Position numbers and translations under genes: made by a program. A stretch of DNA of 64,000 bases, taken from contig NC_066578.1 of NCBI RefSeq assembly GCF_024679095.1, positions 1,952,414 to 2,016,413 on the forward strand, written 5' to 3'. The first letter of the stretch is position 1. Every line of letters starts with the position of its first letter. Below, piece by piece: positions 1 to 64,000 of the stretch. The DNA is from Eriocheir sinensis. Its lineage: Eukaryota; Arthropoda; Malacostraca; Decapoda; Varunidae. The notes beneath the pieces are model-generated. The model was not told where the DNA came from. It saw only the letters and a program-made list of their open reading frames with translations, and searched no databases.

Positions 1-534
1 TTTAAATACCACTTTGTCAGTGGCTATAGCAGAGTAGAAAAATCTTTGCATGATTGAAAATTGTATTTTTTCCATGCATATTGTTTCATCAGGGAGGTAA
101 ATTTAGTGTCTGCAGAGAGGACTCTACAGGTAGTCTGGAAAATAGAGAAAAGGTGCTTCATGAGTGATAGTAACCATCTCATCAAGCAATATATAAGTTT
201 GAGTGAAGAAAAGTTTCACCACAAATGTGTATGTACTTGTGAGTGGGGCTCAACATGGTCACTAACATGCTTGAGGGCTAAGATACTGAAGCTACTCAGC
301 CATTCACCTAAGATATAAAGAATTTTGACACAAGATTAAAGTACAAGAAAAATATAACCTAAAAAATATCCAAAAATAACATTTTATGTAAACCTCGCTT
401 CCCATTTAGGACCCTCTGATACGCATGGATCAGTTTTTCTTATATGAAATTGTGTGTGACTTTATATTTCCAGATTTTTAAGCCATCCAGTCATGATATA
501 TAAACACATGCACACACATGCACATGTATGCACA
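1..534. other. Stretch without recognisable feature
   Basis: AT-rich sequence. The short open frame at 61-318 (+) has no recognisable motif, compositional bias or splice context. I see no repeat or gene here. Confidence 0.5.
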
Positions 535-700
535 CTGTAGTGTAATGGTTAGCAGGTTTACCTCACAACTGAGTTCCTGAGTTTGATTCCTGGCCAGAGT
601 GGAGACAGATGGACAGTCTCCTTTAACCTGTGCTCTCTGTCCACCCAGCTGTGAATGGATACTAGGGGTCAGTCAGATCAGTCAGTCACAACTAGATGAA
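535..700 (+). mobile_element. Old tRNA-headed SINE (family A)
   Basis: The head has tRNA promoter-like blocks (AGTGTAATGGTTAGCAGG, then GAGTTTGATTCCTGG). They are followed by a body with GTCCACCCAGCTGTGAATGG. Head and body match, in diverged form, the near-intact copies at 42402-42666 and 42930-43175. It is a decayed member of the same SINE family, not a functional tRNA gene. Confidence 0.65.
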
Positions 701-2000
701 TGCACATTACTTTTTTTATTTTTGTTAGACAGCATGTGGGTCTCTCTATGCTCATATAACTGCTCTTTAGTATGTATTGCATATTTGAAGTCATGCTTGC
801 AACTTTGCAATTTCTACAACTACTGCATGGTGTTGCACAACAAAAGATAAACTTACATGGCTGAAAAGTAATCAGCTGCCAGTGGAACTTGGACTTGGGA
901 TACTGCTTGTGCTGAATATAAGGATGTCCTGTCATGTTCAGTGTGCCTTCTGCATTTTCATTTTTTTTCTTTTGTCTGTCACAAAGCTGAACACGTTACT
1001 GCAGAGCTGTGTGTGATCTGGTCTTAGTGAAGAGAGGTAGTTTAACCAACCACGTCTGTAGGGTGACCTGCATTTTCTAACTCTTTTTGCAAGTTTTGCA
1101 TAGAGTGGAATGAAAAAGGAATAAATTCAAACATTACCAAATGATTAGAAATTAATAATTGGTATACAGTTGATCTTATTTGAAGCTTCCCAATCTGAAA
1201 TATAATTAGCCCCATGTGTCTAATAATAATAATAATAATAATAAATGGTTTATTAAATGATAGCAGAAAATATACACGTTACAAATACACTTTTGAAATA
1301 TATAAAAAAAAAAAAAAAAGGAAAATGTACAATATGAAAGGGATATGGGGTCTGGGGTGGTGGGGGGGGAGGTGAGGTGGTGGTATGCAGTGCGCTGGTG
1401 CGGTAGGAGGCGGTGTGGTTTTTCGGATGACGGGTCAGGTGTAAGCCCAAGGTCAGCCCCAGGTCAAAAAGGGTCAGGGGTGCAGGTAGAGGCGGTGTCG
1501 GCCGTCACTCAGCTTATGGGGTTAGCGATGACCTGCTATTCTATCCAGCTGGTGTGACAAGATAGGAAGAGGTGGACCGTGCGGCAGTAGGCATGGGAAC
1601 ATCTATATCGTCTGCACTGCCTTGTATGTTGAGCAGCGTGCTGATTGCCCCAACCATGAGTCCACCCGAGTGACGGGCCTCAACACTGCACTGCACCTGA
1701 ACCGAATTCTCCCAGCACCATGATGGTCGGGCTGGTGTACCTGGGGGCACCTGGGGCGTCGGTTGGATGGTAAGGCCGCGTCGACATCACACCGGCGATT
1801 TCTACTATCCAGTGTCTTCACGGCGCCACAAACGCACTGCATTCACTGTCTGTCACCATGATGTCACAAAAGTATCTTACGGTGTTGGGTTTTGATGAAA
1901 AGGGAGAGGGGGATGGAGGGGAAGGGGGGAGGCCAACAGGCTGGCCCCTGACTGCTCCTTTTGGAGTGCCGTGACCCACGTCTGACCTCGGTCAGGTCTG
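701..2000. other. No supported gene; short (ATA)n tract
   Basis: Contains an (AAT)n/(ATA)n microsatellite near 1208-1243, a poly-A run near 1303-1318, and a G-rich stretch near 1345-1400. Several overlapping short open frames on both strands between 1345 and 1842 share no family signature or splice context, so none is called. Confidence 0.45.
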
Positions 2001-2004
2001 GGCC

Positions 2005-2835
2005 ACTATTGTGGTGGTGCCTGAGTGATCAGCATTCTGCCACATGTCCTGGAGGACTCAGGTTCAAATCCCACCCACTTCTGTAAGCAGACAATTTTCA
2101 ATCATTGCGAGTGGTCCAAGACTGCCCACGTGCTGTCCTGAAGACCACCTATCATGGGCGTCCGCAGGGGGGGGCAAGGGGGGGCATTTGCCCCCCCCTG
2201 GAAAATAAAAAAATTGAAAAAATTACATGGAAAATACAAAATGAATAAAAGAACATAAACATTTCTCACCAGTTCATTCAGTTAGAGTAGATTACTACTC
2301 TCGGAACACAAATTGAAAATTTGTTTGTATCAGACATGCCTGAGCTCTGAACATCTCCCAGTCTGATTGGTTCATGTAGAGTTAATTCTTAATTGATAGA
2401 ATAATGTAGTTGTTGTAAAATAATTTTTCCGAAATATTTGTTTTTCTTCAATTTTCTCTACCGGAGAAAATGTAACTGAGCTACTCTGTCAGATGAAAAA
2501 GTGCCACCATTTTGCATCTAAGCTCTTTCCTTGGAGCAAATTTTTCCAGGGAGGAGGGATTCCCTCCTCAGAACCCTCCCAGGACAGCAATCTCAGGAGT
2601 CAGGACAACATTGCCCCCCCCTGCATTTTTTTCTGCGGACGCCCATGCCACCTATCAACCCGGACTGTAGATAAACTCTAAAGAGCATCAAAGATGAGCT
2701 CTGTGGGGCAGCATGAACCAAGCAGGATGGCACCTCTATAAAACACTTTCCTGTGCCATTATGGGCTGGGGCCAACCACCAGGCCTCACTAAGAAAGTCT
2801 ACTGGTGCTATAGTCTGAGTTAAAAAAAAAAAAAA
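2005..2835 (+). mobile_element. tRNA-headed SINE (family D), split by a MITE
   Basis: A tRNA-like head (GTGGTGCCTGAGTGATCAGC; B-box-like GGTTCAAATCC near 2070) is followed by a non-tRNA body and an A-rich tail (about 2820-2835). The body is interrupted at 2153-2647 by a hAT-type MITE. Removing that insert joins the two halves at an 8-bp duplicated CCACCTAT, giving a SINE of roughly 330 bp. Family identity is inferred from architecture only. Confidence 0.55.
2153..2647. mobile_element. hAT-type MITE with 8-bp TSD
   Basis: Perfect 15-bp terminal inverted repeats (CATGGGCGTCCGCAG and its complement) bound 495 bp. The sequence CCACCTAT lies directly outside both ends (2145-2152 and 2648-2655). 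Eight-base duplications and CA-starting ends are typical of hAT elements. G/C-rich blocks sit just inside each TIR (about 2166-2200 and 2610-2623). No transposase is present, so it is non-autonomous. The open frame at 2493-2681 runs through the right TIR and is not a gene. Confidence 0.85.
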
Positions 2836-4603
2836 GCTCTAGCTGGAGAGAGAGAGAGAGATTTACATAGATATTCAGACCACACAAACCCTGTGGTGTG
2901 GACTAGATGGTCAGTCCTTAAACCTTTGTGAGAATTCAGCATCAATTGGCCACCAAGACTGCATTTTTACCTTACTGAATATTAAGGGAAGGAGGTGGTG
3001 GTTGTGTTTGCTTTAAATGAGTCAGCTGTGTTGCACTGGACTGCTAAAGATGGAATTTTTTTCCATTCTTGCGCTATAACTTTGGTGAAGAGGAATTTGG
3101 TTCAGTCCAAATTAATTTGTTTAAACTTTAAGTTTTGTGCCACTGTCATTGATCATTGATATTTGGATTTGTGCACATTCATAAGAAAGATTTGATCAGT
3201 TTTCCTCGAAGCCAGTGTTTCTCAAGAGAAAACATGTTGAGAGATAAAAGCCTGTCCTTTTAAGGCTTGTTGTGCAAGAAAGAGATCATCTTTGTTGCTC
3301 TTATGTTGACCATCTTCTAGTTTAGCAATGTCCATATGATGGGGAGACCAAAACTTAACACATAATCCAAGTAGGGTCTGACTAAGCTATTGGTAGTATT
3401 ACATTTATATTCATGAATGAAAAGTTAATTAAACTAAAGATGAATTTATAAAGGCCAACTTGCTTTTCACTTTATATACTTTATATACATCAATGCACAG
3501 CTGTGAGAATTTGAGGTTTCATGAAATTTAGAAACCAATGCCTGCAACACATGCTTGTGAGTTGCACACCACACATTTTATAATCATACTTTTTTTTCTG
3601 CTTGAACCTGGCACTTATCTTTATTAAGGAGAGAGTTTGTCATGAAACATGAAAAAAAAGAAAAAAATATGAAATTAAGTTTTATGTTCTGGGACCACCA
3701 TCTCGTCAAAATGCATCTAATGAAGGATTTTTCTTTGTTGTCTTGTAAATTCAAATGTCAATACTTAGTGGTTGATTCAGTACCCTCTGGGTGGGTGTGG
3801 CGCGCCGGCAGTAGTGCATTTGGTGTGAGTGAATATTGTGTGTTATTTTCAATATGATAAGAAAAACACCTACCAATACATTTCTGTGTATCTGGTAATC
3901 ATCCTGGCACGTTTGTGTGTCTCACCCACTTGGCTTTGAGTGTGCTAAGTGCACTGAAGTGTCATTTGCTAACAAAGATGTTTGGGAGCAATAATATATA
4001 AAAAAAGGCTTCGAACTCAGAGAGGAACAAAGGATATCACCAAGCAACCCCCAAAAAGAAAAAGGAAGAAGATGCAAGTACCGGCAAAGAAAGGAATTTC
4101 TAATTAAACCTGATAACAGTTATGGGCGTGGCTTGTCCTAGTATGCCCGTGCCTCTCAGAAGATGTTGCCAGGGTCCAGATCATTTTGTACATGCTTTGG
4201 TGCATGGTTTATGAATCCCATACAATCATATAATAGCAGGTTTGCAACATTGTAACTTAACTTACTTGTGATATGAGCAGAAAATGGAAAGAATGCTTAA
4301 TATAATTTTTCTCAAAAGTACACATAAAAACTATGAAATGCATCTACTCATACATTTTTTTGCATGATTGAAATACTAAGGATTCAAGAATTGAACGCTG
4401 AACTAAAGAGTTCTGTTGAAAACTTTACAAGGTCATATTTTTGTGGTGTGAAAAAAAGGTGTTGGACTGCTACTTGATTTTTTCAAAACTTTTGTGCAAG
4501 TAAAGGAAAGCCATTGAAGAAAAAGAACAAGGAAGTTTATCAAGAAATTAATAAAGTTTCATATCGGCAAGGAAAAACAAAAAGAGAACACAGTGGAGCA
4601 GAT

Positions 4604-4634
<31 letters not shown>

Positions 4635-4800
4635 AATTGCAAAGAAATAAAAAAAATAAAAATAAAAAGTAAAACTGTCTGATCAACAAAATTTTGAAAT
4701 GACAGTTTGCGGGTACTGTTCTGCATAACGTGTGAACCAAGACCAGAGAGGTAAATGAAAGCCACAGCGAACTCTTACCCCATCTTTCAGACCAAGCTGA
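2836..4800. other. Stretch without recognisable gene
   Basis: AT-rich sequence with a short (GA)n at about 2848-2860, a long poly-A at about 4605-4631 and scattered A/T runs. The frames at 3642-3857 (+) and 4540-4970 (-) have no motif, and the latter read partly through the poly-A as poly-Phe. Confidence 0.45.
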
Positions 4801-4819
4801 AATTTTATACAATTACTCT

Positions 4820-6340
4820 TGTTACTCTTGACGGCTTTGCCTGTCTTGGACTGAGAAGACCAAATTACCAACATCATTGTCATTGATGTTAACTGTGAGC
4901 AGCACTGGGCCAAGAACTGGGTCCTCAAGGACACCACCAGTGCCAGGCACCCACTCTGTGGCAGCTCCATCCGTCACCACCCTTTGCTCAACAATTCAAA
5001 TTACTGATCCGTTGGTGGACATGCTTTACTGTACCCAGTTGCTTGGTTTCATAAAGTAATATATGATGTGATAATCAAATGGCTTTTGAAAGTTCAGATA
5101 GATTATGTCCAGTGTTTTGGTTATGTTTTGAACTGAAAAGTTGTTATAAAATGTTAGTAGGTTAGACAGACAAGATCTTGTTTCAGAAGCCATGTTGTGA
5201 ATCCTTAATCAGTGATTGACTTTCTAGGTAAATCAATTCTGTCTAATTTTGGTATCAAGGAGCTTACCTGTTACAGAGGTCAGACAAGTGGACCTGTAAT
5301 TATCTGGTATTTTTCTGTCTCCTTTCTTAGAAATCTGTGTGACGTTAGCCCTCTTCCAATCCAAAGGGACTATGCCTTTTATCAAGGACATATCAAATAA
5401 GGATATGAGAGGAGTGAGTATTTAATTTTTCTTTTCTTTTCAGTAGCGTAGAACATGTACTGCCTGGTTCTGGACTTATATTTGTTTTAAGGAATGGGAG
5501 TGCATATAGGACTTCACTGGTAGTTTTCTTGAAGTTGGGCAAGGTATGCATGGAGTTTTTGGTAACACTGTTGTCATTGCTGGTATTGGTATTGGCAGTC
5601 AAACTGGCAGTACTGAATACAAAGGAAAAATAACAATCCAGCACGTTCACAATGTGTTGGTTTTCAATTACTAATTTACCCATGCTGTCACTTGAGGGTC
5701 CAATCCCACTTCTGATATACTTTTTGTTATTAATGTAAATACAGAAAGATTTCAGATTAGTTACTATTGTTGGCAATATTTCCTTCATAGCTGCGTTTCA
5801 CCTGACTTGTATGCTCTTCACTCGTCACTTGCCTTCATGATGAAGTTGGGTATTTTTGCACAAATTTTGTGCACTTTCTTTTGCCTGTAATCTGAATTTT
5901 TCCCTTTCAGAGAATGTTTTATCATCCTGTTAAATCACAGTAGACTTTTATCAATGCTTTAGTTCTTACTAAAGTGGACAAATTTATTCTGCCAAGTGAT
6001 TTCTTAAGTTTTGCTGTGCTTCATCTACTACATTGAAATCATCCAATAATTGCATTACTGTCAGTTTTTGTTTGATATCTTTGAAACTTGCTCTTTTGAA
6101 ATTAGGCACCATTTTTTTTTTCAGTCACTCTTGACTCTAATTTCAATGTGTATCAATTTATGATCACAGAAACCAAGACATTCTCCTTCCTGACTGACTA
6201 GTTTATCCTGGATCACCATAGCAAGGTCTAGTCAAGCATTCTGTGCCATTCCCCTTCTTTACCCAAGAATGACGTCCAGTCAATGTGAGATTAAAGTCTC
6301 CTAATGTCAATGATTCATTGTTAGGGATTGTCTCAGAACA
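4820..6340 (-). mobile_element. CR1/L2-like LINE remnant (EN to RT)
   Basis: Read on the minus strand, broken frames give the order expected of a CR1-clade ORF2. There is an endonuclease GDFN-type block near 6290 and a CDHKLIHIEI-type block near 6160. A linker open frame (5788-5393) reads SIGP-like and LVIENQHIVNVLD..FSFVFS. RT pieces follow: DWKRANV..ISKKGD (near 5360), DNYRST.LTSV, IYLNF.K.FD, then EWV..TGGV and VLGPVLLTIND (4880-4960). Many stops and frameshifts show it is a dead old copy. The clade call rests on motif order and could be L2 rather than CR1. Confidence 0.7.
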
Positions 6341-7138
6341 AAGCATGAGTGAGTGATTGTCCCAGAGGCATATAGGTATTATTTGATTTTCTCTGATGAC
6401 TAGGGTAATTAAGCACTATACCTGACAGCCTTACAGAAGGTGCGCGGTTCGAGACGACTGGCTGTTTCCTGTCATTATAAAGAGCTCCTGCTCCTGTATC
6501 TAGGAATACACTGAGTAATTACTATCATTACATTTTGTCTTTACTGCCGTTGATACTTCAGGAATTGTTGGGCACAGTGCTAAACAAATGTGTTTTTATG
6601 GTTTTGCTTTTAATGTTCATACAGAGGCGTCGATACACTTGTTCCCTTATTTGCAGGGGTTAGAGGACACGGATCCTTGAATAGGGAGTTTAACATGTTG
6701 GATGGAATGTTTGGAAAGTTGGAACTGGTTAAGGTTTTTCATTTCCAAGCTATCTAATTTCTCCTCTGTTTTCTTTCTCAGAACATCACCGACGACAAAA
6801 TGTATTCATTCCATGAGCATAACACATCATGATGTTTTGCCTTACAGTTTGGAAATTTACCATGACACTACATCACTCACACACGCTGCTACATCTATCT
6901 CTGGTGTGTACTGAAACTCGGCTTCTGCTTCCTCAACTGCAGTCTGCTGGCAGTGCACTCACACTTATAACCAGTCCTGGATTCCCAGACTTCACCAGTA
7001 TGTATCCAGCAGCAGCCCTGCAAGTGTCCTTGTAAATGGGGCCTAATGTTGAAGCAATGCTTATTTCTCAGTGAAGTGTACTCACCATGGGGTGATCAAA
7101 TCTGCCCAACACTTTGCCTTTCATCGTGTCAAATAAAA
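6341..7138. other. No supported gene
   Basis: May include the 5' remainder of the minus-strand CR1-like LINE, but no endonuclease motif could be read with confidence. The plus-strand frames at 6702-6914 and 6829-7035 have no recognisable domain. Confidence 0.4.
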
Positions 7139-7139
7139 A

Positions 7140-7272
7140 TAAGGTAAAGTTGGAGTCATATGCACACAGTAGCTGTGGTGGCTATGTTGTTCATCTCTGT
7201 CACATTGGCCCCTTGTACCTGTTGTGGGTAAAAACCCATTGTCTAGGTACAGGGCCAGCATGACATCAGTTA
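7140..7272 (-). mobile_element. SINE fragment (family B)
   Basis: The minus-strand text contains a GATGTCATGCTGGCCCTGT-like block and, further on, CAATGTGACAGAGATGAACA. This matches the body of the better copies at 53870-54165 and 45380-45540, which read GGATGTCACACTGGCCCCGT and CGACGGAGATGAGCAC. The tRNA-like head is missing, so it is a truncated, diverged copy. Confidence 0.6.
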
Positions 7273-7582
7273 ACTAAATAGTACTCTTTCGTTTGCAACA
7301 ACATGCACTGCTTGTGCATACAAGATCCATAACAAAGAGGCGGACTTTGAGGCAATTTATATCCCTCTTTAGTGATTGTTCTTATAGAAGTTACCCTTTG
7401 TGATGGCTACAACTTATCAGTGATCTCCTCCTGGTCTCATTCTTCCAAAACAATCAGTTGTATATTATTTGTAGGCTCTCCTCCATCACTCATATCAGTG
7501 TACCTACCTGTATGTAGGACGTTCTTAAACTTTTTTTCAAATGTGTGGTGAAACCGTTATGGTGAGCACAAGGCGCCCTCCC

Positions 7583-7752
<170 letters not shown>

Positions 7753-7820
7753 TTTATACGATTGTATTTTTTTAAGTCTGATAGAAATCTTGGTGTCAAA
7801 CTGCATGAAATGAAGTTATG

Positions 7821-7826
7821 TTTATT
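7821..7826 (-). promoter_or_regulatory. Candidate polyadenylation signal AATAAA
   Basis: AATAAA on the minus strand, about 210 bp past the stop codon (8035) of the putative terminal exon at 8262-8035. It fits a 3' end for that gene, but the hexamer is common by chance in AT-rich DNA. Confidence 0.3.
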
Positions 7827-8034
7827 CATCCTCCACTCCTACAATCATTCATACTCTTTTCATCATTTGAGAGAAAAGAAGAAGAAGAAAGAAGACCAAT
7901 TTAATATTAATGTTCAGTGTACATGTGTATATATAGCGAGGATTCAAGAATCATCCATTAGCCAAATCAAGGCAGATGCACTAGAGTGCCTGAAGCCAGC
8001 CCTAAAGACTGACAGAAAGCACAGGTGCATCTGC

Positions 8035-8262
8035 TCAGACAGGGATCGAACGTTCGGGCATTTTGGCTACTGCTGGCTCAGGCTGTCCGCAATGTCCTGA
8101 CAATAGAAGTAAATGGTGGTCGGCTGATGCTGGCGGACACGCTGGGCAGCATGTTGTGGCACATGAGGCGTCCCCCGTAAAGCTGATGGCGCCCTCCAGG
8201 CTGGCCAGCGGGCGGCCTGGCACGTCCTCCCGAAGCAGCCCGGCCACGCCCTCGAAATCACC
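8035..8262 (-). CDS. Putative terminal exon, unknown protein
   Basis: A GC-rich minus-strand segment inside AT-rich surroundings. A pyrimidine-rich tract ending CTCCTCGGCCAG precedes position 8262 and is a good splice acceptor. Entered in phase 0 it reads GDFEGVAGLLREDVPGRPLA, then SLEGAISFTGDASC, and continues open to a stop at 8035. Phase 0 is also the phase left by the exon at 8902-8730, so the two would join directly. The last ~25 codons overlap a tRNA-like block (GTTCGATCC near 8042), so the true end may be earlier or the tail may be a captured SINE. I do not recognise the family. The intron between the two exons holds a (GA)n tract at 8372-8425. Confidence 0.35.
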   Translation of the reverse strand, partial: GDFEGVAGLLREDVPGRPLASLEGAISFTGDASCATTCCPACPPASADHHLLLLSGHCGQPEPAVAKMPERSIPV

Positions 8263-8729
8263 CTGGCCGAGGAGGCGGTGTGGAGAGAGAGAATTATGAA
8301 ATCACACCACACACACCCCATGGTCCAAACTAGGTTGGTTGTCCTTACCTAAGTGATTCTACATTAATCAGATGAGAGAGAGAGAGAGAGAGAGAAAGAA
8401 GAAAGAGAGAGAGAGAGAGAGAGGAGAGAATATCCTCCTTTCTTTGACCCTCTTCTCTTTTATCATCAAGACAACTGTAAGTTTGATCTATTGGTTTCTG
8501 CTTCCCCATACTTTCACCTTTTAATAAAAGCAGTGTGTCGTGGGCTCTTTCCCATAAATTTGCCTTGCTTTGGACTGTCTCCTGTCTCGTTTATAATGTC
8601 GTTAAATAAGCTAGCTGCTACTGAACATTAATTTGATATATCTTGTGTGTCACTTCAGCCCTGTCCTCCCATAATCACAACTTCCGCCTTTAGCTAGAAG
8701 TTTATGCCGCTTTGAACAATAATGCTTAC

Positions 8730-8902
8730 CTTGCAGCGCCCCCTTTTCTGGATGGCCGGCACACACGATGCCCAGACCGCTTGCAGGAGGTTGGGGTAGG
8801 CTGGCCTCAGCAGGGCCTCCTTGACCTCCCCCTTCCTAAAGCAGTACAGCATTTGCTCACAAACAGTGGGGAATTGCATCACACTCCAGCAGAAATCCCC
8901 TC
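8730..8902 (-). CDS. Putative internal exon, unknown protein
   Basis: 173 bp on the minus strand bounded by a good acceptor (CCACCTTCAG, 8912-8903) and a strong donor (AAG|GTAAGC, 8730/8729). After two carried-over bases it gives 57 uninterrupted codons. The text includes MQFPTVCEQMLYCFRKGEVK and ALLRPAYPNLLQAVWASC, which has the amphipathic look of a helical protein. It ends in phase 0, matching the candidate next exon at 8262. Composition is GC-richer than the flanks and it contains no repeat. No protein family was recognised and no function is proposed. The main alternative is a chance open frame. Confidence 0.45.
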
Positions 8903-11125
8903 CTGAAGGTGGGTTGGCCCATGTGGGCTAATGAGATGCAACGAGGCACATTCAAGGACAAAGCCTATTTAAATTACTCAATTTTGGGCCAATTATAGAT
9001 TACTGTTGTTAAAGGGAAGTTACTACAAAGGCGCAATTGATGTAAAAATAGTTTCCTGACAATTTATTGGCAGTCCAGGTTACATCATGTGAGTCCAAGG
9101 TCGAGCTGGCGGCAGACTTGATCATGTTGATTATAAACTATTAGTCTTGCGGAAATCTACAGGGAATTAAGATTATAGGAAGAAAGCGAATCTGGGATAC
9201 TGTCTTGGTGACACTACGGAGGGTGGGTAAGGCGTGTATGTATCTACATTATAGATCCTGGATAAAAGGATGGCGAAGAAACGTGGCCCGTCTGCCGTAT
9301 TACCTGCTGGGGAATGGCCTTGGTGGAAGTTGTATATCCGTAAAATTGACTTAATCGTTGATTTTTTACAGTGCAGAATTTATGTATTAGTCTACTTATA
9401 ATTCTTTTTCTTAAAATAGTTATCAGGCTTAACCTAATGGAGGCCAAAATTTACTTACAAAATAATGAATAGGCAAGTCCAGCCAAATTCTACCACTAGT
9501 TAGCTACTTAGCAGTGGGAAAAGGCCCTGCATGGAGACTTGTTCAAAGGGACCCCGGTGTTGGTAAATGAGAATTGGGAGAAGCGACATAGCCTGACATG
9601 CTTATTGATTGATTTAGTAATCTAGAGCCAAATCAAATCACACCTTAACCTCTAACATGCTCACCACACACACACAAACACACTCACACACACACAAAAA
9701 AAAAAAGGCCAAGAAGGTAGGTGTCTTGACTCCTCTATTGACATATCAACCCGAGCGATAGCGGTGGTGCCCGAGGCGTGGTGACCCGGGGATGAGCAGT
9801 AGGGAAACACACTTCAAACTCGATCCACCAATTGGTCTTGAGCCAGCGCCAGGTGGCTGGCAATCTGTGTTCGGGCTGAGAAGGGACAACGAGAGTCAGA
9901 AGAATTTTCAGTAAGATTTTTAGATTATTGCGTGTAAGTAAAGAAAGGGCAAAAGTAAAAGTATTAAACTTCACCTTGAGAATACTATTTGTATTCCAAA
10001 ATGCCTGAGGCAAACTACTCGATACAACATTTTTATTTAAAAAGGTAGAGAGGCTCAAAAGGGCAAAAAGTGTATGAGAAAAAAAACCGTATTGCTCCCA
10101 TGAAAGAAGTAGTAGTGGCCAAGGAAGAATCAGTAATGGGTGGAAGGTGTCTGGATATGCTCCTCTTGGAAAGGTCGTATAGGCAGGAGAAATAGAGACA
10201 AAGGCTGTTCAAAATGCCCATTATGCCAGGCCTTGCCTTAGGTGAGATAGGGTGTACGATGAGCTCGATATGCATTGCTTTCGGCAGAAGGCATTGCCTC
10301 AAAAATTTCAATCCTTACCACAAGTCTCGCTCAGAGGTAAATGCACATACACACACACTGCAACCTTCTTTTCACCTGAATCTAATGCAACACACATACA
10401 ACCACGAGTGCTATCCATGTAGTATAATACAACCATGGTGCTATTGCAGCCACTCTATTGTCATTTCATTTCCGCCTGTCACTCCTTGAACAGTATGTTA
10501 GCATGGCACTGCACTGGTGTGAGTTTGTGGTACATTAGAAGATCATTTCCCAGATGTTTGTATACAAACAAATCATCAAACATCGCAAATGAACCGCAAA
10601 CAGAAAATTTTGCATCGATTATATACCATACAAGAACACGAAAAACAACTTCTATAACAAACAGTATGGTTTGATCATGCTCGAGGACGATCTTTGTACT
10701 TTCAGATACTCATATTTCCTTGTCTGTTAAGGATAGTGACATACGACTCGTGATATATGCATGAGGACTTTTGATGTTGCATGTACAAAAAACATGGGGC
10801 CTAATATTCGTAACCAAGCATCGCATTCAAGTTAGTATTTAGTGTTCATGTTTTGTTTGATTACTAATCGTTATTTACATACTGATAAATTATTACAAGA
10901 TACCCTGTGTTTGCACTTTCAGAGCCAAATGTCTTAACTGAAATGAGAAAGAATTTGAAAAACCATAGATCGATGGGAATGTAGCCACGAAGGTTTCCTG
11001 CTGCTGGCTGGTTTATCTGTGCTTTGAAGGCGAGTGTTGTTGTTGTAAACAAGACAAACATATCCGCTGCGCTATAATATACGACTTTCCAATTGGGGAA
11101 ATATTTTTTGAGTTGTTCTTAGACC
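8903..11125. other. Mostly featureless; one exon-like or SINE-like block
   Basis: On the minus strand at 9875-9735, TCGTTGTCCCTTCTCAG (an acceptor-like sequence) precedes a GC-rich block open in two frames. One frame reads IASHLALAQDQLVDRV before a stop. The block also contains GGATCGAGTTTG, resembling a decayed tRNA B box, so SINE and exon readings cannot be separated. A (CA)n-like tract is at 9660-9700. Frames at 10033-10674 and 10864-11061 show no motif. Confidence 0.35.
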
Positions 11126-11129
11126 GCAA

Positions 11130-11968
11130 CTGTGCCACGCCAAATTTGGAAAGTAAATACATTCCTCAACGAGGTATGGGGAAGACACCCGAATGACGTT
11201 GCCTTCCTTCGTCTCTCCCGCAGACCTTCGTTCCCATCTTCAGATGACTATAGGTGCGCACCGTCCTTCCTTCGATCTTCGTCGCTAAACCTTCGTGACT
11301 CTTGGTACGAGCCTTTGTGTTGAAAAGGGAGCAGCTTTGTGTTGTCGAAGAATAGGGATGAGTATTTGGAAAGATTGAGTCGAGAAGGAAAGTTGATATG
11401 GGGAAAATTAGGTTTAAAGAAGCATTGGAAGGACACAAAGGTTCGCCCATACCCCAATCGAAGCTGTTAGCAAGGTAAGAGGTTAAGCGATCTGCAACCT
11501 CCAGTCTGGAATCGTAATTCCTGTTGAGAGGTCTACTGTTGGAAAGAAGTTGAATAATGCAGAGTGGAGTCATCAGCGTATGAGTGAAAAGGACAGTTTG
11601 TTATGAAGAAGATCATTGATGAATAACAGGAAGAGAGTTTGTGATGGGACAGAGCCCTTTGGAACTTCCACTGTTGATAGGTTTGGGAAGAACGGTGACC
11701 GTCTACAACAGCAGAAGATAGAGGAGCAGCTGGAAAAGTAAACTGGAGATAAAGGAACAGGGATGAAATCCGAAGAGACGTTTACAAAGCAAAGCGTTGT
11801 GCAAGATTCTATCGAAAGTTTGCGATGTCTAGCGCAACTGAAGAGTTCATTGGGAAATAGTAAGAGATGCACCAGGTCAGGCACCAGTATCATTGCCTCT
11901 ATTGAAAAATGCCAGTATATAGAATTAAACATAGTCACTGCCAGAAAGACGGCGCAAATTGCAAACAC
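11130..11968 (-). mobile_element. Jockey-like LINE fragment J1 (degenerate RT)
   Basis: On the minus strand the text runs through a decayed RT block, with VPKGSVPSQTLFLLFINDLL replacing the GVPQGSVLSPTLFLLFINDLL seen in better copies. It then shows RLEVADRLTSYLANSFDWG and SNASLNLIF-like text corresponding to EAAERLTSDLAIISDWG and SFNASKTQFLHLS in J2-J4. Several frameshifts split it. It is the most diverged of the four Jockey-like copies in the window. Confidence 0.75.
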
Positions 11969-12068
11969 TTGGCTGCTTAGGACGAACTCGAATACCGACC
12001 ACCAGGCTCCTCAAAAAAAGTCTACCGGTACAAGGCACAAACGTATTAAAATATATCTTTATGTAGAA

Positions 12069-12069
12069 A

Positions 12070-12140
<71 letters not shown>

Positions 12141-12158
12141 ATATATATCGTGTGTGTG

Positions 12159-12243
<85 letters not shown>
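12069..12243. repeat. (TA)n followed by (GA)n
   Basis: About 70 bp of TA dinucleotides (12069-12137) followed by about 80 bp of GA dinucleotides (12162-12242), separated by a short GTGTGTGTGG spacer. The overlapping long open frames are artefacts of this tract. Confidence 0.97.
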
Positions 12244-12246
<3 letters not shown>

Positions 12247-12402
12247 TCGTGGTGAGGGAGGACAGGGCAGGGGGGCAGGTCACGAGGGCGGAGCTCTAAG
12301 GCCACGTCATCAGGTAGGAGGTGGCAGATGTTGCTTTCCAAAGATTTTGCACGGCACAGCCGGTTGAACCGGCCTACTAGTAGGTTATACTGGAGCTGAC
12401 TG

Positions 12403-12403
<1 letters not shown>

Positions 12404-12441
<38 letters not shown>
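12404..12441. repeat. (CA)n at the 3' end of a Jockey-like LINE
   Basis: About 38 bp of CA dinucleotides directly at the 3' boundary of minus-strand LINE J2. It may have grown from the LINE tail. Confidence 0.9.
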
Positions 12442-12442
<1 letters not shown>

Positions 12443-12443
<1 letters not shown>

Positions 12444-13775
12444 TTCAAGGAGTGGTCATAAAGATAGGTCAATTTCTGGAGGAGAGGTGTCCTGATACCC
12501 TCTTCTTGAAAGAGTTCACGTCGTAGACAGGGGGAAATACAGATGAAGGAAGATTTTTCCAGAGTATACCAACGTAAGGGATGAAAGAGTAAAGATGCTG
12601 GTTATCTCTTGCATAAGGGGTTTGGACAGTATAGGGATGAGCTTGATTAGAAAGTCGTATGAGGCGAGGCCGCGGGAGGGGGGGAGGCATGCAGTTAGCA
12701 CGTTCAGAAGAGCAGTCAGCGTGAAAATATCAATTGAAGATAGAAAGAGAGGTAACATCACGACGGAATTAAAGAGGTAGAAGACTATCAGTAAGAAGAG
12801 GAGAGCTGATGCGACGAAGAGCCTTAGACTCCACTCTGTCCAATAGAGCTGTGTGAGTGGAGCCCCCCCACACGTGAGATGCATACTCCATACGAGGGCG
12901 GACAAGGCCCTTGTATATGGATAGCAACTGTGCGGGGGAGAGGAACTGGCGGATACGATACAGAACGCCCAACCTCGAGGAAGCTGATTTAATGAGAGAG
13001 ATGTGAAGTTTCCAGTTAAGATTTTGTGTTAAGGATAGACCGAGGATATTTAATGTTGAAGAAGGTACCAGCTGAGTGTTGTCAATGAATAGGGGATAGG
13101 TGTTTGGAAGAGTTTGTCGAGTTGATAAGTGGATAAATTAAGTTTTTGAAACATTGAAAGACACAAGGTTCCTTCTACCCCAATCTGAAATGATAGCAAG
13201 GTCTGAGGTTAAGCGTTCTGCAGCCTCCAGTCTGGAGTCATGTACTTCCTGTTGGGATGGTCTTCTGTTGAAAGAAGTTGAATAATGCAGAGTGGAATCT
13301 TCGGCGTATGAGTGGACAGGACAGTTTGTTATGGAAAGAAGATCATTGATGAATAACAGACAGTGGGTGATATAACAGAGCACTGTGGTACACCACTGTT
13401 AACAGGTTTAGGGGAGGAACAGTGACCGTCTACCACCGTAGAGACAGAACGGCTGGAAAGGAAACTGAAAATAAAGGAACAGAGAGAGGGATATAATCCG
13501 AAAGAGGGCAGTTTAGAAAGCAAAGACTTGTGCCAGACTCTATCGAAGGCTTTCGATAGGTCTAGCGCAACAAAGAAAGTTTAACTGAAACGGCTAAGAG
13601 AGGATGACCATGAGTCAGTTAAGAGAGCAAGAAGATCGCCAGTAGAATGCCCCTTGCGGAACCCATACTGGCGATCAGATAGAAGGTTAGAAGTGGAAAG
13701 GTGCTTTTGAATCTTCCAGTTAAGGATTGATTCAAAAGCTTTAAATAGACAGGAAAGTAAAGCTATAGGGCGGTA
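12443..13775 (-). mobile_element. Jockey-like LINE fragment J2 (RT to 3' end)
   Basis: 5'-truncated minus-strand copy. In order from 13775: an RT segment with the fingers/palm block FRKGHSTGDLLAL-like text (near 13640), a KAFDRVWHKSL-like stretch, SFGLYPSLCSFIFSFLSSRS, a decayed GVPQ..VISPT, SYAEDSTLHYS (YADD box mutated to YAED), LEAAERLTSDLAIISDWG, then the C-terminal GVLYRIRQFLSPAQLLSIYK, RPRMEYASHVWGGSTHTALL and the terminal SGHLSSRN before the stop at 12469. Frameshifts at several points make it inactive. It is closely related to J3 and J4. Confidence 0.85.
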
Positions 13776-13804
13776 GTTTGACTGGCTCGATGTCAGACGT
13801 ACCT

Positions 13805-14671
13805 GATGTAAGGGCGTACCAAGGATCAGTGCTTGGCCCCATTAATTTATGTTAATGATATCGATGATGGGCTCACTTGCAAAGTATCAAAATTTGCTGA
13901 TGAGAAAAAATTGCTTAAAGTAATCGCGACACTCGACGAAGAAGCTTTACAATCAGATCTAGATCGACTTGCACGTTGGGCCAATAAAATGGGAAATGAA
14001 ATTTAACGTTGATCAACGTAAAGTGTTGCACATCGGAAAAATAATAATCGTGTTCGGTACGTAATGAATGGCAAACAACTTTGCAGTGAAAAGAATAGGA
14101 TCTTGGAATCACTATATCAAGCGATTTAAAGGCCGGTCAGCATTGCTAGAGGATAGTTAAAACTGCAAACAAATTAGTAGGTTTCCATCGACGAGTCTTT
14201 AATAATAAATCGGAAAAAGTAATATTAAAACTGTATAATTCGTTGGTTCTGACCTCGTCTAGAGTACTGTGTCAGTTTTGGTCATTACAGATTACAGCAC
14301 ATAGATAAGTTGGAACGGGTCTAACGAAGAGTAACAGATGATTCATAGGTTGAGAAATTTATCAAATGAACAAATTAAAGAAGTAAATTTATTCAGTCTA
14401 TCAACAGAAGAATGCGAGGCGATCTAATAGAAGTTTCAAAATGTTTAAAGGATTCAGTGATATTAATCGGAGGATTGGCAAATTGATCGATCAAACAGAA
14501 CAAGAAGAAATCACACCTAAGATAAGTGGTAAAAGATTTTTGTCGCACGAAGCCAAACACTTCTTCAATCGAGTTGTTAATGTAACTCTACTCTGTGATG
14601 TCGTTGATAGTACAACAGTTACGGCCTTCAAGAATAGATTAGATAAGGTTTTGAATCCAACCAGCAACTAA
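13805..14671 (+). mobile_element. CR1-like LINE 3' part
   Basis: Plus-strand broken frames read QGSVLGP-like text near 13818, then YVNDIDDGL, SKFADEKKLLK (FADD box decayed to FADE), DLDRLARWANKWEMKFNV, KVLHIG, and a C-terminal run ending TTVTAFKNRLDKVLNPTSN before the stop at 14669. This order (palm, thumb, then a terminal F+.RLD.. segment) fits the CR1 clade. It abuts the minus-strand Jockey-like J2 at about 13780-13805, so two unrelated LINE pieces are joined here. It is inactive because of several frameshifts. Confidence 0.75.
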
Positions 14672-14699
14672 GATATTGCTCATTGTCGTAATAACAAGT

Positions 14700-14885
14700 T
14701 CTTTCGAATACTGGTGTCCTTGTCCAATTTTTATCGCCCAGCCTGTTCTGGCGCAGGCGAGTGTTTATAGTGCGCCATCTATTCCATGCAGTTTTCCAGG
14801 CACCTGCCAGCTGCAGGGATTGAACTCGCGTACTCCTGAACGCGGCGCCGTCACTCTGTCGACTCAGCCACCGCCTGCTGTCTTC
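14700..14885 (-). mobile_element. tRNA-headed SINE (family C)
   Basis: On the minus strand a tRNA-like head reads GGCGGTGGCTGAGTCGACAG (A-box region) and CGAGTTCAATCCCTGCAGC (B-box region). A body follows that includes GGAAAACTGCATGGAATAGA. It sits between the 3' end of a CR1-like LINE and the broken ORF2 of a Nimb-like LINE. No target duplication was identified. Confidence 0.55.
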
Positions 14886-15680
14886 TATTATTTTGTACCA
14901 TTGTTCGAATTTGTGTTCTATGTCATTTGTTGTCATATTTTCTTGTGTAGTAAGGTTTTCGATATTTTCGTAGACTTTTTCTTTAAATCTATCCTAGTTG
15001 GCTGCTTTTAACTTTAGTGTTGCAGGGGTTGATTTCAATGTTCCTCTTGTTGTAATCGTCATTATTATTGGAAGGTGATCCGAGTTGGTTAAGGATCCTT
15101 GTTCTTTTATCACGTTGTGATTTGTCAGTATTATATCGGGTGTTGTACGGCTTTGTCTTCATATAAATGTGTGAAAGTTTGGGCCAAGTTGTAATAATTT
15201 GCCTCTCTTTAGGAATTGTTCCAAGTTTTTCCCTACTGTGTTCCTTGATATCTGTCCTGTTAATGGGGTAGATGCATTGAGGTCACCCAGAATGTACATT
15301 GGTTTACTATATGAAGCTAGCCTATGAAAGTCAGGGAAAGGGAGATATGGCCTTCTAGGCGGAAGGTATGTGGTCGCGATGCCAACTTCTCCAATGTCTG
15401 TTTCTATATTTATATGTAGAACATCTGTTATAAATCCGTCTTCAATTTTATGTTTTATATTGTTTTTAACTAAGATTACTGATCCATCACTCTTTTCATT
15501 TATAGAATTTAAGTTGTATGTTGTGTATCCAAATATTTGTATTGCCTCATTTGATTTAACTCCGTGACTGTTTAATAAGATTATGTGTGGATCTATTCCT
15601 TTGTATGTATTTATTAGATTAAATTTATTTGTGTTCCAGTTAAGTACGTTATGTTGGACAATTCTGATCGTATCCATATT
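14886..15680 (-). mobile_element. Nimb/I-like LINE 'a', ORF2 endonuclease region
   Basis: The minus-strand open frame 15677-15159 starts with RIVQHNVLNW, followed by DPHIILLNSHGVK, VGIATTYLPPRRPYLP and YILGDLNAS. This is the order of an apurinic-type endonuclease domain of the I/Nimb group. After a frameshift near 15160 it continues with TTPDIILTNHNVI, NSDHLPIIMTI and, at 14936-14875, NDIEHKFEQWYKIIEDSRR. RT is absent because the copy ends against a SINE at 14885. Its ORF1 lies upstream on the same strand (16011-15690 and 20960-19973), split by an LTR element. It is inactive. Confidence 0.85.
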
Positions 15681-15689
15681 ATCTTTTCT

Positions 15690-16011
15690 TCCTTTGTTTA
15701 TGTTATTGAGGGCTTTTTTTCTATTACTAGACCCGATCTAATTTTGTTGAAGACGCTGTCCTCTTGTTAGGTCAACTACGCTTGCCTCTATCATTACTAG
15801 TACCTCTGTATCTCTGGTCATCCCCTGGATTGAGAAATATATATAATTAATCCCATGTCTGTTCCCTCTACTTGCTTTTTCCTTCTTGTTCCTGTATGTT
15901 TTCTTATTTCTTCTCTTTCTTCTAGTTCTTGTGTTCTCATTTCAGTTTCCTCTGTAGTGGTATGATTTCCTTCATTTCTTTCATTGTTTCCTCGTATGTT
16001 ACTACTTCCTC
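15690..16011 (-). mobile_element. Nimb-like LINE 'a', ORF1 C-terminal part
   Basis: Minus-strand text rich in Glu/Lys (EVVTYEETMKEMKEI, then TQELEEREEIRKHT) looks like a coiled-coil tail of a LINE ORF1. It lies just upstream of ORF2 in transcription order. It is cut off at 16011 by the LTR element. The matching upstream piece with zinc knuckles resumes at 19973. Confidence 0.65.
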
Positions 16012-16015
16012 TGAA

Positions 16016-16256
16016 TGTTATAGTAGGATATCAATGTATTATTATTATTATTATTATTATTATTTAATATCACCACGATTTAGGCATACAATTGTCAATG
16101 GAAAAAACCACGACAGATAGATCACGCCACCTTATAGGAATGTCGTCCGTCAGTGTTTACCGTACTGTATACAAAGTATTTCATCAAGCTTGGAGGTCAC
16201 CTTGACATACGTGACCTATTGTAACTTCATTATTTTCCAATCTGTAACTCGTCGGG
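16016..16256 (+). repeat. 5' LTR, truncated
   Basis: Matches the first part of the 3' LTR with only a handful of differences outside a length-variable (ATT)n tract (about 30 bp here, about 72 bp in the 3' copy). Similarity stops at 16256 (CTCGTC), where the sequence passes into integrase coding. The remaining ~100 bp of LTR and everything up to mid-pol are deleted. Confidence 0.92.
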
Positions 16257-16257
16257 A

Positions 16258-17430
16258 GACGAAACAAACCTTCCTGAATTGACAGTTCCCTTTTCACAAT
16301 TCTTCCTATCAGAGGACAACCTCCTTTGTAGGTCATGGCCAACCAAACCAGTACCTATAGAACAACTGGTCATCCCAGACAAATACGTCCCCGTGACGCT
16401 TAAGCTGGTCCATGGCACACCCATTGCGGGTCACCCAGGAAGGGACAAGACACTCTGTCACCAGACAAAAATACTACTGGCCCACATTACGGGTTGATGT
16501 AGAAAAACATGTCGCACATTGCGTCGTTTGTGCTAAGCACAAGGGGTCCGTAAAAGGGCCAGCACCTATGTTGCAGTACCCAGCACCAGAGGCGCCATGG
16601 GATGTTGTATATATAGACTTATTACAGCTCCCCCAGAGCCAACATGGTTCGCGCTACTTATTGGTGTGCGTCGACCAGTTCTCTTGGTTTCTAGTTCTAG
16701 CGCCTCTCAAGGACAAGACGGCCACACGCGTGGTCCATGCCCTCGTGACTCACGTGCTGTGTCCACATTCGTCTCCTCGAATTCTTTTGAGTGACAATGG
16801 CACCGAGTTTAGGAACTCAGTATTGAGCGAAATATGCCCTCAGTTTAACATCACGCAATCCTTCATCACAGCTTACCACCCAGCTGCTAATGGGTTGGCG
16901 GAGAGGGTTAATAGGAAAATCTTACAGGTCCTCAGGCCTATCGTGAACGATCTCCACGATAATTGGGAGGATTGGCTATCGCATATAGCCGCTTCCATAA
17001 ATACGTCGGTAAACGACTCTACGGGGAAGTCTCCCTACTACATCTTATATGGGGTGGAGAAACGATTCCGTACGACCTCCTAACAAAACCAAACCAACCT
17101 TTCTACAACACTGATAAGTACGCGCAACAGCAGATGCATAATTTTCTAAGATACACTCAGAGGTTAGGAGTACGTTAAAAGCTACAAAGTTTGAAATGAT
17201 GTCAAAACAACACAAACAGGCCGTCCCGGTGGAATTAAAAGAGGGTGACACAGTCATGATTAAGCAAGCGGAAAGGAGTTAGAAATTGGGGCTAAATCTG
17301 TGGGTCTTTACCGAGTTGTTCGGAATGTCAGGGGAAATAGGTTCGAGGTTCTTGAGTCAAATAGTGGAGTCAGTCTAGAAGTTCACAGTGATCGTTTGAA
17401 AGTCAATTCCCTCACCCTTGGACCTTGATA
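16258..17430 (+). pseudogene. Retroviral-type integrase remnant
   Basis: End of pol. The N-terminal HHCC zinc site is split. LVHGTPIAGHPGRD lies in one frame, and HCVVCAKHKG continues in another after a length change in the A-run at 16467-16471. The catalytic core in the frame from 16412 has the D,D(35)E set: Asp in VYIDLLQL, Asp in LLSDNGTEF, and Glu in NGLAERVNRK. Spacing is 58 residues then exactly 35. Near 17065 a second frameshift moves the C-terminal part (PYDLLTKPNQPFYN, KYAQQQMHNF) to another frame. A third segment (VPVELKEGDTVMI, then VHSDRLKVNS) follows, with a stop near 17280. The motifs fit the Ty3/gypsy errantivirus group. It is not functional as it stands. Confidence 0.9.
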
Positions 17431-17537
17431 TCGGTAATTCCCCTTCAGAGTCAAATGTTCAACAAGATAATCCCAACACCCATAGCTATAACTTGAGACC
17501 ACGGGTTTAAATACTTCATTCCCACCACTTTCAGATC

Positions 17538-19187
17538 ATGATGTTGCGTTTTCTGATCATCTTGTTGTACCTCGGCTCCCTGCTTGCAACGACACCCATC
17601 CACCTGAAGCCTGGCGGCCTCTGGGCACACATGGGAGAGGTCTTCCTCATAGAAGATGTGCTCCTCGTAAAATATCCATATACTTCCTTGACCAACACCA
17701 CAGACACAATCAGGATAGTCTCAGAAAAAACTACTCGGCATGGCAGACGCCATACGGGCAACCTAGACTAGGGAATCAAAGGCACCTTCTAGTATCAACT
17801 CTCTGAATCTTTTTCAACTACTGGAGGATAGGATTCTGCTCTTACGGGGACAAGTTGATGAAGTTGACATGGATTATAGTTTTCACTCAGTTCACTCTCG
17901 GGTAAAGAGGGGGTTGCTCAACATCGTTGGGTCCGCCTCAAAGTTCCTCTTCGGTACGGCAACCGACGCGGACGTGCGCGATTTGCGGGACCACTACACT
18001 CATGTACTTCCTTTGCTGCCCGAAATCGCAGGGTGATCAACGCCAATTGTAGAAAACTTGCGCGATTGCATACTCACATTGAGGAACTGCTAGAGCAAAC
18101 AAATAAGATGGTAGAAGTTATCAACATAGTTGTCAAGCAGATCGACCAGGTGAATCAGTTTCTCCTCCTGGATCAGGCCTTGCATGCCTTTGAAAACGTC
18201 ATTAACTCTGTCGCAACGGCAAATCAGCAGGTTATTAGCAACATGGTTGATGCAGGGCACGGTAGAGTCACTCCTGCCTTGTTCCCTCTACACGATTTGA
18301 GAACGACTATCCATATCGGGTATCAAAATTATAGCCTCAAGCCTTTATTCAACCCAGACATGAGTCAATATTTTTACCCCTTGATTGAGTCCAGCCTCAC
18401 CCCCGATGCCATAATCATTCATGTTCCGTTTCAGACGTCGGACGTGTTTGAGACCCATGAAATTGTCCCATTTCCCTTTTCCGCTAAGGACAGTGTGTTA
18501 GCCCTGAACACGTCCCCGTCTCTTGTCTTAATAGCGAAGGATTTCGCTCTGTATTCAACGGGTAGCTACTCACTCTTGCAATATTGCAAGGAGACCGTCT
18601 TCAGTCGATTCTATTGCTCTGCGTCTCTTTTTGCCTTCCTACCGGTTCGGGGAGGAGGTGAGATCGCCTCACCCGGGTGAACGTGTCTGACGCTCTTTCC
18701 CTGTGCCCTTACAAGCAACTACCACCAACACCTGTTTTCCATAAGAACTTTCAGGGTCTGCATTATTTCTATTTTCCTCAGTCCTTCTATGTATCGGTAA
18801 TCTGCCCGGAGGGTACCACTTCACTATGCCATAGCGGAAGCATGCTATATCCGCTCCACTAACATAACAACGTACCCGTCCCGGATCCGTCTGGTTTTCA
18901 CGGCCAATATTTCCCATCGAGTGTTTCTTCTGCGGTCTCTCGATAACATTCACCTCTCCAGCATCTCTTATGTGACTAATTCCCTTAATTCATTATCTTT
19001 CGCAAACGAAACAGAGTTTGCGGAGACCCTGGAGGAAACGCTGCCTGAATACTTGCACCTCACCTACTTGTACCCTGGAATTTTTGTGCCAGTGTTTCTG
19101 ATGTTCGTCAGTCTCGTCGTCATGTGCTACCTTATTAGGAGGAACTCTGTCCTGCACGATTATTTGGTTGTGCAGACAAGGCGATAG
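17538..19187 (+). pseudogene. env: Baculovirus-F-like envelope (env) remnant
   Basis: An ATG at 17538 starts a hydrophobic signal-like segment (LRFLIILLYLGSLLAT), followed by an ectodomain. After a stop at 17769, another frame carries a furin-type RVKR site near 17903-17914. It is followed by GLLNIVGSASKFLFGTAT, the fusion-peptide hallmark of the Baculo_F/errantivirus Env family. A further frame change near 18030 opens 215 codons of the membrane-proximal subunit (18033-18680), with a helical heptad-like start. The region 18681-18920 is again out of frame. The last frame (18921-19187) ends with one transmembrane span (IFVPVFLMFVSLVVMCYLI) and a short basic tail. At least three frame breaks mean no full product is made. 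Confidence 0.88.
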
Positions 19188-19598
19188 GATGCAGGAAGGA
19201 CATTGGCAAGGTAGTTTTTTTTTTTTTTCTCAAGCAAGTCAAATGACAGAAAACTGGCATTCCCCTGCTCCTGTATCTTAACATTGTACTATGTTCCCAC
19301 CTTTTGTTATTCTTATTATTATTCTTTGGAGGCTGAATGGCCACTTGTTAACTACGGATACTTGTGTCTTTATGTTTCTCCATTTAGAGATTGTTTCTCT
19401 GATTATGTCGCACCCGCTGGTGTTACCTCTCATTATTTATGTCATTACTACACGAGTATTCCTGCTTAGCCATTGTTTTGATATACTTGTGCCATAGGCA
19501 GTCTGCTCAACATGTTCCCACTAAATCGGGTCAACTACTAATTAGATTTTTTTTTTTGTCAATCGCTAGGTCGCGATCACTGGTAGGTGACCGAGCAG
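19188..19598. other. Element 3' untranslated region
   Basis: Between the env stop and the 3' LTR. T-rich with no convincing coding frame. No clean polypurine tract is visible directly before 19599, where the sequence reads GGTAGGTGACCGAGCAG. Confidence 0.6.
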
Positions 19599-19618
19599 TG
19601 TTATAGTAGGATATCAAT

Positions 19619-19689
<71 letters not shown>

Positions 19690-19968
19690 TAATATCACCA
19701 CGAATTAGGCATACAATTGTCAATGGAAAAAACCCACGACAGATAGGTCACGCCACCTTATAGGAATGTCGTCCGTCAGTGTTTACTGTCTCATTTTTTA
19801 TACAAAGCATTTCATCAAGCTTGGAGGTCACCTTGACATACGTGACCAATTGTAACTTCATTATTTTCCAATCTGTAACTCGTCACTCCTTCACGAGAGT
19901 CCGACTTATACACACCTGCAGTCTCTCTCGCTCAGAGGCCTTTAAACGCCCCCCTGTACACCGTAACA
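19599..19968 (+). repeat. 3' LTR, full length (370 bp)
   Basis: Starts TGTTA and ends TAACA (perfect 5-bp inverted ends), followed by the TGAA target duplicate at 19969-19972. Contains an (ATT)n tract at about 19616-19688. It shows what the 5' LTR lacks: about 100 bp from 19866 to the end. Confidence 0.93.
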
Positions 19969-19972
19969 TGAA

Positions 19973-20960
19973 CCTTGAAGTTTGGACATTATATGTAAAG
20001 ATGGAGGGTTTTGGGGTACTTTAATTGTAGGGAGGTTATTAGCCCTAAGGATTGTGTTTAATTCCTCTTCATAACTGCCTGGATAGGCTATATTCAAGAA
20101 ATGGGTGTGCAGCATACATGTGAATATTTTGGTGTGGGTAGAATGGGTTATCTGGCCTTGTACTGCTGGTACAGTTGCCGCGCCCTCAATATTCCTCCTG
20201 GTGGCATTGATGTATGTGGTTGTTGTTCCTGCACTTTCTGCCTTTCTTTTTTTCTTGAATCATCTCTTTCCTTTTAGGGCAACGCATAGTCATGGTGCCG
20301 TGTTCCCCCTTGCAGTTGATGCATCTCTTTGTATCCTCTGAGCAGTCGTTCCAGGTGTGTCCTACTAGAATGCACTCTGAACATATTTTGATTTTTTTTC
20401 CTTATGACAGTTGTTGGTAGCATGATCTTCAATAGCATAGCATCTGAAACAAGCAAGGATGCTATGAAGCTTGTCTTGTATTATTTCATGTTTTGATATT
20501 CTCATAGAGCATCGTCAAGAGTCTTGGCCGTTTCGTCAAAAGTTATTTTCAGTGTGTTGCTTTTAGGGAATTTCACCAGTTGTGTCATACTCTCAATCCA
20601 TTCCTTTTTGTTGACAAGTTCTTGGATTATGTCCTCTTCATTATTCATATAAATGTGGTTGTCCACTCTAAATACTAGGATTGACCTATTCGCCTTCAAT
20701 TGAGGAGGAATCTGAGCGTGTGAGTCATCTTGCTCTAGTTTTTATTCGTTCTGTTGTTGAATATTTTATCCAGTTCGGTTTCTGAATCTGTAAGTATCAC
20801 AAATCCATCAGGTACGGTCAATATCTTTGTCACATATATGTTATGTGTGGAGAGGATTTCCAGAAATTTGTTCTGTCTCCTCTGTTCTTTTGAGTTTGGT
20901 GTCTTTATTTTCACTCAAGCCATTTTTGGTGATTATCAGGTACATACCGAAAGTGAAAAA
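19973..20960 (-). mobile_element. Nimb-like LINE 'a', ORF1 (Gag-like, zinc knuckles)
   Basis: Minus-strand frames give an ORF1 nucleic-acid-binding protein. An N-terminal part includes NRSILVFRVDNHIYMN and KSNTLKITFDETAKTL (20699-20502). Zinc knuckles follow: CFRCYAIEDHATNNC (CX2CX4HX5C, about 20455-20410), CSECILVGHTWNDC (about 20380-20335) and CINCKGEHGTMTMRC. Three clustered CCHC motifs are usual in I/Jockey-group ORF1. Frameshifts separate the parts, and the 3' end is split from 16011 by the LTR element. Confidence 0.8.
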
Positions 20961-21738
20961 CTCCCCTTGACCGCTCTCCAGAGAAATACTCCCCACCTAC
21001 TGCAAGACTACTCGAAAAGTAGGTCCACAGCTAATAGGGTGGGCAAACTCCTGGTTCCTCGGCCAGATACTAAGTCGCTGGCCCGGTGTTAAAAGCTCAC
21101 CTGTCCCGCAGCCAGAGACTCCATCTGGCTTACCACTGATCAGTCGGCCAGAGTCCCGCTCGCGCCAGAGTAGCACTTCTTAGGATAAGTCTCAGCAAGT
21201 TGGGTCGTATTGTTGGGTGTAAATTATGAGTTTAAGGTCAGCCAGGTTGTAGGTCCTACAGTTATAGATTTATATAGGCCACCTACAGGAGCCAGGATCT
21301 AACTCCAACTCTTTTTGGTTGGCCTAACTCCCAGCTCTCTGCACCCGAAGGGTCTTTTCTACACCTATTTCCTCTGTTCCCGGGTGCCTACATCACTCCC
21401 TTATCCTAGAGAGCCCCCTTGTGGCACTGCCCGCGGGGTTCAGCTTCAGCACTCCGGGAACCTAAAGTGGCCTCATTCTCATTCTCATTCGTACAGACAC
21501 TTTTACACAACTCAGCTAAAGCAAAACAAGTGCACAAAAGTGCGACAAAAGTCAGGGCAGGCGTCTCTACCAAAAGGGGAGCAGTCCTCGGTACACTGAC
21601 CCGCGTCAGCTCGCGTCACCACAACCAGGAAAAAAGTCTCTGGCGTGAGCTGAGCTCGCTCTCCCTTCCAACCGCGACCAGAAGCAGAGTCGCTGGCCCG
21701 CTACTACTGGTCCCTTCTCCGCACTGAGGCGACCAGGG
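20961..21738 (-). other. Probable 5' part of Nimb-like LINE 'a'
   Basis: GC-richer than the surroundings. A block containing AGTCGCTGGCCCG occurs twice (near 21071 and 21689), as expected of a LINE 5' region with internal duplication. The plus-strand frames at 21315-21727 have no recognisable domain and are not called. Confidence 0.4.
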
Positions 21739-21739
21739 T

Positions 21740-21960
21740 TGGAGGCGGAAGGCTGGGAGAGAGGTCTGTACTCGGCGAATGCTGGAGCCTGCAAGAATGT
21801 TGGAATGAGTGAGGGTCCAATCCAATATAATACGATAGAGATAGATGGGGTGAAAGAAGAGTTAAGGTGAGGAACAGTGTTGGAAGAAAGTATACCTAAG
21901 TATACAGAAAAAGTGCAGTAGAAGAAAAGTAGGCAGGCTGTCCGCCCTACTGGAATTTTT
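21740..21960 (-). mobile_element. LINE 3' UTR end, same family as LINE 'c'
   Basis: Shares blocks in the same order with 28865-29030: CTCGGCGAATGCTGGA, GAATGTTGGAATGAGTGAG, GATGGGGT and GAAAAGTAGG. At 28865 these form the 3' UTR of Nimb-like LINE 'c', so this is a severely 5'-truncated copy. The following (TA)n lies on its 5' side. Confidence 0.65.
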
Positions 21961-21963
21961 AAT

Positions 21964-22245
<282 letters not shown>

Positions 22246-22779
22246 ATAATCTGTTCTCCGCTCATGATTTATTTCTTAGCTCTTGTGTTACAAGTGATGG
22301 GTCCAATTATGCTGGGATCACACATCCGCGATTTCGCTCAGCGACGGTTGGCGATTTTGAAAATTTCCAAAATCGGGATATGCGCTCGACATCGTACCGA
22401 CGTCACTGCGATTAGTCGCAATAGTCGCGTGGTAAAGTTCGCACGACATGTGGGTGCCGGCCCGTCGCGCAGACATTTTGAAATGTTCAAAAAGTTCGCA
22501 GAAAGTCTGCGATATTGGCCAAATCACACGATTATTCGCACGGTTAAGCGAGAGACCATCGCAGTATGCGCTCGCATACCCTCGTCAAACGCAAGGGGTC
22601 GCGGTGTATGCGCGCGTATATGCGAGCGACTTTGTACATCGTGCGTATGGCAGCGACGCTGCTTCGGAGAGCGAGATGTCAGCGAGCAAGCGGGAGGGTG
22701 TGAAAAACCGTTGGCGAGCGACCACTCGCTCGCACTCACACTGTCCTGCCACACGCCGCTACCTTGTCCGCCTGCAAAA

Positions 22780-23060
22780 TAATAGCCTAGTCTTCATGAA
22801 TTTATAATAATAGCCTAGTTTTCCTAACTGCTAAATAATATCTTAGTGTTCATGAATGGAAAATAATAGAATAGTATTCCTAAATGCAAAATAATACCCT
22901 ACTGTTCATAAATGCAAAATAATATAATAGTATTCCTAACTGCTAAATAATAGCTTAATGTTCATGAATACAAAATAATAGAATAGTATTCCTAAATGTA
23001 AAATAATAGCCTGGTTTAACAAAATGCTAAATTATAAGCTAGTGTACACACTAAAATTAT
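22780..23060. repeat. 28-bp tandem repeat
   Basis: The block AATAATA recurs at 22806, 22834, 22862 and 22890, a regular 28-bp step, with alternating GTGTTCATGAATGC-type and GTATTCCTAAATGC-type halves. About nine units lie within the middle of the TIR element. Confidence 0.88.
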
Positions 23061-23500
23061 TAGCTAAATTACACAGTAAAATCATAATGTATTTATCTTG
23101 ACTACTTCATTTGCTTGTTAGCAAGTTAAAACTCTTTCCACCTACGATTTATTACAGAAATTGCAGATACGGTATAACATGCAGAAAACCTTACACCATA
23201 CGAATAAAATCCAATATTCCTCAAAACAACTTGCTCTGTTCCCAGTAGATCACGACCCCAAGGTTAAGAACTGCTAAATTAGAAGCAAGAAACAATAAAG
23301 CAATATCAGCGACAGCAAGGGAGGGTAGCACAGGCTACTACTTACTTAAAGCACTGGGTGTTAGTTACTAAGCAACTGGCGTTGCCAGATGGGAATTATT
23401 TTTCCATATTGAAAAACTATAAGGTTGATCAGCCGAAATAATAACCTTAGCGTTAGACCGTCGGGATATGCAGGGTGCCAAAATTAATTTCTGGTTAGTA

Positions 23501-23614
<114 letters not shown>

Positions 23615-24016
23615 GGGATGGATGATAGAGAGAGCGCGATATTGTCCGCCTATTATGGGTCGTACAGCGACGCGCCCTCGACGTTTTCTTGACCATGCGT
23701 GCAACGTCGAGGGTCGTCGAGCGGCACGCATAGTCGCCAGGCCCTGCGTTCATCGCGATCCGTCGCAACGGGTTTTATTTTTAAAATTGGGCTCCTCTTC
23801 ATACAGTCGCGCGCATTCACGCACGATTCACCTCGACGTCCCCTCGCCTGTCGCCCTCATGTGCGTATAGGCGAGTGACCCTCCCTCGCCATGTTGCTGT
23901 GAGTTGAAACAGAGGCAAACTCGTAGAGACAATGGTGATGCTCCCACGACTTCGTGCATTTTCAAAATCGCCAACCGTCGCAGAGCGAAATCGCAGATGT
24001 GTGATCCCAGCATTAT

Positions 24017-24385
24017 TTTCCCCCCTTATTCCCTTATGTTACTCGACTTTATCTACTTAAAAACAACACCCGCATGCTTTTTTTTTTTTTTCACAACTCT
24101 TAACTTATTTCCCGTCCCCTGGCAAGAACACAGCTAATCTATCAACCCGACTGTCAACTGACAGAGCCACAGCTAAGTCGACCTAACAACAAGATTGCCA
24201 GGAGTCAAACCTTAGAATTTAAATAAATTATTAATTTGTTTATCTATTTATTTGCTTTTTTATTCATTTTTTTATTCATTCTTTGTTTATATAAATATAC
24301 ATATAATATTTATTTAGTTATTTATGTAATTTTATGTATTTATTTATTCTTTCATATACACAAGTTCCCCTTTTTCCTTGTATTA
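24017..24385. other. AT-rich, no gene seen
   Basis: Runs of T and TTTA-type low-complexity sequence between the TIR element and the 3' end of LINE 'b'. Part may be the 3' UTR of LINE 'b'. Confidence 0.5.
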
Positions 24386-24745
24386 TTAGGCTGTGTATTT
24401 CTTTAATGGAGGGCCACTGTTTAAGATGTACGCGTGGTTCCTTTCCTCTTCATAGTTATCTAGTAAACATTGAAAATGTTCGTCGTCCAGGTTCATCAAT
24501 TTGTTCAATATATTCTGTGTTCTCATAAATAGGGTGTAATTTATGGGTTCGATTTTTGCTATTTCATGCAGCCTTTTGGAGGTGCGGGTATACGGGTATC
24601 TCTCATCTAGTCCAAATCTTAATTCCTTGTTCTGTATGGCCTGAAGTTTGTTCATTTTTGTTTTACTGATTGTGCTAAGTGGCGAGGAGGGTACAATATT
24701 ATAGGAATGACGAGTGCCTTACCCAGATGTATTTGTAGGCAATCC
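24386..24745 (-). mobile_element. Nimb-like LINE 'b', ORF2 C-terminal part
   Basis: On the minus strand IHLGKALVIPIILYPP leads into MNKLQAIQNKELRFGLD, then EIAKIEPINYTLFMRTQNIL and a stop at 24386. This is the post-RT C-terminal segment also seen in LINE 'c' (VKTLILPILDYPP, LNELQKVQNKALRF). It is separated from its own RT (26771-28004) by a plus-strand Jockey-like insertion. A stretch corresponding to about 50 residues is missing at the break. Confidence 0.82.
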
Positions 24746-24749
24746 CCTA

Positions 24750-26547
24750 AAGTGAAACAGCTCGACGAGTGCTCCTTTCCCTTTCCTTATGATTTCTGAG
24801 ATGTGGCACCACTGCCGTCTATTCTATTTCTAAGGCTGAACTCTTCGCTCAAACTTTCTGTAACAACTCCACTCTGGGCGATTCTGGGTATATTCCCCTT
24901 ACTCATTCCCCCTCCGACTCCGTTATGCCTGTTATTTCCTAATGATGTTTTCTATGCCCTCTCTGGCCTCAACTCTCAGAGGGCACCTGGTGGAGTGTCT
25001 CCTATTGTCCTTAAAAACTGTGCTTCCGTGCTTGGGCAAACTCTTTCGCCTCTGCCTATCAATATCTACCTTTCCTTCCTGCTGGAAGTACGCCTTCGTA
25101 CAGCCTGTGCCTAAGAAGGGTGACCGTTCCAGTCCCTCAAACTACCGCCCTATAGCTTTACTTTCCTGTCTATCTAAAGCTTTTTATTCAATCCTTAATC
25201 GGAATATTCAAAAGCACCTTTCCACTTCTAACCTTCTATTTGATCGCCAGTAGGGGTTCCGCAAGGGGCGTTCTACTGGCGATCTTCTTGCTCTCTAAAC
25301 TGATTCTTGGTTATCCTCTCTTATCCTTTTCAGTGAAACTTTCTCAGTTGCTCTAGACATATCGAAAGCCTTCGATAGTGTCTGGCATAAGTCTTTGCTT
25401 TCTAAACTGCCCTCTTTCGGATGCTATCCTTCTCTCTGTTCCTTTATCTCCAGTTTCCTTTCCGGCCGTTTTATCTCTGCTGTGGTAGACGGTCACTGTT
25501 CTTCTCATAAACCTATTAACAGTGGTGTTCCACAGGACTCTGTCCTATCACCCACTCTCTTCCTGTTATTTATCAATGATCTTCTTTCCATAACAAACTG
25601 TCCTATCCACTCATACGCTGATGACTCCACTCTGCATTATTCAACTTCTTTCAACAGAAGACCCTCTCAACAGGAATTACATGACTCCAGGCTGGAGGCT
25701 GCAGAACGCTTAACCTCAGACCTTACTATCATTTCCGATTGGGGTAAAAGGAACCTTGTGTCCTTCAATGCCTCAAAAACCCAATTTCTCCACCTATCAG
25801 CTCGCACAATCTTCCAAACACCTATCCCCTATTCTTCAACAACTCTCAGCTGTCACCATCTTCAACACTAAACATCCTTGGTCTATCCCTAACTCAAAAT
25901 CCTAACTGGAAACTTCACATCTCGTCTCTCACTAAATCAGCTTCCTCGAGGTTGGGTGTTCTGTATCGTCTCCGCCAGTTCTTCTCCCCCGCACAGTTGC
26001 TATCCATATACAATGGCCTTGTCCGCCCTCGTATGGAGTATGCATCTCACGTGTTGGGGGGCTCCACTCACACAGCTCTCTTGGACAGAGTTGAATCTAA
26101 GACCCTTCGTCTCATCAGCTCTCCTCCTCTTACTGATAGTCTTCTACCTCTTAATTTCCGCCGCCATGTTGCCTCTCTTTCTATCTTCTATCGATATTTT
26201 CACGCTGACTGCTCTTCTGAACTTGCTAACTGCATGCCTCCCCCCCTCCCGCGGCCCCGCTGCACGCGACTTTCTACTCATGCTCATCCCTATACTGTCG
26301 AAACCCATTATGCAAGGGTTAACCAGCATCTTCACTCTTTCATAACTCTTCATCTGTATTTCCTCCTGCCTACGACTTGAACTCTTTCAAGAGAAGGGTA
26401 TCAGGACAGCTCTCCTCCCGAAGTTGACCTTTCTTTCGGCCACCTCTATGGATTCTTTTTACGAGCAGCGAGTAGCGGCTTTTTTTTATTATTGTTTACT
26501 TTTTTGTGTGCCCTTGAGCTGTCTCCTTTGTTGTAAAAAAAAAAAAT
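24750..26547 (+). mobile_element. Jockey-like LINE J3 (RT to poly-A)
   Basis: 5'-truncated plus-strand copy, the longest Jockey-like piece in the window. In order: SGLNSQRAPG..GVSPIVLK, PVPKKGDRSSPSNYRPIALL, LDISKAFDSVWHKSLLSKLP (palm Asp block), GVPQDSVLSPTLFLLFINDL, SYADDSTLHYS (YADD catalytic box intact), AAERLTSDLTIISDWGKRN, RPRMEYASHVLGGSTHTALL and the terminal segment near 26345. The 3' UTR contains GAGCAGCGAGTAGCGGC, a T-run, CCTTGAGCTGTCTCC and a poly-A at 26536-26547. Frameshifts near 25110, 25250 and 26390 make it inactive. It interrupts LINE 'b' in opposite orientation. Confidence 0.88.
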
Positions 26548-26770
26548 GTTCTACTCACTTTTAGTGCGAGGACGTTTCGTTCGTAGTGTCTGGCATAAAT
26601 CTTTACTTTCTAAACTGCCCTCTTTCTTTATCTTCTATTCTCTCTGTTCGTTATCTTCCTTTCGCCTCCTCCCTGCAGCGGGGCCGCGGGAGGGGGGGAG
26701 GCATGCAGTTAGCAAGTTCAGAAGAGCAGTCAGCGTGAAAATATCGATAGAAGATAGAAAGAGAATATTC
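26548..26770. mobile_element. Rearranged Jockey-like scraps, inverted
   Basis: Positions 26577-26625 repeat, on the plus strand, the TGTCTGGCATAAATCTTTAC segment of J3 (cf. 25380-25415). Positions 26675-26763 are the inverse complement of J3 around 26180-26265, matching GGCATGCAGTTAGCAAGTTC. Two non-adjacent parts of the same element, one of them inverted, are therefore joined within 220 bp. This fits twin-priming or template switching at insertion. Confidence 0.75.
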
Positions 26771-28860
26771 TGTTCGAATATTCAATATGGGTGAAGTCTA
26801 CTATAAACTGTTCTTTTTTCTTAACCGCTATGGGAACAATCTTGAACTTGTTTTTGTTTGTTCTGATTTTCCACTTCCGTTCATAAGCATTTTTTTTTTA
26901 TGTTTCGTGGACCGTCCTTGTTGCCATCATTCGTCTGGATTTTCCTCCATAGGTTACTATTTGTGTTATGTCGTCGGCGAATTGGATGTTTATGCAGTCC
27001 ACTGCTGGTTCAGGGAGGTCTGCTGTGTAGATGCTATATAATGTAGGGAATACTGAACTCCCTTGTGGGACACTAGTTTCTAGAGGGAATGATGGTCCTG
27101 TGTGTTGCCCTACTTTGATTTTTGCTTTTCTTTTTATTATGAAATTATTCAAGAATTTTGTAAACGTGTCTGGTAGATGGAGCTGTAAAATTTTATATTG
27201 TAGACCTTTGTGCCATACCTTATCAAATGCCTTCGATACATCTCTTTGAATTAAGTAGCATTGGTGTTTGTGGGCTATATGGTGCGCTATGGTTTCGTGG
27301 ATTGACGTTAGAGCAGTGTCAGTACCTCTCTGTGTTCTAAATCCATCCTGTGTACTGGGTAGTTTTTCGTTCGTTTCCAAAAACTGTCTAAGTCTTTTGT
27401 TTATTATTTTTTCCAATATTTTCCCTGGGACTTCCAGCAGTGAAATAGGTATGTAGTTTGTAGCATTAGTCGGGTCTGTATTTGGTTTATGAATAAGTTT
27501 GAGTATTGCTGTTTTAAATTGTTTGGGGAAGTGGCCCATTGATATCATATCATTGAATAGCCATTGTAGTTTTATTAGAGCATTTCTGGGCGTGTTACTT
27601 AGGATTATCTTATTTATCTTGGTTTCTCCGGGTGTATTGTTTTTAAAGCTTTTTATTGTCATCTCAATTTTCTGGTAAGTTATTAGCGTGTCTATTTGCT
27701 GCTCCCCTTGTAGTCTGTGTAGGTTTGAGTGGTCATATGTATTGAGGTAGAATTCGTTGTTGCTAAGAAAATTTACCACTTCTCTTTCGGTGTCTATATA
27801 GTAGCGGGCGTTCTCTTCTTGTGTAATCTTAAAAACATTTTGCAATATTTCTCTAAATGCTTCTTCTTTTTCATTATTTTCCATCAATTTTATGTTGTTT
27901 TTTATTAGGTGCTGGCTTGCTGGTGCTTTAGATCCTTTTAGTCTTTTGATTTGTTTCCAGAACTTTTTCGGGTCGCCATAGCTCTGCGATACGTTTTTCA
28001 TCATTACTTCCCAATTTTCTTTTCTTATTTTGATACTCTCATTTTTAAGGCTGTTCTAAGCATTTGGTATTGTAAATAGTTATGGTCGCTCCATCCGTAT
28101 GTTGTTGAGTGTAGTTGCATTTGATTAAACTGGTGTTGTATATATCTTATTAAAGGGCTGGAAATGGGCTTTTGTATTGTTTGTTTTGTTTTGGTAGTTA
28201 TTGAGTCTTTGATGCTTTCTTCCATAACGGTATACCACTGCTTTAGTTTGTTGTCGATTTCTTCTTTATTCATCTGTTCTTGTATAATTATATTTTCCAT
28301 TCCGGTATTTATTTTACCTTTTAATCTTCCCCAGTTGGCGTCCTTTAAAGTGGGTGTTGCTGGTGCTGTCTTTTGTTACTGTTCTCGTGGTCAAGGTTAA
28401 TATTATAGGGATGTGATCTGATTCTGTCAGAGGTCCGGGTTTGATTATTGTATTGTGTACTACTTTGTTGTTCCACAGTATTATATCTGGGTGTTGTTTG
28501 GCTAAGTCTTCCTTTAAAGGTGGAGAAGTCGGGTCCAATATGCTGAAGCTTTCCAATGCTTAGAAGTCTTTCTAGATTTTTTACCACTTGATTATTGGAT
28601 CTATTCCCTAGCAATGTGTGTGATGTATTCAGATATCCTGTTATGTATATTGGTCTGTGTTTTGCTGCCAATCTGTTGAAATCCGGGAACGGTAGGTAGT
28701 GGGAGATGGGTTGTTGATTATTTCTAGTACATCCGTTAGGTAGTTGTCATCTAGTTAGTGCTTTATGTTTTGTTTTATTAGAATGGCGCTACCGTCATTA
28801 ATTTCGTTAAAAGTGTTTACTTTTTAAGCTATTAATCCTGGTATTTTAATTTGTTCCTCC
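26771..28860 (-). mobile_element. Nimb-like LINE 'b', ORF2 EN (part) and RT
   Basis: From 28860 downward on the minus strand there are decayed endonuclease pieces (IGPDFSTFKGRL near 28530; SDHIPIILTL near 28420), then a linker (EIDNKLKQWYTVMEESIKD). A 368-residue open frame follows (28004-26898) with the reverse transcriptase: DPKKFWKQIKRLKG, ILKLIHKPNTDPTNATNYIP, QRDVSKAFDKVWHKGLQYK, SVPQGSSVFPTLYSIYTADL and IQFADDITQ (FADD box). After a frameshift it continues with KWKIRTNKNKFKIVP to about 26771, where the Jockey-like insertion begins. The palm aspartates are intact. The element is inactive as a whole through truncation and interruption. Confidence 0.9.
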
Positions 28861-28864
28861 TCTT

Positions 28865-31520
28865 TTACAGCACTCGGCGAATGCTGGACCCCGAATGAAT
28901 GTTGGAATGAGTGAGAGTCTTTTTTTTTTAAGAAGAGATGGGGTAAGGGAGGAAGAGTCTAGGGGAAATGAAAAGTAGGAAGATAAAGAAAGTGGGAGAT
29001 ACAAAAGGCGGGCTGGCTGCCAGGCGTGGTCTGTGTGGTGTCGGTGTGGTGCGTGGTGTTTTTTCCGTGTTTGTTTTTCGTGTTGTGGTTGTTTGTGGGA
29101 ACTTTGTTATGAAGGTTTCAGGGGCGGTGCGTCAGTGTTGATTGCCTGATTGGCTTAGTGCACAGTGTTTGTTGTGTATATGTGTGCGTGTGTGTTTTTA
29201 GCTAGCTAGCTGATGTTACTAGTGGGTACATGTCTTTTAGTGGTATCTTGGTTCAGGGTCCGGGTGGGTTTGGAGTCTGTGTAGACTGCTAGGGAATGAC
29301 ATGTGAAATTTTTCGATGTTGGGTAGGTTGTTACTTAGTGTAGTGTGTAGGGGGATTTCGAGTTGGGAGATTCTTTCCCAGATCTGAGAGGCTCTGTAGT
29401 GAGGTCTTATGTTTATAGGTAGGGTTTTTGTGATTGTGTGAAGCTGTTCTGTGTTTAGAATATATCGATAATATTGATTTGTGGCAAACCTGAGGGCTTT
29501 GTTTTGGACCTTTTGGAGTTCGTTTAACTGTGTATTGCTCAGGGAGTGTGTCGGGGCGGGAGGGTAGTCTAAAATGGGGAGAATGAGTGTTTTTACTAGG
29601 TGGAGTTTGATTTTTGTGGGCGTCTGTCTGAATCGGTGTAATTTCGCGAGTGTTTTGTTCGCGTAATCGCATCTCCTTTTTACGTGGGTACAATACCCAT
29701 TACGGTTTATGATGAGGCCCAGGAGAGAGGCCTGGTGTTGAGTGCCGATTGTTCTGGTTTCAGTGTGGATGTTTGCGTGTAGTCGAGCGCCTAGGTTCAG
29801 GATTGTGAACTTGTTTTCGTTAGTCCTAATGCGCCAGTCCCATTCATAAGTGGTTTGAGTGTTAATTTGCTCGGCAACTTGACGGCGGGCTATTTCTCGG
29901 GAGGATCCTGGGTATCCTGATATTTGCGTTACGTCGTCCGCGTACGAGAGGTTGAGTCCTCTCGCAGGTGCTGGGGCGTCGTTTGTGTATAGGGAAAATA
30001 ACGTTGGAGAGAGCACGCTGCCCTAAAGGACACCACAACGTCAAATGTCAAAGCTGTCACCAAGGAATGTTTCCAGTTTGATCCTCGCCTTCCTGCCATC
30101 CAAGAAGTCGCATAAGTAGCTTTTCAAGGATGGGTGGTAGGTCGAGTTCCAAGATTTTGTACTTCAGTCCTTGATGCCAAACTTTGTTAAATGCTTTAGT
30201 GATATCTCTCAGAGCAACGTGGCATTGGCCAGAGTCTGCTTTGTACTATGCCATCTGTTCGGTAGCGAGGGCGAGTGCATGGGTGGTACCACGTAAACTA
30301 CGAAAACCAAATTGGAGGGGGTTGAGGGTGTCAGTGAATTCTAGTTGATTTCTTAATATATGATTGATGAGTCTTTCAAAAAATTTCCCGGGACTTCGAG
30401 AAGGGAGATAGCTCGGTAGTTTATTGGAAGGTGCGTTGCTTTTCCCTTCTTGGGGATTAGTTTTATGATTGCTGTTTTAAATACGTTAGGGAAGTAACCC
30501 GCAGAGAGGGAAGCGTTATAAATGGCACAAAGTCTGGTGATGGCTTCAGGGGGAAGATGCTTTAGAATGACCTTGTTTATCCCGCTGTGGCCCGGGTAGG
30601 TGTTTCTTAACGATTTGACGATGGTGAGTAACTCGTCGGTGGTGAATGGACGGGTGAGGAAGTTGTCGGGTACTAATCAGGTAAGGTTGCATGTGTGATG
30701 TGGTAACGTTATGTGTAAGTGTTGTGTGAGGTGTTGTTGTACTCTGAGTTCAGTGGCAGGATTACCGGGATTGTCTTCGGTGGGGACAGTGGACCAAAGC
30801 TGCCTGTGTAGGGCCTCTTTACCTTCCAAGGTATATATATACCTTGGTGTTGTCGTTGTCTAGGAGATGGAGTTGGTCTGGGTGTTCTGTGCCTATAAGT
30901 TGTTTTATCCGGCGCCAAAAAGGAGGAGGGCTCGGGGAATTTGGAGGCCGTGTCATGGACTACAATGCTCATGTCTCTGTACTTTCTTGTCGGAGGCGGT
31001 CTTGCAGTAAGGTTTGAAGTTGTTTGTAGCGACGGAATAGGTGGTAGGACCAGCCCCTGGTATCTGTTTCTAATTGGATTGCCGTGAACTGGACGAGGAG
31101 TGTTCGTGTGCGATGTGATAGTTTGTGATGTGTGAGTGTATTGTTGTGTGTGTGTGTGTGTTCATTGCGGTCGTTATGTTGGTGTACCACGCTTCAATTT
31201 ATCTGTCTGTCAGCACATGTGTTGTTGAGCGGTGGGTTGTGGGGGGCGGTGGTGAGATTTGGCTTTGTTGATATTTTAAATATGATAGGGATGTGGTCGC
31301 TTGTAGTGAATGGGCCCTGAAGTGTGTGGGTGTTGTGTTGTTTTGTTGTTTGAGAGGATAACGTCTGGGGTGGTGGCTGTGTTATGGGCAAGGTAAGTGG
31401 GAAAGTGGGGGCCAAGATGTCGAATTGTTCTATTGGCTATCAGGGTGGTGAGTTGCCTGCCAGATGTGTTGGTGCGTCTGTAGCCTAGATGGGAGTGGTT
31501 TGCGTTGAGGTCTGCTAACA
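28865..31520 (-). mobile_element. Nimb-like LINE 'c', ORF2 and 3' UTR
   Basis: Minus strand from 31520: endonuclease C-terminal part (MLADLNANHSHLGYRRTNTS, then TTPDVILSNN, and SDHIPIIFKIST in another frame), a frameshifted RT between 31100 and 30050 (KALRDITK-like and TYPGHSGINKVILKH-like pieces), then the 259-codon open frame 30016-29237 with MLSPTLFSLYTND, LSYADDVTQISG (YADD-type box), DWRIRTNENKFTILNLG, LILPILDYPPAP and LQKVQNKALRFA. The 3' UTR runs to about 28865. The 5' side is cut at 31520, where Penelope-like sequence starts. It is inactive. Confidence 0.88.
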
Positions 31521-31890
31521 TATAAACTGGAGATATTGATGTTGCTTATTCATTTCAGGCGATGTGTTTTCGATGTAGAGTGCTTCCAGGTACAGCAGGT
31601 GGCGTGTGTCTTTTTCTTTGTCAATGATTTTTATGTATTCTTCTAGCATGCTTCGGGTCACTTCGGTTTTGTGTTTGGTAGTGTAGTGTTGTTTTATTTT
31701 TCCGTTTTGTAGATGGCAGGTGAGTCGTCTTGACAGCGTGGTTCGTGTCATCCCAACGTATTTTTGGGGTCAACAGCCTTCAATAGCACAGGTATGTTCG
31801 TAGTTGACGTGGCTTTGCTGCAGGTGTCGTAGTGTTGGCTTCGAGTTGTTTCTGATGAGTAGTTGCGATGTTTTCATACTCTTGTAGTAG
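31515..31890 (-). mobile_element. Penelope-like element end (GIY-YIG region), minus copy
   Basis: The minus-strand open frame 31751-31515 reads MTRTTLSRRLTCHLQNGKIK, then HYTTKH and LLYLEALYIENTSPEMN. This is the C-terminal GIY-YIG endonuclease pattern of Penelope-like retroelements. Upstream (31890-31752) the frame-shifted text includes the SQLLIRNNSKPTLRHLQQSH-type block, which is also present in the inverted neighbour. Confidence 0.78.
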
Positions 31891-32315
31891 ATTGTAGGTG
31901 AACAAGTGGCACACCCAACCGGCAAACGACACCACCAAGGAAAGCAACATCAACCTCTATAACAAAAGCCACATGTCCTCATCATACAAAACAAAAAAGC
32001 GAACCATAATAAACATAATCCGGAACAACGTCACCACTACAGTCCGACAAAGAAAGTGCAACTTACGATCTACTACAAGAGTATGAAAACATCGCAACTA
32101 TTCATCAGAAACAACTCGAAGCCAACACTACGACACCTGCAGCAAAGCCACGTCATGTACGAACATACCTGTGCTATTGAGGCCTGTGAACCTCAAAAAA
32201 TACTCTTACACCAAAATGGTGTGTGTATACGGCATATCTCCTACACCAAAAAACAGTATCCATCATATATTTTACACCGGAAAGGGTTCAGGTGTACGAG
32301 GGCGGGGATGGCGAT
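31891..32315 (+). mobile_element. Penelope-like element part, plus copy (inverted neighbour)
   Basis: Plus-strand text reads KWHTQPANDTTKES, then SQLFIRNNSKPTLRHLQQSH and VMYEHTCAIEACEPQ, the pre-GIY-YIG cysteine block of a Penelope-like element. Positions 32065-32190 are the inverse complement of 31752-31886, so two copies lie head to head around 31890. Such partial inverted arrangements are usual for this class. The GIY-YIG segment itself is replaced after about 32200 by unrelated sequence. Confidence 0.75.
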
Positions 32316-32343
32316 AAATTGAGGGATATAATCATTACCAGGG

Positions 32344-32443
32344 NNNNNNNNNNNNNNNNNNNNNNNNNNNNNNNNNNNNNNNNNNNNNNNNNNNNNNNNN
32401 NNNNNNNNNNNNNNNNNNNNNNNNNNNNNNNNNNNNNNNNNNN
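32344..32443. other. Assembly gap (100 N)
   Basis: Exactly 100 N bases, the conventional placeholder for a gap of unknown size. Sequence on the two sides need not be close neighbours, and open frames crossing it are meaningless. The gap falls between the Penelope-like pair and a minisatellite. Confidence 0.99.
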
Positions 32444-32449
32444 ACCCTT

Positions 32450-33490
32450 CTAGTATCCTTCCTCCTTCTCCATCTAACCCCCCCATCACTTGCATCCTTA
32501 CGTAACCTTCCCTTCTTCCCTATTCACCGCCCATCCAACTGTCTGTGTCCTTAAGTACCTTTCCTCATGTCCCATCCTTTCCCATCGAACGCCCCATCAC
32601 CTGCAACCTTTTACTACCTTTCCTTCTGCCCCACCCAAAGCCCCATCATCTGCAGCCTTTCCCCTCCTTCCCCGTCCAACGCCCCATCATCTGCAACCTT
32701 CAGTACCCTCCCTCCTGCCCCATCCAAAACCCCATCATCTGCAGCCTTTAGTTAGTTTAGTACCTTCCTTCCTGTCCCATCCATCGCCCAGTCTAACGCC
32801 CCATCACTGTCTCTGCATTCTAAAGTACCTTCCCTCCTGTCCCATCCATCGCCCAGTCTAACGCCCCATCACTGTCTCTGCATTCTAAAGTACCTTCCCT
32901 CCTGTCCCATCCATCGCCCAGTCTAACGCCCCATCACTGTCTCTGCATCCTAAAGTACCTTCCCTCCTGTCCCATCCATCGCCCAGTCTAACGCCCCATC
33001 ACTGTCTCTGCATCCTAAAGTACCTTCCATCCTGTCCCATCCATCGCCCAGTCTAACGCCCCATCACTGTCTCTGCATTCTAAAGTACCTCCCCTCCTGT
33101 CCCATCCATCATCACTGTCTCTGCATTCTAAAGTACCTCCCCTCCTGTCCCATCCATCGCCCAGTCTAACGCCCCATCACTCTCCCTGCATCCTAAAGTA
33201 CCTTCCCTCCTGTCCCATCCATCACCCATCGCCTGCATTCTTTTGTATACCTTTCCTTCTATCCTCTTCACCTTCCCTCACTTCTGCATCCCTTAAAACT
33301 CGTCTCCTGTCCCTCCAACGCCCCATCACTGTCTGCGTATAGTACCTTGCCTCCTGTCCCATCCATCGCCCATCCAACGCCCCATCACCTGCATTCTTTA
33401 GTATAGCTTCCCTTGTCCTCTTCACCGCCCATCCAGCTGTCTGCATCTCTTCATAACTCGTCTCCTGTCTCTCTGCATTCTATAGTACCT
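32450..33490. repeat. ~65-bp minisatellite, C-rich
   Basis: The block GCCCAGTCTAACGCCCC recurs at 32786, 32851, 32916 and 32981, an exact 65-bp step. Flanks (32450-32760, 33090-33490) hold decayed or shortened units with CCCATCCAACGCCCCATCA. Open frames through it are repeat translations. Confidence 0.93.
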
Positions 33491-33842
33491 CGCCTCCTGT
33501 CCTCTTCTGAACCCACGCCGCCTCTTTTACTCCCCCCCACACCACGTACCGTACGCACATCCCTACAGCACAACTAATGGCCCTACCTGTCCTGCTCCCC
33601 CCCATGCACCTGTTCGTCCTCTCCATACACCTGGCTGCCTCTTAAGCCCCATATACCTGCTCTACACTCTCTCGGACTTCGTGTAATCAATGTTTTCTTG
33701 TCCATTCCCACGCTTGCTCCCCTCCATACGCTTTTATATTACATGATTGGAGGCAGTTCCTGGTTAAGATAAGAGAAACAAAAAACACCAGAGAGGGAAA
33801 AGACAGATGTAAAGGCAACCCGCTCGGCCATATCGACATCAC

Positions 33843-33882
<40 letters not shown>

Positions 33883-34165
33883 CATTATTATTATTACTTT
33901 ACCACTGTTATTTTTATTACCTCTTATCACTTCTTACAACTTATGGTAATGCCTTTTGTAACTTTATTAACGTCAATCAACTCTGAGGTCCAAGTAACCG
34001 TGACTCCAGCCCAGACAGCGAGGTAACATTGTAAGCCTGAACACCCTTAACAAACAGTGCACGTGTTACCCTAAACAGACATATAAACCATCTACCAAAA
34101 AGACTAAAACAACCTCTACGAAACCTTTATCAAATGTGGACGTGTTAGCTCCGAAATCTTTGCCC
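33491..34165. other. C/T-rich, then (ATT)n; no gene
   Basis: Pyrimidine-rich to about 33720, then an (ATT)n tract at 33842-33896, then plain sequence without motif. A weak echo of the 64-bp core (CCTCTACGAAACC..TATCAAA) is visible near 34113-34135. Confidence 0.5.
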
Positions 34166-34169
34166 CGAA

Positions 34170-34292
34170 ATTGACCTCTCTTTTTGAACACTCCTTTGAC
34201 CTCTGTTCGGGAGCAGTGAGTAGCGGGCTTTTTTTTTTTTTCTTTACGCCCTTGAACTGTCTCCTTAGCTGTAAGATAAGAAAATGGAGCAT
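34170..34292 (+). mobile_element. Solo 3' tail of the Jockey-like LINE
   Basis: Contains TTGACCTCTCTTT, GGGAGCAGTGAGTAGCGGGC, a T-run and CCTTGAACTGTCTCC, the same blocks in the same order as the 3' UTR of J3 (26400-26535). It is a heavily 5'-truncated insertion inside a presumed host intron or flank. Confidence 0.8.
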
Positions 34293-34617
34293 AAGCTTAT
34301 AGAGTTAGCGTGTGTGTTAACCGACCTCTTCCCGACACCATACACCTGTGGATAGTCTTAAGAAGGGGGAAAGAGAGGTCGCTGCTTTTGGGGGTTGTGG
34401 CTCTGGACGCCTTTCCTGACATCTACCACCTCACGTCACATTCTGCATCTGCCCTATATCCCCTTCTCTCAATGCCTTTCCTTTCTCCTCCTCTCCTCTC
34501 CTCTTCCCTTCTCTACATTCCTCTACCCTACTCTTCCCTTTACTTTGTTGTTCTGTTCTATTCTGACTGGAACATATATAATACCTATGTTCTAGCTACA
34601 CCCACACGAACTAAAAA

Positions 34618-34790
34618 GAGGAGGAGGAGGAGGAGGAGGAGGAGGAGGAGGAGGAGGAAAAGGGAGAGGTAAAGACCTGACTGTACTAAGAAACATCCAT
34701 GGAGCGAGGTGACAGGAGGAAGAGGAGGAGGAGGAGGAGGAGAAAGAAGAAAAAGAGGAGGAGAAAAAAAGAGGATAAGGAAGGAAAACA
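34618..34790. repeat. (AGG)n and GA-rich tracts
   Basis: (AGG)n at 34618-34665 and a second AGG/AGA-rich run at 34712-34785, ending about 20 bp from the splice donor of the A2M-family exon at 34808. Confidence 0.93.
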
Positions 34791-34807
34791 GCAGCAGGGT
34801 CTCTCAC

Positions 34808-34967
34808 CTGTCTGGCCCGCGTTGTAGACAGGGCGTGACGGCTGGACGAGAATGGTGAGGAAGTTGGACTGGAACTCGAGGGTCGTGAGCCGCTTGAAGA
34901 TGGTGTCAGTGCCTTCTCGTCCCTCCACGCGAAGCTGCCACAAACCGGGGACGCTGCCTTCCGGGGC
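34808..34967 (-). CDS. A2M/CD109/TEP-family protein, exon spanning the MG1-MG2 junction
   Basis: 160 bp between an acceptor with a C/T tract (CCCTCCCCCCAG before 34967) and donor ACAG|GTGAGA at 34808. It enters in phase 0 and leaves after one base of the next codon. The 53 codons read LWQLRVEGREGTD, IFKRLTTLEFQSNFLTILVQ and PSRPVYNAGQT. In alpha-2-macroglobulin, CD109 and insect/crustacean thioester proteins the first macroglobulin domain ends with a W.L.V.G strand and leads into an I.(I/V)Q...P.Y..GQ(T) segment opening the second. The exon fits this exactly. The preceding exon at 52101-51921 ends in phase 0 and joins without frame loss. The thioester site, bait region and later exons are not in the window. 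Which subfamily it belongs to cannot be decided from two exons. Confidence 0.83.
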
Positions 34968-34974
34968 CTGGGGG

Positions 34975-35420
34975 GAGGGGGAGAGAAGGGGGTCAGTGGC
35001 TATTATGAAGGGGGAAGTTGGGTAGGGAAGGGGTGGTGAGGAGGGGGTTTGGCAGGGAGGGGGGGAAGGGGGAAGTTGGTAGGGAAGGGGTTGGTAGGGA
35101 AGGGGTTGGTGAGGAGGGGGTTGGTGGGTCGGTGGAGGGGGTTAGTGGGGGAAGATAATTAGGGGGTCGGTTGCGAGGGGGTTGAGGGGGGGTAGCAAGC
35201 ACAATGGGTATGCGTGAAGTGCCGGGGTGGGGTGGGGTGGGTAGGGGAGGGGGGGAGTGTGTGTGTGTGTGTGTGTGTGTGAGTGTGTTTGTGTTTGTGT
35301 GGGCAACGGAAGAGAAAAAAAACACATTGAAAGTTGTACCACCCCCCCCCCCCACACACACACACACACACACTCACACACACACACACACACACTCACA
35401 CATACACACACACAGTAGAG
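34975..35420. repeat. G-rich AAGGGGTTGGTAGGG repeats, then (GT)n and (CA)n
   Basis: GGGGAAGTTGGTAGG-type G-rich near-repeats (34990-35200) are followed by (GT)n at 35257-35300 and (CA)n at 35350-35415. Proline- and histidine-rich open frames here are artefacts. Confidence 0.9.
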
Positions 35421-35579
35421 GGAGAATATAATGAAGGGAGGGACGGAGGGAGAGACAGACAGGAATACGGACATTATCTTTGTTGGAAAAATGAGTTAAT
35501 TATCGTGCATTTGACATTGTCCATCTAGAAAAAAAAGGCCAGCTGTGAAAGAGGCGGGAGTAATGATTAGCAGACAGAG

Positions 35580-35623
35580 GAAAGTTTCGTTTAGTCGGCG
35601 CAACATCTGTGGTCATATGCCGG
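35580..35623 (-). mobile_element. Short SINE family A 3' fragment
   Basis: Contains AAAGTTTCGTTTAGTCGGCG and TCTGTGGTCATATGCCGG, identical to the 3' end of the full SINE at 42402. Similarity stops abruptly at GCCGG, so it is a strongly 5'-truncated copy. Confidence 0.75.
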
Positions 35624-35724
35624 TAGCAGACAGGGTATTAACGTGAAGAGCAACGTCACTATATGGTGTTACGTTTTGTTATAGAATTTTAATGAGAGAT
35701 GGGAATGTTGTATTACTGTTTTGG

Positions 35725-36440
35725 GTCTTGTTTTTTTTTGTTTTTGTTTTCTTATTTTTCACTGTTTTCCTTTCCTCTCTTTTCCTCATTTTTCTCTTTT
35801 CCTTTCTTTTGTTTTGTTTTCTTCTCACTCTCTTTTCCTTTCCTCTCTTTTCCTCATTTTCTCTTTTCCTTTCTTTCCTTTTTTTCTCTTCACTCTCCTT
35901 TCTTTTTCTCTCTTTTCCTCATTTTCTCTTTTTCTTTTTGTTTTTTTCTCATTCTCTTTCATTCTCATATCATTTCCTCTCTTTTCCTCATTTCTTTTTC
36001 TTATTCTTTGTATGTTTTTCTCCTTTTCACTCTCCTTTCCTTCCTCTCTTTTCCATTCTTTTCCTCTCTTTCCCTTCCCTACTGTAACCCTATTCTTCCC
36101 TTCTCTTCCTTTTCCTTCTTTTCTCTTTCCTTCCGTTGCCGCAAAAAACGTTCATATAATACTAATAACATGTCACCTTCATTATGCTCAGTTCCTGCCA
36201 CCTTGTCACAGAGATAATATTAGTATGTTTATTATCTGAAGGCTAAATCACGGTGTAATGACCTAATTAAAGCAACCAACATCCTTTCCCATCAACCTCC
36301 CCATCCTCTAAACCCCCTGAACCCATCCTCGCTACCCCCCCCTCACTCACATAACTAACTGAGCCCCACTAATACCCCCCAAGAACCCCCTTTCCTTTCA
36401 ACCCTTCTCCCTCCCAATCACCCCAACCTCCCCCCACCAA
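35725..36440. repeat. Long polypyrimidine stretch
   Basis: TTTTCCTCTCTTTTCCTCAT-like units recur from 35755 to 36130. A C-rich stretch (36280-36440) follows after a short normal interval. Phe/Ser-rich open frames here are artefacts. Confidence 0.9.
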
Positions 36441-36619
36441 TGACCCGATTAAGTCTTCCACTGAATAAACGATGTTGATAAAAGAAATACTGGAAAGGTG
36501 TTGATAGTATAGAAGGTTAATTAACAATAGTACCTTTAAGTGTTTGGTAAGGAGATGATATGAGGAATCGCTTCACAGATAAAGTATACTAATAGTCTTT
36601 TCTGGCCTTCCCCTTCCTC

Positions 36620-36641
36620 TTCTCTTCTCTTCTCTTCTCTT

Positions 36642-36714
<73 letters not shown>
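36620..36714. repeat. (CT)n with TCTTC lead-in
   Basis: TCTTC pentamers at 36618-36647 pass into about 65 bp of CT dinucleotides. Confidence 0.96.
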
Positions 36715-36717
<3 letters not shown>

Positions 36718-36779
36718 TAGTCGATCGACCAAACACCTCTGGTTAGTCTTAAGAAGAGGGAAAGAGTGAAAGTGGGCGA

Positions 36780-37435
36780 TGGGTTGAGTTGATAGATGGG
36801 AAGGGAAGATTAGAAACTGGCTGGGAGTAAAGATGAGAGAAAGAGAAGAGAAGGGGAGAGAAGAGAAGAGAAGTGAAGAAAACAGAACATAACAAAACAG
36901 GAACGGAATAGAAAGTAGGGTAGATAAATTTAGAGAAGGGAAGAGAAGGGAGAGGAGAGGAGAGGAAAGAAGAGAGAAAAGGAAAGGAAAATAAAATAGA
37001 AAAGGAAAATAAAATAAAATAAGATAAAATGAAAGGAAAGGGAAGGAAAGAAAAGAAAGGAAAGAAAGGAAAAGAAAAAAAAGAGAAAAGAAAAAGAAAA
37101 GAAAAGAAAGGAAAGAAATAAGAAAAAAGAAAAAAGAAAAGAAAAAGAAGGTCAAGGAAAGGACAGAAAAGGAAAGGAAAGGAGAGAAAAAGAAAGGAAA
37201 AGAAAGGAAAAGAAAGGAAAGGAAAGGAGAGAAAAAGAAAGGAAAATAAAGGAAAAGAAAGGAGTAAAGGAAAGGAGAGGAAAAGATAGGAAAAGGAAAG
37301 GAAAGGAAAATAAAAGAAATGATAGGAAAAGCAAAGGAAAGGAAAGGAGAGTAAAGGAAAGGAAAGGAAAAGGAAAAGAAAAAGAGGAAAAGGAAAATAA
37401 AATAAAGGAGAATAAAAGCGAGACAGTGCAGAGAA
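36780..37435. repeat. ~650 bp polypurine tract
   Basis: GGAAA/GAAAA-type purine units run almost without pyrimidines on the plus strand. The 250-codon minus-strand Phe/Ser/Leu frames are translations of it. Confidence 0.93.
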
Positions 37436-37864
37436 AGGCCAGGAAATAAAAGGTGAGGTATCGGGCACAATGTCAGACTGAATTAACATGTACATAAGCC
37501 TGCAGGGGACGGTAAATTAGAGAGAGGTCCATTTTAGGCCTTAAGAGTAGACATTACCTTCACTACCTGGCCGGAGAGGGGTAGGACTGCACCGCCTGAT
37601 CCTTCCCCCCGGCGATATAGCAACAAAAAGTGACGTAACAGAGATAGGAGAATGTCTGAAGGTGGCGAGGAGGAGGAGGAGGAGGAGGAAGAAGAAGAAG
37701 AAAAAGAAGAAGAGGAGAAAGAGGATAGGGAATAAGGGAGAGAAATGATGAAGGTAATGATATTGATATTGATGCCGTTCTACTACTGCTGCAAAAAGGA
37801 TTATGTATAAAAAAAATTGAGGTGTCTGAAAGTGATGCAACAAGGATTATGTATTAAAAACTAA
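37436..37864. other. No gene; (AGG)n tract
   Basis: (AGG/AGA)n at about 37665-37735. The rest shows no recognisable feature. Confidence 0.5.
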
Positions 37865-38701
37865 GGTCGGTATCATAAGACACTCTCGCTTCTCACATCA
37901 GCCATTTCTAAAGGTCAAAGAGGGGGTCAGTAGGGTTCCACTGGGTGTTTCTTCAGGTTCATGGTACAGAAGAAGGGTCAAACTACCACCAGGGTCATAA
38001 AACTACCCCTGGAAATGCCCACAACTCCTACGAAAGCCTTGTCAAATATGTGTGTTTCTTAGACTCAAAGTACAGAGGAAGGGTCACACTACCACCAGGG
38101 TCATGAAACTACCCCTGGAAATGCCCACAACTCCTACGAAAGCCTTGTCAAATATGTGTGTTTCTTAGACTCAAAGAACAGAGGAAGGGTCACACTACCA
38201 CCAGGGTCATAAAACTACCCCTGGAAATGCCCACAACTCCTACGAAAGCCTTGTCAAATATGTTTGTTTCTTAGACTCAAAGTACAGAGGAGGGGTCACA
38301 CTACCACCAGGGTCTTGAAACTACCCCTGGAAATGCCCACAACTCCTACGAAAGCCTTGTCAAATATGTGTGTTTCTAAGACTCAAAGAACAGAGGAAGG
38401 GTCACACTACCACCAGGGTCATGAAACTACCCCTGGAAATGCCCACAACTCCTACGAAAGCCTTGTCAAATATGTGTGTTTCTTAGACTCAAAGTACAGA
38501 AGGAGACTCACACTACCACCAGGGTCATGAAACTACCCCTGGAAATGCCCACAACTCCTACGAAAGCCTTGTCAAATATGTGTGTTTCTTAGACTCAAAG
38601 TACAGAGGAAGGGTCACACTACCCCTGGAAATGCCCACAACTCCTACGAAAGCCTTGTCAAATATGTGTTCTTGGGCGGCGAAATGTCTTGTGATACGAC
38701 C
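37865..38701. mobile_element. TIR element with internal 106-bp tandem array (module M, copy 1)
   Basis: Left end GGTCGGTATCATAAGACA and right end (complement) GGTCGTATCACAAGACAT form inverted repeats of about 24 bp with a few mismatches. CTAA lies directly outside both ends (37861-37864 and 38702-38705), a candidate 4-bp target duplication. Inside, a 106-bp unit repeats about six times from 37970 to 38670 (step verified at 38041 and 38147). Each unit contains CACCAGGGTCAT, AAACTACCCCTGGAAATGCC and CTCCTACGAAAGCC. The core recurs in other copies of the module across the window. Open frames such as 38264-38530 are repeat translations. No transposase is present. Confidence 0.8.
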
Positions 38702-38959
38702 CTAAAGATCACCAGATACTTCAAAACGCGAAAGAAAAACGGTGAAGTATTAGCCCAGCCAGCAGACTCGCTCCCTCCCCCTCGTATACAGCCAGGCGTG
38801 AGGTGCGGGTCGCTGGCGGGTCGTGACGCGTGTTGAATAATGCATCGCGGTCACGTCTATTTACCCCCTCCCGACCAACAGGAAGAGTGTTGTGATTTTG
38901 TGCGCCTGGAGGTAAGTGGTTGAAGGTTGTATTGCCGGCACGTTCACCATGCAAGCGGA

Positions 38960-39670
38960 AATATATACAGAGATAAACATAAATAGTCAGACGGATACAT
39001 ATATAAATGGAAATTGATATAGACATGTAGATAGATAGATATACAAAGATAGGAAGCTAGATAAATGAATACTGATATAGACGATAGGGCAAAATATATA
39101 CAGAGATATACATAAATAGTCAGACGGATAGATATATAAATGGAAATTGATATAGACATGTAAATTGATAGATAGATATACAAAGATAGGAAGCTAGATA
39201 AATGAATACTGATATAGACGATAGGGCAAAATATATACAGAGATATACATAAATAGTCAGACAGATAGATATATAAATGGAAATTGATATAGACATGTAG
39301 ATAGATAGATATACAAAAATAGGAAGCTAGGTTATTGAATACAGATGTAGACGATAGGGCAAAATGTATACAGAGATAGATATACATAGATAGTTAGACA
39401 GATAGATAAATAGAAATAGGGATAGATATGTGAATAGATAGATAGATACACAAAGTTAGATAGGAAGCTAGGTTATTGAATACAGATATAGACGATAGGG
39501 CAAATTATATTAGACAAAAAAAGACAAATGGGTAGATAGGCAGATAGACAGAGCTAGATTGAGAAAAGAAATAGATAGATAGATATAGATAGACATAGAT
39601 AGATACAGATAGATATAGATAGATAGATAGATAGATAAAGTTGATATAGACACAGATGGATAGATAGAAA
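38960..39670. repeat. GATA-rich array with ~135-bp higher-order unit
   Basis: ACGATAGGGCAAA recurs at 39081, 39218, 39351 and 39492 (steps 133-141 bp) within (GATA)n-rich DNA. The last part (39560-39660) is nearly pure GATA. Tyr/Ile/Ser-rich minus-strand frames are artefacts. Confidence 0.9.
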
Positions 39671-40025
39671 ACTGCTACAAGAGGATCAAAATTCAACCCT
39701 GCGAAAAGGAAATTAAGCCAACACAGTGCTATTGGTCAGAGTTATATTTAATGTGACGTTCTTATTCAACACATCGCCTGGCTTCCCACACAATAGAGTT
39801 GGCAGATGCGCAAGACTGTACGAGACTATACAAAATTGTGCACGATATTTTTCGAGGCTATCAGACACCATCGAGTTAGTGGCGAGAAGGGAAACTGTGT
39901 CCCAGCCTTCACGTAGACGCCTATAACACTATTCCCATGTTCACTAAGGGAGAGTTTGAGGAGAACAGCAAGTAAGAGAATTGGATTAAGAAGATTCAAG
40001 CCGTTAAACACTTCATTAATACGTG
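39671..40025. other. No gene seen
   Basis: Unique-looking sequence between two microsatellite blocks. The frame at 39726-39926 has no recognisable motif. Confidence 0.45.
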
Positions 40026-40029
40026 TAAT

Positions 40030-40063
40030 TAGATAGATAGATAGATATAGACAGAGTGATAGT

Positions 40064-40157
<94 letters not shown>

Positions 40158-40259
40158 CATAGATAGACAGATAGATAGATACATACATACATACATACAT
40201 ACATACATACATAAATACATACATACATACTTAGATACATGGATAGATAGATAGATAGG

Positions 40260-40295
<36 letters not shown>
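40030..40295. repeat. Compound GATA/GA/ACAT/GT microsatellite
   Basis: (GATA)n at 40030-40047, (GA)n about 40068-40155, (CATA)n about 40178-40232, (GATA)n about 40243-40258 and (GT)n 40262-40292 in direct succession. Confidence 0.96.
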
Positions 40296-40607
40296 ACCTA
40301 CCACTCACTGAATAAAATTGCTATATTGCTTTAATGAACAATGAGACACGATGATCAAAATAAACGAAGGTCGCTGAGGGGAAGGAAAGGAGAACGGAAG
40401 TAGGGAGGAGAGAACAGGGGATGAACGGGAGGAGGAGGAAGGGGAGAGGGAGGGAAGGGTGGCGTCAAATAGGAGAGGGGTGAACGGAAGAGAGGGCGGG
40501 AGGCTGGATGGGTGGAGCGCCAACAATCCCGGAAAACAGCAATGAGGGGCCTACAAGTGCCACAAGTTGACAAGCATGGGCGGCACTCCTGACCTTCCGT
40601 GACTTGC

Positions 40608-40884
40608 TTAACCCGGTAGCAGCGACGGGCCAAATCTGTGGCTTTACCGTGTAGCAGCGATGGGCCAAATTTGTGCCATGATATAAACCTCCCAAAATAG
40701 ATGATGCATAAACTGATCACACATGCGTTGATATATATTATGAAATGGTTTGCGTGAGTGATGATTCTTTCTCATTATTTTACTTAGAGGGGCCTTTAAC
40801 CTAACCTAACCTAACCTAGCCTAACCTAACCTAACCTAACCTAACCTAACTTAAGAAACATGACCCCCGCAGCTACCGGGTTAA
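40608..40884. mobile_element. piggyBac-type MITE (TTAA ends) carrying a (TTAGG)n tract
   Basis: TTAA at both ends (40608-40611, 40881-40884) encloses inverted ends CCCGGTAGCAGCG and, on the complement, CCCGGTAGCTGCG. TTAA targets with CCC-starting ends are typical of piggyBac. A second copy in the opposite orientation at 57093-57317 aligns over its whole length. This copy differs by a ~55-bp (CCTAA)n expansion near its right end. Inside, AGCAGCGATGGGCCAAATTTG repeats the start in altered form. There is no transposase, so it is non-autonomous. Confidence 0.83.
40798..40853 (-). repeat. Interstitial arthropod telomere-type repeat (TTAGG)n
   Basis: About eleven units of CCTAA (TTAGG on the minus strand) with one variant unit (CCTAG). 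This is the canonical telomere unit of most arthropods. Flanking sequence on both sides belongs to the MITE, so it is internal, not a chromosome end. Confidence 0.9.
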
Positions 40885-41253
40885 AGGAGGGGGAGGAAGG
40901 TAGGGAAGGGGGAGATGGGAGAAGAGAAAGATAAGGAAAGGGGAAGAAGAGGAAGGAAGAAAAATGGGGAAGGGGGAGATGAGAGAAGAGAAAGATAAGG
41001 AAAGGGGGAAGAAGAGGAAGGAAGAGACATGGATGGATGGTAGATACAAGGAGTAAAAAGTTAGTATGGGAATGGCGGAGATGTGGGGAGCAAGGTGGGG
41101 AAGGGGAATGGGGGAGATGGTTAAAGCGTGTGATCATTTCCACCACAAACCTTAGGGGACACTCGAAACAGATTTTTGAGGAGAGAAGCATCAAAATTCA
41201 ACAAGCTTTTAAATATAGACATGACCACACTGTGACTTCTATGCAATTACTGC

Positions 41254-41258
<5 letters not shown>
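40885..41258. other. Purine-rich, no gene
   Basis: GGGGAAGGGGGAGATG-type near-repeats (about 40905-41020), then ordinary sequence to a (GA)n tract at 41258. No coding signal. Confidence 0.5.

Positions 41259-41293
<35 letters not shown>
41259..41293. repeat. (GA)n
   Basis: About 35 bp of GA dinucleotides adjoining the 3' tail of a LINE fragment. Confidence 0.95.
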
Positions 41294-41296
<3 letters not shown>

Positions 41297-41996
41297 AGAA
41301 TAAGAACTTTATCTCCACTGTTCCAATGGTTATTCTTTTACATGAGACTTACGCTTCCGAGAACATTAAAATGAAGTTAATACACAAAAGAAAACAACTA
41401 TATTAAAATTGAGTTAAACAACATTCGTGAGTTATAAGGTAAAAAGTATTAAACATAAAAAGCTAAAACGTTATCATCATAAAAGGTTAAAGTATAGTTT
41501 AAAGTGTTATGATCAGAGTATGAGTAAGATGTAGTCAGGCAATATAACATAACATGGTGAGGCAGTCGGAGTGAAAGTGTAAAAAAAGTCGATTGATCTA
41601 AAACAGTGGAACATGTCATGTAATATTCACAATTCAAATTGTTTGTTGAAAAGATGTTTCTTCAGACGTGTTTTATAAGTGTTAAGGCAGGAAGTATTTT
41701 TTACGTTGTTAGGAAAACTGTTCCATAGTGTGGGTCCGGCAACTTGGAGGGACTTGGTGCCCAAGTTAGTGCTGCACATGGGGACGTAGAGCTGTTCAGA
41801 TTACCTCGTGCTGACATTGTGGCTGTGCCTCTCGCCCACTGTTGGCAGTGGGAACGCTCAATTAGGAACTTTTTTATTAATGAGTTTGTAGATAATTACT
41901 CCGATTTCAAAAGTATGTTTCTGTTTTATTTTGACCCAGCCAAGTTCTTTGATAAATGGAGTAGCGTGTTCACTCCTGGGAGCTGCAAAATTTTGT

Positions 41997-41998
<2 letters not shown>
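41294..41998 (-). mobile_element. L2/CR1-like LINE 3' end
   Basis: Minus-strand text: EHATPFIKELGWVKIKQKHT, FEIGVIIYKLINKKVPN (41989-41858), then after frameshifts CSTNLGTKSLQVAGPTLWNS, FPNNVKNTSCLNTYKTRL and KKHLF before a stop at about 41640. The end with P.LWN.LP..+....L...K..LK.HLF is the classical C-terminus of L2/CR1-type ORF2. The tail ends with GAATAA-like short repeats at 41293-41306 (on the plus strand), as expected of L2-like 3' ends. It is 5'-truncated and flanked by (GA)n on both sides. Confidence 0.78.

Positions 41999-42062
<64 letters not shown>
41999..42062. repeat. (GA)n
   Basis: About 62 bp of GA dinucleotides at the truncated 5' border of the L2-like fragment. Confidence 0.97.
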
Positions 42063-42066
<4 letters not shown>

Positions 42067-42164
42067 TTACGAGTTGTGTGTTGGTCCCCACGGCTCTGAC
42101 ACCGGAAATTTAAACACTTCTTTCCTTCTAAACTTCACATGTCCCAAAAGCTAAGGATTGCTGG

Positions 42165-42776
42165 TTCCTGATTCCAGAGAAAGCCTTGCCGCTGGACCTG
42201 GTATAGCGGTGTGCATGGCAAAGGAGACCCGATCACATCCTCGGTATTACTAATTGGGGGATCCTTCAGGAGCGTGGGGCTTTCCAGAGTGCTGAATTCT
42301 TATCGACCAACCACAGACATCTTACAACTTTGAGGATGCACACTAGGTCCCAGAAAGTCTCAAGATGCAATCCTCCTTTGTTCCATCTAGAGAAACTGAA
42401 GTTGGAAAGTTTCGTTTAGTCGGCGCAACATCTGTGGTCATATGCCGGAGAGAGACAGAAGGGGGAAGGAATTATAGGAGAAGGGAACAGATGCTAGGAG
42501 ACGGGACACAACCCCCGATTAATACCTGGTACCCATTCACTGCTGGGTGGACAGGGGCGTAGGGTATCGGAAAAGCCGCCCAAATTTTTCCACTCCGCCC
42601 GGGAATCGAACCCGAGCTCTCTTAAATTGTGAGGCGAGTGTGCTAACCACTGCACCACGAAGCCCCCTAGAGAAACTGAAGGCCCGAGCGTGTGATGAAG
42701 ACTATGCAGTGGCAGTCTCAAATCGATGTGAAGTGTTTTGTACTTTGGAGGACCCTGGGAAGGTGTGGGATAAGAA
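42165..42776 (+). mobile_element. RTE-like LINE ORF fragment, split by a SINE
   Basis: Outside the SINE the plus-strand text reads TRSQKVSRCNPPLFHLEKLK on the left. It resumes on the right with LEKLKARACDEDYAVAVSNR and FEV-like CEVFCTLEDPGKVWD. This resembles the endonuclease-to-RT linker of RTE-type LINEs common in invertebrate genomes (family call from pattern recall, not searched). The SINE insertion duplicated the codons for LEKLK. Module M abuts its right end. Confidence 0.6.
42402..42666 (-). mobile_element. Full-length tRNA-headed SINE (family A) with 15-bp TSD
   Basis: On the minus strand: GGGGGCTTCGTGGTGCAGTG, GGTTAGCACACTCGCC (A box) and GGGTTCGATTCCCGGG (B box), then a body with TGTCCACCCAGCAGTGAATG and a 3' end CGACTAAACGAAACTTTCC. 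The 15-bp CTAGAGAAACTGAAG flanks both sides (42387-42401 and 42667-42681) without mismatch. The head is a decayed tRNA without a folded acceptor end, so it is a retroposon, not a tRNA gene. Confidence 0.92.
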
Positions 42777-42783
42777 GCCTTGG

Positions 42784-42880
42784 GCCGTATTACTAAACAT
42801 TTCGTCGCCCAAGTTCACATATTTGGCAAGGCTTTCGTAGGAGTTGTGGGCATTTCCAGGAGTAGTTTTAGGCTGGCTAT
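42784..42880 (-). mobile_element. Module M, partial copy
   Basis: Starts with the right-end TIR in inverse orientation (GGGCCGTATTACTAAACATT, then TCGTCGCCCAAG). It continues with TTGGCAAGGCTTTCGTAGGA and GTTGTGGGCATTTCCAGGAG, the complement of the 64/106-bp core. Only one core unit is present. The far TIR was not found. Confidence 0.7.
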
Positions 42881-42929
42881 ACGTATACTTCTTCCATAAC
42901 CCGATTCTCCTCTTCTTCCTCCCTCCCTT

Positions 42930-43176
42930 CCCCTTCACCCTCACAACCGAGAGAGCCTGGGTTCGATTCCCGGGCGGAGTGAAAAAATTTGGGCGGCTTT
43001 TCCGATACCCTACGCTCCCGTCCACCCAGCAGTGAATGGGTACCAGGTATTAATCGGGGGTTGTGTCCCGTCTCCTGTGATCTGTTCACTTCTCCTATAA
43101 TTCCTTCCCCTTCTGTCTCTCTCCGGCATATGACCACAGATGTTGCGCCGACTAAACGAAACTTTCCAACTTTTAT
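42930..43176 (+). mobile_element. tRNA-headed SINE (family A), second copy
   Basis: Plus-strand GGGTTCGATTCCCGGGCGGA, CCGTCCACCCAGCAGTGAAT, then GACCACAGATGTTGCGCCGA and the shared 3' end CGACTAAACGAAACTTTCCA. The 5' part of the head (A box) is missing or diverged. It lies 260 bp from the inverted full copy. Confidence 0.88.
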
Positions 43177-43378
43177 CCCCTTCATCCTCGCATTTAGCAT
43201 CATTATCAAAATTACCGTAACATCCCTCACCATTACACCATTACCATCATCATCATCAGCACTGCCATCATTAGAATCTGTGCAATCATAGCCTTCAAGT
43301 TTTCGTAAATGATTTAATGAACCAAGTTAATTTGTATGAGCGAACGCATTAACAACCAGCAAAACACTTGTTGGCCAT

Positions 43379-43418
<40 letters not shown>

Positions 43419-43744
43419 AAAACCAGGAAAAAGCGTTACAAATAAAGTTAAAATAAGCCAACATTCGTATTATATGAGGAAGGGGAAGCCGGGGGAAGGG
43501 GAGAGAAAGATGTAGGGAAGGAAGAAGGGAGGGAAGGGAAGGGAGAAGGAAGGGTAGGGCCAGGGAAGGACGGGAAAGGGAAGGAGTAAGGAAAAGAGGG
43601 GATATAGGCAAAGGAAGGGAAGGAGGGGGGAAAACTAAGAAAGGTAAGCTGTATATTGATAAGCTGTTCCTCTATGCACGTCAATACCAACGCCATCTAT
43701 CGCCCACTCTTAGAAGCTTACACACGGCACCCTCAGTATCGATA

Positions 43745-43745
<1 letters not shown>
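43177..43745. other. No gene; (GA)n and purine-rich stretch
   Basis: (GA)n at 43381-43415 and GGGAAGG-rich sequence 43480-43630. The rest is unremarkable. Confidence 0.55.
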
Positions 43746-43748
<3 letters not shown>

Positions 43749-43796
<48 letters not shown>

Positions 43797-43833
43797 CACA
43801 CACACAGGCACGCACACACACACACACACACAC
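43749..43833. repeat. (CA)n
   Basis: About 80 bp of CA dinucleotides with a few interruptions. Confidence 0.96.
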
Positions 43834-43959
43834 GTAATTTCACCTTTCGTACAGGTAAATTATATAATTGGCGAGGTTTACATGCATGGTTTTATTACGA
43901 TCCACAAAGGCTCTCGTGTGTTTGGAAATAGGAAGAAAAGAAGGGATGGAAATTGCTCG

Positions 43960-44280
43960 GATGGGAAAGGAAGGGACGGGAAGGGAAGGGAAGGGAAGGG
44001 AAGGGAAGGGAAGGGAAGGGAAGGGAAGGGAAGGGAAGGGGTGGGAAGGGAAGGGAAGGGAAGGGAAGGGAAGGGCAGGGAAGAGATGGGAAGGGAAGGA
44101 AGGAAGGAAGGAAGGGAAGGGGGTGGGAAGGAAGGAAGGGAAGGAAGGGAAGGAAGGGGTGGGAAGGGGTGGGAAGGAAGGGAAGAGGGAAGGGAAGGAA
44201 GGAAGGAAGGAAGGGAAGGCAAGGGAAGGGAAGGAAACAGAAGGAAAGGGAAGGGAAAAGAAAGCAGGGAAAGGAAATTA
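43960..44280. repeat. (GGGAA)n array
   Basis: About 320 bp of GGGAA pentamers with GGAA variants. Glu-Gly-Lys and Pro-Ser-Leu open frames through it are artefacts. Confidence 0.96.
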
Positions 44281-44328
44281 ATAATATCAAAGAAGAATAT
44301 TTAAAGAAAGGCAGAGAATCACAGGAAC

Positions 44329-45128
<800 letters not shown>

Positions 45129-45379
45129 ATAAAATATCACCACCTTTGAAAGTTGTCAGTACGTTCCTCCGGGTTCATGATGCGTCATTGTGTAGTGGAA
45201 GGCAAAGTATCATTATTGACTTAGGGGGAGGAGAGAACGGGAGGATGGAAGACCAGGGGGGAAGGGAAGGAGAGGAGAGGCCGGGGGGAAGGGAAGGAAA
45301 CAAGGCCACGGGGGGAGGGAAGGAAGGCTAGACGAAGGATAGGAAAGACAGCAGGATATCTTTGGTTCTTTTACCGACT

Positions 45380-45545
45380 CATAGCGCCTTAAGGCAAAGT
45401 TGAGGACATAGCTATAGCTGCGCGTGGCCGTGGTGCTCATCTCCGTCACACTGGCCCTTCAGTCTGCGATGGGTAAGAACAGAATACCCCGGGACGTACC
45501 AGTGTGACATCCGGGCTACCATAATTTACCTTCGCCAGGTTTCCC
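45380..45545 (-). mobile_element. SINE family B fragment
   Basis: Minus-strand blocks CCCGGATGTCACACTGGTAC, CAGTGTGACGGAGATGAGCA and GGCCACGCGCAGCTATAG match the body of the copy at 53870-54165. The tRNA-like head is lacking. Confidence 0.72.
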
Positions 45546-45599
45546 TATTAATCGACCAGCCCAAACGGATTGACCGAATAGAAAGAAGACAAGGAACCA

Positions 45600-46450
45600 G
45601 AAGAGAAAGGAGGGTGAAGAAATAAACAAGTGGAGGGAACTGGATGATAAAGAGAGGAGGAGAGAAGAAGGATAGGAGAGGAAGCAGATATACGTCCTTA
45701 AAGATGTGAAAAAGAAATAAATAAAGTAAAAATGAAAAACCTAACTGACTGGATGGAAAGAAGAGAAGGGAAGGGAAAGGAAAGCAAGGAAAGGAAACTA
45801 ATAATACCAAAGCAGAATATTTAAAGAATGGCAGAGAATCACAGGACCCCCCCCCCCCCCTCCCCCACACACCCACCCACAGAATCACAGGAAAACCTCC
45901 CCCCTACAAACACACGCAGAATCACAGGAGGGAAGGGAGGGTGAAGAAGAAACAAAGGGAGGAAACACGAAGATGAAGAGAGGAAGAGAGAAGAGGAGAG
46001 GAAATACAGAAGAAAATAAAAATAAAAACATGTCTTGATGAATGAGAGATAAGGGAGAGGAACGGAACGGGAGATGAGAAACAAAGGGAAGGAAACTGGA
46101 AAACGAAGAGAGGAAGAGAGAAAAGGAGAGGAAATACAGACGAAAGTAAATAAAAATAAAAACATGTCTTGATGAATAAGAGATAAGGGAGAGGAACGGA
46201 ACGGGAGATGAGAAACAAAGGAAGGAAACTGGAAAACGAAGAGAGGAAGAGAGGAAGAGAGAGGAGGAGAAAATAAAGACGAAAAAAACGTAAAATGAAG
46301 ACGCTACTTGGTGAATGGAAGACAAGGGAGCACAAGGGAAGGGAGGGTGAAGAAACAAAGGGAGAGAACGGGAAGATGAAGAGAGGAGGAAGAAGGGGAA
46401 GGGAGAGAAGTGGAGGGAGGAAGGGAGGGAAGAGGAAGCAGGCAGGCGCG
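45600..46450. repeat. Purine-rich region with ~134-bp tandem units
   Basis: AACGGAACGGGAGATGAG recurs at 46061 and 46195 (134-bp step), and related units extend over about 45910-46280. A (C)n run lies near 45846-45870. Phe/Ser/Leu-rich minus frames are artefacts. Confidence 0.85.
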
Positions 46451-46479
46451 TCCTTCGCTTCATGGCAGAACTCACATGC

Positions 46480-46880
46480 ACTGTAATCTTTTTTTTTTAG
46501 AACTCACATGCACTGTAATCTTTTTTTTTTAGGTGACTAAGAAAAAACTCCACCACAATCACCATCACCATCCACCCCCTCCACCACCACCTCCACCACC
46601 TCCATTACCACCACCACCATCATCACCTCCACCACCACTACCATCACCACCACTACCACCACCTCCACAACCAACATCAACTCCACTTCCACCACAAGCA
46701 ACACCAACAACACCATCACCATTACCATCACCACCACCTCCACCACCATCACCAACACCACCACCACCACCACCACTAACATCACCACTACCCCCACCAC
46801 CATCACCTCCACCTACCTCTATTACCACCACTACTACTACTACTATTACTACTACTACTACTACTATTGCTACTACTAGG
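46480..46880. repeat. 20-bp duplication, then (CCA)n/(ACT)n
   Basis: AGAACTCACATGCACTGTAA occurs at about 46468 and 46499, each followed by a T-run. From 46545, CCA/TCA/CCT triplets continue to about 46810, then (ACT)n to 46876. The Pro- and Val/Gly-rich frames are artefacts. Confidence 0.92.
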
Positions 46881-46959
46881 GTGAAGAATGTATTATAAAA
46901 AACAGATATGCCATTGACCATTCATTCTCTAGAACAGGAAGTGAGCGTATTTGAGAAGA

Positions 46960-48060
46960 ATGAGAGGGAGGGAGGTAAGAGGAGGAGGAGAAGGAGGAGG
47001 GATAAGATCAGAAGGCGGAAGAGGAGGAGAATATATATTGCAGTTTATAGCGCACGCAAGCTGCATCTAAATCAAACCTCATGCTGTTCTTTTGCTTTTC
47101 CTTAACCACCACGAAGATTGATGTAGAGGTGACATATTGACGCTAATCACCACCTTAACGACCACCACCACCATCACCACCACAAACAACAACAACAACA
47201 TCAACACCAGCGGAGCAAGGATGAGGTATATTTGAGAGAGAGAAAAATATGAGATGAAAGAAAAATGAAGATAAGCAAAGAATATTAGAAGGAGGAGGAG
47301 GAGGAGATGGAGGAGGGATATGAAGAGAAAGAGAGGAGGAAGAGAAGGAGAAGGGATTGAAGAGGAAGACAAAAGGAAGAGAAGGAGGAGGAGAGTGAGG
47401 TAAAGTATTAGAAGGAGGAGGAGGAGGAGGAGGAGATGGAGGAGGGATATGAAGAGAAAGAGAGGAGGAAGAGAAGGAGGAGGAGGGATTGAAAGGAAGA
47501 CAGAAGGAAGAGGAGGAGGAGGAGGAGAGTGAGGTAAAGCATAAGAAGGAGGAGGAGGAGGAAGAGGAGAAGCGAAAAGAGAAATATAAAGGCGAATAAA
47601 AGAGAGAAAAAGGAAGGAATAAGGAAAAAAAGGGGGAAAGGAGGAAAATGAGGAAGAGGAGAAATATCGGGAAAAGAAAAAGATAGGAAAGGAAACAACA
47701 ACAACAACAACAACAAGGACACCAATGGCAGGACAGAATAAGGCGAATTGAGGAAAACGGAAGAAAACGGAAAATGTAGAAGAAAACGGAAAATGCAAAA
47801 GAAAACGGAAAATGTAGAAAAAATGAAGAAGCGGAAAATGTAGAAAAGGAGGAAAAAACGAAAAGAAATAAAGATCAACTCCTCTACAACCACCACTACC
47901 ACCACCACCATCATCACCACCACCACCACCAACAACACAAACACAAACACAACCACCACCACCAACAACAACAACACCACCACCACCACCATCACCACCA
48001 CCACCATCACCACCACCACCACCACCATCACCACCACCAACAAGAACAACAATGACCAGA
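46960..48060. repeat. GAG-rich and CCA-rich triplet tracts
   Basis: AGG/GAG-rich stretches (46968-47030, 47285-47560, with a ~120-bp duplicated block), AAC triplets (47185-47200, 47695-47715), GGAAAATG-type units (47760-47850) and (CCA)n (47890-48040). The 352-codon minus-strand frame is a translation of these. Confidence 0.92.
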
Positions 48061-48189
48061 AGAACGCCAGACGCCACGAGCCATGCAGCCAACCTAGCGT
48101 GCTCAGAAATCCTAAAACACAGCGCCGGGAAATGCATTATGGATGAGAATGCGACTCACGTATTAACGCGGTTGTAAACTTACACCTCC

Positions 48190-48191
48190 CG

Positions 48192-48236
<45 letters not shown>

Positions 48237-48286
48237 GAGCCTCCACTCAATACTCATGACTTGCCAACATACACACCTCATTGATC

Positions 48287-48330
<44 letters not shown>
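48190..48330. repeat. Two (CA)n tracts
   Basis: CA dinucleotides at 48195-48235 and 48291-48331. Confidence 0.96.
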
Positions 48331-48337
<7 letters not shown>

Positions 48338-48394
48338 CATTCCACCAAGCCACAGCCACGAAGCACGGGTTATATTGTGGTGAAAATAAAATAT

Positions 48395-48553
48395 ATAACT
48401 CTCTCTCTCTCTATGTATTTCAAGTCCATATTTGTATTTTGTTAGGTTGTCGAGATGACGCAGTTACCATTCTCTCTATCTCTCTCTCTCTCTCTCTCTC
48501 AATATCTTTCACTTCACTATTTTTATTTTGTTAGGTTTGTCGAGATGACGCAT

Positions 48554-48615
<62 letters not shown>

Positions 48616-48669
48616 GTATTTCATGTCCCTATTTGTATTTTGTTAGATTTGTCGAGATGACGCAGTTAC

Positions 48670-48725
<56 letters not shown>
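48395..48725. repeat. Tandem duplicates of a 65-70 bp block, each with its own (CT)n
   Basis: Three successive copies of a block with TTTGTATTTTGTTAG and GTCGAGATGACGCA, each followed by a (CT)n tract of different length (about 25, 65 and 60 bp). The block and microsatellite were duplicated together and the tracts then changed length. Confidence 0.88.
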
Positions 48726-48727
<2 letters not shown>

Positions 48728-48829
48728 AATCATGGGGGACACGCTCATTCCCCGGAACGCCTGCTGGCCGGTCATGCCTCGGGGCGCGGAATGATTGCAG
48801 GGAAAAGAAAAACACTGCCCGGCCTACAG

Positions 48830-49345
48830 TACCACCGCGCACTCCCTGACTCTCGACACTTTATTCAATACGTTATACTAAGAGGGTTTTGTGGTGTGGT
48901 TTTCGTATCTCGGTATTCTGGGATGCTTTCGGCCTATAGTATCAACACGCACTCCTTTACTCTCGATACTTTATTCAATACGTTATACTAAGAGAGTTTT
49001 GCGGTGTGGTTTTCGTATCTCAGTATTCTCAAACGTTTTCGAATTATAGTATCAACACGCACTCCCTGACTCTCGACACTTTATTCAATACGTTATACTA
49101 AGAGGGTTTTGTGGTGTGGTTTTCGTATCTCAGTATTCTCAAACGTTTTCGGCCTTCAGTATCAACACGCACTCCCTGACTCTCGACACTTTATTCAATA
49201 CGTTATACTAAGAGAGTTTTGTGGTGTGGTTTTCGTATCTCAGTATTCTCAAACGTTTTCGACCTATAGTGTCACCACGCACACCCTGACTCTCGACACT
49301 TTATGCAATACTTTAGTTGAAGAGAGTTTTGCAGATCTGCTTTCG
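48830..49345. repeat. 110-bp tandem repeat
   Basis: TCTCGACACTTTATTCAATA (or a close variant) starts at 48851, 48961, 49071, 49181 and 49291, exact 110-bp steps. Each unit also contains CAGTATTCTCAAACGTTTTC, which resembles the end sequence of module M. Confidence 0.95.
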
Positions 49346-49496
49346 AACGTCGGTATTCTTAGACGCTCCCGCCTCTCACATCAACTATGTCCGAAGCCGT
49401 TTTTTATATTCATGGTGCAGAAGCCTTGTCAGTCTACCACCAGGGTCTTAAAACTACCCTTGGAGATGCCCACAACAACTACGAAAGCCTTATCAA

Positions 49497-49540
<44 letters not shown>

Positions 49541-50955
49541 GGATGGACATAATTTGAATTCGCATAAGGGTTCTGTCCACATTCATGGTACATAAGCCTT
49601 GTCAAACTATCACCAGGATCATGAAACTACCCCTGGAAATGCCTACAACTTCAACGAAAGACTTGTCAAACTATCACCAGGATCATGAAACTACCCCTGG
49701 AAATACCCACAACTACGAAAGCCTTGCAACAGGGTCATTAAACTACCCATGGAAATGCCCACAACTCCTACGAAAGACTTGCCAAACTATCACCAGGGTC
49801 ATTAAACTACCCATGGAAATGCCCACAACTCCTACGAAAGCATTGTCAAACCATCACCAGGGTCATTAAACTACCCATGGAAATGCCCACAACTCCTCCG
49901 AAAGCATTGTCAAACCATCACCAGGGTCATTAAACTACCCATGGAAATGCCCACAACTCCTCCGAAAGCATTGTCAAACCATCACCAGGGTCATTAAACT
50001 ACCTATGGAAATACCCACAACTCCTCCGAAAGACTTGTCAAACTATCACCAAGGTCATGAAACTACCCATGGAAATGCCCACAACTCCTACGAAAGCATT
50101 GTCAAACCATCACCAGGGTCATTAAACTACCTATGGAAATGCCCACAACTCCTACGAAAGACTTGTCAAACTATCACCAAGGTCATGAAACTACCCATGG
50201 AAATGCCCACAACTCCTACGAAAGCATTGTCAAACTATCACCAGGGTCATTAAACTACCCATGGAAATACCCACAACTCCTACGAAAGACTTGCCAAACT
50301 ATCACCAGGGTCATGAAACTACCCATGGAAATGCCCACAACTCCTACGAAAGACTTGTCAAACTATCACCAAGGTCATGAAACTACCCATGGAAATGCCC
50401 ACAACTCCTACGAAAGCATTGTCAAACTATCACCAGGGTCATTAAACTACCCATGGAAATGCCAACAACTCCTACGAAAGACTTGTCAAACTATCACCAG
50501 GGTCATTAAACTACCCATGGAAATGCCCACAACTCCTACGAAAGCATTGTCAAACCATCACCAGGGTCATTAAACTACCCATGGAAATGCCCACAACTCC
50601 TCCGAAAGCATTGTCAAACCATCACCAGGGTCATTAAACTACCCATGGAAATGCCCACAACTCCTCCGAAAGCATTGTCAAACCATCACCAGGGTCATTA
50701 AACTACCCATGGAAATACCCACAACTCCTCCGAAAGCATTGTCAAACCATCACCAGGTCATTAAACTACCCATGGAAATGCCCACAACTCCTCCGAAAGC
50801 ATTGTCAAACCATCACCAGGGTCATTAAACTACCCATGGAAATACCCACAACTACGAAAGCCTTGCCAAACGAGCACCAGGGTCATTAAACTACCCCTGG
50901 AAATGCCCACAACTCCGAAAGCCTTGCCAAACGTGTATGCTTGGGGGTCGAAAAG
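49346..50955. mobile_element. Module M copy with a ~64-bp tandem array
   Basis: Left end GTCGGTATTCTTAGACGCTC (49350) followed by CTCTCACATCAACTATGTCC, as in the copies at 37865 and 59374. From about 49590 to 50930 a 64-bp unit (CACCAGGGTCAT, TAAACTACCCATGGAAATGC, CTCCGAAAGCATTGTCAAAC) repeats about 20 times. A (GT)n at 49499-49538 separates the first core unit from the array. The right side ends with CTTGGGGGTCGAAAAGC at a long (TA)n. Open frames at 49585-50573 are repeat translations, recognisable by periodic NYHQGHETT. Confidence 0.85.
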
Positions 50956-50956
50956 C

Positions 50957-51895
<939 letters not shown>

Positions 51896-51920
51896 CACAG
51901 GCATACACTCCCTCCCTTAC

Positions 51921-52101
51921 CTTCAGGAGTATTTCAGATATCTCTCCCTTCTTCAGCGTCACCTTGCTGGCCGACACTTGCTCCTGGGATCGGATGAGAG
52001 CGGCGCTGATGGTGAGCGGCTCCGATGTCCTCAAGGCCTCCACCACGATCCTGTAGACTGCGCCAGGCACCACACGCCGAGCGGCTACCACCACCCATCT
52101 C
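51921..52101 (-). CDS. A2M/CD109/TEP-family protein, exon coding for the MG1 start
   Basis: 181 bp between acceptor CTCCACGCCTTCAG (before 52101) and donor AAG|GTAAGG (51921). It needs two bases from an earlier exon, then gives 60 open codons and ends in phase 0. The text reads RWVVVAARRVVPGAVYRIVV, EALRTSEPLTISAALIRS and KVTLKKGEISEILLK. This matches the N-terminal macroglobulin domain of the A2M/CD109/thioester-protein family: a (Y/W)VV.A....PG..Y.+.V opening, a PL.ISA.L strand, and the VTLK.GE....L.L strand. It joins in phase to the exon at 34967-34808. These secreted or membrane-anchored proteins act in innate immunity and protease trapping (family knowledge). The signal-peptide exon was not identified. 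Confidence 0.83.
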
Positions 52102-52414
52102 CTGAAGGCGTGGAGATGAAGGAGGTGAGAGGAGGGTGTTGGTGGTGGTGGTGATAGTGGTTGTCGGGTGTTAAGGGGTGTTGAGGGGATGGGAGGTTGG
52201 GGAATGTACAGGGGGAATGGAAGGGATGGGTAAAGGGAATGGGGGATGTGTAGGGGGAATGGGTGGTGATATGTGGGAGGTAGGTGTGTGTGGGGATAGG
52301 TGATTGTGTGTGGGGGGAGGGGGGGATAGGTGATTGTGTGTGTGGGGGGAGGGGGGGATAGGTGATTGTGTGTGGGGGGGGGAGGGGGGGATAGGTGATT
52401 GGGGGGGGGAATAG

Positions 52415-52481
<67 letters not shown>

Positions 52482-52512
52482 TGTGTTTATACTCAACACA
52501 ATAGCAGATAAC

Positions 52513-52566
<54 letters not shown>

Positions 52567-52800
52567 ACATACACGCACAAGTCCCCCGTACCACCCCCCC
52601 ACACACTCACCACCCACACTCCCTCCCTCCCCCCCCCAATCACACACACAAAATAACTTCCGGAGGACTCCCTTGCACAAAACCGGGAACATTGTACTGG
52701 AGGCTTGTCCGGGGCTAGCACTGAATGACAGGCCGGTGGGAGTAACCATTGACCGTCAGGAAATTGATATGTTCTTTTGGAAAATTATGAGGAGAAGCAG
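52102..52800. repeat. G-rich minisatellite, (GT)n and (CA)n
   Basis: GGGATAGGTGATTGTGTGTG repeats about four times (52287-52400), followed by (GT)n 52418-52487 and (CA)n 52515-52563, then C-rich sequence. No upstream A2M-family exon could be supported here. Confidence 0.9.
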
Positions 52801-52804
52801 TTGC

Positions 52805-52835
<31 letters not shown>

Positions 52836-52880
52836 TAGAAAATGTATATGTTCTTTTGGAAAATTATGAGAAGCAGTTGC

Positions 52881-52932
<52 letters not shown>

Positions 52933-52980
52933 TAGAAAATGTATATGTTCTTTTGGAAAATTATGAGGAGAAGCAGTTGC

Positions 52981-53041
<61 letters not shown>

Positions 53042-53071
53042 TCATTAGTTAGTTTCAGAAGCAGACAGACT

Positions 53072-53106
<35 letters not shown>

Positions 53107-53136
53107 TCATTAGTTAGTTTCAGAAGCAGACAGACT

Positions 53137-53235
<99 letters not shown>

Positions 53236-53236
53236 A
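52801..53236. repeat. (AGT)n compound array
   Basis: AGT-triplet runs alternate with a ~55-bp block (ATGTTCTTTTGGAAAATTAT, GAAGCAGTTGC) three times and with a CATTAGTTAGTTTCAGAAGC block two to three times. Block and triplet tract were duplicated as a unit. Confidence 0.93.
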
Positions 53237-53478
53237 AGTAGTGTCATTAGTTTGTTTCAGAGGCAGAGAGACTGTTAGGCATTCGCAATTAAGGTATCTA
53301 TACTTCTTAGGATGGTCGAGGAATACAAATTACTATAACGGTTGTATAGACGGTGGTAAAGGTTGTTCTGGCAATGGTAATAAAAAAACGTTACCTTGCA
53401 CGTTTTTACCTACTTTTTCTTACCTCAATATACATTTTTTTATATTTGTCCATCTTACTCGTCTTTGCCCCCAACCCC

Positions 53479-53527
<49 letters not shown>

Positions 53528-53869
53528 TATACACTGCCCCGTCCCCACCCCCCCACCCCCACCCCACCCCACCCCATACACACACACAGGTAAATGAACC
53601 GCTCAGAACGCATTCCCTCTCTGTCTCCGGAGCGTAGAGGTAAGATAAGTAGTCCAGGATGCTGCCCTCCAGGACCGCCGACCGTAATGACTTAACAGGA
53701 ATCTCACGCCGTGGAAAAATCGGACTGATTCCCTCTACGGACCAAAGGGTGAAGTGAAAATAACAGCTGATTTATACATCTTCCCAAGTAGGACAGTTAT
53801 AAGCTTGTCAACTTTATATCTGTGACGAAGAGACAATTTTAGCAGCTTTATGTTAGCCCCCAAAATGAA
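53237..53869. other. No gene; (CA)n and C-rich stretch
   Basis: (CA)n at 53481-53522, C-rich to 53585. Remaining sequence without recognisable feature. Confidence 0.5.
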
Positions 53870-54165
53870 GGAGTTAGAATGCCTTGCTACGAATCCGGCT
53901 TGGGTTTGAATTCCGGCCCAGTGTGTCGGCGCGCAGGAAGTAACCCAGCTGTTCATCCTCCCTTTCGGGCTGGTTGATAAATGGGTACCCGGGGACCTGG
54001 AGAAACCCGGGGAAGATATACTTGGCAATCCGGATGTCACACTGGCCCCGTGCAGCGAGGTACCAATGGGTTATCACATGGCACAGGATCAAGAGCCATT
54101 GCGACGGAGATGAGCACTGAGGCCACGCACAGCTGTTTCTTTTTAAACAAAGGACACGGCTCAAG
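53870..54165 (+). mobile_element. tRNA-headed SINE (family B), best copy
   Basis: A tRNA-like head with TGGGTTTGAATTCCGGCCCA (B-box region), then a body with GGTACCCGGGGACCTGGAGA, CAATCCGGATGTCACACTGG and CGACGGAGATGAGCACTGAG. Related partial copies lie at 7140 and 45380. It borders the 3' end of Jockey-like J4. Confidence 0.72.
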
Positions 54166-55290
54166 GGCAATAAAAAGGGTGAGAAATATTAAGCCCGCTA
54201 CTCGCCGCTCCCATAATAGATAACAGTAAAGAATTGCCAAAAGAAAGGTCAATTTCGGATGGAGAGGTGTCTTGATACACTCTTCTTGAAAGAGGTCAAG
54301 TCATAGGCAGGAGGAAATACAGACGAAGGAAGGCTGTTCCAGAGTTTACCAGTGTAAGGGATGAAAGAATGGAGATGCTGGTTAACTCTTGCATAAGAGG
54401 TTTGGACAGTATAGGGATGAGCATGAGTAGAAAGTCGTTTCAGCGGGGCCTCGGGAGGGGGGAGGCATGCAGTTAGCAAGCTCAGGAGAGCATGGAAATA
54501 TCTAAAGAAGATAGAAAGAGATGCAACATGGCGGCGGAATTTAAGAGGTAGAAGACTATCAGTAAGAGGAGGAGAGCTGATGAGACGAAGAGCCTTAGAC
54601 TCCACTCTGTACAGAAGAGCCGTGTGGGTGGAGCCCTCCACACGTGAGATGCATGCTCCATACGAGGGCGGACAAGGCCCTTGTATATGGATAGCAACTG
54701 TGTGGGGGAGAAGAACTGGTGGAGACGATACAGAACGCCCAATCTCGAGGAAGCTGACTAAATGAAAGAGTAGATGTGAAGTTTCCAGTTGAGATTTTGA
54801 GCTAAGGATAGACCGAGGATATTTAGTGTTGAAGAAGGTGATAGCTGAGTGTTGTCGAAGAATAGGGGATAGGTGTTTGGAAGATTGTGTCGAGTTGATA
54901 GGTGGAGAAATTTGTTTTTTGAGGCATTGAAGGACACAAGGTTCCTTCTGCCCCAATCGGAAATGATAGCAAGGTCTGAGGTTAGGCGTTCTGCAGCCTC
55001 CAGTCTGAAGTCATGCAATTCCTGTTGAGAGGGTCTTCTGTTGAAATAAGTTGAATAATGCAAAGTGGAGTCATAAGCGTATGAGTGGACAGGACAGTTT
55101 GTTATGGAAAGAAGATCATTGATGAATAACAGGAAAAGAGTGGGTGATAGGACAGAGCCCTGTTGAACACCACTGTTGATAGGTTTAGGGGAAGAACAGT
55201 GACCGTCTACCACCGCAGAGATAGAACGGCCGGAAAGGAAACTGGAGGTAAAGGAAGAGAGAAGAATGGAGACACAACCCACTACTGTTT
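54166..55290 (-). mobile_element. Jockey-like LINE J4 (RT to 3' end)
   Basis: Minus strand: SILLSSFTSSFLSGRSISAV, GVQQGSVLSPTLFLLFINDL, HSYAYDSTLHYS (YADD box mutated to YAYD), AAERLTSDLAIISDWGRRN, SFNASKNKFLHLS, then GVLYRLHQFFSPTQLLSIYK, RPRMEHASHVWR and a C-terminus ending KKSVSRHLSIRN (stop at 54249). The 3' UTR continues to about 54170 with GGGAGCGGCGAGTAGCGGGC, as in J3. Few frame breaks, but the catalytic box is lost and the 5' half is missing. Confidence 0.87.
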
Positions 55291-55465
55291 GTTGAGTGTT
55301 AAGTGACTGGATCCTCCTTGCAACTCGAGCTCCAATATTTCGCGATTCGTTCATCCTCTTTAACCATGTACGAACATTCTCCTAAATTCCCAGCACGACA
55401 CCTTTACTAATGGCCTTGTTATGGTCCTCTATATGTTTCAGGGAACTCACATGTAATGATAGTGA
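55291..55465. other. Unassigned junction sequence
   Basis: Short non-repetitive interval between J4 and the GATA array. It contains no recognisable feature. Confidence 0.5.
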
Positions 55466-55649
55466 TGGATAAATAAAATAGATAGATATAGATAGATAGA
55501 GATAGATAGACAGATAAATATAGATAGATATAGATAGGTAGATAAAGATAGATATATAGAGATAGATAGAGATAGATAGATAGATAAATATAGATAGATA
55601 AAGATAGGTAGATAAAGATAGATAGATAAAGATAGATAGATATAGATAG

Positions 55650-55680
<31 letters not shown>

Positions 55681-55897
55681 GATATAGATAGGTAAATAAA
55701 GATAGATAGATAGAGATAGATAGATAGATAAATATAGATAGATATAGATAGGTAGATAAAGATAGATAGATATAGATAGATAGAGATAGATAGATAGATA
55801 AATATAGATAGATATAGATAGGTAGATAAAGATAGATAGAGATAGATAGATAGATAAATATAGATAGATATAGATAGGTTGATAAAGATAGATAGAT

Positions 55898-55929
<32 letters not shown>

Positions 55930-56452
55930 ATATAGACAGATATAGATAGGTAGATAGATAGAGATAGATAGAGATAGATAGATAGATATATAGAGATAGA
56001 TATAGATAGGTAGATAAAGATAGATAGATATAGATAGATAGATAGATAGATAAATATAGATAGATAAATATAGATAGATATAGATAGGTAGATAAAGATA
56101 GATAGATAGAGATAGAAAGAGATAGATATATAGATAAATATAGATAGGTAAATAAAGATAGATAGATATAGATAGATAGATAGATAGATAAATATAGATA
56201 GATAAATATAGATAGATATAGATAGGTAGATAAAGATAGATAGATAGAGATAGAAAGAGATAGATATATAGATAAATATAGATAGGTAAATAAAGATAGA
56301 TAGATATAGATCGATAGATAGATAAATATAGATAGATATAGATAGGTAAATAAAGATAGATAGATAGAGATAGATAGATAGATAAATATAGATAGATATA
56401 GATAGGTAGATAAAGATAGATAGATAGAGATAGATAGATAAATAAAATGAGT
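55466..56452. repeat. GATA array (~980 bp) with higher-order structure
   Basis: Built of GATAGATA, GATATAGATAGGTA and GATAAATATA blocks that recur in the same order every ~60-70 bp and in longer duplicated segments (e.g. 56040-56160 and 56190-56300 are near copies). The 349-codon Tyr/Ile/Leu/Ser frame is an artefact. Confidence 0.96.
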
Positions 56453-57092
56453 AAACGAGTAAATTTTTCTTGAACCACTTCGTCTGTACCTAGCAATTTA
56501 TATCTTTAAGTCTTGGTGTGGTGTTCGTGTGGAAAGGGAAGGATTAGATTGCACAAGTGTCTGATAATGATACGCTCTTAAGTAATAGCCTAGCATCTCA
56601 AATCATTCCTTATTATTTTTCTCATTTTTTCCTGCTTCTACATTAGTTTACCATTAGTTTTGCTTTTTTATTTTATTTTCTTTTTTTATTTATTCATTTT
56701 ATTAGTCCCCATAAACTGCACCATGATCTAATCTTACTAAACAACTCGATTCGATAATTTTTCCTTTAAGAATTATCTGATAATGACGGTATACAAACTG
56801 TTATTAACGAAAGCAAGTGAGATTTTTCGTGGTGTATCGATTCTAAAGCAGGTTCTATTTATCTATCTATCTATATCTATCCATTTTATTTATCTATTTA
56901 TTTAGTTTACTCCTATCCGATTCCTCGAGTGCAAAACAAAAGCACATCGTTAACTATCTAACTATCACAACGTTAACTATCGTACACACACACATCGATA
57001 TCATCACTTTTACCTGTCATTATTATCAAGACAAGACAATACATTTACTTTCTACCCCTTGATATGTTTATGTTAGTTTGTTGTTGTGGATT
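56453..57092. other. AT-rich, no gene
   Basis: Low GC, with short TATC runs near 56856-56890. No motif or coding signal. Confidence 0.5.
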
Positions 57093-57317
57093 TTAACTCG
57101 GTAGCTGCGGGGATTAGGTTTCTTAAAGGCCCCTCTAAGCGAATTAAATAAAAAAAATCATCGCTCTCGCAAACCACTTCATAATAAATATATCAACGCA
57201 TTTGTGATCAGTTTATGTATCGTCTATTTTTGGTGAAGTTATATCATGGCAAAAATGTGGCCCGTCGCTGGTACACGGTAAAGCCACAAATTTGGCTCCT
57301 CGCTGCTACCGGGTTAA
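57093..57317. mobile_element. piggyBac-type MITE, second copy (inverted)
   Basis: TTAA at both ends (57093-57096, 57314-57317). Left end CTCGGTAGCTGCGGGGATTA, right end on the complement CCCGGTAGCAGCGAGGAGCC. It aligns as an inverse copy with 40608-40884 over its entire length but has a single GATTAGG where that copy has (CCTAA)n. It is 225 bp long and non-autonomous. Confidence 0.82.
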
Positions 57318-58160
57318 GATCATTGGTACCCTTCCCCTCTGTACCTACATTTACATAATCTTATATATTCTCTCGTCTTCTTTCTCCTCTCTCATCGCTT
57401 CTCTATTTCTTGATTTTCCTATGTTTGTTTAATTTATACGATTTTTTTTTCAACTCTTTTTCTCCTGTTATCATATTGTTCAGTATTTTTTTTTACTTAT
57501 TTGAAGATTGCATTTTTTGTTTCTATTTTAATTCGTATAATGGTCAATAGTTTCTTAGTTATATGTTAAGTTATTTTTCTGCTTTTTTTTTTACTTATAT
57601 GTTGTTGTGTGTTTTAAGATCATTGCTACCCTTCCTCTCTATCCCTATACATTTTCATAATCTTCTATTTTCTCTCTTCTTCCTCTTCTCTCATCGTTTT
57701 CCCTTTAATCCTCTCTATCTCTCTCATTGCTTCTACATCTACATCTTTACTCCTTTGTTTTCTTATGTTTGCTTGATGTGTATTTTCAGATAATTGCTAA
57801 CCTTCCCCTCTGTCCCTATATTTTCATAATCTTCTATATTCTCTCTTCTTCCTCTTCTCTCATCGCTTTCACTAAAATCCTCTCTATCTCTCTCATTGCG
57901 TCTACATCTTCTACTTCTTTACCTCTTGATTTTCTTATGTTTGCTTGTTGTGTATTTTAAGATCATTGCTACCCTTCCCCTCCATCCTCCATTTCCATAA
58001 CCTTCTGTATTCTCTCGTCATCAACCTCCTCTCTTTTCGTTTCTTTACTTCTTGTTTTCGTATGCTACCCTTCCTCTCTCTCCCTCCAGTTCCATACTCC
58101 TCTACATTCTCTCGTCCTCTATCTCCATTTCTCTCATCGCTTCCACTTTCATCCTCTCTA
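57318..58160. repeat. ~171-bp tandem repeat, T/C-rich
   Basis: GATCATTGCTACCCTTCC (or variant) lies at about 57329, 57619, 57790 and 57961. The last three are 171 bp apart, and the first interval is longer. Each unit contains CATAATCTTCTAT..TCTCTC and a TTTCTTATGTTTGCTTG end. Open frames 57563-58274 are repeat translations. Confidence 0.85.
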
Positions 58161-58384
58161 TCTCGGCGTCTCAGGTGTTTGGGGGAAGCTGAACATGTGG
58201 GTTATGATGTCCGCAGTGCCCCGTCTTTACCAGTCAGTCTCATAATAATAAACAGTAATAAAAGAACTTATTGACTCCCCGCTCCAGTAACTCCTGACAG
58301 ATCTCACCACACCAGTGCAGTCAAGTGTTTTAAAAGGGCACCGGAACACGCCCTCTTCTTCCCTCTCTCAGTAAAAAGCATGGA
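58161..58384. other. No gene seen
   Basis: Ordinary sequence between two tandem arrays. No motif found. Confidence 0.45.
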
Positions 58385-59370
58385 CCCGCAGAGCACCTTT
58401 CACCGCATTGTTAGTGTTTGTGACGAGAAAGTCTGATAACCAAGCTAACGACCTGATATTGTTGCTTATTTTGTCTTGTGTGGTAGAAAACGCATCAGTA
58501 AAAGCTATCCTAAGATCCAGACATTTTACAGCGTAGTTAGTATTTGTGACGAGAAAGTCTGATAACCAAGCTAACGACCTGATATTGTTGCTTATTTTGT
58601 CTTGTGTGGTAGAAAACGCATCGGTAAAAGCTATCCTAAGATCCAGACATTTCACAGCACCTTTAGAATTTGTGTCATGTCTGATAACCAAGCTAACGAC
58701 CTGATATTATTGCTTGTTTTGTCTTGTGTAGTAGAAAACGCATCTGTAAAAGCTATCCTAAGATCCAGACATTTTACAGCGTAGTTAGTATTTGTGACGA
58801 GAAAGTCTGATCAACAAGCTAACGACCTGATATTGTTGCTTATTTTGTCTTGTGTGGTAGAAAACGCATCTGTAAAAGCTATCCTAAGATCCAGACATTT
58901 ACAGCGTAGTTAGTATTTGTGACGAGAAAGTCTGATAACCAAGCTAACGACCTGATATTGTTGCTTATTTTGTCTTGTGTGGTAGAAAACGCATCTGTAA
59001 AAGCTATCCTAAGATCCAGACATTTTACAGCGTAGTTAGTATTTGTGACGAGAAAGTCTGATCAACAAGCTTGTTTTGTCTTGTGTGATAGAAAGCGCAT
59101 CGGTAAAAGCTATCCTAAGATCCAGACATTTTACAGCGTAGTTAGTATTTGTGACGAGAAAGTCTGATAACCAAGCTAACGACCTGATATTGTTGCTTGT
59201 TTTGTCTTGTGTGGTAGAAAACGCATCTGTAAAAGCTATCCTAAGATCCAGACATTTCACAGCACCTTAAGTATTTGTGTCAATTCTGATAACCAAGCTA
59301 ATGACGTGATAATATTGCTTGTTTTGTCTTGTGTGGTAGAAAACGCATCGGTAAAAGCTATCCTATGATT
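58385..59370. repeat. 126-bp tandem repeat
   Basis: GCGTAGTTAGTATTTGTGACG starts at 58531, 58779, 58904 and 59030, with steps of 125-126 bp or twice that. Units contain AAGTCTGATAACCAAGCTAA and AAAAGCTATCCTAAGATCCA. About eight units, some shortened. The period is a multiple of three, so minus-strand frames stay open (KCLDLRIAFTDAFSTTQD repeated). I take that as incidental. Confidence 0.93.
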
Positions 59371-59592
59371 AAACTCGGTATCCTCAGCCGCTTCTACCCT
59401 CACACCAACTATATCCAAGGGCCAAAAAAGAGGTCAGTCGGGTTTTAATGAGTGTTTGTTTAGGGTCATGGTACAGAAGAACAGCCATACTACCACCAAG
59501 GTCATAAAACTACCCTTGGAAATTACCGAGACTCCTATGAAAGTCTTGTCAAATATATGAGTTTGGGCGCCTAAGTGTTTAAGAATATGACC
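59371..59592. mobile_element. Module M, single-core copy
   Basis: Left CTCGGTATCCTCAGCCGCTT and right (complement) GGTCATATTCTTAAACACTT are imperfect inverted ends. Interior GAGGTCAGTCGGGTTTTAAT, GGTCATGGTACAGAAGAACA, then one core unit CACCAAGGTCATAAAACTAC. It sits between the 126-bp and 117-bp arrays, whose sequences continue either side. This copy shows the module before tandem amplification. Confidence 0.75.
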
Positions 59593-60215
59593 CTCAGACC
59601 CTTCACAGCATCCTTAGTGTTTGTCGAGAAAGTCCGCAAAACAAGTGAGCGATAGTGTTGTTTGTTTTCTCTTATGATAGAAAAGACAACGGTAAAAGCT
59701 ATCCAAAGACTCAGACCTTTCACAGCATCCTTAGTGTTTGTCGAGAAAGTCCGCAAAACAAGTGAGCGATAGTGTTGTTTGTTTTCTCTTATGATAGAAA
59801 AGACAACGGCAAAAGCTATCCTAAGACTCAGACCTTTCACAGCATCTTTAGTGTTTGTCGAGGAAGTCCGCAAAACAAATGAGCGATAGTGTTGTTTGTT
59901 TTTTGTTATGATAGAAAAGACAACGGCAAAAGCTATCCAAAGACTCAGACCCTTCACAGCATCTTTAGTGTTTGTCGAGAAAGTCCGCAAAACAAATGAG
60001 CGATAGTGTTGTTTGTTTTCTCTTATGATTGAAAAGACAACGGTAAAAGCTATCCTAAGACTCAGACCCTTCACAGCATCTTTAGTGTTTGTCGAGAAAG
60101 TCCGCAAAACAAGTGAGCGATAGTGTTGTTTGTTTTCTCTTATGATAGAAAAGACAACGGTAAAAGCTATCCTAAGACTCAGACCTTTCACAGCATCTTA
60201 AGTATCTGTGTCAAG
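59593..60215. repeat. 117-bp tandem repeat, related to the 126-bp array
   Basis: About five units of 117 bp (CACAGCATCCTTAGTGTTTG, AAGTCCGCAAAACAAGTGAG, AAAAGCTATCC.AAGACTCAGAC). It shares AAAAGCTATCCTAAGA and the CAGAC.TTTCACAGC block with the 126-bp family. The minus frame of 206 codons with KGLSLRIAFTVVFSII repeated every 39 residues reflects the period. Confidence 0.93.
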
Positions 60216-60273
60216 TGAGTCCGGTAAACAAGGTAAAGACTTAATAATGTTTTGTTTTCTCCCTTGCGTCTTG

Positions 60274-60534
60274 GGGCCGCTTTCACAGCTGCTTTGTTTT
60301 GATCGTTACCAATGGCGGCGATCGACGCTATAGTTTTCCACGTGAAACTGGCCTATTGGGTAGTGGCGGCTGCAGAGGAGGCGAGAGGTGTTGAGAGTGT
60401 GTGGGAAGGTGCGGGGCTAGGCTAACCCCGCAGCTGCCATTACCCCATCGGCCGGTTTTACGAGGAAATACTATAGCGATGATAACAGACATTGGTAACG
60501 ATCCAAACAAACAAAACGACTGTGAAAACGGCCC
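60274..60534. mobile_element. MITE with long GGGCCG inverted ends
   Basis: Left GGGCCGCTTTCACAGCTGCT and, on the complement, right GGGCCGTTTTCACAGTCGTT. Similarity extends about 65 bp inward (GATCGTTACCAATG is shared). The central part includes GCGGGGCTAGGCTAACCCCG, itself nearly palindromic. The total of 261 bp could fold almost end to end. It interrupts a decayed unit of the 117/126-bp family. The target duplication is not clear. GGG-starting ends recall PIF/Harbinger, but that is only a suggestion. Confidence 0.75.
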
Positions 60535-60554
60535 TTAGTAATGCATCAGTAATA

Positions 60555-61272
60555 TTCTAATGTCCATATTCTTAAACATTTCGGCACACACACACACACA
60601 CACACACTCCCTCACACGCACATCTGATAAGGCTTTCGTAGAGGTTGTGTTAGTATTTCCATGGGTAAGTTTATGAGCCTAGTGATAGTCTAAGGGCTTT
60701 CGTAGAGGTTGTGTTAGTATTTCCATGGGTAAGTTTATGAGCCTAGTGATAGTCTAAGGGCCTTCGTAGAGGTTGTGTTAGTATTTCCATGGGTAAGTTT
60801 ATGAGGCTAGTGATAGTCTAAGGGCTTTCGTAGAGGTTGTGTTAGTATTTCCATGGGTAAGTTTATGAGGCTAGTGATAGTCTAAGGGCTTTCGTAGAGG
60901 CTGTGTTAGTATTTCCATGGGTAAGTTTATGAGGCTAGTGATAGTCTAAGGGCTTTCGTAGAGGTTGTGCTAGTATTTCCATGGGTAAGTTTATGAGCCT
61001 AGTGATAGTCTAAGGGCTTTCATAGAGGTTGTGTTAGTATTTCCATGGGTAAGTTTATGAGCCTAGTGATAGTCTAAGGGCCTTCGTAGAGGTTGTGTTA
61101 GTATTTCCATGGGTAAGTTTATGAGCCTAGTGATAGTCTAAGGGCTTTCGTAGAGGTTGTGTTAGTATTTCCATGGGTAAGTTTATGAGCTTAGTGATAG
61201 TCTAAGGGCCTTCGTAGAGGTTGTGTTAGTATTTCCATGGGTAAGTTTATGAGCTTAGTGATAGTCTAACAA
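60555..61272 (-). mobile_element. Module M copy, inverted, with a 64-bp tandem array
   Basis: Starts with the end sequence TATTCTTAAACATTTCGGC (60560), then (CA)n, then a 64-bp unit (GGCTTTCGTAGAGGTTGTGT, TAGTATTTCCATGGGTAAGT, TTATGAGCCTAGTGATAGTC) repeated about ten times to 61270. The period was checked at 60691/60755. The unit is the complement of the same core seen at 50 kb, with the same period. The distal TIR was not found. Confidence 0.82.
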
Positions 61273-61653
61273 ATCTTCTGAACCTTGGAAGCTAAAAACA
61301 CTCATGAAAATCCGACTAATCTCCTTTGAAGCCTTTGGAAAGAGCTATTGTGAGATCCGAGAATGTCTTAGATTCCGGGGCATAATAAGATTTAAAATAC
61401 ATCGTTGTGAGGTTTACTTAAGTCTCGTTCCGCTTCACACAGATCGTTATAGTGGAAAACAACCAAATCTCACTACCTTAGAATCCTCCCTTGTCTGCAG
61501 TAAAGGTCACAATAGCATCTACAACAAGTTAGAGGGAAAGGGAGGAGGAAAAAAAGGTGCTGGTAGGCTATTTCGGCTCTCCTCTTGCATCATCGGCGGT
61601 TGCAATACTTTCTCCTGTGCCGTTAGGGGTTCAGGTAAGCATGTAATCTGGAG

Positions 61654-61654
<1 letters not shown>
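61273..61654. other. No supported gene
   Basis: One open frame (61304-61657, +) of 117 codons without a recognisable domain or splice context. Left uncalled. Confidence 0.4.
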
Positions 61655-61693
<39 letters not shown>

Positions 61694-61860
61694 GTGTTGG
61701 TGTAGTAGTAGAAGTAGTAGTAGTAGTAGTATATTTAGGAGCAGCGAGTAGCGGGCTTTTTTATTATTATTTCTTTTTTTTGTGCCCTTGAACTGTCTCC
61801 TTTGTTGTAAAAAAAAATAGTAGTAGTCGTAGTAGTAGTAGTAGTAGTAGTAGTAATAGT
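61655..61860. repeat. (AGT)n tracts around a LINE tail
   Basis: AGT triplets at 61655-61692, 61706-61730 and 61819-61860. The middle is interrupted by the Jockey-like 3' tail. Confidence 0.93.
61735..61818 (+). mobile_element. Solo 3' tail of the Jockey-like LINE
   Basis: GGAGCAGCGAGTAGCGGGCT, T-rich run with ATTATTATT, CCTTGAACTGTCTCCTTTGT and poly-A. Matches the last ~85 bp of J3. It lies inside an (AGT)n array, with AGT on both sides. Confidence 0.85.
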
Positions 61861-61899
61861 AAAGATGAAAGTAGTGATGATTTTACAGGTGGTGGTAGT

Positions 61900-62470
61900 A
61901 ATAGTAGTTACGTTATAAAGAAAGCCAGACCTACAAAAAGTATAGATACCATTGGAGTAGTGAGGATATGTTAGGTATTGGTGATATAAATGAAGTTGGA
62001 AAGTTTCATTTAGTCGGCGCAACATCTGTGGTCATATGCCGGAGAGAGACAGAAGGGGAAGGAATTATAGGAGAAGTGAACAGATCCCAGGAGATATCAA
62101 TGAGAGACGTACGTTGAAAAGGATTAACAACAAAAACTATAGATGCCAGTACATAAGTTACGAGTTCATTGAGTAGTGAGATTAGTACTGCTGGTGGTGG
62201 TAGTGAGAGACAGACCTACAAAAAGTATAGATGCCATTGGAGTAGTGAGGATATGTTAGGTATTGGCGATAGCAATGAGAGATGTACGTTGAAAAGGAGG
62301 AACAACAAAAAAACTATAGATGCTAGTACATAAGTTACGAGTTTATTAAGTAGTGAGAACAGTACTGCTGGTGGTGGTAGTGATAGAAGTAAGTTAAAAG
62401 AAGAAAGACAAACAAAATTATGTATGGATTATTGAGAGTATGTTAAGAGAGAGAAGGATTTGTGATAGCA
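61900..62470. repeat. Two-copy direct duplication (~240 bp), one copy with a SINE insert
   Basis: GACCTACAAAAAGTATAGAT begins both copies (61928 and 62214). The shared order continues with GGAGTAGTGAGGATATGTTA, GTACGTTGAAAAGGA, AACTATAGATGC.AGTACATA and ACTGCTGGTGGTGGTAGTGA. Copy one is longer because it carries a SINE fragment at 61994-62092. Confidence 0.85.
61994..62092 (-). mobile_element. Truncated SINE family A insertion
   Basis: The 99 bp match the 3' part of the full SINE at 42402 (AGTTGGAAAGTTTC, CGGCGCAACATCTGTGGTCA, GGAATTATAGGAGAAG). GATATAAATGA before it (61983-61993) and GATATCAATGA after it (62093-62103) look like an 11-bp target duplication with one change. The uninserted tandem copy reads GATAGCAATGA at the same place (about 62268). 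Confidence 0.82.
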
Positions 62471-62477
62471 GTGAGAG

Positions 62478-63715
62478 TATTACGTTGAAAAAAGTATGCA
62501 TGTATTATTGCAAGAAAGTATGTTTAGAGAGTATTACGTTGAAAAAAGTATGCATCTATTATTGCAAGAAAGTATGTTTAGAGAGTATTACGTTGAAAAA
62601 AGTGTGCATGTATTATTGCAAGAAAGTATGTTTAGAGACTATTACGTTGAAAAAAGTGTGCATGTATTATTGCAAGAAAGTATGTTTAGAGACTATTACG
62701 TTGAAAAAAGTGTGCATGTATTATTGCAAGAAAGTATGTTTAGAGAGTATTACGTTGAAAAAAGTATGCATGTATTATTGCAAGAAAGTATGTTTAGAGA
62801 GTATTACGTTGAAAAAAGTGTGCATGTATTATTGCAAGAAAGTATGTTTAGAGAGTATTACGTTGAAAAAGTATGATGGATTATTGAAAGAAAGTATGTT
62901 TAGAGAGTATTACGTTGAAAAAAGTATGCATGTATTATCGCAAGAAAGTATGTTTAGAGAGTATTACGTTGAAAAAGTATGATGGATTATTGAAAGAAAG
63001 TATGTTTAGAGAGTATTACGTTGAAAAAGTATGCATGTATTATCGCAAGAAAGTATGTTTAGAGAGTATTACGTTGAAAAAGTATGATGGATTATTGAAA
63101 GAAAGTATGTTTAGAGAGCATTACGTTGAAAAAAGTATGATGTATTATTGCAAGAAAGTATGTTTAGAGAGTATTACGTTGAAAAAGTATGCATGTATTA
63201 TTGCAAGAAAGTATGTTTAGAGAGTATTACGTTAAAAAGTATGCATGTATTATTGAAAGAAAGTATGTTTAGAGAGTATTACGTTGAAAAAAGTGTGCAT
63301 GTATTATTGAAAGAAAGCATGTTTAGAGAGTATTACGTTGAAAAAAGTATGATGGATTATTGCAAGAAAGTATGTTAAGAGAGTATTACGTAGAAAAAGT
63401 ATGCATGTATTATTGCAAGAAAGTATGTTTAGAGAGTATTACGTTGAAAAAAGTATGTATGTATTATTGCAAGAAAGTATGTTTAGAGAGTATTACGTTG
63501 AAAAAGTATGATGGATTATTGAAAGAAAGTATGTTTAGAGAGTATTACGTTGAAAAAGTATGATGGATTATTGAAAGAAAGTATGTTTAGAGAGTATTAC
63601 GTTGAAAAAGTATGATGGATTATTGAAAGAAAGTATGTTTAGAGAGTATTACGTTGAAAAAGTATGCATGTATTATTGAAAGAAAGTATGTTTGGAGAGT
63701 ATTACGTTGAAAAAG
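62478..63715. repeat. 54-bp tandem repeat (~23 units)
   Basis: Unit of 54 bp with GAAAAAAGTATGCATGTATT, ATTGCAAGAAAGTATGTTTA and GAGAGTATTACGTT. Two unit types alternate: one with GCATGTATTATTGC and one with GATGGATTATTGAA, the latter slightly shorter. Because 54 is divisible by three, a 180-codon frame stays open, reading KKVCMYYCKKVCLESITL periodically. No start context or domain supports a gene. Confidence 0.95.
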
Positions 63716-64000
63716 AAAGACCAACAAAAATACACATGCCAGTGGATTTAGGAGAGTATATTAGTAACAGTATTAATGGTGATTGTAGTAAGACTTAACT
63801 CGTATCAAACCTAACCTAACCTAACCTTACCTTATCTAACCTAAACTGACGTAACCTTATCCACCCTTATCTAACCTTTATCTATTGACGTTTAGCCCTT
63901 TTTATACGCCGAAAAATAACCTAAACTGACGTAACCTTATCCACCCTTATCTATCCTTTATCTATTTACGTTTAGCCCTTTTTATACGCCGAAAAATAAC
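63716..64000. repeat. Degenerate CCTAA repeats, then an 80-bp tandem unit running off the window
   Basis: AACCTAACCTAACCTAACC at 63808-63826 is a short telomere-type run. It is followed by an 80-bp unit: AACCTAAACTGACGTAACCT starts at 63838 and 63918 and begins again at 63998. The unit contains TTATCCACCCTTATCT and TTTAGCCCTTTTTATACGCC. The array continues beyond 64000. Confidence 0.85.

Follow-up and report, generated by a model that had tools for sequence, protein, structure and literature searches.

Elements of the PIF/Harbinger group and NuwaII (PHIS) are described as duplicating 3 bp of target sequence (TWA or TNA) at C|TNA|G sites and as having a short terminal inverted repeat (TIR) that starts with G (PMC4482050). 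The element analysed here, from the crab Eriocheir sinensis, shares with them the 3-bp target-site duplication (TSD), the type of target and the short TIR starting with G, but it has neither an internal transposase nor a linked autonomous relative, and it contains internal tandem arrays. In Xenopus tropicalis, miDNA4 is described as a MITE of the Tc1/mariner group into which an already existing repeat was taken up (Scalvenzi and Pollet, as cited in PMC12628747); its internal monomer occurs singly or arrayed, with short direct repeats proposed as the driver of duplication (PMC12628747). Both are MITEs whose internal unit is present once or as an array, although in the crab there are several unit lengths, derived from the element's own sequence and not from a captured repeat. 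The Xstir MITE, also of Xenopus, exists in MITE, tandem-array and composite forms (Hikosaka and Kawahara, as cited in PMC12628747) and, going by this secondary description, resembles the crab element in all three, unit variety and breakpoints aside. The Cg_HINE Helentrons of the Pacific oyster, with monomers mostly of 140-180 bp and particular flanks for each array type (PMC7492417), likewise carry dispersed short arrays between the conserved arms of non-autonomous elements. Tetris of Drosophila virilis, a foldback element whose TIRs contain repeats of 220 bp (PMC4079207), is also a DNA transposon that yields emerging satellite arrays, the foldback structure being a feature of Tetris.

The crab element is a variant of the already known theme in which a MITE gives rise to tandem repeats. 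The available portions of the decapod and MITE/satellite literature, PMC10454600 included, hold no description of it. A full-text literature search with six fragments of its sequence, the scope of which excluded Repbase, Dfam and supplements, returned no match, and by that search alone the family is apparently undescribed.

The element, its ends and its target site

The window is a stretch of 64,000 nucleotides (contig NC_066578.1, positions 1,952,414 to 2,016,413 of the forward strand). A first-pass annotation had recognised shared end sequences and a common core at five places (37.9, 42.8, 49.3, 59.4 and 60.6 kb). All five are real and belong to one element, here copies A to E, although copy B comprises only a right half and so does not share both ends. 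Genome-wide, a left-arm/core pattern has 34,462 matches and a right-end pattern 908, with none for either reversed-pattern control; the five-copy pattern in the window is not due to chance.

The genome-wide consensus is a MITE of 221 bp, too short for a transposase, with imperfect TIRs (left GGTCGGTATTCTCAGAC, right end read inward GGGTCGTATTCTTAAAC) that are alike by eye at 12 of 17 positions. Both ends were present at 12 of 20 loci selected by their core, so that the core does not occur mostly without ends, and in 56 of 80 unique copies selected by an end. In these 56 copies flank identity exceeded that of shuffles at exactly three positions (matching in 31, 28 and 35 copies against 20.4, 16.5 and 22.9 expected), with no excess on either side, and the target preference is C|TWA|G. 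The triplets at the two ends are identical in 13 of the 56, and TAA or TTA stands in the right flank of 18. The proposal that this is a non-autonomous mobile element is borne out by the common boundaries and the TSD, but the 4-bp duplication suggested with it has to be rejected in favour of 3 bp, the fourth matching base being the element's own terminal C opposite the C of the target site.

Copy A (37865..38702, plus strand) is a complete element with an internal array of 6.4 units of 106 bp (37945-38623), in agreement with the roughly six units first counted. It is flanked by TAA at 37862-37864 and 38703-38705, and a C precedes the left TAA. A single core was correctly assigned to two loci, copies B and D. 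Copy B (42782..42880, minus strand) is a right half without a left half. Copy D (59373..59593, plus strand) is a complete element of 221 bp, inserted at C|TCA|G within a 117/126-bp satellite and flanked by differing triplets, TAA (59370-59372) and TCA (59594-59596). The 126-bp satellite array on its left (58395..59371, plus strand) is the insertion target, and a 117-bp array on its right (59594-60261) is related to it. An empty site is also represented: once one 3-bp copy is removed, the flanks of copy D can be aligned without gaps to the 117-bp satellite unit along 89 positions.

Copies C and E carry 64-bp arrays in opposite orientations, as had been noted, of 20.9 units (49594-50916) and 10.0 units (60631-61269, inverted relative to C) respectively, but copy C has in addition a lone core before its array. 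By our reading, copy C (49348..50960, plus strand) runs from a left arm with one core (49348-49506) through (TG)n and a partial second left arm to the array, and its right end merges into an (AT)n microsatellite. Adjoining it is a 110-bp array (48820..49331, plus strand), the unit of which includes sequence resembling the left end of the element (consensus 3-39; none of 1000 shuffled units reached its score); amplification therefore crossed an element boundary. Copy E (60561..61381, minus strand) has a left arm too (61272-61381, inverted), so that both ends are present, and its unit resembles the GGCTCAT/69-bp lineage. The layouts of copies A and C recur on C797, another contig that covers this locus but is rich in errors. 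This contig was rejected as an independent haplotype, being noisy and with an array length not clearly different, and the recurrence is no independent evidence of mobility.

Arrays, background amplification and recurrent junctions

Internal arrays were detected by TRF in 11 of the 80 end-selected copies, with unit lengths of 20, 36, 58, 73, 122, 156, 159, 161, 176, 209 and 404 bp, to which the window adds 64 and 106 bp; the other 69 copies have none. Array density is 0.64 per kb inside the element vs 0.31 per kb in the flanks (38 arrays in 122 kb), an approximately two-fold excess with p between 0.02 and 0.06 depending on threshold, and the enrichment is weak. At L064, L104 and L056, as in the 110-bp array by copy C, arrays cross the element ends, and for the SINE beside copy B, partial copies lie next to one another in tandem at 4 of the 38 loci listed, which are its best-scored copies. 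Amplification is not limited to the element but is a genome-wide habit that affects the element at about double the rate of its flanks, and the idea that satellite DNA is seeded wherever the element lands overstates the case. The claim of one core as the amplified segment does not hold either: the units derive from many parts of the element, with no single privileged core. Between the same arms, the internal sequence stands alone in some copies and is arrayed in others. Three loci (L120, L121, L122) have no left arm within the approximately 0.75-0.8 kb examined at each.

Two junction classes were counted genome-wide, that of approximately 105 bp (104-106-bp unit; copy A) with 7,281 matches and that of approximately 64-69 bp (copies C and E) with 2,094, each with a control of 0; these matches represent array units, not events, and cover the two types only, any preference over other junctions being beyond their reach. 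By our reading, the 100 listed of the 2,094 matches fall at 42 places. All 20 of the 64-type loci examined are arrays, with breakpoints mostly at consensus 113 and 182. The breakpoints of the 64-bp unit are GTCAAA...GTCAAA around the core, lengthened in related copies in the direction of AAGCCTTGTCAAA. Those of the 104-106-bp unit are the pair GTGTTTCTT/GTGTTCTT, which was taken from copy A's own arms and shows a difference of one inserted base. No direct repeat of the consensus is longer than AAACTACC, on which the 20-bp unit of L036 sits. Among 12 junction types with hand-assigned breakpoints, only two share at least 6 bp in the consensus (overall p=0.03); microhomology as a general feature of all junctions is not supported, as the other ten, A106 among them, share 1-2 bp.

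Among the 80 end-selected copies there is no 64-type array and a single 105-type one (L086, two units in the BLAST layout, unflagged by TRF), and the 11 TRF arrays have other, one-off breakpoints. The extended left-arm repeat, exact or with few changes, is present at 9 of 12 readable 64/69-type loci and in copies C and E of the window; of 69 end-selected copies, 3 have it. Its carriers form no single clade when the motif columns are left out (8 changes, although each of 1000 shuffles gave more). Gene conversion from the array may have produced the extended motif, which would then be its consequence and not its cause.

Proposed growth and possible spread of the arrays

The 3-bp TSD with its C|TWA|G preference suits PIF/Harbinger-type (PHIS) elements, and the crab element is probably a non-autonomous DNA transposon of this type, a MITE in which arrays grew after insertion. 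PF13359 (DDE_Tnp_4) transposase domains are abundant, with 150 of 150 scored places above the cut-off and 2,237 candidates. No autonomous partner sharing the element ends (GGGTCGTATTCT) was found, and no PF13359 place lay within 48 kb of a right end in a comparison of some of the 100 ends listed out of 908 with some of the 150 listed domains. L035 was considered as a longer autonomous relative and rejected, its ORFs including by eye no convincing transposase frame.

A PHIS transposase acting in trans would carry out cut-and-paste insertion of the element. Within single copies already inserted, a segment of 20 to a few hundred bp would be duplicated locally in tandem, through unequal exchange or slippage during replication; the resulting array would then expand and homogenise between unique arms. 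An inherited short direct repeat may bias the unit length of a copy. It is conceivable, though we suggest it only tentatively, that subfamilies differ in the direct repeat flanking the core (candidates are GTCAAA extended to AAGCCTTGTCAAA, or GTGTTTCTT/GTGTTCTT) and that each insertion independently grows units of the same length, so that the inclination spreads and not the satellite.

The first-pass annotation had proposed independent amplification at several loci, which agrees with the differing unit lengths and with units that are locus-specific (monophyletic) at 10 of the 27 loci tested, namely three of eight 105-type loci (L145, L147, L149) and seven of 19 64/69-type loci (L107, L110, L117, L118, L121, L122 and window E). 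The remaining 17 loci, which include copies A and C, have units that are intermixed and inseparable by locus. These 17 (12 of 19 and five of eight, respectively) are consistent with composite mobile elements, in which each recurrent array class arose a single time, in an ancestral copy, and transposition then spread it with the array inside, as are the identical breakpoints at many loci on many contigs. The 69-bp units of L109, L119 and L120 match another locus (0.90, 0.90 and 0.93) at least as well as each other (0.88, 0.85 and 0.92), L145, L146 and L149 share a count of 4.0 units, and window A and L146 are array-bearing elements with both ends and identical end triplets. At L133, L148 and L150 the units are closer to another locus than to their own, and some arrays may therefore be inherited. 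However, the units of L145, L146 and L149 have no positional orthology (identity of 0.923 at the same position vs 0.924 at different positions), those of L111 and L112 are closer within (0.94, 0.97) than between loci (0.90, 0.93), and the monophyletic loci and the one-off lengths among the 80 copies also argue against dispersal of ready-made arrays. We regard that origin as a real possibility which we nevertheless rather doubt as a general account; some lineages, above all the 69-bp GGCTCAT lineage, may have moved together with their arrays.

Tandem duplication everywhere in the genome, with the element a common bystander of no special tendency, would account for the flank arrays, for those that cross element ends and for the tandem SINE copies, but it sits poorly with the approximately two-fold excess inside the element and with the recurrence of two breakpoint pairs at many loci, and seems to us unlikely as the whole explanation. 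Helitrons and Helentrons (HINE) are not known to have a TSD or a classical TIR. The inverted-repeat ends, the 3-bp TSD with its target preference and the large majority of copies without an internal array make it highly improbable that this is a Helentron/Helitron-like element of the HINE, Pearl or DINE type, of which oyster and Drosophila have examples with repeats in the centre. It does resemble Cg_HINE, as far as that source describes it (PMC7492417), in being short and dispersed and in having, in some copies, tandem repeats in the centre, enclosed by conserved arms. Growth of arrays within inserted PHIS-type MITEs is the reading we prefer.

Accounts of how satellites begin mostly draw on a single completed array or a handful of them. 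For this family one assembly supplies starting copies in the tens of thousands and array junctions in the thousands, the unit lengths differ, and the arms reveal what an unamplified copy looks like. It thereby becomes possible to count which breakpoints are chosen, what part short direct repeats play, and whether duplication or transposition came first. A caution follows for similar cases, in that arrays inside transposons need a background rate based on their flanks before they are labelled transposon-driven. The element offers a large natural sample of the first stages of satellite birth, of a general kind already known.

Family boundaries and target site

In the assembly containing the window (1.77 Gb, 2,158 contigs), the right-end pattern of this 221-bp, probably PHIS-type MITE (27 bp, at most two mismatches) has 908 matches against 0 in a reversed control, and the left arm/core pattern (35 bp, at most three mismatches) has 34,462 against 0, a figure that includes array units besides elements. 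Right-end sequence varies among core-selected copies, which probably accounts for the first count being far below the second. Of 20 core-selected loci, hand-picked as mostly isolated rows among the 100 exact left arm/core matches listed, 12 have both ends (beginning at consensus position 6 or lower and reaching 215 or higher), and therefore the core does not occur mostly without its ends and the common boundaries proposed in the first-pass annotation hold. Six others (L125, L126, L130, L131, L132, L142) are incomplete or abut a neighbouring copy, and two (L133, L144) are 105-bp arrays where the fetched stretch stops before the right end. Loci that are nearly identical, or 105-type arrays (the junction class of window copy A), cluster at C20:2.1-4.6 Mb (L085-L090), C20:13.7-17.4 Mb and C6:1.4-2.4 Mb; these clusters are perhaps a larger segmental repeat containing the element. 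Six element fragments had no match in the full texts of the papers searched.

The target site was examined in 56 both-ended copies among 80 end-selected ones (90 stretches from the 100 right-end matches listed, less 10 near-duplicates). Flank identity exceeds shuffles at exactly three positions and at none either side (31, 28 and 35 of 56 against 20.4, 16.5 and 22.9 expected; p = 0.0000, 0.0025 and 0.0010), so the C after GACC is the element's own last base and the duplication is not the 4 bp initially suspected. Identical flanking triplets occur in 13 of the 56, and the right triplet is TAA or TTA in 18. C stands directly 5' of the left triplet in 29 copies and G directly 3' of the right triplet in 24, which gives a preferred target of roughly C|TWA|G. 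Target site duplications of this kind are described for PHIS elements, with TWA in PIF/Harbinger and C|TNA|G in NuwaII (PMC4482050). The PHIS transposase domain PF13359 scored above cut-off at all 150 places scored, out of 2,237 candidates; comparison of part of the listed domains with part of the listed right ends found no specific partner for the element.

Copies in the window

Fuzzy-pattern and BLAST searches of the window identified element copies at all five places first read as a dispersed module. Copy A (37865-38702, +) holds 6.4 units of 106 bp, in agreement with the estimate of about six, and has TAA/TAA flanking triplets. The 64-bp arrays do run in opposite orientations, with 20.9 units in C (49348 to about 50960, +) and 10.0 in E (60561-61381, -), whose inverted left arm lies at 61272-61381. 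Of the two supposed single-core loci, D (59373-59593, +) is complete, but B (42782 to about 42880, -) is only a right half. Contig C797, which repeats the A and C layouts, covers window 32444-52955 a second time, with many errors.

Flanks of D, joined minus one triplet, fit a 117-bp satellite unit ungapped over 89 positions, and thus D seems to have inserted into a pre-existing array. Where the insertion lies, the unit has the sequence C|TCA|G; the two triplets of D differ (TAA and TCA), so either one of them changed later or the target site itself deviated beforehand. Related satellites of 126 bp (58395-59371) and 117 bp (59594-60261) lie either side. They are variants of a single satellite, and the change from one to the other falls at D or close to it.

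B lies between two copies of a tRNA-derived SINE in inverted orientation (42500-42668, -; 42940-43177, +); the best SINE copies listed elsewhere are 94-97% identical, and some contain internal tandem arrays, such as 86-bp units at C47:7589533-7590120. A second PHIS-like MITE occupies 60274-60534 (ends GGGCCGCTTTCACAG / CTGTGAAAACGGCCC, flanks TTG/TTA). A 54-bp array of about 23 units (62473-63715) had no element match in searches within the window. Retroelement ORF fragments lie at 15159-17083, 25299-30022 and 54249-55381; judged by eye, they resemble reverse transcriptase, integrase and endonuclease.

Array classes and breakpoints

Units differ among the 11 array-bearing end-selected copies: 20 bp x25.5 (L036), 36 bp x11 (L097), 58 bp x3 (L071), 73 bp x5.6 (L064), 122 bp x3 (L047), 156 bp x2.8 (L082), 159 bp x1.9 (L017), 161 bp x2.2 (L104), 176 bp x2.6 (L020), 209 bp x1.9 (L076) and 404 bp x1.9 (L067). 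The two window classes, for which alone junctions were counted genome-wide, recur at many further loci. The 64-type junction of C and E has 2,094 matches, with 42 places read by eye among the 100 matches listed; all 20 fetched places are arrays, with breakpoints mostly at consensus 113 and 182 and units of 64-76 bp plus one 48-bp and one 56-bp variant. Assembly gaps start within the 69-76 bp arrays at L110 and L115, so array lengths are lower bounds. The 105-type junction has 7,281 matches, with 105-bp spacing at many places; among six loci fetched, L146 is a both-ended copy with 4.0 units, flanked by TAA/TAA. Scarcity among the 80 end-selected copies (none 64-type; one 105-type, L086, with two units) counts against the prominence of both recurrent classes.

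The consensus contains six maximal direct repeats of at least 6 bp, of which AAACTACC (spacing 20) fits the L036 unit and GTCAAA (spacing 64) the 64-type. Copy A's own arms hold GTGTTTCTT and GTGTTCTT. Over 12 junction types with hand-assigned breakpoints, mean shared length exceeds random (p=0.03); microhomology as a general rule was rejected, as shared sequence in the consensus amounts to just 1-2 bp for the ten types besides L036 and the 64-type.

In the left arm of most 64/69-type loci a form of AAGCCTTGTCAAA replaces AAGGGTCAAA, extending the shared sequence to up to 13 bp. This motif, often with one to three changes, occurs in 9 of 12 readable loci (the left arm is present at 13, but at L110 it cannot be read), the arm being canonical at L105, L106 and L116, and also in window C and, more diverged, window E. 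It may be a cause, marking a prone subfamily, or an effect of conversion from the array. Three of 69 end-selected copies carry it (L030, L063, L068), none with a 64-type array. Without the motif columns, the arm tree requires 8 changes to account for the carriers, whereas 1000 shuffles average 13.2 and never go below 10; the carriers are thus akin to one another without forming a single clade.

Independent growth, inheritance and the genomic background

Unit trees (60-90 aligned positions, midpoint-rooted) are weakly resolved. Units are monophyletic at three of eight 105-type loci (L145, L147, L149) and not at L144, L146, L148, L150 and window A. Across L145, L146 and L149, unit identity is equal for the same position (0.923) and for different positions (0.924), a pattern that favours local amplification at these loci, or else strong homogenisation within each. 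Units of L133, L148 and L150 are closer to another locus than to their own. Seven of 19 64/69-type loci with at least three units are monophyletic (L107, L110, L117, L118, L121, L122, window E) and 12 are not; within the 69-bp GGCTCAT group, L109, L119 and L120 resemble another locus as much as themselves, and L111 and L112 are somewhat less like other loci than themselves. Given this mix of locus-specific and non-specific units, independent and inherited arrays probably both occur.

Tandem repeats derived from MITEs are well known, and published accounts describe them for miDNA4 and Xstir in Xenopus (PMC12628747), Pearl/HINE in bivalves (PMC9659126, PMC7492417) and Tetris in Drosophila (PMC4079207), with short direct repeats already proposed as a driver for miDNA4 (PMC12628747). 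The passages compared contain no case of one family with several array classes and recurrent subfamily-linked breakpoints.

The first-pass annotation had the element seeding satellite DNA wherever it lands, but internal arrays (TRF, period at least 15, score at least 80) occur in only 11 of the 80 copies, or 0.64 per kb of unamplified element, against 38 arrays in 122 kb of flank (0.31 per kb), a ratio of 2.06 (p=0.046; 2.10-2.40 at three other thresholds, p=0.02-0.06). These counts exclude tandem or adjacent copy pairs that TRF did not flag, such as L024, L034, L040 and L086. L064 (C13:16114735-16115995) has nested periods of 26, 43, 59 and 73 bp, from the right end plus flank, and this nesting suggests that the array grew in steps. 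Arrays cross the right element end at L064, L104 and L056, and a 110-bp array adjoining C includes the element's left end (score 36, with 0 of 1000 shuffles as high). At 4 of 38 loci among the best-scored copies listed, the SINE beside B occurs as partial copies side by side in tandem (coordinates read by eye). Because arrays arise in flanks, in SINE copies and across element ends, amplification is a genome-wide habit in which the element is caught moderately more often than its surroundings.
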